Shown: piece after piece, positions 1-36,848 of the stretch
Layout of the letters: every line of letters begins with the position of its first letter
How positions within the stretch are numbered: the stretch's first letter is position 1
Assembly (NCBI GenBank): GCA_903913645.1
Contig: CAIWMA010000196.1
Span: 1-36,848, forward strand
From: an uncultured Bacteroidales bacterium
GTDB lineage: Bacteria > Bacteroidota > Bacteroidia > Bacteroidales > UBA4417
Direction of reading: 5' to 3'
Length of the DNA stretch: 36,848 bases
The notes under the pieces: generated by a model
Told to the model about the DNA's origin: nothing
What the model saw: the letters and a program-made list of their open reading frames with translations, nothing else
Databases searched by the model: none
Made by a program: the position numbers and the translations under genes

Positions 1-225
1 AAAGTGGGTACCGGTGGATTCAAAGAAGTTATTATGGCTTTGCCTGCAACTGTTGAAGGTGATACCACTAATTTCTACCTTTTTAAAATGCTGAAACAAT
101 TTGATGTTAATATCTCAATAATCGCCCGTGGGATTCCTGTTGGCGATGAGTTGGATTATACCGATGAAATAACGCTGGGGCGTTCCATACTTATGAGGCA
201 GCCTTACCAGGGAATAAAAGGGTAA
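1..225 (+). CDS. recR: Recombination protein RecR, C-terminal part (5' end outside window)
   Basis: The reading frame is open from the first base and ends with TAA at 223-225. About 74 residues are visible. They contain the end of the Toprim domain and the C-terminal region of RecR: the segments EVIMALPATVEGDTTNFYL, IARGIPVGDELDY and LGRSI are diagnostic for the family. RecR works with RecO (and RecF) to load RecA on single-stranded gaps. The N-terminal helix-hairpin-helix and zinc finger lie upstream of the window. An in-frame GTG at base 4 is not a real start. No clear terminator follows; the 78 bases to the next gene contain a short direct repeat of ACTTCATAT. Confidence 0.93.
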   Translation, partial: KVGTGGFKEVIMALPATVEGDTTNFYLFKMLKQFDVNISIIARGIPVGDELDYTDEITLGRSILMRQPYQGIKG

Positions 226-303
226 ATCATTCCTCTTTAACTGGTCCTGACTGACACTTTATGTACAGACTTCATATTTTAAAGAACTTCATATCTTCTT
301 TCC

Positions 304-1020
304 ATGAAAACAGAATTACATCCTGCAAATGAACGAGGTCATGCTAATCACGGATGGCTCGATTCGTACCATAGTTTCAGCTTTGCTACTTATTTTAACC
401 CGGCCCGCGAAAAGTTCGGTTGTCTTCGGGTATTAAATGACGATACAGTTGCAGGCGGCACCGGTTTTGACCTGCATCCCCACAACAATATGGAAATTGT
501 TTCCATAATTCTTGTAGGAGCGCTCGAACATCGCGACAGCATTGGTAACATCCAGGTGATAACACCGGGTGAAGTGCAGGTAATGACAGCCGGCACTGGC
601 ATTTACCATGCCGAATACAACCATTCGGAAACGGAAGCAGTAAAATTTTTCCAACTGTGGATATTCCCGCGTGAGAAAGGGCTCAAACCAAGGTATGACC
701 AGATGTTATTTTCGGATGGAGCAAAACAGGACCAACTTCTAACGCTTGTGACTCCTGATACCAATCAACAGGAAAACGCTCTGTGGATCCACCAGGATGC
801 GTATATTTCAACTATTCGTTTACGGAATGGAAGTGAATTCGAATACCAGGTCAGGATACCCGGAAACGGAGTTTTTATTTTTGTTATTGAAGGGGAAATC
901 TCCGTTGATGAAAACGCTTTGTCTGCAAGGGATGCAATTGGCGTCAGCGAAACTGAATCGGTTCAGCTTAAGGTTACTGAAATTTCGAAGTTGTTGTTTA
1001 TTGAGGTTCCGATGAAGTAA
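304..1020 (+). CDS. Pirin family bicupin protein
   Basis: A 238-residue protein of normal pirin length, of the YhhW type. The N-terminal cupin holds the expected metal ligands: His58 and His60 in the LHPHNNMEI motif, and His102 and Glu104 in GTGIYHAEYN. The region around residues 44-104 follows the pirin pattern (GGTGFDLHPHNNMEI, then GEVQVMTAGTGI). Some pirins are quercetin 2,3-dioxygenases and others are redox or regulatory proteins; the sequence does not decide between these. It stands alone between recR and a convergent small gene. The start ATG at 304 directly begins the typical pirin N-terminus (HPANERGHANHGWL). Confidence 0.92.
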   Translation: MKTELHPANERGHANHGWLDSYHSFSFATYFNPAREKFGCLRVLNDDTVAGGTGFDLHPHNNMEIVSIILVGALEHRDSIGNIQVITPGEVQVMTAGTGIYHAEYNHSETEAVKFFQLWIFPREKGLKPRYDQMLFSDGAKQDQLLTLVTPDTNQQENALWIHQDAYISTIRLRNGSEFEYQVRIPGNGVFIFVIEGEISVDENALSARDAIGVSETESVQLKVTEISKLLFIEVPMK

Positions 1021-1054
1021 TTCATGAAACTCATCCTCCATTTTTAGTAAACAA

Positions 1055-1315
1055 TCAGGTTCCGGTACTTACAGTATCTTCATTTAGGAAATCGAAAAGC
1101 ATCAACTGGTTTGGGTTCACTTCGTGATGCACATGTTCCATCAGGTGAACGTTACGCTGAAGGAATTCCCGTAAAGCCCTGCGAAAAACTTTATTCTCGG
1201 TCAGATGGTTTGACGTACAAAACTGCCGCAGCTTCTTATTCTGCGATTCAGGTATTTTCAGGTTCTTTTGGTAGAATTTAATCTTACGAGGTTTCTTCTT
1301 CCCGCGCTTCGCCAT
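1055..1315 (-). CDS. Small basic ribbon-helix-helix-like protein
   Basis: Unrecognised 86-residue protein. It begins with a very basic stretch (AKRGKKKPRKIKFYQKN). Then comes a beta-strand/helix/helix pattern (LKIPESQNKKLRQFCTSNHL, then ENKVFRRALREFL) resembling a ribbon-helix-helix DNA-binding fold. The tail is acidic and hydrophobic and contains MLFDFLNED. The frame can be extended to a GTG at 1339, but a TACTTTAG element (bases 1343-1350, minus strand), close to the Bacteroidota -7 consensus, would start transcription near 1337, so the ATG at 1315 is preferred. The gene is convergent with the pirin gene, 34 bases apart. DNA binding is inference from the pattern only. Confidence 0.6.
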   Translation of the reverse strand: MAKRGKKKPRKIKFYQKNLKIPESQNKKLRQFCTSNHLTENKVFRRALREFLQRNVHLMEHVHHEVNPNQLMLFDFLNEDTVSTGT

Positions 1316-1415
1316 AGCATTCGGTTTTAAAACTAACACCGGCTAAAGTAATGCATTATAGATCAGTCCGACTGCATGAATTGAAATAGTAATTCACAAT
1401 TTATGAACAGGTTTG

Positions 1416-1503
1416 GGATGTCGGATTGCGGATGTCGGATTTGGGATTTGAGAACGGAAACTTATAAAACTGAAGCCCAATTCCTAAAACCTAACACCTA
1501 GAT
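1416..1503. repeat. Two heptamer-period arrays flanking the glmM 3' end
   Basis: Bases 1416-1450 are five phased 7-mers, each beginning GGAT (GGATGTC, GGATTGC, GGATGTC, GGATTTG, GGATTTG). Bases 1476-1503 are four more 7-mers of opposite polarity (CCCAATT, CCTAAAA, CCTAACA, CCTAGAT). The last of these contains the glmM stop codon. The two blocks are G-rich and C-rich on the same strand and could partly pair. Confidence 0.75.
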
Positions 1504-2883
1504 CAACGCCTTAATATCCGCAATAATCTTTTCAGCCAATTCCTCAGCCTTAGCTGCTGAAACACTTTCGGCATAAATCCTGATAATTGGTTCAGTATTC
1601 GATTTGCGTAAGTGGACCCATTCGTTGCCGAATTCAATTTTTACTCCATCTATTGTGCTGTTTGGCTGATCTTTATATTTTTCCTGAACTTTCTTTAAAA
1701 TTAGGTCCGTGTCCATTCCCGGCGACAGGGTAATCTTGTTTTTCGAAATCGTATACTCAGGATAGGTTGCTTTTAGTTGCGAACAACTGAGTCCAGTTTT
1801 AGCCAGGTGTGTTAAAAACAATGCAATACCAACAAGTGCATCACGTCCGTAATGCAATTCAGGATAAATAACACCGCCGTTGCCTTCGCCACCAATAATT
1901 GCATGGGTATCCTTCATCATTTTTACAACATTTACCTCACCAACAGCTGATGCAGAATAAGTAAATCCTTTACTTTCAGTTACATCGCGCAAAGCCCGAG
2001 TAGACGACATGTTGGAAACCGTATTGCCAGGAGTATGATTCAGCACATAATCGGCAACAGCAACCAGCGTGTACTCTTCGCCAAACATTTTTCCATCTTC
2101 ACTAACAATAGCGAGGCGATCAACATCCGGATCAACCACAAAGCCGACATGTGCGTTAAAATCAATAACAGTTTTGCTTAATTCACCCAAATGCTCAGGC
2201 AGAGGTTCAGGATTATGCGGGAAAAGGCCGTTTGGCTCACAATACAAATCAAACACTTTTGCTACACCTAACGCTCGCAGAAGTCTAGGGATAACAATGC
2301 CACCAGTAGAATTTACAGCATCAACTGCCACCTTAAAATTTGCCCTTTTTATCGCCTTTATATCTACCAAAGGCAGATCAAGCACCATTTTTATATGTTT
2401 ATCAATAAATGTATTATCGATAGTATAACTGCCAAGATCGCTAACTTTGCAATATTCCACATCCTGCGATTCGGCATTTTCAAGAACTTTAGCACCTGCA
2501 TCGGCATCGAGGAATTCACCTTCTGAATTAAGTAATTTGAGTGCGTTCCATTCACCAGGATTATGGCTCGCCGTTAAAATAATTCCGCCTTGTGCTCTAT
2601 AGTTTGTAACAGCAACTTCAACTGTGGGAGTTGTCGAAAGACCAAGATCGATAACATCGATGCCCATTCCCATCAAAGTGCCGCAAACCAGGCTGTTGAC
2701 CATGGCACCTGAAACGCGTGCGTCTCGGCCAACGATAAGTTTAATTTTACTAGAGGTATTTTCACTGATTATATAAGTAGCATAGCCGGTAACGAATTTT
2801 ACAATATCAGCCGGAGTAAGGTTATTGCCAGGCTTGCCACCGATAGTTCCTCTGATTCCTGAAATACTTTTGATTAAGGTCAT
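1498..2883 (-). CDS. glmM: Phosphoglucosamine mutase (alpha-D-phosphohexomutase family)
   Basis: Interconverts glucosamine-6-phosphate and glucosamine-1-phosphate on the way to UDP-GlcNAc for peptidoglycan and lipid A. The 461 residues match the Bacteroidota form of the family. The catalytic phosphoserine is Ser106 in TASHNPGEWNALK; the metal loop is DPDVDRLAIV near residue 245; the sugar-binding loop GGEGNGGVIYPE lies near 330; the phosphate-binding RKSNTEPIIRIYAES is near the C-terminus. The frame extends to a TTG at 2913, but the promoter element at 2903-2910 lies inside that extension, so the ATG at 2883, which yields the family N-terminus MTLIKSISGIRGTIGG, is the start. A phosphomannomutase role is the main alternative. 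Confidence 0.9.
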   Translation of the reverse strand: MTLIKSISGIRGTIGGKPGNNLTPADIVKFVTGYATYIISENTSSKIKLIVGRDARVSGAMVNSLVCGTLMGMGIDVIDLGLSTTPTVEVAVTNYRAQGGIILTASHNPGEWNALKLLNSEGEFLDADAGAKVLENAESQDVEYCKVSDLGSYTIDNTFIDKHIKMVLDLPLVDIKAIKRANFKVAVDAVNSTGGIVIPRLLRALGVAKVFDLYCEPNGLFPHNPEPLPEHLGELSKTVIDFNAHVGFVVDPDVDRLAIVSEDGKMFGEEYTLVAVADYVLNHTPGNTVSNMSSTRALRDVTESKGFTYSASAVGEVNVVKMMKDTHAIIGGEGNGGVIYPELHYGRDALVGIALFLTHLAKTGLSCSQLKATYPEYTISKNKITLSPGMDTDLILKKVQEKYKDQPNSTIDGVKIEFGNEWVHLRKSNTEPIIRIYAESVSAAKAEELAEKIIADIKALI

Positions 2884-2902
2884 AATTGATGTATTTTTTT
2901 TG

Positions 2903-2910
2903 CAAAGATA
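2903..2910 (-). promoter_or_regulatory. Bacteroidota -7 promoter element for glmM
   Basis: On the minus strand these bases read TATCTTTG, an exact match to the TAnnTTTG element of the Bacteroidota primary sigma factor. It sits 20 bases before the ATG at 2883. The sequence 19 bases upstream is TATG, a weak match to the -33 TTTG box. Confidence 0.6.
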
Positions 2911-2996
2911 CAATTAGCCTGAAACTGAACATAGTCAGAAAATCAAATATTCGGGAAGCTATTGTCAAAGATCAAAAACACAATCCTAAAAATTAT

Positions 2997-3004
2997 TACC
3001 TTTG
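2997..3004 (+). promoter_or_regulatory. -7 promoter element for the TPR gene
   Basis: TACCTTTG is an exact TAnnTTTG match, 25 bases before the ATG at 3030. It is divergent from the glmM promoter, with about 90 bases between the two elements. No good -33 box is visible at the expected distance. Confidence 0.55.
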
Positions 3005-3029
3005 CACAATCAAAATTGAATGAATACCG

Positions 3030-4436
3030 ATGGATAATTACGAAGAAGATAAAGAATACCTGCGCGAACTGCTCGAACGCTTCGAAAGCGTTTCCGGGGA
3101 AGGTGGATATTCCTTTTTCGATAGCGGTGAGCTGGAAGATATAATTTACTTTTATTTTAGTGAATCTGAATTGTTGAAAGCACGCATAGCTATTGACTAT
3201 GCCATCGAACAATTCCCTTCGGAAGTCAGCTTCCAGGTGTTCAAAGCACAATATTACCTCAATAACGGTGAACCCGAAAAAGCACTTGCCCGCCTCAATA
3301 GCCTCGATGCGGTTGATCCGCAGAATCCGGATATTTCGCTGACCCGTGCTACGGTATACAGCACCATGCATAAACATGCCGAAGCTATAAGGGAATACCA
3401 GAAAGCGATCACAAAAGTGGATGAGGACCTGGATGAAATTCATACCAGCATTGCTTTTGAGTACCAGAACCTGAGAGATTATAAAAGAGCAGCAGAGCAT
3501 CTTAAAAAGGCTATTCAACTCAACAGGGACAATGAAAGCCTTTTGTATGAAATTGGGTATTGCTACGAAATGGGCGAAATGAGTGATGATGCAATTGCAT
3601 TTTTTACCAATGAAATTGATAAAAGACCCTATTCATTGGTTGCATGGTATAACCTTGGTATCGCCTACAGCACTATAGAATTATACGAAAAAGCAATAGA
3701 TGCTTTTGATTATTCCATAGCGATTGATCCGACATTTACACCTGCATATTTCAGTAAAGCCCAGTGCTATGAGCAAATGGAGATGTACCAGGAAGCCATA
3801 AATGTTTATAAACACACTTTTGAGCTCGAAAAGCCGGATGCAATGACCAATTACTATATTGGCGATTGTTACGCCAGTATGGAGAAATATGAAACTGCTA
3901 TTGAATTCTACAGGAAATCGATCAGCCTCGAACGTCATTTTTCGGATTCCTGGATGGGAATCGGGCTGTGTTTTGTAGAACTGGGACAAAACAGCGAAGC
4001 CTTGTCACATATGGAACAAGCCATTAAACTTGAGTCGGACAATGCTGAATATTATATTGTACTTGCTGAAACACAACTTGCACTAGGCATGTATAATGAA
4101 ACTGAATTATCCTATCAAAAAGCCAGTGAACTGGAGCCTTACCATGCTGAAATCTGGCTGGATTATTCTGACTTCTACGCCGATATAAAAAAAGATTATA
4201 CCAAAGCACTTGAGATACTTGAAGATGGTATTTATTACCAGGGCGATAACAGTGCCTTGACCTACCGTCGTGTTGCATATTTATTTGATGCAGGTAAACA
4301 TAAAGAGGCTATTCTTGAGCTTTTTATTGCATTAACGCAGGATTACGAAGCTCATACTCAATTGCTCGAATATTCTGAAAAAGCGAGAAACTCGGATGAG
4401 ATTCTGGCTGTGATTGCCTCCTATAAAAACCAATAA
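3030..4436 (+). CDS. Tetratricopeptide repeat protein
   Basis: A 468-residue protein made almost wholly of TPR units. Repeated helix pairs carry the W-LG-Y/A-P signature, for example AWYNLGIAYSTIELYEKAIDAF near residue 210, then AYFSKAQCYEQMEMYQEAI, NYYIGDCYASMEKYETAIEF and SWMGIGLCFVELGQNSEAL at roughly 34-residue spacing. There is no signal peptide or membrane segment, so it is probably a cytoplasmic scaffold. The N-terminus is acidic (MDNYEEDKEYLRELLERFES). Related proteins are common in the phylum, but I know of no assigned role. It is monocistronic as far as can be seen; the next gene is 67 bases downstream after a heptamer array. Confidence 0.88.
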   Translation: MDNYEEDKEYLRELLERFESVSGEGGYSFFDSGELEDIIYFYFSESELLKARIAIDYAIEQFPSEVSFQVFKAQYYLNNGEPEKALARLNSLDAVDPQNPDISLTRATVYSTMHKHAEAIREYQKAITKVDEDLDEIHTSIAFEYQNLRDYKRAAEHLKKAIQLNRDNESLLYEIGYCYEMGEMSDDAIAFFTNEIDKRPYSLVAWYNLGIAYSTIELYEKAIDAFDYSIAIDPTFTPAYFSKAQCYEQMEMYQEAINVYKHTFELEKPDAMTNYYIGDCYASMEKYETAIEFYRKSISLERHFSDSWMGIGLCFVELGQNSEALSHMEQAIKLESDNAEYYIVLAETQLALGMYNETELSYQKASELEPYHAEIWLDYSDFYADIKKDYTKALEILEDGIYYQGDNSALTYRRVAYLFDAGKHKEAILELFIALTQDYEAHTQLLEYSEKARNSDEILAVIASYKNQ

Positions 4437-4464
4437 TTTTCGGGGGAACTTAAGTATCTAAATC

Positions 4465-4499
4465 CCTAAATCCTAACCCACAAACCCTAACCCCCTCAA
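4465..4499. repeat. Heptamer-period array upstream of the DedA gene
   Basis: Five phased 7-mers: CCTAAAT, CCTAACC, CACAAAC, CCTAACC, CCCTCAA. The array ends 4 bases before the ATG at 4504, where a ribosome binding site would normally lie. It resembles telomeric repeats only superficially. Confidence 0.75.
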
Positions 4500-4503
4500 A
4501 AAC

Positions 4504-5130
4504 ATGGGAATCACCGAATGGATCGCTACTACCGCTGTTGCTTTTATTGCAGCCACCTCCTATCCTGGAATATTTTTGCTGATGGTACTCGAAAGCATGG
4601 TTTTCCCGGTTCCAAGTGAAGCGGTGATGCCTTTTGCCGGTTTCCTGATCGTTACCGGGCAGTTTACATTTACAGGCGTTATCATTGCGAGCACTTTAGG
4701 TAGCATTGTTGGTTCACTGGCTTCCTACGCAATGGGATTTTACGGTGGCAAACCATTTATTAAACGGTTTGGCAAATTCCTGTTGCTTGATACACACGAT
4801 CTAGAAATCACCGAACGATTTTTCGCCAAACGTGGAGAATTAACAATCTTTATTTCCCGCTTTATTCCTATCATTCGCCATATGATAAGCATACCGGCTG
4901 GTTTAGGTAAAATGAATATCTGGAAATTTATTGTTTATACAATTTTAGGTGCAGGAATGTGGAATGCATTTTTAGCATATGTAGGCTTTAAGCTCAAAGA
5001 AAACTGGACCGAGGTAATGAAGTACAGCCATACCATCGATATTGTAGTCGTTGGTGTGCTTGGCCTTGCATTTTTATACTATGCCTATAAAGTATATGTG
5101 AATCTTACAAAGAAAAAAACAGCAAGCTGA
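4504..5130 (+). CDS. DedA family (VTT domain) membrane protein
   Basis: A 208-residue inner-membrane protein of the DedA/SNARE-associated family; members act as lipid transporters, including flippases that recycle undecaprenyl phosphate. The family motifs are present: ESMVFPVPSEAVMPFAG near residues 28-44 (the re-entrant loop with acidic and proline residues) and SRFIPIIRHMISIPAGLGKM near 118-137 with the conserved arginines. A C-terminal helix (IDIVVVGVLGLAFLYYAYKV) is followed by a lysine-rich cytoplasmic end. It stops two bases before aroE, so the two genes are probably co-transcribed. Confidence 0.9.
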   Translation: MGITEWIATTAVAFIAATSYPGIFLLMVLESMVFPVPSEAVMPFAGFLIVTGQFTFTGVIIASTLGSIVGSLASYAMGFYGGKPFIKRFGKFLLLDTHDLEITERFFAKRGELTIFISRFIPIIRHMISIPAGLGKMNIWKFIVYTILGAGMWNAFLAYVGFKLKENWTEVMKYSHTIDIVVVGVLGLAFLYYAYKVYVNLTKKKTAS

Positions 5131-5132
5131 TC

Positions 5133-5879
5133 ATGCGGCTATTCGGACTTATTGGTAAACCGTTATCACATTCTTTTTCAGCAAACTATTTCGCTGAGAA
5201 GTTTGAGACCGAAAATATTGCTGACAATGAATACAAACTTTTCCCTTTGGAAGATATCTCTGAAGTTACGTCTCTTATAGAAAATAATCCTGATTTGCAG
5301 GGTTTTAACATCACAATCCCGTACAAGATCTCAATTTTACCATACCTCAATACCATGTTCGATGCTGCGAAATCTGTCGGAGCTGTTAATTGTGTTAAAA
5401 TTGAGAGAAATAAATCCGGAGTTTTACTTACAGGCTATAATACGGATGTTTATGGTTTCAGTGAATCATTGGCTCCGGCATTAAAATCGTATCATAAAAA
5501 CGCACTTGTTCTGGGAACCGGTGGCGCATCCAAAGCCGTTTGTTATACTTTAGATGAACTGGGGATAAAATACACATTAGTTTCGCGCTCAGGGAATGGA
5601 GCATCCATCCTTAACTATTCCCAGCTTACTGATAGAATAATTTATGATAATCTGCTAATTATCAACACATCACCTGTAGGCACCTATCCAGATATGGATA
5701 AATGCCCTGATATTCCTTATCAATTCCTAAGCACGAAGCATTTATTATTCGACCTGATCTATAACCCTGCGGAAACTAAGTTCCTCCGGTTGGGCAGGGA
5801 AGCTGGTGCAACTACATTGAACGGTTCAAAAATGCTTGAACTGCAAGCGGAGAAATCGTGGGAAATCTGGAACAGGTAG
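5133..5879 (+). CDS. aroE: Shikimate dehydrogenase (NADP+)
   Basis: Reduces 3-dehydroshikimate to shikimate, the fourth step towards chorismate. The 248 residues fit the compact AroE form of the phylum. The shikimate-binding serines are in PLSHSFSANYF (Ser12, Ser14) and the catalytic lysine is Lys65 in NITIPYK. GAVNCV and NTDVYGF follow, then the NADP-binding VLGTGGASKAV near residue 125. The C-terminus has the expected GSKMLELQAEKSWEIW helix. The ATG lies two bases after the DedA stop codon, indicating an operon. A heptamer array begins immediately after the stop codon. Confidence 0.95.
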   Translation: MRLFGLIGKPLSHSFSANYFAEKFETENIADNEYKLFPLEDISEVTSLIENNPDLQGFNITIPYKISILPYLNTMFDAAKSVGAVNCVKIERNKSGVLLTGYNTDVYGFSESLAPALKSYHKNALVLGTGGASKAVCYTLDELGIKYTLVSRSGNGASILNYSQLTDRIIYDNLLIINTSPVGTYPDMDKCPDIPYQFLSTKHLLFDLIYNPAETKFLRLGREAGATTLNGSKMLELQAEKSWEIWNR

Positions 5880-5967
5880 AATGTTGGATGTGCAATGTAC
5901 GGTGTCGGTTTTAAATAAGTAAATTTCCCCTTCCCTAAACCCTAATTCCAAAACCCCAAAACCTTTT
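5880..5967. repeat. Two heptamer-period arrays between aroE and the thiamine-binding gene
   Basis: Starting one base after the aroE stop, 5880-5914 reads AATGTTG, GATGTGC, AATGTAC, GGTGTCG, GTTTTAA, with a TG at a fixed phase. Bases 5933-5967 read CCCTAAA, CCCTAAT, TCCAAAA, CCCCAAA, ACCTTTT and end 4 bases before the next ATG. Together they fill nearly the whole 92-base intergenic space. Confidence 0.7.
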
Positions 5968-5971
5968 TCGC

Positions 5972-6283
5972 ATGTCTGTCCTGATGCAATTTGTGATGTT
6001 CCCAACCGATAAGGGAGAAAGTGCCAGTCCTTATGTAAGCCGCGTTATAGCTATGATCCGTGAAAGCGGTTTTATATACCAACTCAATGCTATGGGAACC
6101 ATTATAGAAACTGAAACCCTCGAAGAAGCCCAGTCCGTGGTTTCCAAAGCATATTCGTTGTTACAAGCGGATTGCCACCGGGTTTATTGCACGGTAACTT
6201 TCGACATCCGCGACGGCGCAATTGGCCGCATGCAACAGAAAGTGGCTTCGATAGAAGAGAAAATCGGCCCGGTAAATCACTGA
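5972..6283 (+). CDS. MTH1187/YqgV family thiamine-binding protein
   Basis: A 103-residue protein of the UPF0045 family, which has a ferredoxin-like fold and in characterised members binds thiamine or its pyrimidine. Typical features are the opening strand VLMQFVMFPTDKGESASPYV, the middle segment YQLNAMGTIIETETLEEA with the conserved glutamates, and the strand HRVYCTVTFDIRDG followed by a C-terminal helix with EEKIGP. Its last 7 bases overlap the end of the convergent DUF4342 gene. No thiamine biosynthesis gene is adjacent, so its physiological role here is open. Confidence 0.85.
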   Translation: MSVLMQFVMFPTDKGESASPYVSRVIAMIRESGFIYQLNAMGTIIETETLEEAQSVVSKAYSLLQADCHRVYCTVTFDIRDGAIGRMQQKVASIEEKIGPVNH

Positions 6284-6516
6284 TCCCGGCGGATCACCTC
6301 GATTGTAAAATCGGCTGCCAGGGCTGCCAATGCGCCAATTGCAGCAAATACCGGTAAAATTACTGCACCAATAACACCTATGGTTACAGGAATTTCCAGG
6401 TAAACTTTCCCTTCGTGATCTTTGATAATAATCCGGTTTACATTGCCTTCGGCTATAATTTCACGGATTTTTTTTAACAGGTCTTCGCCTTTAACTTTAA
6501 ATTCGGATGAGTTCAT
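6277..6516 (-). CDS. DUF4342 domain protein
   Basis: A 79-residue protein matching the DUF4342 pattern: an N-terminal helix (EFKVKGEDLLKKIREIIAEG), two beta strands (VNRIIIKDHEGKVYLEIPV), then a single hydrophobic glycine/alanine-rich segment (VIGAVILPVFAAIGALAALAA) ending in a charged tail. The middle part suggests a short ligand- or protein-binding domain tethered to the membrane. Function is unknown. It overlaps the stop region of the convergent thiamine-binding gene by 7 bases, so the two mRNAs have complementary 3' ends. Confidence 0.8.
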   Translation of the reverse strand: MNSSEFKVKGEDLLKKIREIIAEGNVNRIIIKDHEGKVYLEIPVTIGVIGAVILPVFAAIGALAALAADFTIEVIRRDQ

Positions 6517-6577
6517 TTTCGTTCTGTTTTATGATAATCTGACGAGATTTTGATGATTTGGTTACATATAATAAAAA

Positions 6578-6612
6578 GGATTTAGTGGTTAGGATTTGGA
6601 GGTTAGAGATGA
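6578..6612. repeat. Heptamer-period array upstream of znuA
   Basis: Phased 7-mers GGATTTA, GTGGTTA, GGATTTG, GAGGTTA, GAGATGA. The G-rich strand faces the same way as znuA, opposite to the C-rich arrays before the DedA and thiamine-binding genes. Confidence 0.65.
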
Positions 6613-6714
6613 ACAATTCATAATCAAAGCTAATTCCGAGATTTCAATCACTTTATTGAAGAGGATGAATTTCAGGAAACCGGAATTCAATTTCCAGTTA
6701 ACACCCATAATTTG

Positions 6715-6722
6715 TACTTTTG
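6715..6722 (+). promoter_or_regulatory. -7 promoter element placed at the znuA start codon
   Basis: TACTTTTG is an exact TAnnTTTG match. Only five bases separate its final G (6722) from the ATG at 6728, which puts the expected transcription start at or next to the first codon and implies a leaderless mRNA. The -33 position shows only TTTC. No zinc-uptake operator palindrome was recognised. Confidence 0.6.
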
Positions 6723-6727
6723 CACAC

Positions 6728-7606
6728 ATGGTCAGGAATATTTATATCTTTTTCATCTTAATTGTCGCATTATCACTGGTTTCGTGTCAGCACAAACCTG
6801 CTGGAAGCAAAAAAGTACAACTTACTGTAAGTATTGTTCCCCAGAAATTCCTGGTAAAGTTTATTGCCGGTGATAAGTATGATATTCAGGCGATGCTGCC
6901 TCCCGGCTCAAACCACGAAACCTACGAACCGGCTCCACGCGATATGGAGAAAATTTCTACATCAAAACTTTATTTCGCCATTGGCGCTCTTGATTTTGAA
7001 TTAACATGGCTTGACAGGCTGAAGGCATCTAATCCAGGCATGAAAGTTATAAATAGCAGCGAAGGCTTACAAATGCTAAGCGGCCACAATCATGAGAATG
7101 AAGCAGGTGAACCATCAAAAAATCATGGCATTGATCCGCATACCTGGCTTTCGCCGGCCTGCATAAAAATTCAGGCTTCAAATATTTGCAAAGCCTTATC
7201 CGCTATTGATTCATCAAATACATCTGTCTATAACGAGAATTTAAAAATGTTTTATCATTTAGCTGATTCTGTCGACCAGAGGATCCGTGAAAAACTAGCC
7301 GGATCGGCAGAAAAATCTATTCTAATCTTCCACCCCGCTTTGGCATACTTTTGCCGCGACTACAACCTTACCCAGATAAGTATTGAACAAGATGGGAAAG
7401 AACCATCGCCAGCATTCATGGCTGAAATCGTGAAAACAGCAAAAGAAAAAGGAATTAAAGCTATATTTATATCCAAAGAATTTGATACCCGTAATGCCGA
7501 AGCTATTGCAGCAGAAATACACGGGAAAGTAGTTGTTTTTGATCCTATGGCTGAAAACTGGGCTGAAAACATGGTTCACCTCGCTGACCTGATCGCATCA
7601 AACTGA
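6728..7606 (+). CDS. znuA: Zinc/manganese ABC transporter substrate-binding lipoprotein
   Basis: The 292-residue metal-binding component of the cluster 9 (TroA/ZnuA) family. A lipoprotein signal ends in LSLVSC with Cys20. Metal ligands are His63 (SNHETYEP), His138 (IDPHTWLSP) and His202 (IFHPALAYF), with an acidic residue in KEFDTR near the end. A short His-rich loop (GHNHENE, residues 119-125) and NHG precede the second ligand, as in zinc-type members. The frame extends to a TTG at 6596, but the promoter element and signal peptide fix the ATG at 6728. It heads a three-gene operon with the ATPase 12 bases downstream. Zinc is favoured over manganese because of the His-rich parts. Confidence 0.9.
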   Translation: MVRNIYIFFILIVALSLVSCQHKPAGSKKVQLTVSIVPQKFLVKFIAGDKYDIQAMLPPGSNHETYEPAPRDMEKISTSKLYFAIGALDFELTWLDRLKASNPGMKVINSSEGLQMLSGHNHENEAGEPSKNHGIDPHTWLSPACIKIQASNICKALSAIDSSNTSVYNENLKMFYHLADSVDQRIREKLAGSAEKSILIFHPALAYFCRDYNLTQISIEQDGKEPSPAFMAEIVKTAKEKGIKAIFISKEFDTRNAEAIAAEIHGKVVVFDPMAENWAENMVHLADLIASN

Positions 7607-7618
7607 TAATATACTCCC

Positions 7619-8419
7619 ATGAACGAACTCATTAAGTTGGACAATGTTACCGCCGGTTACGACAACGGGATTGTGCTCCGCGATGTTTCGATCACGGTTT
7701 CGCATCAGGATTTTATTGGTGTAATTGGCCCGAACGGTGGTGGAAAAACCACGCTGATCAAATTGATCCTGGGTTTGATCAAACCTGTTTCGGGTACAAT
7801 ACAACGTTTTGATAACCAGGAAGGCAGTTTTATCGGTTACCTTCCACAGCAATCGCAAATAGATCGTAAATTCCCAATAACAGTGCGGGATATTGTTCTT
7901 TCAGGATTGATGTCGGCAGGAAAAGGTCTGAGCAGGTATTCGTCGAAAGATAAGAAACAAGCACTTGATTTGCTGGATCAAATGGGAATAGGCCATCTGG
8001 CTAAACGAACTGCAGGGGAGCTTTCCGGCGGTCAGTTGCAACGCGTATTTATCTGCCGGGCTCTTATTTCATCGCCAAAACTTTTGATACTTGACGAACC
8101 TAATACATTTGTAGACAACCGTTTTGAGCATGAGATGTATGAACTGCTGCAGCAATTCAACGAAAACATGGCCATTATAATCATTTCACACGATGTAGGT
8201 ACTATTTCTTATTTTGTGAAAACCATTGCCTGTGTAAATACATATCTTCACTACCATCCTTCCAATATCATTACGGAAGAGCAACTTGCAGGGTACAATT
8301 GCCCGCTGCAGATCATCACTCACGGCGATGTGCCGCATACCGTGCTTCAAAAACACGACCACAGCCACGATCATGACAATGAACATGATCATACTCACCC
8401 GGACCACAAGCACGATTAA
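7619..8419 (+). CDS. znuC: Metal ABC transporter ATP-binding protein with His-rich tail
   Basis: The 266-residue ATPase that drives zinc import with ZnuB. It shows Walker A GPNGGGKTTLIK (around residues 38-49), the signature LSGGQLQRVFICRAL, Walker B LLILDEPNTFVD and the switch histidine in IIISHDVG. The last 21 residues (246-266) contain nine histidines and seven aspartates or glutamates in alternation; such a tail can bind zinc in the cytoplasm and may act as a sensor or buffer. The gene lies 12 bases after znuA and one base before znuB. Confidence 0.92.
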   Translation: MNELIKLDNVTAGYDNGIVLRDVSITVSHQDFIGVIGPNGGGKTTLIKLILGLIKPVSGTIQRFDNQEGSFIGYLPQQSQIDRKFPITVRDIVLSGLMSAGKGLSRYSSKDKKQALDLLDQMGIGHLAKRTAGELSGGQLQRVFICRALISSPKLLILDEPNTFVDNRFEHEMYELLQQFNENMAIIIISHDVGTISYFVKTIACVNTYLHYHPSNIITEEQLAGYNCPLQIITHGDVPHTVLQKHDHSHDHDNEHDHTHPDHKHD

Positions 8420-8420
8420 G

Positions 8421-9257
8421 ATGACAGGAATTCTTTCATACGCTTTTGTACTTCATGCCGTTGAAGCTGCTTTCCTGGCCAGCATTACCTGTGGTTTTAT
8501 AGGTGCTTACATTGTGGCGCGACGAATGGTATTTATTAGCGGAGGAATTACGCATGCTTCTTTTGGAGGAATCGGGCTGGGCTATTTCCTTGGAATAAAT
8601 CCAATATTTGGCGCAGCGATATTCAGCATTCTGTCTGCCTTTGGAATCAGGCTGGTTTCGAAACAGACTGATATCCGCGAGGATTCAGCCATAGGAATTT
8701 TATGGTCGTTCGGTATGGCTGTTGGGATAATCTTTATTTATCTCACGTCTGGGTATGCACCTAACCTGATGTCGTATCTCTTTGGAAGTATCCTTACAGT
8801 TACCTCCACCGACCTGGCCTTAATGGGCATACTGGCAGCCGTTACCGTCGCGGTTTTCCTGCTTTTTTATCGGACCATTTTATTTATTTCGTTCGACGAA
8901 GAATATGCGCGTTCGCACAATGCACCAGTTGAAACTTTTAATTACCTGATGCTGACTCTGGTCGCGCTAGTGATTGTAATAAATATAAGAGTTGCTGGAA
9001 TCATACTGGTAATTTCGTATTTAACAATACCACAAAGCACAGCTAACCTGTTTGTTAACGACTTAAAGAAGATTATTATCCTTTCAATGCTTATAAGTTT
9101 TGCAGGAAGTATAACGGGTTTATTTTTATCCTATTACTGGAATATTCCTTCGGGAGCAACTATCATTTTTGTATTTGTGTTGATTTTCATGATTGCCCGG
9201 GTGATAGTTTACCTCCGAAATCTGAAGAAGAGGAACAGTTCGGTTGCGGACAGATAG
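8421..9257 (+). CDS. znuB: Metal ABC transporter permease
   Basis: A 278-residue membrane protein of the ABC-3 (ZnuB/TroC) family with about eight hydrophobic helices. The family segment RRMVFISGGITHASFGGIGLGYFLGINP lies near residue 35, and a cytoplasmic loop with FDEEYARSHNAPVE lies near 160. The open frame reaches back to 8286 inside znuC, but the ATG at 8421 gives the proper N-terminus MTGILSYAFVLHAVEAAFL one base after the znuC stop. It completes the importer and is translationally coupled to znuC. Confidence 0.92.
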   Translation: MTGILSYAFVLHAVEAAFLASITCGFIGAYIVARRMVFISGGITHASFGGIGLGYFLGINPIFGAAIFSILSAFGIRLVSKQTDIREDSAIGILWSFGMAVGIIFIYLTSGYAPNLMSYLFGSILTVTSTDLALMGILAAVTVAVFLLFYRTILFISFDEEYARSHNAPVETFNYLMLTLVALVIVINIRVAGIILVISYLTIPQSTANLFVNDLKKIIILSMLISFAGSITGLFLSYYWNIPSGATIIFVFVLIFMIARVIVYLRNLKKRNSSVADR

Positions 9258-9298
9258 TTCTGACTTAGATATTCAAAACACTAAATTGCTTGAATATT

Positions 9299-9967
9299 AT
9301 GTGGCGAAAACGGAAATATAGAAATATTATCCTGGCAGCATTTGTTATTGTTTTTGCTTTGACAATTTTAGCCAACATAGCTGTTAACCAAACAGCTAAG
9401 AATTTTATTTCTGATGATATTCTGAATGTGAAACCTAATAATGTTGGTTTACTCCTGGGAACCAGCAGGAATTTGAAAAATGGTGCTAAGAATGACTTTT
9501 TCTTCAATCGGATTGATGCAACAGTAGAATTATACAAAAGCGGTAAGATTAAGAACATCATTATAAGCGGAGACAACAGCAAAGCGGATTACAACGAACC
9601 TGCTGACATGAAAGCAGAACTTGTGAGTAAAAGAATTCCTGACAGTATTATTTATCTGGATTATGCCGGATTCAGAACTTTGGATGCGGTTGTGAGGGCA
9701 AGAGATGTTTTTGGACAAAGTTCATTCATCGTCATTTCGCAAAAATTCCATAATGAAAGAGCTGTGTACCTGGCAAGAAAATTTGGAATAAATACTTATG
9801 GTTACAATGCAAAAGAAGTTCTGGCATACAAGGGATTTAAGACAAAACTCAGAGAATTCTTTGCGCGTGACAAAATGTTCCTGGACTTATTTTTGGGCGT
9901 GAAACCAAAGTTTTTAGGCGAAAAAATTATAATCAAACAGAGAAATTCTGCACCAGCTAACTTTTAA
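9299..9967 (+). CDS. SanA/YdcF-like DUF218 membrane-anchored protein
   Basis: A 222-residue protein with an N-terminal membrane anchor (IILAAFVIVFALTILANIAV) and a DUF218 domain. Typical features are VGLLLGTSRN, NRIDATVELYKSGKIKNIIISGDN, the acidic nucleotide-like site ISGDNSKADYNEPADMK, and FIVISQKFHNERAVYLARKFGI. Enterobacterial SanA affects envelope permeability to vancomycin. A TTG nine bases upstream (9290) is an alternative start. It follows znuB by 41 bases and may share the operon transcript. Confidence 0.88.
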   Translation: MWRKRKYRNIILAAFVIVFALTILANIAVNQTAKNFISDDILNVKPNNVGLLLGTSRNLKNGAKNDFFFNRIDATVELYKSGKIKNIIISGDNSKADYNEPADMKAELVSKRIPDSIIYLDYAGFRTLDAVVRARDVFGQSSFIVISQKFHNERAVYLARKFGINTYGYNAKEVLAYKGFKTKLREFFARDKMFLDLFLGVKPKFLGEKIIIKQRNSAPANF

Positions 9968-9969
9968 AT

Positions 9970-9998
9970 AAAAAAAATCCCCGACCTGAAGGTCGGGG
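9970..9998 (-). terminator. Intrinsic terminator of the LysM/periplasmic-binding gene
   Basis: CCCCGACC (9979-9986) and GGTCGGGG (9991-9998) form a perfect 8-bp stem with a TGAA loop. On the minus strand the stem is followed by a run of T (from the A-run at 9970-9977), as required for termination of the minus-strand gene ending at 10063. No T-run follows on the plus strand. Confidence 0.75.
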
Positions 9999-10062
9999 CG
10001 ATGGATCAGGAAACTAATCCAGATCAAATTTTAAGAAATTTGCTTTTAAAAAACAGGCAGAA

Positions 10063-12003
10063 TTATTCAACCTTCACCATTTTATAGTCCTGGATCTTAA
10101 CAATGTTTACTTCCTGATTCTGAAGCCCATCGCCCGGTTTTAAAGCGGAGAAATTGTAATTAAACTGCAAACCGGCACCTTTATAATCAGGCAAACACTC
10201 AATATACTTATCACCATACCACATCAGGGAAGTAAGGAAATACCATCCGATATCGTAACCCAGGTACGCATGTTTAGTTGACAAAGGTACAGCCCCATAT
10301 TTATTGCGGAACCTGGTTATAAACTGCTGAACTGCTTCACTTTCATAATCGATATAACTAGAAGTAATCTGGTGAAAATTCAGATTAACAAGGAATTCGG
10401 TCTCTAAATCAAACTCTTCCCATCCATCCATACCTATCAGAATGATATCGTTGGATTTGGAAAGCGGGTTAAGAAGCGAGACAAAATTGGGAACATTAGT
10501 TTTGTTATTAGAAAAGTAAATAATAATGTTTTTGCCGTTGGATTTGATCTTTTTAGCAACCCCTGCCATCTTTTCTGTTGAATAAGTTACTTCCTGCAGG
10601 TTGCCTCTGAATGAATGGCTTGCAACACTGGCTTTGATCTGGGAAGTAAAATCAGCAATCATAGCTTTTTGCTCTTTACTATCGTTGCGCACAACAATAA
10701 TATTAGCACCAGGATATTTATTGATAATAAATGAAGAAAGTTTGGTTGCGATTCCACTTCCTGAAACCTGGGTTTTTAATACAAAAGGATATCCTTCAAC
10801 AATATTTTCGCGACGCGACAAGGGATTGATAATTCCAATTCCATTTTTCCTGGCAAAGCGGGCAGCTACAGAAAATGAATTTGCATACATTGGTCCTACA
10901 ATGAGATCCATTTTATCAAGGCCGGGTTTACGTAATGTTTGCCTGATAGTTATAGTATCATTTAACCTGTCACCGTCCAAAACTTGTATTTTCGCATGGA
11001 GCCCATATTTTTCCAGCGAATCGGCTGCCAGCATGAAACCTGCATAAAACTGGAAATAATTAAAATTCTCAAACTCTGCTGGATTTTTTGCTTCTGGTGC
11101 TTCAATTGCAGCTGTAGCATCGTCAAGGATCAAAGGAAGTATAAGAGCAACTTTGTATGTAGTGTTTATATTTTCCGCGTTGTAGCAATCTCCTGGAACT
11201 GCTGGAGTAAAAACAGCTGAAGATTCCTTTTTTTCTGGTAATTTAACGGCATTCCTCGTATCAGTCTTACGCAACTTTAAAACCATGCCAGGTTTAAGTC
11301 CTCCGCTCAGTTGCGGATTAAGGTCAATAAGGTCATCAACTGTTACATTATGCGCTCTGCCAATACTGTAAAGTGTTTCGCCGGTTTTTGCAATAACTTC
11401 ATCTGGGTTTGATTCAGTTTGTATTGATTTTTCTTTTGGCACCTCGGTAACAACAGTTTTTTCTGTTGATTTTTTCTTTGGAATTCTGATTTCCATTCCT
11501 TCTTTCAATCCATCAAAGCCAGGGTTGGCATTAATAATGTCGTCGACCGTAACATTATATTGCCTGGAGATACTATAGAGGGTTTCTTGCTTTTTTACCA
11601 GGTAAAGCACATAATTCTGGCTATCAATGGGTTTGATCTGTTCTTTTGGTTTTTCAATCGGTTTTTCAATCGGTTTTACCTGCTCGATATGAGTTTGCGT
11701 TTTGGGAACTTCAACATTCGGGATTTCTACCACAGCTTTCTGCGAAATCCTCAATACCATATCAGCTTTCAAACCATCTGCAATTGCCGGATTATCGGCA
11801 CTTAGCTCATCAACAGAGACATTGTAGGCTTTGGAAATAGCAGTAAGAGTTTCACCTTTGCTAACGAAATGAATATAATAAGGCTTCCCTTTATAGGTCT
11901 CAACTACCGATGAACGTTTCACAATAATGTCCTGCCCGAATGCATCTTGAGTTATTGTAGCTGCAATGAGCAGAAGTAGCAGAATATTTAAACGAAAACG
12001 CAT
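10063..12003 (-). CDS. LysM-repeat protein with type I periplasmic-binding domain
   Basis: A 646-residue exported protein. A signal peptide (FRLNILLLLLIAATITQDAFG) is followed by three LysM peptidoglycan-binding repeats (roughly residues 40-85, 130-175, 200-245), each with the SKGETL/KKQETL/KTGETL start and a -YNV-VDDI-NP core. The rest (about 285-640) resembles a type I periplasmic-binding fold: YKVALILPLILDD, then LDLIVGPMYANSF and NIIVVRND. The combination is common in Bacteroidota. A binding domain fused to wall-binding repeats recalls the LpoA type of penicillin-binding-protein activator, but that role is inference. The ATG at 12003 is preferred over the TTG at 12039 because it starts the signal peptide. 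Confidence 0.85.
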   Translation of the reverse strand: MRFRLNILLLLLIAATITQDAFGQDIIVKRSSVVETYKGKPYYIHFVSKGETLTAISKAYNVSVDELSADNPAIADGLKADMVLRISQKAVVEIPNVEVPKTQTHIEQVKPIEKPIEKPKEQIKPIDSQNYVLYLVKKQETLYSISRQYNVTVDDIINANPGFDGLKEGMEIRIPKKKSTEKTVVTEVPKEKSIQTESNPDEVIAKTGETLYSIGRAHNVTVDDLIDLNPQLSGGLKPGMVLKLRKTDTRNAVKLPEKKESSAVFTPAVPGDCYNAENINTTYKVALILPLILDDATAAIEAPEAKNPAEFENFNYFQFYAGFMLAADSLEKYGLHAKIQVLDGDRLNDTITIRQTLRKPGLDKMDLIVGPMYANSFSVAARFARKNGIGIINPLSRRENIVEGYPFVLKTQVSGSGIATKLSSFIINKYPGANIIVVRNDSKEQKAMIADFTSQIKASVASHSFRGNLQEVTYSTEKMAGVAKKIKSNGKNIIIYFSNNKTNVPNFVSLLNPLSKSNDIILIGMDGWEEFDLETEFLVNLNFHQITSSYIDYESEAVQQFITRFRNKYGAVPLSTKHAYLGYDIGWYFLTSLMWYGDKYIECLPDYKGAGLQFNYNFSALKPGDGLQNQEVNIVKIQDYKMVKVE

Positions 12004-12129
12004 GGCATTAACTGTTTGATGAAAAATAGTACCCGGCAAAGTGTGTAAATGTAAGCAAAAACCTGTCCGATGTTAATAAACATTATCAGATTGCATATAT
12101 TAGATTACCATGTGTTAAGAATGTACAAC

Positions 12130-13659
12130 TTACTCCCATTCAATTGTAGCCGGCGGCTTTGAACTGATGTCATAAACCACCCTGTTAATGCCCTTTACCT
12201 TATTGATAATTTCGCTGGAAACCGCTGAAAGAAATTCATAAGGCAGGTAAGCCCAATCGGCAGTCATTCCATCGGTTGAAGTTACAGCCCTTAGAGCCAC
12301 TACATTTTCGTATGTTCGTTCGTCGCCCATTACGCCGACTGATTGTACTGGAAGCAACATGGTACCGGCCTGCCAGACTTTATCGTACAGTCCGTGATTT
12401 TTAAGCCCGTTGATAAAAACAGCATCTGCTTCCTGCAGTATAGCCACTTTTTCGGGAGTTACATCACTCAATATCCTGATTCCAAGACCCGGACCAGGGA
12501 AAGGATGCCGGTTAAGAATATTGGGATCAATCAACAATGTATTTCCAACCCGACGAACTTCATCTTTGAAAAGACTTTTTAGAGGCTCAACTACTTTAAG
12601 TTTCATAAAATCAGGCAACCCGCCTACATTGTGATGACTCTTGATTGTAGCTGACGGGCCTTTCACGGAAACAGATTCAATAACATCAGGATAGATAGTT
12701 CCCTGAGCCAGCCATTTTACATCTTCAATCCTATGCGCTTCTTCATCAAAAACTTCGATAAAAGTTCGGCCGATGGCTTTGCGTTTCGCCTCTGGTTCAG
12801 TAATTCCTTTTAATGCATCGAGGAAACGTTTGCCGGCATTTACACCTTTGACATTTAACCCCATGTGTTCATACGAATCAAGTACAGATTGAAATTCATC
12901 TTTGCGTAGCAAACCGTTGTCGACAAAAATGCAGTACAATTGAGAACCAATGGCTTTATGAAGCAGAACCGCAGCAACCGAACTATCAACACCTCCCGAC
13001 AAACCAAGCACTACTTTATCATTACCAATCTGAGATTTTAATTCAGCAACAGTTGTCTCAACAAAAGCTAGCGGAGTCCAATCCTGGCTACAGCGACAAA
13101 TATCAACTATAAAATTGTGTAACAGAACCATGCCGTCAACACTGTGATACACTTCCGGATGGAACTGAATACCATAAGTAGGTTCACCCAAAATGCTGAA
13201 ACCAGCAACTTTTACATCAGGTGTGCTGGCTATTATTTTAAAGGTTTCGGGAATTTCGAGAATAGTGTCACCATGGCTCATCCATACCTGACTGCCATCA
13301 GTCATGCCACAGACCAGTTCATTTTTATGATCGATAAATGAAAGGTTTGCACGACCATATTCACGGATTTCGGAAGGGGCAATAATACCGCCATCAATCA
13401 ACGACAAATATTGCGCTCCATAACAAACTCCCAGCAAAGGGAATCTCCCCCTAATAGCAGACAAATCTGGTGCCGGTGAATTTTCGTCGCGTACCGAAAA
13501 AGGGCTGCCTGACAGAATCACGCCTTTTATATGGTCGCCAAGATCAGGAATATGGTTAAACGGATGTATTTCGCAATATACATTGAGTTCGCGTATCCGC
13601 CTGGCAATGAGCTGGGTGTATTGCGAACCAAAATCGAGAATCAGAATTGTTTCGTGCAT
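12130..13659 (-). CDS. guaA: GMP synthase (glutamine-hydrolysing)
   Basis: Converts XMP to GMP using glutamine and ATP. The 509 residues hold a class I glutamine amidotransferase with nucleophile Cys79 in GVCYGAQYL and the His/Glu pair in QFHPEVYHS. An ATP-pyrophosphatase domain follows with the P-loop [15 protein letters not shown], then the C-terminal dimerisation domain with [14 protein letters not shown] and the final KPPATIEWE. The N-terminus [27 protein letters not shown] is diagnostic. It stands alone, with a promoter element five bases from its start codon. Confidence 0.97.
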
Positions 13660-13663
13660 GGTG

Positions 13664-13671
13664 CAAAGATA
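13664..13671 (-). promoter_or_regulatory. -7 promoter element placed at the guaA start codon
   Basis: Minus-strand TATCTTTG, an exact match to TAnnTTTG. Its final G is at 13664 and the A of the guaA ATG is at 13659, five bases on. The expected transcription start therefore coincides with the start codon. No clear -33 box is visible. Confidence 0.6.
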
Positions 13672-13801
13672 AAAAGAAAGTAAGAATTAAAGGCTGGAAA
13701 CTATACGTTTATAAAAATATCATCGGAAATACAATTTGAAAGTCAAATAGACGTTTACAAATCTGATTAGATCAATTTATTTTTAACCAAAACCACAATT
13801 T

Positions 13802-14254
13802 ATGAAAAAATTATTTCTTACTTGCTTGCTGGCAATTGGAATTCTTGCTGCCAATGCTCAATACAAACACTCCATCGGGCTGGCCTTGGGAAGTCCATCA
13901 GGTATATCGTACAAAACTTTTTTATCAGACAGCAAAGCCCTTGATTTCACGGCTGGCGGTTCAGGACATTATTTTACTTTAACAGGCATGTACGAAATAC
14001 ATGCGCCCATACAGGACAACCTGCAGTGGTATTACGGTCCCGGAGCTCATATAGGATCCTGGAGCGGAAACAATTATGGCAGCGGGGCTTTTATAGGCGT
14101 TGACGGTGTTATAGGGATTGAATTTAATCCTGATATCCCTTTCGCTTTCTCGTTGGATCTAAGGCCAGGAATCAACCTTATCGGGAATGAATATAACAAT
14201 ACACACAATTGGTTCTTCTGGCAAAGCCAGTTAAGTGTGAGGTACATCTTCTAA
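13802..14254 (+). CDS. Small exported beta-barrel-like protein
   Basis: A 150-residue protein with a signal peptide (MKKLFLTCLLAIGILAANA) followed by alternating hydrophobic and aromatic strands (HSIGLALGSPSGISYKTFL, DFTAGGSGHYFTLTGMYEIH, GAFIGVDGVIGIEF, PFAFSLDLRPGINLI). It ends in phenylalanine after LSVRYIF, the usual signal for insertion by the BAM complex. Length and pattern suggest an eight-stranded outer-membrane barrel of unknown function. A strong terminator follows at 14311. Confidence 0.75.
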   Translation: MKKLFLTCLLAIGILAANAQYKHSIGLALGSPSGISYKTFLSDSKALDFTAGGSGHYFTLTGMYEIHAPIQDNLQWYYGPGAHIGSWSGNNYGSGAFIGVDGVIGIEFNPDIPFAFSLDLRPGINLIGNEYNNTHNWFFWQSQLSVRYIF

Positions 14255-14310
14255 ATAATTCTTTTCTGAAGTGGACTCATTTTAAACTGATTCCGAAGAT
14301 ATAAGAAAAC

Positions 14311-14352
14311 GCAGATACTGCAGATTTTACTTCTGCGGATCTGCATTTTTTT
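14311..14352 (+). terminator. Intrinsic terminator of the beta-barrel gene
   Basis: GCAGATACTGCAGA (14311-14324) pairs with TCTGCGGATCTGC (14332-14344) through two runs, GCAGA/TCTGC and GCAGAT/ATCTGC, separated by a small internal loop. A run of seven T follows. It lies between the barrel gene and the convergent pepE. Confidence 0.75.
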
Positions 14353-14371
14353 AAAGAAATCAATTAAAGGA

Positions 14372-15085
14372 TTAATCCTTTAAAAGGAAATTAATCTCTT
14401 CTCCCGGCTGAAATTCCACAGGCTCCTTCCCGGCTTCAAATAACCGCATAGACCTGTTTCCCAGCAGGCTTAGATTATTTCCTTCAACAAGCAAGGCTGT
14501 AGCTTCGCGCAAGCCAACTACTACAACATCAGTATTTAATGCCTGAAACTCATTGATTCGCTGCTCGCGGGTTTCGCCTCCATGGCCTTCAGGATTTGCA
14601 TCAAGATAATGCGGATTAATCTGAAAAGGAATCAGGTCCAATGTCTTAAATGATGCTGGCTGAATAATTGGCATATCATTGGTAGTCCGTAAAGTTGGAC
14701 ATGCAATATTGGAGCCGGCACTCCAGCCGATAAACGGCGTTCCTTCCATGCATTTTTCCCTGATGGCTGCCATAATCCCCGTTTCGTGCATCATCTGAAC
14801 AAGGCGAAAAGTATTTCCACCACCCACAATTATACATTCAGCTTTGCTTACCGCTAGTATCGGATCTGCAGAAGTGTATATGGACTGTACTGCGCATCCC
14901 CAACTGCTGAAAACATCCTGAACATGGGCTGCATAATCATCCCAGTTAATCGTAACGCCCGCGTAAGGAACAAACAAACAGGATTTTATAGTATTCTTTT
15001 TAATAAACCGGTTCAGAATTTCGCGCGGCCATCCCAGGTATTCTTCGCCCTGGTTGGTTGAATTGCTTAATAATAAAAGCTGCAT
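14372..15085 (-). CDS. pepE: Dipeptidase E (alpha-aspartyl dipeptidase, peptidase family S51)
   Basis: A cytoplasmic serine peptidase that cleaves Asp-X dipeptides. The 237 residues match the E. coli enzyme closely in length. The nucleophile is Ser122 in FIGWSAGSN; Asp137 (TTNDMPI) and His159 (QINPHYLDANPEGHGGETRE) complete the set, each two residues later than in E. coli PepE (120, 135, 157). The N-terminus QLLLLSNSTNQGEEYLGW is typical. A TATCTTTG element lies 19 bases upstream of the start. It stands alone. Confidence 0.93.
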   Translation of the reverse strand: MQLLLLSNSTNQGEEYLGWPREILNRFIKKNTIKSCLFVPYAGVTINWDDYAAHVQDVFSSWGCAVQSIYTSADPILAVSKAECIIVGGGNTFRLVQMMHETGIMAAIREKCMEGTPFIGWSAGSNIACPTLRTTNDMPIIQPASFKTLDLIPFQINPHYLDANPEGHGGETREQRINEFQALNTDVVVVGLREATALLVEGNNLSLLGNRSMRLFEAGKEPVEFQPGEEINFLLKD

Positions 15086-15104
15086 GATGATTGAATTTAT
15101 GGCT

Positions 15105-15112
15105 CAAAGATA
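15105..15112 (-). promoter_or_regulatory. -7 promoter element for pepE
   Basis: Minus-strand TATCTTTG, an exact TAnnTTTG match, giving an expected untranslated leader of about 15 bases before the ATG at 15085. Confidence 0.55.
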
Positions 15113-15240
15113 GGCGTTTTGAGAGAATTAGATTTAGAGAAAACAAAGTGGACATTTAATAGTTGCATAATGAAAATTCAGAGAGTTTGAGTTGAAGTAG
15201 TTGCCATTAGGTGGTCATTCGGTTGTTGTTTAGGACAAGC

Positions 15241-15268
15241 GACTTGTAATTAGGGACTTGGGACTTTG
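15241..15268. repeat. Heptamer-period array upstream of the DMT exporter
   Basis: Phased GACTTGT, AATTAGG, GACTTGG, GACTTTG. The preceding 50 bases (from about 15185) keep a weaker 7-base phase. A TACATTTG promoter-like element follows at 15277-15284, 19 bases before the ATG at 15303. Confidence 0.6.
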
Positions 15269-15302
15269 AATTTTAGTACATTTGTTGATTCTTTAAAATC
15301 TT

Positions 15303-16184
15303 ATGCAGAAAGGGATTTACAATCGCGGGGCGATAATAATGCTGTGGGCCACGGCTGCAATCTGGGGCTTTGCTTTTGTTGCGCAACGTGCCGGGATGGA
15401 ATTTATAGGGCCGTTTACATTTAATGGCATACGGTTTTTATTGGGCAGTGCATCATTGGTTCCACTGATATTCTGGATGAAATTCAAACAAAAAAGCCCG
15501 TCTGTAAAGCAAAAAAACATACTGAAAGGCGGATTATTGGCTGGCCTGGTCCTTTTTATCGGGGCGTCACTTCAACAGGCTGGCATGGTTTATACAACTG
15601 CCGGCAAGGCCGGGTTTATAACAGGTTTTTATGTAATTCTCGTTCCTTTGATAGGAATTTTTATCGGGCAGCACATTACACGGATTTTATGGATGGGTGC
15701 TTTTATTGCCCTCGCCGGACTGTATCTGCTTACAATCGACGGCCCTTTTGTGCTTCAATATGGCGACCTACTTATCTTACTTAGTGCATTTTTCTGGGCT
15801 ATTCACGTGCAACTAATTAACAAACTGGTTGATACACATTCAGCCTTGCCACTTTCTGCATTCCAGTTCGCAGTTTGTGGAATACTGAGTCTGTCGGCCG
15901 GATTTATCTTTGAAACAATCACTCTGACAACAATTTTTCAGACTACATGGCCTTTGCTATACGGTGGACTCATGTCGGTTGGCATCGCTTATACAATGCA
16001 GGTTGTTGCACAGCAACATGTTCACCCGGTGTATGCTACAATCATTCTGAGTTTCGAATCCGTTTTTGCAGTTCTGGGAGGTTGGTTGCTGTTAAACGAA
16101 ATACTAAGTTTAAGGAATCTTGCCGGATGCCTCTTCATGCTGGCAGGAATGGTTATGGTGCAGGTCTGGGGAAGTAAAAGATGA
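15303..16184 (+). CDS. DMT superfamily transporter (two EamA domains)
   Basis: A 293-residue inner-membrane protein with about ten helices and two EamA repeats. The first repeat begins ATAAIWGFAFVAQRAGMEFIGPFTFNG and ends near GLYLLTIDGPF; the second starts at DLLILLSAFFWAIHVQLINKLVD and ends with the typical AVLGGWLLLNEILSLRNLAGCLFMLAGM. Family members export amino acids or other small metabolites; the substrate cannot be read from the sequence. It is convergent with the TPR membrane protein. Confidence 0.9.
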   Translation: MQKGIYNRGAIIMLWATAAIWGFAFVAQRAGMEFIGPFTFNGIRFLLGSASLVPLIFWMKFKQKSPSVKQKNILKGGLLAGLVLFIGASLQQAGMVYTTAGKAGFITGFYVILVPLIGIFIGQHITRILWMGAFIALAGLYLLTIDGPFVLQYGDLLILLSAFFWAIHVQLINKLVDTHSALPLSAFQFAVCGILSLSAGFIFETITLTTIFQTTWPLLYGGLMSVGIAYTMQVVAQQHVHPVYATIILSFESVFAVLGGWLLLNEILSLRNLAGCLFMLAGMVMVQVWGSKR

Positions 16185-16197
16185 TCCAACGAGTCTA

Positions 16198-16220
16198 CAG
16201 TAAATTCCTACTGGATTTTT
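16198..16220 (+). terminator. Weak intrinsic terminator after the DMT exporter
   Basis: CAGTA (16198-16202) pairs with TACTG (16209-16213) around a six-base loop and is followed by GATTTTT. The stem is short and AT-rich, so the call is tentative. Confidence 0.35.
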
Positions 16221-16223
16221 CCT

Positions 16224-17561
16224 TTATTTGCCATTGCGAAATGCTATCACTGAGAGCATCATTACTATTACCATCAGCGAAAACGCTATTATCCAAATAC
16301 CGGTAGCAGAAGTTGAAGCAGAAATTCTTTCGTTCCGGATTACTTTGGCTTTTCTTGCATTTGAAATTGAATCAGTATTATATAATTCCGAATACGTTTG
16401 GGCAAACAAATCCTGCAGGCTGTCGGCAGTGCTGAAATTGTGCAGAATGGCGTTGGCTTGGGCCAGGTTCCGATAGTTTTCGAGTAACTCGTACTTAGCA
16501 TTTATTTTTATCGTTATCTGAAGACTCTTCATTAAGTAACCAAAAGCTTTATCCATTTCATTGAGCTCAATTAAGTTTCGGCCTATCGAAGTCATAATAG
16601 AAGAAGCCTGACGTATATTTTGAGTATCCTCATTCCTTTTCAATAGTTTCTGTAAAATCTCAATTGATTTTGAATACTCTTTCTGTGATGCATATATTTC
16701 AGCCATGGTCGAAAGAGTTTGATCAATATTAAAAGCATCATCACTTTCATCGCTTTTCTCGAGAGCAAAATTCAGGTATTTCATTGCAATTTCAGGCTTT
16801 TTCATATGCCAGTAAACAAACCCGAGGTTGCTGTTTGCCATGATTTCCTGGTATTTGTCTTTCAGCTCAACCGCCAGTTTTAATGCCTCCGAAAAATCAG
16901 CTATGGATTTATCATATTGCTTGAGATATTCAAATTCGGCACCCCTGTTGGTATAACTTGCCATCAATCCCGGCTTATACAATTGGTGGGTATAAATTTT
17001 AATACACTCATTGGTAAGAATAAGTGCGGCTTTAACTTCTCCTTGATAGATTAATATATCAGCCATATTTTCTTTTGAGATGGCTACCCCAATTTCATCG
17101 TTTAGTTTAGCATCAATATCAATCGAACGCTGGTAGAATTTCAATGCCTCTGAATATTTCCCGGTTTCCTGCGAAACAAGGCCAAGGTTATTGTAACAGG
17201 CCGACATTCCTTTACGATCACCAATTTTGGAAAATAGTTCTAGAGCTTGCCTGTAACATAGCATAGCCGAATCCGTACTTCCAATAAAAAACCAGCATAC
17301 TCCTTCGTTTTTCTTTGCCAATGCTTTGCCCGGCAGGTAATTACTTTTATCCGAGAGTTCAAAGGCCTGCCTCGAAAAGTCCAGGGACTTAAACCTGTCG
17401 GTCTTTCTGTAAACAACAGATATTTCATTCATCAGATCAATTTTCTCACTTCCTTTAGCTTGCTTCATGCGGGCAATCAAAGGTGCTGCTTCATCCTGCG
17501 CCATAATCAGCACAGCATAAGCCAGCAAGAGAATAATGAGTATGATTTTCTTTCGAAACAT
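16224..17561 (-). CDS. Exported TPR protein with C-terminal membrane anchor and no output domain
   Basis: A 445-residue protein. A signal peptide or first membrane helix (KIILIILLLAYAVLIMA) is followed by about nine TPR units (for example MSACYNNLGLVSQETGKYSEALKFYQRSI near residue 145) and a membrane helix near the end (TGIWIIAFSLMVIVMMLSVIAF), with only four residues after it. This is the sensor half of the large Bacteroidota group of periplasmic-TPR histidine kinases and regulators, but the usual coiled coil and kinase or DNA-binding domain is missing. No remnant of one is apparent in the 39 bases to the next gene. Confidence 0.82.
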   Translation of the reverse strand: MFRKKIILIILLLAYAVLIMAQDEAAPLIARMKQAKGSEKIDLMNEISVVYRKTDRFKSLDFSRQAFELSDKSNYLPGKALAKKNEGVCWFFIGSTDSAMLCYRQALELFSKIGDRKGMSACYNNLGLVSQETGKYSEALKFYQRSIDIDAKLNDEIGVAISKENMADILIYQGEVKAALILTNECIKIYTHQLYKPGLMASYTNRGAEFEYLKQYDKSIADFSEALKLAVELKDKYQEIMANSNLGFVYWHMKKPEIAMKYLNFALEKSDESDDAFNIDQTLSTMAEIYASQKEYSKSIEILQKLLKRNEDTQNIRQASSIMTSIGRNLIELNEMDKAFGYLMKSLQITIKINAKYELLENYRNLAQANAILHNFSTADSLQDLFAQTYSELYNTDSISNARKAKVIRNERISASTSATGIWIIAFSLMVIVMMLSVIAFRNGK

Positions 17562-17590
17562 CTTTATAGCGTGTTGATTAACAATTAGAA

Positions 17591-18505
17591 TTATTCAAGC
17601 ATAAAGTAATACTGGATTTTATTGAACAAGTCTTCATGAATTAAAGGAATCGATTTAATCTGTTGAATGGATGTGTATTTTCCCAGGATGACCCGCTGAT
17701 CCACAATTGCTTTGGCGGTATAATAATCCATATAAGGATGCTTTTTCAATTCATCTGTTCGCACGGTATTTATATTAATTTTTTTTATCTCACCCGGATT
17801 TACATCGCACTTTGCTTCAATATTATCAAATCTTTCCTGGTCAAATCCATACACTTCGAGCAGCTGATTTTTGCTGTAGAAACCACCAAGAAGGGTACGG
17901 TATTTAATAATTCGTTTGGCGAACGACGGACCAATTCCATATAAAGTCAGCAAGGTTACAGAATCGGCTGTATTCAGATCGACCAGCACTTTTTTCTTAA
18001 TTTCTCTTACTTCAGGTTTACGGTCAGCATATTCGTTTTTTTGCTCCGGAATTGAGATGTAAGGCTCCAGTATTTCATATTCTGATGGTGAAATGCAGAA
18101 CATCCGTTTAAAATCTTCCTTTTTATAAAACTTCCCTCCCTTAGCCTCGTATTTCTTGATTACTTTGATCTGCCAGTCTTTGAGTCCCATCCTGCTCCAT
18201 TGCTCGGATGGCAGTAAGTTTGGGTTAAAAACAAAAGGTGTAATTTTATTTTCTGCAACCGATCGGTCCATTTGCTGGAAGTCGAGCCTGCGGGCATCAT
18301 CAGCCGAATCGGCGGAATATTTCAAACTGAATTGAAACTGCTCAATTTCTTTTGAAAATTTCAAAAACTCATCAGAATTATCTTTAAACGTAACTCTGAC
18401 CAAGTAAGGATAGGCAAGCACCGCAATTATCATAGCTATAACAACTATAATGCCTGTACGCTCTCCTTTGTTAAAATTAAAATAACTCTTTAAATCCTCA
18501 AGCAT
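17591..18505 (-). CDS. ComEA-like helix-hairpin-helix protein, membrane-anchored
   Basis: A 304-residue protein. An N-terminal membrane segment (GIIVVIAMIIAVLAYPYLV) is followed by a linker and three helix-hairpin-helix regions: one near residue 120 (NPNLLPSEQWSRMGLKDWQI), one with the classic VDLNTADSVTLLTLYGIGPSFAKRII, and a third with ININTVRTDELKKHPYMDYYTAKAI. These motifs bind DNA non-specifically. In naturally competent species ComEA captures incoming DNA, but such proteins are also common without known competence. The frame extends to a TTG at 18547; the ATG at 18505 gives the N-terminus typical of the group (MLEDLKSYFNFNKGERTGI). Confidence 0.85.
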   Translation of the reverse strand: MLEDLKSYFNFNKGERTGIIVVIAMIIAVLAYPYLVRVTFKDNSDEFLKFSKEIEQFQFSLKYSADSADDARRLDFQQMDRSVAENKITPFVFNPNLLPSEQWSRMGLKDWQIKVIKKYEAKGGKFYKKEDFKRMFCISPSEYEILEPYISIPEQKNEYADRKPEVREIKKKVLVDLNTADSVTLLTLYGIGPSFAKRIIKYRTLLGGFYSKNQLLEVYGFDQERFDNIEAKCDVNPGEIKKININTVRTDELKKHPYMDYYTAKAIVDQRVILGKYTSIQQIKSIPLIHEDLFNKIQYYFMLE

Positions 18506-18664
18506 ATACAGCTCTTTTGACAAACACTGTAAATGAGACAAATTCAAGCAATTATAGTAATAATGCTATTCCCGGGTTAATAGTATTCAAACAGCTGGTT
18601 CAGCAGGTTAAGTTAAATGATTAAAACGAATAATTAATGCACATCAACTCTTCTTAGTGACTCG

Positions 18665-18699
18665 TTCACAATTCGTTATTCACTTTTCTCTATTCACTC
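18665..18699. repeat. Heptamer-period array overlapping a permease 3' end
   Basis: Phased TTCACAA, TTCGTTA, TTCACTT, TTCTCTA, TTCACTC. The fourth unit contains the permease stop codon (minus strand TAG at 18692-18690) and the fifth is coding, so the array reaches into the last codons. Confidence 0.65.
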
Positions 18700-20141
18700 T
18701 TTTGCCCCCACTTCTTCCAGATATAGAACACAGGTAATCCCATAAGCACAATTATTAATCCCGGCCAGGTATAATTAGGTTTGTAGATTAGCAGGACAAA
18801 CATTATAAGAGAAGCAGCTGCCATATAAATCACCGGGACAATTGGATAGCCGAAAGTCTTATACGGACGTTCCACGTCAGGTTGTTTTTTGCGAAGTGCA
18901 AATATGCCGGCGATTGTGAGCACATAAAAAATCAAAACTGCAAATACAACATAATCGAGCAGGTTAGAATAAGTTCCTGACAAACAAAGCAGCGAAGCCC
19001 AAACAGCCTGAACTTTAAGCCCGGCGGCAGGCACAGCTTTATCGTTCAATTTCCCTGCACTTTTGAAGAAAAGATTATCTTTAGCCATGGCATAATAAAC
19101 CCTGGCACCGGAAAGTATTAGTCCATTGTTGCAACCAAACGTTGATATCACAACAAAAGCTGCCATTAATAAAGCGGCCATTGAACCGAATAATCCGAAC
19201 ATTGAAGCAGATCCAAGGCGGTCATTAGCTGCATATTGAATTCCTTTTTCAAAAACACCCGCTCCATCTGCTACTCCACGAAGGGGAAGGGCATTCAGGT
19301 ATACAAAATTAGCGAGTATATAAAGTATGGTAACAAGTGTAACTCCTGTAACCAGGCTTAACGGAATGTTCCGTTTCGGATTTTTTACTTCGGCTGCGGC
19401 AAATGTGATATTATTCCAGGAATCAGATGAAAACAGCGAGCCTACCATAGCTACTCCGATTGCAGCAATCAACGCCCAGCCACTCAAGATCGAACCATCC
19501 ATGGCAACAGGTTTCCAGAAATAGCTGCTATTCATTGCCACAGCTTCCGGGTTGCCGGCAAAAAACAATCCAAGTACAATAAATCCAATCAACAAAGCCA
19601 CTTTGATAATTGTAAATACATTCTGCACCCATTTACCGTTGCGGATTCCCTGCAAATTATTTAACGTAAGCACCAGGATCATTGTTATTGCTAACAAATG
19701 AACAGAACTGATTTTCAGTATTCCAAGGTTGAGCAAAATATTAGTTTCGGAAAACCAGGGAATAAGCACACCGGCAAATTTGGCGAAAGCCATGGCAACT
19801 GCAGCAATTGTACCGGTTTGAATTACTGTAAAAAATGTCCAGCCATACAGAAAGCCAGCTAATGGATTGAATGCTTCGCGAAGATAAACGTATTGCCCTC
19901 CGGCTTTCGGCATCATGGAAGCCAGCTCGCCATAACTAAGTGCGGCAAAAATGGTCATAACACCGGTGATTATCCAAACTATAAGCATCCATCCCGGAGC
20001 TCCCACATTGCGTGCAATATCAGCACTTACAATAAAAATACCCGACCCGATCATTGAACCAGCTACCAGTGCGGTGGAATCAAGAAATCCAAGGCTTTTT
20101 TTGAATTCAGTTTTCGTCAATTTCGAATCTACACTTTCCAT
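18690..20141 (-). CDS. APC superfamily amino acid permease (LAT-like)
   Basis: A 483-residue, twelve-helix transporter of the amino acid-polyamine-organocation superfamily. Helix 1 carries the unwound substrate motif ALVAGSMIGSGIFIVSADIAR, followed by GAPGWMLIVWIITGVMTIFAALSYGELASMMPKAGGQYVYLREA, characteristic of the L-type/SteT-like branch. AAEVKNPKRNIPLSL marks the helix 6-7 region. It probably exchanges neutral amino acids. It is followed in the same direction by a second permease from another branch, 45 bases away. Confidence 0.9.
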   Translation of the reverse strand: MESVDSKLTKTEFKKSLGFLDSTALVAGSMIGSGIFIVSADIARNVGAPGWMLIVWIITGVMTIFAALSYGELASMMPKAGGQYVYLREAFNPLAGFLYGWTFFTVIQTGTIAAVAMAFAKFAGVLIPWFSETNILLNLGILKISSVHLLAITMILVLTLNNLQGIRNGKWVQNVFTIIKVALLIGFIVLGLFFAGNPEAVAMNSSYFWKPVAMDGSILSGWALIAAIGVAMVGSLFSSDSWNNITFAAAEVKNPKRNIPLSLVTGVTLVTILYILANFVYLNALPLRGVADGAGVFEKGIQYAANDRLGSASMFGLFGSMAALLMAAFVVISTFGCNNGLILSGARVYYAMAKDNLFFKSAGKLNDKAVPAAGLKVQAVWASLLCLSGTYSNLLDYVVFAVLIFYVLTIAGIFALRKKQPDVERPYKTFGYPIVPVIYMAAASLIMFVLLIYKPNYTWPGLIIVLMGLPVFYIWKKWGQKSE

Positions 20142-20186
20142 ATTACTATTTTACTTGAATTAAATCACATCTGTGTCTGAATGTTT

Positions 20187-21662
20187 TCAGTCATTTCTAT
20201 GCCGCAATTTGCTATGTTTTACACTATAAGTAAAGTAGACAACAAATCCTATGGCCATCCATATGAATAAACGGGTCCAGTTTGCCCAACCCAGCCCGAA
20301 AATCATGGCGCCACAAACCAAAATACCTAATATAGGAACCAGAGGAACCAGTGGCGTTCTGAAACCTCTTTTAAGTTCAGGGCTTTTAACACGCATAATC
20401 CAAACTCCAGCTGAAACAAGCATAAATGCAAATAACGTTCCTATACTCGTCATATCGCCTACAATATCTTGGGGAACAAAACAGGCAAATACCCCAACGA
20501 ATGCAAAGAATAGCAGATTGGATTTATAAGGTGTCCGGAATTTAGTATGCAAATCAGAGAATATTTTAGGCACCAAACCATCCCTGCTCATAGTGTAAAA
20601 TACACGTGATTGTCCATATAACATCACCAGTATAACCGATGAAAAACCAGCTAAAATAGCCACAGTAACAAGTTTTGCCAACCAGCCGAATCCCGACATA
20701 TACGTTTGAATGGCAAATGTTACAGACGCTTCTTTTCCGACAGTGCGGAAGTCGTTCAATGAGGCCACTCCTGTTAAAACATATGAAAATAAAATGTACA
20801 GAATGGTGCATATGGCTAAAGAGCCAAGAATTCCTATCGGCAACGCTTTCTTAGGATTTTTGGTTTCCTGCGCAGCTGTAGAAACGGCATCAAAGCCAAT
20901 AAAAGCAAAGAAAACAACTCCTGCAGCACCAAGTATCCCCATTATGCCGCCAAAATTATGTGGTACACCCTGAGCATCAACAAAAGTTGTTGCTTGCGGA
21001 ATAAATGGAGTATGGTTAGCCGGATTAATAAATGACCAGCCAAAAATGATAAACAAAATCACAATGCTTACTTTGGCAATTACAATGATTGAATTTACAA
21101 GTGCCGATTCGCGGGCACCCCGGATAAGCAAAACCGACAAAAGAAAAATGATAAATAATGCAGGAATATTCATGATGCCATGAACTCCAAGTGTACTGAC
21201 CTCGAAAGGGGAATGGCTCCACTGATAAGGAATACTGGTGTCAAAATATCCCAGCAATTTATTTAAATATTCACTCCAGGCTATACTAACTGTAGCAGCA
21301 CCTAAAGCATATTCCAGTACTAAATCCCAGCCGATTATCCAGGCTACCAATTCGCCCATTGTTGCGTAGGAATAAGTATATGCACTCCCGGCAACCGGAA
21401 TCATGGAAGCAAATTCAGCGTAACAAAGCCCGGCAAAGGCACAACCTATACCTGCAACAATAAAACCAAGAGTTACAGATGGACCGGCATTATTGGCAGC
21501 AGCAGCGGCTGTTCGTACAAACAAACCAGCTCCTATAATTGCACCAATACCTAATGTTATCAGACTGAATGCTGTGAGTGACCGTTTTAAACCATGAGAG
21601 CTATCACTGACTTCTTCCATCAGTTCTTTAATCGGTTTAACAGCGAATAATTTGTTAGTCAT
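20187..21662 (-). CDS. APC superfamily amino acid permease (CAT-like)
   Basis: A 491-residue, twelve-helix transporter resembling the cationic amino acid branch (YfnA/YhdG-like). The cytoplasmic N-terminus is followed by ITLGIGAIIGAGLFVRTAAAAANNAGPSV, then GCAFAGLCYAEFASMIPVAGSAYTYSYATMGELVAWIIGWDLVLEY with the glutamates typical of this branch, and FFAFIGFDAVSTAAQETKNPKKALPIGI. It lies directly upstream of the LAT-like permease in the same orientation, probably one transcript. Confidence 0.9.
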   Translation of the reverse strand: MTNKLFAVKPIKELMEEVSDSSHGLKRSLTAFSLITLGIGAIIGAGLFVRTAAAAANNAGPSVTLGFIVAGIGCAFAGLCYAEFASMIPVAGSAYTYSYATMGELVAWIIGWDLVLEYALGAATVSIAWSEYLNKLLGYFDTSIPYQWSHSPFEVSTLGVHGIMNIPALFIIFLLSVLLIRGARESALVNSIIVIAKVSIVILFIIFGWSFINPANHTPFIPQATTFVDAQGVPHNFGGIMGILGAAGVVFFAFIGFDAVSTAAQETKNPKKALPIGILGSLAICTILYILFSYVLTGVASLNDFRTVGKEASVTFAIQTYMSGFGWLAKLVTVAILAGFSSVILVMLYGQSRVFYTMSRDGLVPKIFSDLHTKFRTPYKSNLLFFAFVGVFACFVPQDIVGDMTSIGTLFAFMLVSAGVWIMRVKSPELKRGFRTPLVPLVPILGILVCGAMIFGLGWANWTRLFIWMAIGFVVYFTYSVKHSKLRHRND

Positions 21663-21717
21663 GTGAAAGGATTTGGAGTTATTTTTAGAATAAAACTACT
21701 ATTAGATTGGTAAGCAG

Positions 21718-22983
21718 CTACTTCAGCAACTGCATTCCGACAGCGCAAGTTAAACATTTTTTGTTTTCGCAATATTGCGATTTCAATTCAATCAGCGATT
21801 GGGAGGTTGCGGCATTTTCAGCAGCAACTCCTATTTCAGCCCATTTTCGTATAAAGGCATTGTTTTCAGGTTTTACAGCCATCAGTAAATCAACTGCTTT
21901 TTCAATCATTGCCGTATCGCGTTTCCACCTTCCGTAAGCAACAAGTATAGGAGCTACAAGGTTAATAATCAGCAGATCAATGGAGGCAAATCCAAGAGTT
22001 TTACGTTTTGGAGCAGATGGTTTGTCAAAAACAAAATGTGTATTCCAGTATTCAGAAGCCTCAGCACCAAAAAGTTTACGGTACGAATTTACATCATCTG
22101 AATTAAATAATTCGCTTATAATAGATCCGGAATGATGTATGATTGAAGCAAACTGAGCTAAACGAAGCGTCGGGAAATTCCCCGGATGCAAGCGCATAAA
22201 CCGCCACAAATGTGCATCAATAGGCGTAAGCTCAAACTTATTTTTCAGAAATTCATATTCTTTCTTCAACTTCTGCGGATACTCATCCGTAAAGGAACTT
22301 CCGAGCATGCCGGCTTGTCCGAAAACCATGGCTTCAACCTGGAATAAATCATCAGCGTGTTTTGCCAAAAATGGATATGGTAAAGATTGGGCAAGCATCC
22401 CGAATGCCTGGTTATTCAACTTAAATCCCATATTGCGGGCAAGTAAGCGATAAAATGTAAGTGCCCAATCATTGTTGGTTATTGCAAGGACCTGTTCTAC
22501 CAAAAGCGCTTTTCGTTCGAGTCGATCAATCAGAATCCTTTCCAGCCATGCATTCCTGATAAAAGGATCAACGCGCAAGATCATTGTTTCGCAAGGTATC
22601 CATTGCCTGGAAGCCATAAAACACAGGTAATTCTTCCAGGCATTTTCATTATAATGCCCATCAAGTTCAAGAGTTGGAATCGCTGATCCGTCGCTGCGGA
22701 AAACCGGCATGTCATCCCGAAACACCACATGAAGAACAACATTATCATAGCTTTTATCAGATTGGTGGTTATGACGTTTCCAATCGGAGGATTGAATATG
22801 GATTTCAATGTTTCCGGCCCATAAGGTTTCCCCTATCCTGATTTTTCCATTAAAGAAATCAGGTCCGGAATCAGTATTATGAACCCCGGGATGCAAAACC
22901 TCTAGCTTTTCGCCGGTTTGAAGAACCAGATCATGCGAATAAAGCCGGTATTGCCAGATATAATGCAGGAATTCCTCTGTCAT
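21718..22983 (-). CDS. DUF2851 family protein
   Basis: A 421-residue protein of a family found almost only in Bacteroidota. It begins with the conserved TEEFLHYIWQYRLYS, then VLHPGVHNTDSGPDFFNGKIRIGETLWAGNIEIHIQSSDWKRHNH, whose DSGPDFFNxxI-GNIEIHxxSSDW pattern resembles a nuclease-like core. The C-terminus has a CXXC-like pair (ENKKCLTCAVG). Function is unknown. A TATATTTG element lies five bases from the ATG. It is upstream of the two permeases, 55 bases away. Confidence 0.88.
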   Translation of the reverse strand: MTEEFLHYIWQYRLYSHDLVLQTGEKLEVLHPGVHNTDSGPDFFNGKIRIGETLWAGNIEIHIQSSDWKRHNHQSDKSYDNVVLHVVFRDDMPVFRSDGSAIPTLELDGHYNENAWKNYLCFMASRQWIPCETMILRVDPFIRNAWLERILIDRLERKALLVEQVLAITNNDWALTFYRLLARNMGFKLNNQAFGMLAQSLPYPFLAKHADDLFQVEAMVFGQAGMLGSSFTDEYPQKLKKEYEFLKNKFELTPIDAHLWRFMRLHPGNFPTLRLAQFASIIHHSGSIISELFNSDDVNSYRKLFGAEASEYWNTHFVFDKPSAPKRKTLGFASIDLLIINLVAPILVAYGRWKRDTAMIEKAVDLLMAVKPENNAFIRKWAEIGVAAENAATSQSLIELKSQYCENKKCLTCAVGMQLLK

Positions 22984-22987
22984 GATA

Positions 22988-23019
22988 CAAATATAAGGGA
23001 AAACAAAATTCCTTCCAAA
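22988..23019 (-). promoter_or_regulatory. Promoter at the DUF2851 start codon
   Basis: On the minus strand, a -33 TTTG (23019-23016), 20 bases of spacer and a -7 TATATTTG (22995-22988). The final G is five bases before the A of the ATG at 22983, so the transcript should be leaderless or nearly so. Confidence 0.65.
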
Positions 23020-23329
23020 GCTTTTTATTTCAGAAATTGCATGAATTACAAATCCTCCAAAACATGGATACCAAGGTAAAACCTATTGGATAATTATTAT
23101 TATCATAGAAATTCAATAAACTAAAAGACTAAAAATACTACCCAAATAACAGAATATAGTATGCAAGTGTAAATTAACTTACCTCAATGAAACCTTTTAA
23201 TTAGTCAATAAATTGATTTCTATTACCTTACATTATTTTATAACAAATCCATGTTAAAGTATTGTTAATATATCATTTAGTCGCTATCTTTGCACCTAAT
23301 AGATCATATATTAAGTACCATTACGACGT
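22996..23329. other. AT-rich intergenic region between divergent genes
   Basis: A gene-free stretch of over 300 bases between the DUF2851 gene (minus) and the coiled-coil/zapA operon (plus). It holds the two promoters, one at each end. The middle (about 23040-23250) is AT-rich with no hairpin, open frame or repeat that I could support. Confidence 0.6.
23261..23291 (+). promoter_or_regulatory. Promoter of the coiled-coil/zapA operon
   Basis: The best-formed promoter in the window: ATTG (23261-23264), a spacer of exactly 19 bases, then TATCTTTG (23284-23291). Transcription is expected near 23296, giving a leader of about 34 bases before the ATG at 23330. Confidence 0.7.
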
Positions 23330-23626
23330 ATGGAAGATTTGAGCGACCTGGTTAAAGGGCTGGATATCAAAAGCAGGCAACTGGCACTCAAACACAAAAA
23401 GCTTAAAAATGACTTTGAACAACTTCAAAAAAAACATACCGAAACTGAAAATAACATAACTCAACATAAGCAAACCATTTTAGAACTAGAAAAACAAATA
23501 CAAATACTAACAATAGCAAAATCAATCCCAACCGGCAAGGAGTCATCCATAGCCAAGAAGAAGATAAATGAATTACTGCGGGAACTTGATACATGCATTG
23601 ATCTTTTAAACAATAAAACAATATAA
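23330..23626 (+). CDS. Small coiled-coil protein in the zapA operon
   Basis: A 98-residue protein without signal or membrane segment. Residues about 15-62 form a long coiled coil with regular hydrophobic spacing (RQLALKHKKLKNDFEQLQKK, TILELEKQIQILTIAKS). A short conserved-looking helix follows (KKKINELLRELDTCIDLLNN). It lies six bases before zapA on the same transcript. Small coiled-coil genes at this position recur in Bacteroidota; a ZapB-like role in bridging ZapA to other division proteins is inference from size, fold and position, not sequence similarity. Confidence 0.8.
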   Translation: MEDLSDLVKGLDIKSRQLALKHKKLKNDFEQLQKKHTETENNITQHKQTILELEKQIQILTIAKSIPTGKESSIAKKKINELLRELDTCIDLLNNKTI

Positions 23627-23632
23627 TAGCCT

Positions 23633-23926
23633 ATGGCAGACGAATTACCAATCACCATTACCATAGCAGGAAGGCCTTACAGGCTCACCATCAGTCGTAA
23701 TGAAGAGGAAATTATTCGTAAAGCTGCGAAACATATTGAAGGACAAATAAGTCATTATGCAGGAAACTTTAAATACAGCGATAAACAGGATTTACTGGCA
23801 ATGGTAGTATTACATTTCGCTACCATGGCTATTAATAACCAGGAGGAAGTATCATTTGTAACTAACAATTTCTCGCCTACATTAACTAACATCGACAGCA
23901 TATTGACCGAAGCCTTAAAAGACTGA
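23633..23926 (+). CDS. zapA: Cell division protein ZapA
   Basis: A 97-residue ZapA that bundles FtsZ filaments at the division site. It has the N-terminal fold ITITIAGRPYRLTISRNEEEIIRKAAKHIEGQI, where the RPYRL-I-xxEE-IRKAA pattern is diagnostic, and a central helix DKQDLLAMVVLHFATMAINNQE. The C-terminal coiled coil is short. It is preceded by a small coiled-coil gene and followed 31 bases later by a 6S RNA gene, the same neighbour as in Proteobacteria. Confidence 0.92.
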   Translation: MADELPITITIAGRPYRLTISRNEEEIIRKAAKHIEGQISHYAGNFKYSDKQDLLAMVVLHFATMAINNQEEVSFVTNNFSPTLTNIDSILTEALKD

Positions 23927-23957
23927 TGCTCAACGTTCTTTGAAAATTATTAGGATT

Positions 23958-24165
23958 AAAACCCGCGTTAATTCAATCCGTTTGGAAACTCAACATATTT
24001 ACAATCGGGCTAAGCTATTGAAATAACAGGACAGGCCTTACCTTATACCTCCGCGTATAAGGATTCTCTACGGGGAACATTGGAAGTCCGACGATTTCAG
24101 GCAGCCTAAACTTGTCGTTTTTGGGGTTTCCCAAAATGCATGAATTAACTGCGGGTTTTTTCTTT
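23958..24165 (+). ncRNA. ssrS: 6S RNA
   Basis: A gene-free 268-base gap between zapA and rny holds a structured RNA of about 205 bases. Bases 23958-23975 (AAAACCCGCGTTAATTCA) pair with 24141-24159 (TGAATTAACTGCGGGTTTT) over 18 pairs with one bulged base. The stem is followed by a T-run (to 24165), so it also serves as terminator. Inside are a hairpin CCTTATAC/GTATAAGG (24041-24062) and TTTTGGG/CCCAAAA (24118-24135), with a large open middle. A long closing stem, open bulge and position after zapA are the marks of 6S RNA, which binds RNA polymerase holoenzyme in stationary phase. I did not test it against a covariance model. Confidence 0.82.
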
Positions 24166-24194
24166 TATCTTCAAGCTATACCTTACCCGGTTAT

Positions 24195-25787
24195 ATGTTA
24201 AACCCTTATAACCACTATGAAATGAGCAATATTATAGTAGCTGTTATTGCAGCTATTGTCGGGTTAGGTGCAGGAATCGCCCTGGCAACCTCCCTGCTAC
24301 GAAAGTCGATCGAAAAAAAGAGCATCCATCTGATTCAGGACGCTGAAGAAAAAGCCGAAATGATCAGAAAAGAGAAAATGCTCCAGGCAAAGGAGAAATT
24401 TCTCCAGCTTAAAACCGATCACGAAAACATGACTCAGGAAAAAAACAACCTGATAGCAAAAAACGAAAACCGGCAAAAACAACGCGAACAACAACTGAAC
24501 CAGCAACATAGCGAAATTCAGAAGAAAAACGAAGAAGTTCAGAAACAGCTTAAAGAAGTTACCGAATCAAAAGTAAACCTCGATCAGCAAAAAGAAGTCA
24601 TAACCCGCAAACAGCAGGAAATTGACAAAGCTCACAAACAATATATCGATCAACTCGAAATCATTTCGGGCCTTAGCGCCGATGATGCCAAAAACCAACT
24701 GATCGACAATATGAAAGATGAAGCCCGTACACAGGCTATGGCATCTATCAACGACATTATTGACGAAGCTAAACTGAAAGCCAACAACGAAGCTAAAAAA
24801 ATCATTGTTGAAACTATACAGCGCACTGCTGCTGAGCAAACCATCGAAAATACAGTTTCTGTTTTTAATATTGAAAGCGAAGAAATCAAAGGCCGTATCA
24901 TTGGCCGCGAAGGTCGCAATATACGTGCCCTTGAAGCTTTAACAGGCATTGAAATCATTATCGACGATTCACCTGATGCCATTATCCTATCCGGTTTCGA
25001 CCCGGTTCGCAGGGAAATAGCACGCCTTTCACTTCACAAACTGGTTACCGACGGCCGTATTCACCCGGCACGTATCGAAGAAGTTGTTGCCAAAACAAAA
25101 AAACAAGTCGAGCAGGAAATTATCGAAGCCGGTAAACGTACAACTATAGATCTGGGTATCCACGGTCTCCATCCTGAATTGGTAAGGCTGATTGGCAGAA
25201 TGAAATACCGTTCATCCTATGGTCAAAATCTCTTGCAACATTCACGCGAAGTAGCAAACCTTTGCGCTACCATGGCTGCCGAACTCGGACTCAACGTTAA
25301 GAAAGCCAAACGCGCCGGGCTTCTCCATGATATTGGAAAAGTAGCCGAAAACGATGCCGAATTGCCACACGCAATCCTGGGTATGAAAATTGCCAAGGAG
25401 TACAAGGAGCAACCGGATATCTGCAATGCCATTGGAGCTCACCACGACGAAATCGAAATGGAAACGCTTATCGCACCTATCGTTCAGGTTTGTGATGCTA
25501 TTTCAGGCGCCCGCCCGGGTGCCCGCCGCGAAGTAGTTGAAGCCTATATTCAACGTTTGAATAAACTCGAAGAAATAGCCCTCTCCTACCCTGGTGTTGT
25601 TAAAACCTACGCTATACAAGCCGGACGCGAACTTCGTGTTATTGTTGGTGCCGATAAGGTTACAGACGAAGAATCAAATCAGATAGCTTTTGATCTTTCA
25701 CGCAAGATACAGGAAGAAATGACGTATCCCGGACAGATTAAGATAACGGTTATCCGCGAAACAAGGGCCATAAGCTTTGCAAAATAA
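24195..25787 (+). CDS. rny: Ribonuclease Y
   Basis: A membrane-anchored endoribonuclease that starts mRNA decay. The 530 residues have the family order: an N-terminal membrane helix ([20 protein letters not shown], residues 11-30), a long charged coiled coil (about 36-215), a KH RNA-binding domain with [24 protein letters not shown] (231-254), and an HD domain with His349 and His378-Asp379 in [10 protein letters not shown]. The C-terminal region ends with [20 protein letters not shown]. An ATG at 24222 is an equally good start, placing the helix at residue 2. It follows the 6S RNA terminator by 29 bases, so it needs its own promoter or readthrough. Confidence 0.95.
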
Positions 25788-25804
25788 TTGAATACAATTA
25801 CAAG

Positions 25805-25842
25805 AAAGGAGTTCTTACACAAAGGGCTCCTTTTTTGTTTTT
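25805..25842 (+). terminator. Intrinsic terminator of rny
   Basis: AAAGGAGTTC (25805-25814) pairs with GGGCTCCTTT (25824-25833), ten pairs including two G-T, around a nine-base loop. The T-rich tail TTTTTTGTTTTT overlaps and follows the stem. Confidence 0.8.
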
Positions 25843-25893
25843 GAATAAGTGTTAATGCTGATTTTATGATTTGTAAATCTCATTCTTGATTTA

Positions 25894-25928
25894 ATCCGAA
25901 ATCCAACATCCGAAATCCGACATTTTTC
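25894..25928. repeat. Heptamer-period array upstream of the YciB-NUDIX gene
   Basis: The clearest array: ATCCGAA, ATCCAAC, ATCCGAA, ATCCGAC, then ATTTTTC, all in strict 7-base phase and ending 5 bases before the ATG at 25934. Confidence 0.8.
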
Positions 25929-25933
25929 AATTT

Positions 25934-27019
25934 ATGGATAACAACCAATTAAACCTCTTTAAAAAACTCCTTCCCGGTTTATTGCCTATTTTCGTCTTTA
26001 TTTTGGTTGACGAATTCTGGTCGACGGAGGCAGGACTTGTGGTTGCTGTTATTTTTGGAGTCGGGCAGCTTGGCTATGTGTTTATCCGCGAAAAGAGGTT
26101 CGACAGTTTTGTATTTTACGATACTGCATTATTGGTTGTGCTGGGCGGTATCTCAATTGCGTTAAATGATGAAATATTTTTCAAACTTAAGCCAGCACTT
26201 ATTAACCTGATTTTCTGTGCTGTACTCGGATTTTCAGCGTTCAGCAGCAAAAACCTGTTGATGATATATTCCCAGCGGTATATGGGCGATTTGAAGATGC
26301 CTGCGGGAGCTGAAAAAGCCATGCAGCAAACCATGAAAATTTTATTCTGGATGATGCTGGCCTATACGATGCTTATAGTTTATTCTGCATTTTACATGAG
26401 TAAAGAAGTATGGGCGTTTATAAGCGGTGCCTTTTTGTACATTCTTTTCGGATTGTTTTTTACATGGCAGTTTCTCACAACGAAACGAAAACAAAGAGCA
26501 CCTGATACCAAAACTGAATGGGTTCCCCTGGTTGATGAAAAAGGTATGGTTATAGGCAAAGCCACACGGGCTGAAGTCCACCGTGGACAAGGCAAACTGC
26601 ACCCGGTAATACATTTGCATATTATCAACAGCAAGGGTGAAATCTATCTGCAGAAACGGGCTAAGAACAAAGATACTTTTCCTGGCAAATGGGATACTTC
26701 TGTCGGCGGTCATGTTGACCTGGGCGAAACCATTGAACAGGCTTTACTTCGCGAAACTGCTGAAGAGCTTAATATCAAAGGAATCCATCCCATTCCGATG
26801 GTTCAATATAAATGGGAAACGGAAGTTGAATCGGAACTTGTTTTCAGTTTCAGGGCGATTTATAATGCTACACCGGTTTTCAATAAGCAGGAAATTGATG
26901 AAGGAAGATTCTGGACTGTTCAGGAAATTAAGAAAAATATGGGAACAGGAATTTTTACGCCAAACTTCGAAAATGAGGTTCCTGTTTTATTAAAAGCAAT
27001 AGGGAGAAACCAGAATTAA
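25934..27019 (+). CDS. YciB-like membrane domain fused to a NUDIX hydrolase
   Basis: A 361-residue two-domain protein. Residues about 8-185 form five to six membrane helices resembling the septation protein A (YciB/IspZ) family, including the NDEIFFKLKPALIN segment and the last helix SGAFLYILFGLFFTWQFL. Residues about 193-355 are a NUDIX domain of the isopentenyl-diphosphate-isomerase-like type (EWVPLVDEKGMVIGKATRAEVHRG, then LQKRAKNKDTFPGKWDTSVGGHV). The Nudix box runs from Gly259 through Glu265, Arg273, Glu274, Glu277 and Glu278 to Ile281 and is intact, so the hydrolase should bind metal and be active. Substrate unknown. The gene stands alone after the rny terminator. Confidence 0.85.
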   Translation: MDNNQLNLFKKLLPGLLPIFVFILVDEFWSTEAGLVVAVIFGVGQLGYVFIREKRFDSFVFYDTALLVVLGGISIALNDEIFFKLKPALINLIFCAVLGFSAFSSKNLLMIYSQRYMGDLKMPAGAEKAMQQTMKILFWMMLAYTMLIVYSAFYMSKEVWAFISGAFLYILFGLFFTWQFLTTKRKQRAPDTKTEWVPLVDEKGMVIGKATRAEVHRGQGKLHPVIHLHIINSKGEIYLQKRAKNKDTFPGKWDTSVGGHVDLGETIEQALLRETAEELNIKGIHPIPMVQYKWETEVESELVFSFRAIYNATPVFNKQEIDEGRFWTVQEIKKNMGTGIFTPNFENEVPVLLKAIGRNQN

Positions 27020-27069
27020 ATTATGCGGAATCCAAAACAGATCCGATTTCTGTTACAAAGTATTGTTTT

Positions 27070-27342
27070 TCAAAGCACTATAACTCCTTCTATCGCCGAT
27101 GCTTTCTGGTATCTTTCAATAACTTCATCAACATTGAGCATTAATTCTTTCACTGTGATGCTTACATATTTCCCTCCGGCAGAATGCCTGTTGGTAAATT
27201 CAGCCTGCTGTGGAAACAAGTCGTGCAACATGGCGAAAATGCGGTTTTCGGCAGGAGCAATAAACTTAAACATGTAAACCGAAGGCCATGTAACACTAGT
27301 GGTTAGATGTTCGCGAAGTGTATCGAAATTGTGTGTATCCAA
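27070..27342 (-). CDS. DUF493 family protein (YbeD-like)
   Basis: A 90-residue protein with the ferredoxin-like DUF493 pattern: WPSVYMFKFIAPAENRIFAMLHDL, then RHSAGGKYVSITVKELMLNVDEVIERYQKASAIEGVIVL. The family is thought to be regulatory; no activity is known. The start is a TTG at 27342. It gives the usual family N-terminus (MDTHNFDTLREHL), and no ATG is available before a stop codon upstream. It is divergent from the purine nucleoside phosphorylase gene, with 82 bases between the starts. Confidence 0.85.
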   Translation of the reverse strand: MDTHNFDTLREHLTTSVTWPSVYMFKFIAPAENRIFAMLHDLFPQQAEFTNRHSAGGKYVSITVKELMLNVDEVIERYQKASAIEGVIVL

Positions 27343-27424
27343 CGAAGAAATCTATTTAATTTAAAATCAGAGTAAAACTGTTTGTGTAACTTAGCAGTCG
27401 TATAATAACATTAACATTAAGCAT

Positions 27425-28237
27425 ATGTTTGAAATGATCAAGGAAGTAGCTGCTTTTTTACAAAGCAAAGGTATCACATCTCCCGATACCGGTATAGTTC
27501 TGGGAACAGGTTTGGGAAAACTGGTTTCCGAAATTGACATAGAAGTCTCCATTGATTATGCTGATATTCCTAATTTCCCTGTATCGACGGTTGAATCCCA
27601 TAAAGGACATCTTATTTATGGGAACCTCCAAGGGCATAAAGTCCTGGCCATGCAAGGCAGGTTCCATATTTATGAAGGCTATTCACTTCAACAGGTTACC
27701 TTGCCAATCAGAGTTATGAAGCTATTGGGAGTAAAATGGTTGCTGCTTTCCAATGCTGCCGGCGCTATTAATAAAACCTATCAGAAAGGCGACCTGATGT
27801 TGCTCGACGATCATATCAACCTATTACCTGCAAATCCACTCACCGGCAAGAATATTGACGAACTCGGTCCCCGTTTCCCGGATATGAGTTGCCCCTATTC
27901 CCCTGAACTCAATCACAAAATGCACCTGGCTGCAGAAAAGTTTAACATTACTCTGCATAAAGGTGTTTATGCCGTTGTGGCCGGACCAAACCTCGAAACC
28001 CGTGCTGAGTACCGTTATCTTGGAATGATTGGCGCTGATGTGGTAGGAATGTCGACAGTTCCTGAGGTTATTACTGCAAATCATATGGGGTTGCCCTGCG
28101 CCGCCGTGTCGGTAGTGACCGATTTATGCGATCCGGATAACCTTGTTCCTGCAAAGCTGGAGGATATACTGGAAACAGCCGGGAAAGCTGAGATCAAACT
28201 TATACAACTGTTTAAAGAAGTGATAATGAATCTCTGA
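27425..28237 (+). CDS. punA: Purine nucleoside phosphorylase, trimeric type
   Basis: Cleaves purine nucleosides with phosphate for salvage. The 270 residues match the trimeric PNP family: GIVLGTGLGKL (phosphate loop), the HKGH segment at 59-62, QGRFHIYEGY with His81, LLLSNAAGAIN, and VVAGPNLETRAEYR with Glu191, the residue that selects 6-oxopurines. DVVGMSTVPEV follows. In the base-binding position equivalent to human Asn243 this protein has Asp233 (SVVTDLCDPDNL), which in related 5'-methylthioadenosine phosphorylases recognises a 6-amino group. The upstream region has TATAAT at 27401-27406. Confidence 0.93.
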   Translation: MFEMIKEVAAFLQSKGITSPDTGIVLGTGLGKLVSEIDIEVSIDYADIPNFPVSTVESHKGHLIYGNLQGHKVLAMQGRFHIYEGYSLQQVTLPIRVMKLLGVKWLLLSNAAGAINKTYQKGDLMLLDDHINLLPANPLTGKNIDELGPRFPDMSCPYSPELNHKMHLAAEKFNITLHKGVYAVVAGPNLETRAEYRYLGMIGADVVGMSTVPEVITANHMGLPCAAVSVVTDLCDPDNLVPAKLEDILETAGKAEIKLIQLFKEVIMNL

Positions 28238-28248
28238 AATGCAACCAA

Positions 28249-28764
28249 TTACTTCCGGACGTATGTCTCCCTGGTATTGGTAAAGAAATAACTATTGGAT
28301 TTATTCTTAGCAATAAAACCCTTTAATTCAGCAGAGGTGCTAAAGGTTTCCTTGATATAATCTGTAACCTCAGAGGTAGTTACCTGACCGGCTTTTTCAT
28401 CATAGTTGAACTTGAACAGGCTGTAATTAGTGCCTTCTTCTTCTATAGCATTCATAAAGGTTTCGCCGTTAACATCGGAAAAAGTGAGTGTATAGACGGT
28501 TTCGCTGTATGAACTATCAGAGGAAGAATATTCCATTTTTTTAGCTGTCGCGTGAAACTTATCACCTTTGGTAACGATAAAATAGGTTGGATGAGCTGAT
28601 TCCTTATCGGCGGGACTTATCCACTCACCAATCAGATCGGGTGAAACTTTAACCGTCCCTTCATCAATAGGAACACTACTTGAAAAAGGACAGCCGGCAA
28701 ATAAGACAACTATTGCCAAAAGGCCTATTGTCAAGGATACTTTTTGAAAAAGGGTAACTCTCAT
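28249..28764 (-). CDS. Lipoprotein of unknown function
   Basis: A 171-residue protein with a lipoprotein signal (LLAIVVLFAGC, lipobox LFAGC with Cys25). The mature part begins with PDLIGEWISPADKES and is rich in beta strands (TYFIVTKGDKFHATAKKMEY, SETVYTLTFSDVNGETFMNAIEE), a pattern seen in lipocalin-like proteins that open with a 'GxW' motif. It ends in KSNSYFFTNTRETYVRK. No catalytic residues are evident. It is convergent with punA with only 11 bases between stop codons, and has an exact TACTTTTG promoter element upstream. Confidence 0.75.
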   Translation of the reverse strand: MRVTLFQKVSLTIGLLAIVVLFAGCPFSSSVPIDEGTVKVSPDLIGEWISPADKESAHPTYFIVTKGDKFHATAKKMEYSSSDSSYSETVYTLTFSDVNGETFMNAIEEEGTNYSLFKFNYDEKAGQVTTSEVTDYIKETFSTSAELKGFIAKNKSNSYFFTNTRETYVRK

Positions 28765-28800
28765 ACTATTTTAAATTAAAAATTGATTTGTGTTGTTTAA

Positions 28801-28808
28801 CAAAAGTA
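28801..28808 (-). promoter_or_regulatory. -7 promoter element for the lipoprotein gene
   Basis: Minus-strand TACTTTTG, an exact TAnnTTTG match, about 37 bases before the ATG at 28764. Confidence 0.5.
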
Positions 28809-28921
28809 AGGCAAAAAACATAATCTGCTGCCGTCATATCTATAATAGTAAATCCATCTCACAGAATCCTTCCTATTTATACGTAGGAATTCTAAAATCA
28901 CGAATCAGAATAAGGATGCTT

Positions 28922-29398
28922 TCAAAGCTGCAATTCCACCATTTCTTCCAGGTAATCGTGCTGCAGGTCTTCATGTAATGCTCCGATCGCTGTATGAATT
29001 TTCCTCACCTGGTTCAAATACAAATTATTAAGTGAATTACTTGATTTTATTGGAATCCGCGATTTTTTAAATTTAGCGCAAAAGTGAATAAGCAACTCAA
29101 CTTCTGTTTGTTTGTGACCAGAATAGCGGATGAATTTATTGGTTGTCTTTAGAATTTTCCTAATACTTTTTTTAGCAAAATAAAGATGATTGAGATTGAT
29201 TTCTGCAAATTGAGTATCCATCTCCTCTTTTATATTCCGGATATATTCCAGCTCATTATTGGCATCGAATAACAGGTAACTCAACAGTTCCTTATTCTCC
29301 TTTTTATATTTTAACAGTTTCATGCAAATATCAATCACATCGCTGCTAGGCAATGTAGCAAGTTCTTTTTTCAAAGTGCTGATTGATGATGCTTTCAT
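28922..29398 (-). CDS. Hypothetical helical protein coupled to DUF3820
   Basis: A 158-residue, mostly helical, basic protein without signal or membrane segment. Not recognised with confidence, although similar unnamed proteins are common in Bacteroidota next to DUF3820 genes. It begins KASSISTLKKELATLPSSDVIDICMKLLKYKKENKELLSYLLFD, followed by three helical stretches with charged faces (NLNHLYFAKKSIRKILKTTN, KFIRYSGHKQTEVELLIHF). Its ATG overlaps the stop codon of the DUF3820 gene as TAATG, so translation is coupled. Confidence 0.75.
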   Translation of the reverse strand: MKASSISTLKKELATLPSSDVIDICMKLLKYKKENKELLSYLLFDANNELEYIRNIKEEMDTQFAEINLNHLYFAKKSIRKILKTTNKFIRYSGHKQTEVELLIHFCAKFKKSRIPIKSSNSLNNLYLNQVRKIHTAIGALHEDLQHDYLEEMVELQL

Positions 29399-29625
29399 TA
29401 GAGTTGGTTCATTTTCTTTATTGGATCAAGCAAATACTCAAGCCCGTTGAGCTTAATCTCATAAATTGTGCGCAGCAACATTCCAAGTTTGCCTTCAGGA
29501 AATCCTTTGGCATTAAACCATTCCAGATACGATACGGGAAGATTACACAATATCCGGCCCTTATACTTACCGAATGGCATTTGCATTTTTACGAGATCAA
29601 GGAGTAATTTGGAATCAGGCTGCAT
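29398..29625 (-). CDS. DUF3820 family protein
   Basis: A 75-residue protein matching DUF3820: MPFGKYKGRILCNLPVSYLEWFNAKGFPEGKLG, in which the MPFGKYKG and LP-YL-WF elements are diagnostic. The family was linked to a Pseudomonas virulence-factor regulator by structure but has no established activity. It is the first gene of a two-gene unit; the next gene starts within its stop codon. Confidence 0.85.
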   Translation of the reverse strand: MQPDSKLLLDLVKMQMPFGKYKGRILCNLPVSYLEWFNAKGFPEGKLGMLLRTIYEIKLNGLEYLLDPIKKMNQL

Positions 29626-29642
29626 AGGTGAGTGTGGAAAAT

Positions 29643-29803
29643 GGTTATTGGTTATTGGAAAAAAGTTTCAGAGTTTCAAGGTTTCAAGTTCCGGCACGGT
29701 GAAGGCCCTAATTCAAAAAGAGTAAAAAACATAGTGGTTTCAGAATTGGCACCTATCCCACAATTTTACCATTCTCTATTTCCTATTCCCCTTATTCATA
29801 TCC
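29643..29803. repeat. Heptamer- and octamer-period arrays before the DUF3820 gene
   Basis: GGTTATT, GGTTATT, GGAAAAA (29643-29663) are phased 7-mers. They are followed by an 8-base period (AGTTTCAG, AGTTTCAA, GGTTTCAA; 29664-29687). A second array at 29769-29803 reads CCATTCT, CTATTTC, CTATTCC, CCTTATT, CATATCC and includes the stop and last eight codons of the adjacent hydrolase gene (minus strand). Confidence 0.6.
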
Positions 29804-30369
29804 AGGTATTCCTCAGTACTAATAACCTTTGCGTAGGCTTTAAGTGTTGCCAGGGCTGCTAACTGAACATCTTCGGCTTGTACAGTTTTACCGTCAAAAG
29901 TTTGGTTTTTGGCAGCGCAGGCATCCTGAATTACGGTGCATTCGAAACCATAATCAGAAGCAGCACGTGTGGCGGCTTCCAGGCACATATTCGTCTGCAT
30001 GCCGCAAAGTACAAGCTTCTTTATATCATTTTTGTTCAGGAAGTCCAGCAAATCTGTGTGTAAGAAGCTGTTGACTTCATTTTTTACAATTATTTTTTCG
30101 CCGGCCAGGGGAGCTACATTTGAATGTATTGCAGCACCTTGTCCGTCGCCATGTTTTATATGAATTATCATTTGGTTCGCTTCCCGAGAATGGATCAGAA
30201 GTTTCTGCGCATTTAAACTGGCAGGAACCGGGTTTACCAGTTCCGACGATCCACCAGCAAAGTAGAAATTCTGAATATCAATAATCAACAGCGCAGTTTT
30301 GGGCATAGGATTTTGAGCATGTGTCACGATCGAAATTATAAAGCTTAGAATAAAAAGTAACTTTTTCAT
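29776..30369 (-). CDS. Exported isochorismatase-fold cysteine hydrolase
   Basis: A 197-residue protein with a signal peptide (KKLLFILSFIISIVTHAQ) followed by a complete isochorismatase/nicotinamidase fold. The catalytic triad is Asp31 (LLIIDIQNFYF), Lys96 (IIVKNEVNSF) and Cys129 (LCGMQTNMCLEAATRAA), and the cis-peptide region before Cys is normal. Most members are cytoplasmic, so export is unusual. The substrate is unknown; family activities include nicotinamide, ureidoacrylate and isochorismate hydrolysis. Its C-terminal codons lie in a heptamer array. Confidence 0.87.
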   Translation of the reverse strand: MKKLLFILSFIISIVTHAQNPMPKTALLIIDIQNFYFAGGSSELVNPVPASLNAQKLLIHSREANQMIIHIKHGDGQGAAIHSNVAPLAGEKIIVKNEVNSFLHTDLLDFLNKNDIKKLVLCGMQTNMCLEAATRAASDYGFECTVIQDACAAKNQTFDGKTVQAEDVQLAALATLKAYAKVISTEEYLDMNKGNRK

Positions 30370-30756
30370 AAAACAATTTGAAAAGTTTATCGCCTATAAA
30401 TTTGGCGGGGAGAATGGTTTCTTATTTCAAATGGATGTTGCTTCAAAATTAATCTAAAATCCAATGTGATCTTCAAGGGTTGATTCAATTTCAGTATTTG
30501 ATAAATGCCACTTTTCATAGGGGGGAACTGCGGCAAAAGCTGGCAAACAATCCCCCCCTTTCCAGGTTACAATTTTCCTGAAATATTCATCTAAAAAACC
30601 GTTTGGTTCGCCGATGGTTATCCGTGATTAACCGATTTTAAACTTTCTTTAACGGTTTATCGTGTAACATTTATTTGCCATCGCCGTCATATGAACGAAA
30701 TCCAGATAAAAAACCAAGAACCAAAAAGCCTCGCAAGAGAATAAAAATCAAAAGCC
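30370..30756. other. Intergenic region with inverted repeats upstream of the repeat protein
   Basis: No gene. GGGGGGA (30520-30526) and TCCCCCC (30551-30557) form a 7-bp GC stem around a 24-base loop. Downstream is a cluster of AACC/GGTT elements: AACCGTTTGGTT (30597-30608, a perfect palindrome around GTTT), GGTTA/TAACC (30616-30633), and CGGTT (30653-30657). A promoter-like TTTATTTG lies at 30670-30677, 80 bases before the ATG of the repeat protein. The elements may be operators or a structured leader. Confidence 0.45.
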
Positions 30757-31674
30757 ATGAAAACATCAATCTTAGTATCAAGTTTCGCAGCCCTTTGCCT
30801 CCTTTTAACCTTTGCAGAAGCACCAAAACGCCACAATGATGAAATCAGCAATGCCACGTTGGTCAGCAATTTCTACTACATACCTTCTAACCTTACCTTT
30901 GCTGCACCTGCTGAAAATATATCAGCAAACCCGAAAGAGTACACTGCTCCAAAAAACAGTGTAAAAAAAGTAAAACTGACTGAAGACTTCAGTTACCTGA
31001 AATTTAATGTTTCTGATTATTCAGATAACAATGAAATAAATACTGAAGTTGACGTTGAAAATTCATTGGAATCCCTGAGGTTTGATGCAGCTGATTATAC
31101 TGAAAACACTCAGATGACTACGACTGATGCCATTGAATTACCCGAAAACGAATTTCCAAACCTGGAGTTTGATGTAACCGGGTATACTGAAAACAGTGAA
31201 ATGACTTCACAAGATGCTATTGAATTACCTGTAAACGAACTCGCCAAATTGAAATTCGATGTAAATCAATATATTGAAAACACTGAGATGACTTCTGCCG
31301 ATGCAATAGAATTACGTGTTAATGAGTTCGCAAAACTGAAGTTTGATGTAACTCAATACACCGAAAACCTGGATATGACTTCAACTGATGCCATTGAATT
31401 ACCGGTAAATGAGTTCGCCAAATTGAAGTTTGATATAAATGAATACACTGAAAATACTGAGATGACTTCACCAGACGCAATAGAATTACCTGTAAACGAG
31501 TTCGCAAAACTAAAATTTGACGTAACAAAATATACCAGTACCGATGAAACAAATTCAGGTGAAATTACAGAACTACCTGTAGATGAATACAGTTACCTTA
31601 AATTTGATGTAAATAAATATGCTGCACAAAGCAACTTAAACTCTGACAATTTCGGCGAAATGCCAATAAATTAA
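30757..31674 (+). CDS. Secreted protein of 29-residue tandem repeats, function unknown
   Basis: A 305-residue protein with a signal peptide (MKTSILVSSFAALCLLLTFA, cleavage probably after Ala22). A unique segment (about 23-73) is followed by eight tandem units. The LKFDV core recurs at residues 81, 107, 136, 165, 194, 223, 252 and 281, a strict 29-residue period after the second unit. The unit consensus is LPVNEFAKLKFDV, then xxYTENTEMTSxDAIE. It is strongly acidic, with alternating hydrophobic residues in each core suggesting stacked beta strands. No cysteine lies in the repeats, and no catalytic motif or sorting domain is seen. I do not recognise the family. It is followed by a strong terminator, so it is a single-gene unit. 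Confidence 0.82.
   Translation: MKTSILVSSFAALCLLLTFAEAPKRHNDEISNATLVSNFYYIPSNLTFAAPAENISANPKEYTAPKNSVKKVKLTEDFSYLKFNVSDYSDNNEINTEVDVENSLESLRFDAADYTENTQMTTTDAIELPENEFPNLEFDVTGYTENSEMTSQDAIELPVNELAKLKFDVNQYIENTEMTSADAIELRVNEFAKLKFDVTQYTENLDMTSTDAIELPVNEFAKLKFDINEYTENTEMTSPDAIELPVNEFAKLKFDVTKYTSTDETNSGEITELPVDEYSYLKFDVNKYAAQSNLNSDNFGEMPIN
30976..31662 (+). repeat. Coding tandem repeat of about 87 bases, eight units
   Basis: DNA for the 29-residue units of the secreted protein. Units 3-5 are nearly identical as protein yet differ at many synonymous third positions (for example GTAAACGAACTC, GTTAATGAGTTC and GTAAATGAGTTC in equivalent places). The first step is 78 bases, the others 87. Confidence 0.85.
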
Positions 31675-31724
31675 AATAACAAAAACTCGGGATAGCTATA
31701 AACACAACTGCCCCATTCTGAAAC

Positions 31725-31762
31725 ACAAGAGGTTACCTTACAGGTAGCCTCTTGTATTTTTA
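31725..31762 (+). terminator. Intrinsic terminator of the repeat-protein gene
   Basis: ACAAGAGGTTACC (31725-31737) pairs with GGTAGCCTCTTGT (31743-31755) over 13 positions with one G-T pair, loop of five, followed by ATTTTTATT. Confidence 0.85.
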
Positions 31763-31919
31763 TTTATTCCTGGTTCTGATTATTTCTAATTCAAAACCAA
31801 ACATCAAAAGGTTGAAACCGCCTTCAGGCAACTCAAGGGAAATATAACACGCCTTTTTTGATTACCTTTACAATGCATTACAATTTCCTTTTCACCAAAA
31901 CAGATTGGGAGCCACCAAC

Positions 31920-33857
31920 ATGAAAAGATGTATTATAAAGATTCTCAAATCCAATATATATATTCTGACGTACTTGCTACTTCCTTTATCTCTTGCTGCC
32001 CAAACCTTTGATTTTGGATGGAGCGGAACCGAACTGGTACCAGCTTCCACTTTCCTGAATCCCGCTAAATGGACCACCAATGTCCCAAATGCAGCGTTAG
32101 GTGACAAGAGTATTGTTACTGCCAGTGCCGACACCTTAAAGCTGAACTGGACCTTTGGAACAGGAAATCGCGGTAAATGGTCGCAGTGCTACCTGTATTT
32201 ATCAACACCGATTTCTCTGGCAAACTATGATCTTTTCAGTTTTAACCTGAAAGGTATGCCCAACAACGGAACTGTAGGTTTTGAATTAAAATTTGAAGAT
32301 GGCAGCCACCAGGCCGTTGTACGCTGGGAAGGACTGGCCGGGCTCAATCGCTGGGCAAATAAAATATCTGCGGCGAAAAAGCAATTCGAAAATTCAGCAG
32401 TGATGAACTGGAGCAGCGTAAAGGTGATCTCACTTTCTGTTTATGCACAGGCTTCGGATCAATATGTTAACACGGATCAAGGTTCGCTAAGTATTTACAA
32501 CCTGGCTGGCACCAGTATGGCTGGCTGGACACGGGCCGGTTCGCAGGAATTTATTAATCCCGCCGATTTTGTCACTATCAAAGAAAATGCGATTCAGGCT
32601 ATTGTAAACAGGCAAAAATCCACAGGGCTGCTCACAACCTGGGCTGAGGATGGCACTTCGTGGTTGTACGGGCAAGGACTAGCTTTGAAAGCACTAAGTA
32701 ATGAAGGCAATTGGAACCAGGGAGCACCAAATAATTCAGCAGCCATTTCGGCCGAAAAGCTTGCATTGTTTCTGATCAACCACCAGCAACCGGAAGGCTA
32801 CTGGCCGCGAGCGTGGAATTCTTTAACAGGTGCAATTACAGTTCTGAGAGAAGCCGATGGCACCATTTGGATGGGCGACTTTCCATGGATCATAACAGGT
32901 TTACAGAGTTATTATAAAAAAAGCGGAGATGAGCGGGTTAAACCGGCTTTGCAAAAAGCAATGGCGTTACTCAAAAACCTTATCCTGTCTGATGGTAAAT
33001 TCATGACGGTAAATCCTGCAAACGGCACTACGTACGAGGTTGCCAGTTGCGAAGCTTATGCAGCTGCCATACTAAGTCTCTACGAATCAGGCGAAATTGT
33101 GCTTGCTGATAAGATGTACAATTATATCAGCATTAATGGCTGGGATTCTGCGTTGCACTGCTGGCGAGAAGCCACTACTTCGGACCGCATAGTTCTGTTT
33201 GCCAATACATGGATGTCGTATTACCTTTTCCAAAAAGGAGAAACTCAAAAAGGATTGGATGCGATGTCACTCACTGGCAAAGTACTTTATACAAATGGGA
33301 ACGGAGAGTTACACGGCATGGATGGCATTGTTCCGCTGGCAGTCTGGTACGAGGGTACACTTTCTTATATTTCTGCCGGTGGCCCGGGAAGCATTTCGTT
33401 GTTCGAAGAAATCCGTACCCATATTCACACCGACGGCATGGTTTCGCATTATAACGAAAGCCTGGGAGGAATTGGTGGTATCTGGGCTGAGAATTGGCAC
33501 AGTCTCGATGGCACATCCTGGCTCTATTTTACAACTTCCGGCAAATCGCCTTTTGATGTGTTGGAAGGCATTCCGGTTGGATTAAATCTCCTGCCGACCA
33601 AGCAGGGCACAAATCATTTCAGTATTACAAATTCACAGACCGGTGAACTCAAAATAACACCACTCATACCTATACCGAAAGCTATCAATGTTCGTGTGTT
33701 CCAATCAGACGGGCGTTTGCTTGCCGAAAGAAAAGTTCCTGCCAATTCTGGAGAATCAACCATACCTATTCCTCTTAACAGCAGGGGTGGGAAAGTTGTA
33801 TTAGTTCAGATTATTGGCTTTGAAGAGATGGAGAGCTACCCTGTTTACATAAACTAA
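31920..33857 (+). CDS. Secreted (alpha/alpha)-toroid glycosidase-like protein
   Basis: A 645-residue exported protein. A signal peptide (ILTYLLLPLSLAAQ) is followed by a beta-sandwich segment (about 30-200) resembling a galactose-binding/CBM module (YDLFSFNLKGMPNNGTVGFELKFEDGSHQAVVRWEG). Residues about 210-555 are a helical region with repeated aromatic and acidic loops (WAEDGTSWLYGQGLALKAL, EGYWPRAWNSLTGA, DGTIWMGDFPWIITGL, ENWHSLDGTSWLYF), like six-hairpin glycosidases. A final beta domain (about 570-645, AINVRVFQSDGRLLAERKVP) recalls type IX secretion sorting domains. The exact family is not recognised; catalytic acids cannot be assigned. The ATG at 31920 is used instead of the TTG at 31905. 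The neighbouring convergent GH35 gene supports a role in glycan breakdown. Confidence 0.75.
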   Translation: MKRCIIKILKSNIYILTYLLLPLSLAAQTFDFGWSGTELVPASTFLNPAKWTTNVPNAALGDKSIVTASADTLKLNWTFGTGNRGKWSQCYLYLSTPISLANYDLFSFNLKGMPNNGTVGFELKFEDGSHQAVVRWEGLAGLNRWANKISAAKKQFENSAVMNWSSVKVISLSVYAQASDQYVNTDQGSLSIYNLAGTSMAGWTRAGSQEFINPADFVTIKENAIQAIVNRQKSTGLLTTWAEDGTSWLYGQGLALKALSNEGNWNQGAPNNSAAISAEKLALFLINHQQPEGYWPRAWNSLTGAITVLREADGTIWMGDFPWIITGLQSYYKKSGDERVKPALQKAMALLKNLILSDGKFMTVNPANGTTYEVASCEAYAAAILSLYESGEIVLADKMYNYISINGWDSALHCWREATTSDRIVLFANTWMSYYLFQKGETQKGLDAMSLTGKVLYTNGNGELHGMDGIVPLAVWYEGTLSYISAGGPGSISLFEEIRTHIHTDGMVSHYNESLGGIGGIWAENWHSLDGTSWLYFTTSGKSPFDVLEGIPVGLNLLPTKQGTNHFSITNSQTGELKITPLIPIPKAINVRVFQSDGRLLAERKVPANSGESTIPIPLNSRGGKVVLVQIIGFEEMESYPVYIN

Positions 33858-33872
33858 CTTCGCTAATCAATG

Positions 33873-33948
33873 ACCCTGCCGCAAGCGGACGGGGTATGAA
33901 AGGCCCAACGCACAAGGCGAAAAAGGTATCGCCGCAAGCGGTGGGGAA
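33873..33948. repeat. Two CCGCAAGCGG palindromic elements
   Basis: CCGCAAGCGG occurs at 33879-33888 and again at 33932-33941. The first lies in a longer hairpin, ACCCTG-CCGC-AA-GCGG-A-CGGGGT (33873-33895), with one bulge. The second has GGCGA/TCGCC (33916-33920 and 33929-33933 approximately) beside it. No T-run follows in either direction, so they are not ordinary terminators. They lie between two convergent glycan genes. Confidence 0.55.
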
Positions 33949-34053
33949 TTTAACCCTAAAAAGATTAAATCATCAACAAAAAAACTTTTGATCCTTTAAA
34001 GACGAAAATTGTGGTCCAGAATTTGTGAAATTGTGATCTGAAATTAAAAGGAA

Positions 34054-35913
34054 CTATTTCAGGTGTAGTTCATCCAGAATAGGAGTTGCAAGGCTGCTGA
34101 TTTCCGAATGCAAAACATCGTTCAATTGTTCAAAAATAACAATTTCATTTTCTCCTTTTTTAAGCCAGACGCCGGGAACAAATAAGGTTTGCTGTGGTCC
34201 CAAATGCCAGTAGCGGCCTAGGTTATGTCCATTGATAAAAACAATGCCTTTACCCCAGCTACGCATATCCAGGAAAGTGTCCCCGGTTTGTTTCAATAAA
34301 AATTTCGCGGAATAAAATGTCGGCCTTCCTTTAATGTTTTTACCAGTGTATGAGCTAAGATTAGGTTTTACATCCAAAGGGAATTTGTACATCTGCCAGT
34401 TCCCTGAAATTTCACTTCCATTAATCACAACAGGACTGATAATACCTTTGAGGTTATGTATAATTTCGGAACCATAATTAATGCGACCCATATTTTCGAC
34501 CAGAATTTCGAGCGTTGCATTAACCGGAATATCAATATCCATTGAATAATTTTTAAAATAGCGGTTGAGTTCGCCCACTTTCTCGCCATTTACATATACT
34601 ATTGCAAAATCCCTCAATCCATTTATTTCGAGTTTTCCTTTTACAGGTAGCTGAAACTTCCTGGAATACAAAACATAACCATAGCCTTGATTTAAATCTT
34701 CGAACGTTAACAGCTGATCATTTACTATAGGTTTGATTTTCGCCTTAAGTGCAGAAATATCAACAGCTTTTGTAAACTTAATAGAAGGTATGACGATTAC
34801 CGGAAAGGCAGCAGGTATTTCAGGAATTGTGGCACTCACATACTTTTTGAGTTCATCACGGATTGCGTGATATTTGGGTGTGGCCCAGCCTGCCTCGCTA
34901 ATGGGAGCATCGTAATCGTAACTTGTGATATCCGGCTGTATATCATGATTTTTATCGTAGTTGGCTCCGCTCGAAAATCCAAAATTAGTACCTCCATGAA
35001 CCATGTAATAATTAAATGAAACTCCCGAATCAAGGTACTTTCTCATCTGGTATACAACCGTTTCAACCGAAACTTTCTCAAAAGGCTCAGCCCAATGATC
35101 GAGCCAGCCTGGGTAAAATTCAGCCACCATATATGGCCCTTTGTTGTCGTGAAACTGATTTACAACCTTCTTCAGCTTATCTACATCATCTTCGCCATTG
35201 GCCGTCGGCATGGCACCTTCGATGGCTCCGCCTTCGATTAACCAGCTTCCATCGGAAGTAAATAATGGCACCTCCACACCCGCTTTCAACAATTGCTCTT
35301 TTATGGCACGGCTGTATATTTTATGCTCCGCCAAAGGAATATCCTTCCGTTGTGCCACATACGATCCGAATTCGTTCTCCGCCTGTATCATAATTATCGG
35401 CCCGCCTCTTGTAACCTGCAAATCCTTAACCTGCTCAACAAGCTTGGCTATATACACATTGCACGAATCCAGAAATGGCTTATTGTTGGTTCGGATAACT
35501 AAATCCTTGTTTTTTTGCAGCCACCAGGGGTAACCGCCAAATTCCCATTCAGCGCAGGCATAAGGTCCGGGGCGCAAAATCACCATCAGCCCTTCGTCTC
35601 CTGCCAACTTAATAAATTCCCGGATATTACGGTCACCTGTAGTAAAATCCCATACGCCGGGCGCTGTTTCATGGAAATTCCAGAAAACATAAGTAGCCAC
35701 AGCATTCAGGCCCATCGCTTTTATCATCTGCAGGCGTTGTTTCCAGTATTCATGAGGAACACGTGCAAAATGCATTTCACCGCTGTGGATTTTTACGGGC
35801 TTGCCATCGTACATGAATTCACCATCACTGATTGCGAAGGAATGGTTGGATTGGGCATTCACTGATGAGAAAATGCATGGAATTAGTAGAAGGAAAAGAA
35901 TCCATTTTTTCAT
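34054..35913 (-). CDS. Beta-galactosidase, glycoside hydrolase family 35
   Basis: A 619-residue exported GH35 enzyme that removes terminal beta-galactose. A signal peptide (KKWILFLLLIPCIFSSVNA) is followed by the TIM barrel with IHSGEMHFARVPHEYW, RPGPYACAEWEFGGYPWWL, the acid/base Glu181 in IQAENEFGSY and the nucleophile Glu265 in MVAEFYPGWLDHW, then YYMVHGGTNFGF. The C-terminal part (about 390-600) has the jelly-roll domains with FINGHNLGRYWHLGPQQTLFVPGVWLKKGENEIVIFE. A TATTTTTA element (35940-35947, minus strand) resembles a -7 box. It is convergent with the toroid protein; no SusC/SusD pair is present in the window. Confidence 0.95.
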   Translation of the reverse strand: MKKWILFLLLIPCIFSSVNAQSNHSFAISDGEFMYDGKPVKIHSGEMHFARVPHEYWKQRLQMIKAMGLNAVATYVFWNFHETAPGVWDFTTGDRNIREFIKLAGDEGLMVILRPGPYACAEWEFGGYPWWLQKNKDLVIRTNNKPFLDSCNVYIAKLVEQVKDLQVTRGGPIIMIQAENEFGSYVAQRKDIPLAEHKIYSRAIKEQLLKAGVEVPLFTSDGSWLIEGGAIEGAMPTANGEDDVDKLKKVVNQFHDNKGPYMVAEFYPGWLDHWAEPFEKVSVETVVYQMRKYLDSGVSFNYYMVHGGTNFGFSSGANYDKNHDIQPDITSYDYDAPISEAGWATPKYHAIRDELKKYVSATIPEIPAAFPVIVIPSIKFTKAVDISALKAKIKPIVNDQLLTFEDLNQGYGYVLYSRKFQLPVKGKLEINGLRDFAIVYVNGEKVGELNRYFKNYSMDIDIPVNATLEILVENMGRINYGSEIIHNLKGIISPVVINGSEISGNWQMYKFPLDVKPNLSSYTGKNIKGRPTFYSAKFLLKQTGDTFLDMRSWGKGIVFINGHNLGRYWHLGPQQTLFVPGVWLKKGENEIVIFEQLNDVLHSEISSLATPILDELHLK

Positions 35914-35994
35914 AGGGTTGCACTTTTATTAAACTGGTGTAAAAATAGAAGATATTTAGAAACATTTAAAATTGCTTTTATATAGATACAAAAA

Positions 35995-36090
35995 GGGCGA
36001 GGGGCGAATGGGCGAATGTCTAAAAAGCCCTAAATTATACGCTTCGATTGAGATTTCTTTCATCTTCGGTCCTCCGTCTTCCAACCTCTA
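35995..36090. repeat. Heptamer-period arrays upstream of cysC
   Basis: GGGCGAG, GGGCGAAT, GGGCGAAT (35995-36017) and TCTTCGG, TCCTCCG, TCTTCCA, ACCTCTA (36063-36090). The first is a 7/8-base period, the second a strict 7. The 299-base gap between the GH35 gene and cysC otherwise contains only promoter elements at its two ends. Confidence 0.6.
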
Positions 36091-36178
36091 CATTGATTGA
36101 GTGAATAGATTTGGCAAACTTAAATTGTATCCAAACTAAATATTCAATCAGTAACCTAAGTTGTCAATATGATTTTAC

Positions 36179-36186
36179 TATTTTTG
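36179..36186 (+). promoter_or_regulatory. -7 promoter element for cysC
   Basis: TATTTTTG is an exact TAnnTTTG match, with an expected leader of about 20 bases to the ATG at 36213. It lies inside the longer open frame that begins at 36111 and so supports the later start. Confidence 0.55.
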
Positions 36187-36212
36187 CGGAAAGAAGTATT
36201 ATTCAAAACGGT

Positions 36213-36752
36213 ATGGAAGAAATGAGTGTTGGCAAAATAATCTGGTTGTATGGACGTCCTTGTTCAGGAAAAACGACTCTTTCCACATCCATAGCTGAAA
36301 TTTTAAAAAAAGATGGCAAACAGGTTATAATTCTTGACGGTGATGACCTCCGCAACGGGATTAACAGCGATTTAGGCTATTCACTTGATGATCGCCATGA
36401 AAACATAAGAAGAGTGTCGGAAATAGCCCGGATACTGGCAAAGCAGGGTTATTGGGCTCTGTGTTCCTTTGTTACTCCAACCAGGGAATTACGTGAACTT
36501 GTGAGGCAAATAAACAATGAATCGGATCTGATCATGCTTAATATCCAGGCTTCATTGGAAGTGTGCATAAACAGAGATGTAAAAGGTCATTATAAAAAGG
36601 CAAAAATGCATAATCTTTCGGACTTCACGGGAATCAGTTCGCCGTTTGAAGAGCCGCTTACGTTTGAAAATACAATTGACACTGATAAATTGGGTGTTGA
36701 AGAAGCTACAATCGAATGTATTAAACTGATAACGAATCAGAACAATATCTGA
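36213..36752 (+). CDS. cysC: Adenylylsulfate (APS) kinase
   Basis: Phosphorylates APS to PAPS, the donor for sulfation and for sulfate assimilation. The 179 residues show the P-loop GRPCSGKTTL (residues 14-23), the LDGDDLR segment (41-47) that binds APS, and RDVKGHYKKA and DFTGISSPFEEP near 121-148, which are characteristic. In the position of the E. coli phospho-acceptor serine (FISPxR) this protein has Thr88 (FVTPTR). The P-loop has Arg-Pro-Cys instead of the common Ser-Gly/Ala. The frame extends to a TTG at 36111, but the promoter and domain boundary favour the ATG at 36213 (ATG at 36222 also possible). No ATP sulfurylase is in the window. Confidence 0.92.
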   Translation: MEEMSVGKIIWLYGRPCSGKTTLSTSIAEILKKDGKQVIILDGDDLRNGINSDLGYSLDDRHENIRRVSEIARILAKQGYWALCSFVTPTRELRELVRQINNESDLIMLNIQASLEVCINRDVKGHYKKAKMHNLSDFTGISSPFEEPLTFENTIDTDKLGVEEATIECIKLITNQNNI

Positions 36753-36848
36753 CAAAATAAGCTTTGGCAGGCATTGCATTTTTGAATACACCCTTTCGGT
36801 TTATTCTGCTATTGATATCCTTGCCTGAATTTTTTGCAGGTGCATTTC
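36753..36848. other. Window edge, no supported gene
   Basis: The last 96 bases hold an open plus-strand frame after a stop at 36758-36760 that could start at a TTG (36764) and read MAGIAFLNTPFRFILLLISL, a hydrophobic N-terminus. They also hold a minus-strand frame ending in LQKIQARISIAE with TAA. Neither can be decided without the next sequence. Confidence 0.3.

Follow-up and report, generated by a model that had tools for sequence, protein, structure and literature searches.

Degenerate seven- and eight-base repeat arrays and their orientation at gene edges in the spacers of an uncultured Bacteroidales bacterium

The window analyzed in this work, a DNA stretch of 36,848 nucleotides, is a part of a 5.7 Mb Bacteroidales MAG representing an uncultured lake bacterium. 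At its gene boundaries twelve short stretches were originally predicted to carry repeats in a strict 7-base phase. Eleven of them showed a raised lag-7 self-similarity against dinucleotide shuffles of their own surroundings (P <=0.02; uncorrected values for sites selected by that prediction), and only for the stretch 6578-6612 was this not the case (P = 0.135). The coordinates are presented in Table 1. A stricter detector, which required at least 15 of 21 positions to match at a lag of 7 or 8, was passed by five stretches (1412-1458, 1473-1500, 5933-5960, 18671-18698, and 25891-25924). The predicted placement was also confirmed, as three arrays (4465-4499, 5933-5967, and 25894-25928) end 4-5 bases before the start codons at 4504, 5972, and 25934, respectively, and in three others (1476-1503, 18665-18699, and 29769-29803) the repeat extends across the stop codon of a minus-strand ORF (ORF ends at 1498, 18690, and 29776, respectively). 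A search of the whole window at the Rfam gathering threshold yielded no family.

Table 1. Periodic stretches of the window; P values refer to lag-7 self-similarity.
Feature	Position	Strand	Context and remarks
Period-7 array GGATGTC/GGATTGC/GGATTTG, G-rich on +	1412..1458	+	Between glmM 3' end and next minus-strand ORF; P<0.0005 for the predicted span 1416-1450
Period-7 array, G-rich on coding (-) strand	1473..1503	-	Overlaps glmM stop codon; P<0.0005 for the predicted span
C-rich array CCTAAAT/CCTAACC	4465..4499	+	4 nt before ATG 4504; P=0.005; below stricter detector
G-rich degenerate array	5880..5914	+	Directly after stop codon 5877-5879; P=0.0045; below stricter detector
C-rich array, CCCTAAA-like	5933..5967	+	4 nt before ATG 5972; P=0.0015
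GGATTTA/GGTTAGG-like stretch	6578..6612	+	Between divergent genes; P=0.135, weakest of the twelve
GGGACTT-like array	15241..15268	+	About 35 nt before ATG 15303; P=0.02; below stricter detector
GTGAATA-like array, G-rich on -	18665..18699	-	Through stop codon of ORF 18690-20141; P=0.0025
C-rich array ATCCGAA/ATCCAAC	25891..25928	+	5 nt before ATG 25934; P=0.002
TGGTTAT array	29643..29663	+	2.4 units by TRF; P=0.008
GAAATAG-like array, G-rich on -	29769..29803	-	Through stop codon of ORF 29776-30369; P=0.02; similar arrays in G003 and G090
Short TCTTCCG-like array	36063..36090	.	Between divergent ORFs; P=0.004

The 31 spacers of the window (4.5 kb) constitute a weak test when taken alone (z of 2.0, 3.1, and 3.6 at lags 7, 6, and 14, respectively). 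That the degenerate arrays are real and genome-wide was decided by a genome sample comprising 577 kb of the source MAG (G000) and 366 kb of the relative G003, in which genes were called with a simple ORF rule (>=240 nt). The window, as well as seven and three loci from contigs chosen by a repeat-pattern match, were excluded from the genome-wide lag statistics, so sampling bias was rejected as the source of the signal. In the intergenic DNA of G000, self-similarity was raised at lags 7, 8, and 6 (z of 12.8, 8.5, and 4.3, respectively) and also at lags 14 and 21, with no excess at lags 5, 9, or 10. The values shift between shuffle runs; for one sample the z at lags 7, 8, and 6 was 11.5, 7.2, and 5.6 in one run and 9.3, 9.5, and 6.4 in another. 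The same intergenic excess at lags 7 and 8, with harmonics, was found in G003, whose coding DNA had no such peak. Codon periodicity was rejected as the source of the signal, since coding DNA (compared without a shuffle control) displayed lags 3, 6, and 9 and no lag-7 peak.

The array counts were 43 of period 7 and 24 of period 8 in G000 (3.2 and 1.8 in shuffles) and 49 and nine, respectively, in G003 (1.3 and 1.5 in shuffles), which rules out a chance origin; an assembly artefact was rejected because similar arrays were seen in MAG loci from several named projects. Lag 7 thus exceeded lags 5 and 9 and the shuffled sequences, comparisons that were among those by which the original prediction was to stand or fall, although its "strict" and "constant" seven proved too strong, as lags 6 and 8 were raised and period-8 arrays are common in G000, the two periods occurring side by side. 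Within the 466 two-gene spacers of both genomes, 105 arrays were located (in 78 spacers), versus 37 that shared more than 15 nt with called ORFs. Many spacers carry a single array, and the arrays are placed also after stop codons and between convergent genes.

For the analysis of units and composition, 170 arrays of the genus were used (15 arrays with |G-C| <3 were left out), and 108 different consensus units were distinguished. The motifs therefore do vary between sites, as had been claimed, but they recur beyond what composition predicts: 126 period-7 arrays contained 70 distinct units versus 109 after permutation of letters within units (a control that does not preserve dinucleotides). This recurring vocabulary weakens the earlier argument that a changing motif speaks against the dispersal of one copied element. 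Units within an array are locally related, with identity declining from 0.756 through 0.742 and 0.694 to 0.653 at distances of one to four units (37 arrays of at least 49 bp), which, together with the concentration in spacers, fits the suggested local repeat-making process. The strand bias, described originally as one of purines or pyrimidines, is present but chiefly sets G against C, as the rarer of G and C had a median share of 0.18 versus 0.40 in control spacer stretches, while the rarer of A and T reached 0.36 versus 0.43.

The most surprising feature is the orientation of arrays beside genes. Of 75 arrays located no more than 15 nt from the end of a gene, 66 have a G-rich strand that leads away from that gene in the 5' to 3' direction, equally at start and stop edges and on either side (23:5 in G000 alone, 20:4 in G003 alone, and 43:6 at stop edges); this count leaves out arrays with |G-C| <3 or containing N and edges without a neighbouring gene, and it includes non-independent arrays of orthologous spacers in related genomes. 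Arrays with few GG dinucleotides follow the rule too (23/27 within 15 nt). No orientation rule was observed 16-50 nt from gene ends (11:13), and in distant Bacteroidota the outward orientation (17/27) was not significant. Within the window, the array 1412..1458, whose nearest gene end is a stop 39 nt away, is an exception, and the array 15241..15268, G-rich on the coding strand, runs contrary to the rule.

Gene-calling bias at starts was rejected as the cause, since ATG-only calls kept the orientation (33:5 at stops and 13:2 at starts) and padding of 80 nt into the genes left 33:6 and 13:4, respectively; where called ORFs had taken in an array within their initial 120 nt, it was likewise mostly C-rich (11 to 4). 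The G found at stop edges could not be put down to the stop triplets themselves, as 42:7 remained after their masking. A possible function in providing a stop in each reading frame behind the gene was also considered; such stops were counted in 15/37 versus 92/366 cases (p=0.051). Moreover, array-free start edges already lean outward-G in skew (0.216), which supports a selective sieve at starts, while at array-free stop edges the 15 nt next to the gene are without skew (-0.001), and a general compositional sieve thus fails to explain the 43:6 found there.

The presence of the lag-7 signal across relatives is patchy. Within the genus, z was 10.8 in G003, 9.1 in G001, 3.7 in G011, and a weak 2.7 in G004, and G006 showed no lag-7 excess (0.3, in 4.1 kb of spacers). 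The order-level relatives G013-G020 (1.7-5.2 kb of spacers each) gave lag-7 z from -1.7 to 2.1; at lag 8, G015 reached 4.2. More distant loci, when pooled, gave a lag-7 z of 9.4 (L017-L044, several homologous low-complexity arrays included) and of 4.6, next to 6.0, 5.9, and 6.8 at lags 4, 6, and 8 (L045-L088, homologous low-complexity arrays included).

In several orthologous spacers the place of the array is kept while unit sequence and length have changed, and several orthologous spacers lack the array or have it altered; likeness of array families was judged by eye. CCTAAAC-like arrays before ATGs 4504 and 5972 retain family and place in the window, G003, and G090, the latter array also in L012. 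The stretch 6578..6612 has a similar counterpart at the same place in G003, and arrays related to 15241..15268 are present in G003 and G090. In the case of 25891..25928, the orthologous spacers of both relatives carry an inverted repeat instead, and the spacer of 36063..36090, 217 nt in the window, has only about 40 nt in G003. As the aligned G003 segments are about 73-86% identical to the window, the persistence of array families at several sites across such species suggests maintenance rather than pure decay.

The original prediction knew no name for such arrays; the literature does contain heptameric simple sequence repeats (PMC4692102, PMC4679880). Mrazek's 2007 survey of long simple sequence repeats (LSSRs) is cited in both papers, and bacterial heptameric repeats are described as noticed for years without agreement on mechanism or role (PMC4692102). 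Units of 5-11 nt in series longer than expected, by which LSSRs are defined, were found here, as the array counts of G000 exceed those of its shuffles; the exact repetition that we read into that definition is lacking in view of the adjacent-unit mean identity of 0.756, and some arrays in relatives are exact repeats.

The closest described kin are the intergenic repeats GGGAATC of Xanthomonas and GGGGA(C/T)T of Nostoc (Rehm et al. 2015, PMC4692102). These form mostly intergenic arrays close to the ORF on their 5' side, regardless of the direction of that ORF; most lie within 0-50 bp, after a stop on the coding strand and before a start on the non-coding one (the same outward geometry). Some overlap stops, and convergent pairs occur, many in Xanthomonas and few in Nostoc; Xanthomonas species keep the place of a repeat and vary its length and sequence (PMC4692102). 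The arrays of this work share the position, G-rich ones being closer to the 5' neighbouring gene in 53/71 cases. They belong, however, to another phylum, and while one G-tract motif per genome is reported in that study (PMC4692102), here the units are many, often poor in GG, and of two periods. No pair of GGGANTC or GGGGA(C/T)T was found in 250 loci.

TAACTGA heptamers of Beggiatoaceae, Cyanobacteria, and five Bacteroidetes (MacGregor 2015, PMC4679880) are similarly intergenic, many of them just before start codons and in a single orientation to them, and "other heptamer direct repeats" are mentioned alongside them in Gramella and Aequorivita. In contrast to our arrays, TAACTGA is one exact motif without G/C skew (PMC4679880), and it is not known to follow a rule for both gene ends. 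Tandem TAACTGA was not found as an exact pair in the 250 loci, nor in the window with two mismatches allowed. Heptanucleotide STRR sequences were reportedly described in cyanobacteria by Mazel et al. in 1990. Three STRR heptanucleotides are known from Calothrix (PMC4692102), and the P6b stem of the Nostoc tRNA-Leu intron contains degenerate heptads (TDNGATT, NNTGAGT) with length changes of 7 or 14 nt in either direction (PMC4476775). More than one motif and degenerate units are common to these heptads and the arrays described here, but the intron repeats lie in one structured RNA (PMC4476775), and the present arrays at many gene boundaries with folding stability not raised.

We consider it probable that the arrays are degenerate simple-sequence arrays with units of 7-8 bp, which represent the known heptamers in a Bacteroidales version; they would arise by slippage, be restricted to spacers, and pass through a filter at the edges of genes. 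Short spacer seeds would lengthen through recurrent strand slippage or tandem duplication, by about 7-8 nt at a time, while point mutation would make the units drift apart and renewed duplication would make them uniform again. Expansions into genes would be eliminated, since neither 7 nor 8 is divisible by three, and gene edges would tolerate or produce only the orientation in which the strand that leaves the gene 5' to 3' is rich in G and poor in C. A plausible cause at start codons is selection for a 5' leader that is open and poor in G; for stop codons, no cause by selection is apparent. Indels in 7-nt steps in the related repeats of Cyanothece (PMC4679880) and Nostoc (PMC4476775) support slippage. 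Ordinary slippage, on the other hand, predicts neither the 7-8 peak, the orientation rule, nor the recurring vocabulary. The lack of a lag-7 excess in G006, the stop-edge ratio of 43:6, and the persistence of families between species were likewise counted against the slippage account.

With regard to the step size, a seven-base polymerase contact was suggested by Mrazek (according to PMC4692102 and PMC4679880). The contact of a protein or RNA every seven bases, as in the original prediction, fits less well, since arrays of period 8 are found together with those of period 7. This bears also on the unlikely reading that the arrays are maintained regulatory sites, at which successive units of 7-8 nt, situated in leaders and trailers, would be bound by a protein recognising RNA or DNA. 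The arrays abutting start codons, the conserved CCTAAAC-like family before ATGs 4504 and 5972, and the translational regulators proposed for the similar TAACTGA repeats (PMC4679880) speak for such sites, but 108 consensus units in 170 arrays, arrays following stops or lying between convergent genes, and the orthologous spacers with absent or altered arrays speak against them.

Less likely still, the arrays could belong to inverted-repeat elements, either BIME-like or in the form of terminator hairpins, with one G-rich and one C-rich arm pairing in each spacer. The G-rich array precedes the C-rich one in 11/12 opposite pairs between co-oriented genes (2/3 convergent, 2/2 divergent), complementarity within a spacer was 8.5 versus 6.4 for swapped arrays (p=0.013 for 17 pairs, not all of them from separate spacers), and paired convergent repeats are known in Xanthomonas (PMC4692102). 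However, the complementarity score reached at least 11 in only 5/17 pairs, and the folding of array-bearing spacers was not above that of other spacers, with median fold z of -0.20 with arrays versus -1.03 without for co-oriented (47 and 30 spacers), -1.74 versus -2.74 for convergent (10 and 30), and -0.08 versus -0.15 for divergent ones (10 and 30). The folding of 5880-5971 did not exceed shuffles (z 1.48), and many spacers hold a single array; as a class, the arrays thus lack the complementary arms in stable stem-loops that characterise REP/BIME elements.

There is a slim chance that a motif-independent DNA-end process is involved, in which 3' ends at spacer breaks are extended with C-poor repeats of about 7 nt and joined, leaving spacers G-rich and then C-rich whatever the gene direction. 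If so, it would provide a shared cause for the Xanthomonas/Nostoc geometry (PMC4692102), with G-quadruplexes incidental. That the present arrays are themselves scars of such 3'-end extension at double-strand breaks is slightly more improbable again: the outward orientation on both sides is the geometry expected if both 3' ends were extended, and the G..C order agrees, but no purity gradient was found between gene-proximal and distal halves (0.726 vs 0.722, p=0.33, n=63), the rule is lost at 16-50 nt and not significant in other Bacteroidota, and the period of 7 or 8 is unaccounted for. G-quadruplex elements, as proposed for GGGAATC repeats, are hardly credible. Four GG runs with 1-7 nt loops on one strand, which occur in 54/170 arrays, speak for them, but the GGG form is present in only 9/170, and low-GG arrays are oriented equally.

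Many different units in one genus follow an orientation rule reported earlier for single G-tract heptamers of two other phyla, and units unlikely to form quadruplexes obey it too. Such obedience makes quadruplexes a less fitting explanation and favours a cause that is linked to the gene edge. The outward-G rule is testable in any genome.

Phasing at 7 nt had been claimed in the original prediction for twelve stretches of the window, and it was recovered at 11 of them (P ≤ 0.02 against local dinucleotide shuffles), the exception being 6578-6612 (P = 0.135). Over all spacers of the window (4.5 kb), the z-score of self-match was 2.0 at a distance of 7 nt (lag 7), against 3.1 and 3.6 for lags 6 and 14, respectively; as the lag-7 value was just 2.0, further stretches of the genome were sampled. 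Within 53 loci not picked for repeats (420 kb, of which 44 kb intergenic), intergenic z-scores were 11.5, 7.2 and 5.6 at lags 7, 8 and 6, respectively, -1.3 at lag 5 and about 0 at lags 9, 10 and 11; with a different round of shuffling, lags 7, 8 and 6 scored 9.3, 9.5 and 6.4. Enlarging the sample to 577 kb (with 62.8 kb intergenic) yielded 12.8, 8.5 and 4.3 at the same three lags, with harmonics at lags 14 (10.0) and 21 (8.3), and coding DNA showed no lag-7 peak (0.2531 at lag 7, 0.2521 at lag 8, 0.2535 at lag 13). The predicted intergenic excess therefore stands over shuffles and over lags 5 and 9, but the period is not constant, since lags 6 and 8 are raised too. In G003, which represents another species of the genus, lags 7 and 14 had z-scores of 14.4 and 14.9, with lags 3, 4, 9 and 10 also slightly raised (2.7-3.6); the lag-7 signal was not found in 4.1 kb of spacers of G006, also from this genus.

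Arrays of period 7 numbered 43 in the window's own genome (3.2 in shuffles) and 49 in G003 (1.3), and those of period 8 numbered 24 (1.8) and 9 (1.5), respectively; weaker excesses were seen at period 11 in the former (9 vs. 2.4) and at periods 6 and 9-12 in the latter (e.g., 10 vs. 1.9 at period 10). Altogether, 78 of the 466 two-gene spacers of these genomes carry a period-7 or period-8 array. The assembly containing the window comprises 5.71 Mb in 593 contigs, and its closest named loci belong to lake "uncultured Bacteroidales bacterium" MAGs and one "Bacteroidales bacterium" MAG (phosphoglucosamine mutase identity ≤93%). A Pfam match was obtained for 9 of 10 array-adjoining ORFs scanned, the families being pirin, TPR, VTT domain, shikimate dehydrogenase N-terminal, thiamine-binding protein, ZnuA, EamA, amino acid permease and NUDIX (with IspA).

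The genus set comprised 170 arrays, 126 with period 7 and 44 with period 8, each strand of which is poor in either G or C; their median length is 5.6 units and their maximum 26.4. Amongst 37 longer arrays, unit identity fell from 0.756 between neighbours to 0.653 at four units' separation, as expected from stepwise local duplication. The 126 period-7 arrays shared 70 distinct consensus units, compared with 109 (sd 3.0) after permutation of letters within units (31 of 41 vs. 38.2 in the window's genome alone; 30 of 50 vs. 47.5 in G003 alone); the motifs are therefore not random draws per site.

Arrays lying ≤15 nt from a gene end (|G-C| ≥ 3) are strongly oriented: in 66 of 75 the G-rich strand reads 5' to 3' away from the gene (p = 8e-12). 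Ratios of outward to opposite arrays on the left and right side of the spacer, respectively, were 22:3 and 21:3 at stops and 10:1 and 13:2 at starts; by period, they were 23:4 at stops and 9:2 at starts for period 7, 11:1 and 3:1 for period 8, and, with few arrays, 3:1 for periods 4-6 and 2:4 for periods 9-12. The rule persists after masking of stop triplets and with ATG-only gene calls, and GG-poor arrays obey it too (23/27). No net rule was seen at 16-50 nt (11:13), where stop edges showed the opposite orientation (2:12); for arrays more than 50 nt away the ratio was 25:17. At all distances taken together, 53 of 71 G-rich arrays lie nearer the 5' neighbour and 45 of 62 C-rich arrays nearer the 3' neighbour, a tendency present in each of the four gene arrangements (31/44, 41/52, 14/20, 12/16). 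Across 72 loci of distant Bacteroidota, 17 of 27 arrays were outward, which is not significant, so within the phylum the rule is shown for this genus only. Heptad arrays at or through stop codons also occur in distant loci L029, L030, L035 (outward), L064, L079 (not outward) and L081, and in several of them the unit includes a stop triplet (e.g., ATAGACC, AACTGAG).

Where two opposite arrays share a spacer between co-oriented genes, the G-rich one precedes the C-rich one in 11 of 12 pairs. Arm complementarity was 8.5 within the same spacer vs. 6.4 after swapping (p = 0.013; 17 pairs, some sharing a spacer), the excess coming from a few strongly complementary pairs, and array spacers folded no better than other spacers; hairpin formation is a property of a minority of arrays.

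The window is mostly colinear with a single G003 contig. On the 3' side of glmM, repeats in relatives are mostly unlike the window's and one another's, a GGTTATTGG-like array being common to loci L014 and L015 (in this comparison L009 and G003 represent one contig, and L016 ends there).

Features of the window and their counterparts in the related genomes G003 and G090
Position	Feature	Observation
1055-1339	ORF adjoining an array	no Pfam family matched (one of ten ORFs scanned)
1340, 2914, 25788, 35914	arrays	missing or changed in one or more of the window, G003 and G090 (by eye)
4437, 5880, 15086, 18548, 29726	arrays	same or related family in the window, G003 and G090 (by eye)
15086-15302	minisatellite, unit ~60-70 nt (GTCATTCAATTGTTGA...)	same spacer in loci L209, L249/L250; G003 and G090 carry several copies, the window about one (by eye)
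23927-24194	spacer	near-identical in the window, G003 and G090 (by eye)
23945-24180	part of spacer 23927-24194	predicted fold a long closed rod, z -4.49
23988-24129	possibly a divergent 6S RNA	6S-Flavo RNA, 28.8 bits, E 0.022; far under gathering threshold 85
25788-25933	heptad array	inverted repeat around AAGGATTTAAGAACAAGGATTAACGA in G003 and G090 (L209 ~18650-18780; by eye)
31075-31526	tandem repeat 87/174 bp, 5.2 copies of 87	within ORF 30757-31674

Slippage or tandem duplication in steps of 7-8 nt, restricted to spacers, would explain the period, the decay of unit identity and the location of the arrays; alone, it does not account for their orientation. Selection favouring G-poor leaders can explain the orientation at starts, and is supported because start edges of array-free spacers are already skewed (0.216). 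At stops such spacers are unskewed (-0.001 over the 15 nt next to the gene, 0.054 over the following 25 nt), and nothing found in this analysis accounts for the orientation there. The symmetry of starts and stops would be expected from a process acting on DNA ends, which we regard as improbable because no gradient was found.

Heptamers have been reported in excess in many genomes, and their length has been attributed, as an idea, to polymerase contact (Mrazek 2007, as cited in PMC4692102 and PMC4679880). MacGregor (PMC4679880) described TAACTGA repeats in genomes including five Bacteroidetes, in which "other heptamer direct repeats" were mentioned; no TAACTGA pairs occurred in the loci examined here. 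According to Rehm et al. (PMC4692102), the heptamers GGGAATC of Xanthomonas and GGGGA(C/T)T of Nostoc are mainly intergenic and adjoin the 5' ORF whichever way it points, most of them at distances of ≤50 bp, on the coding strand past stops and on the non-coding strand ahead of starts; for those of Xanthomonas the mean distance is 28 nt to the 5' ORF and 160 nt to the following one, and they frequently form convergent pairs and differ in length between species. Compared with the repeats as described there, the arrays of this genus are unlike in motif and quadruplex potential but alike in gene-edge geometry.
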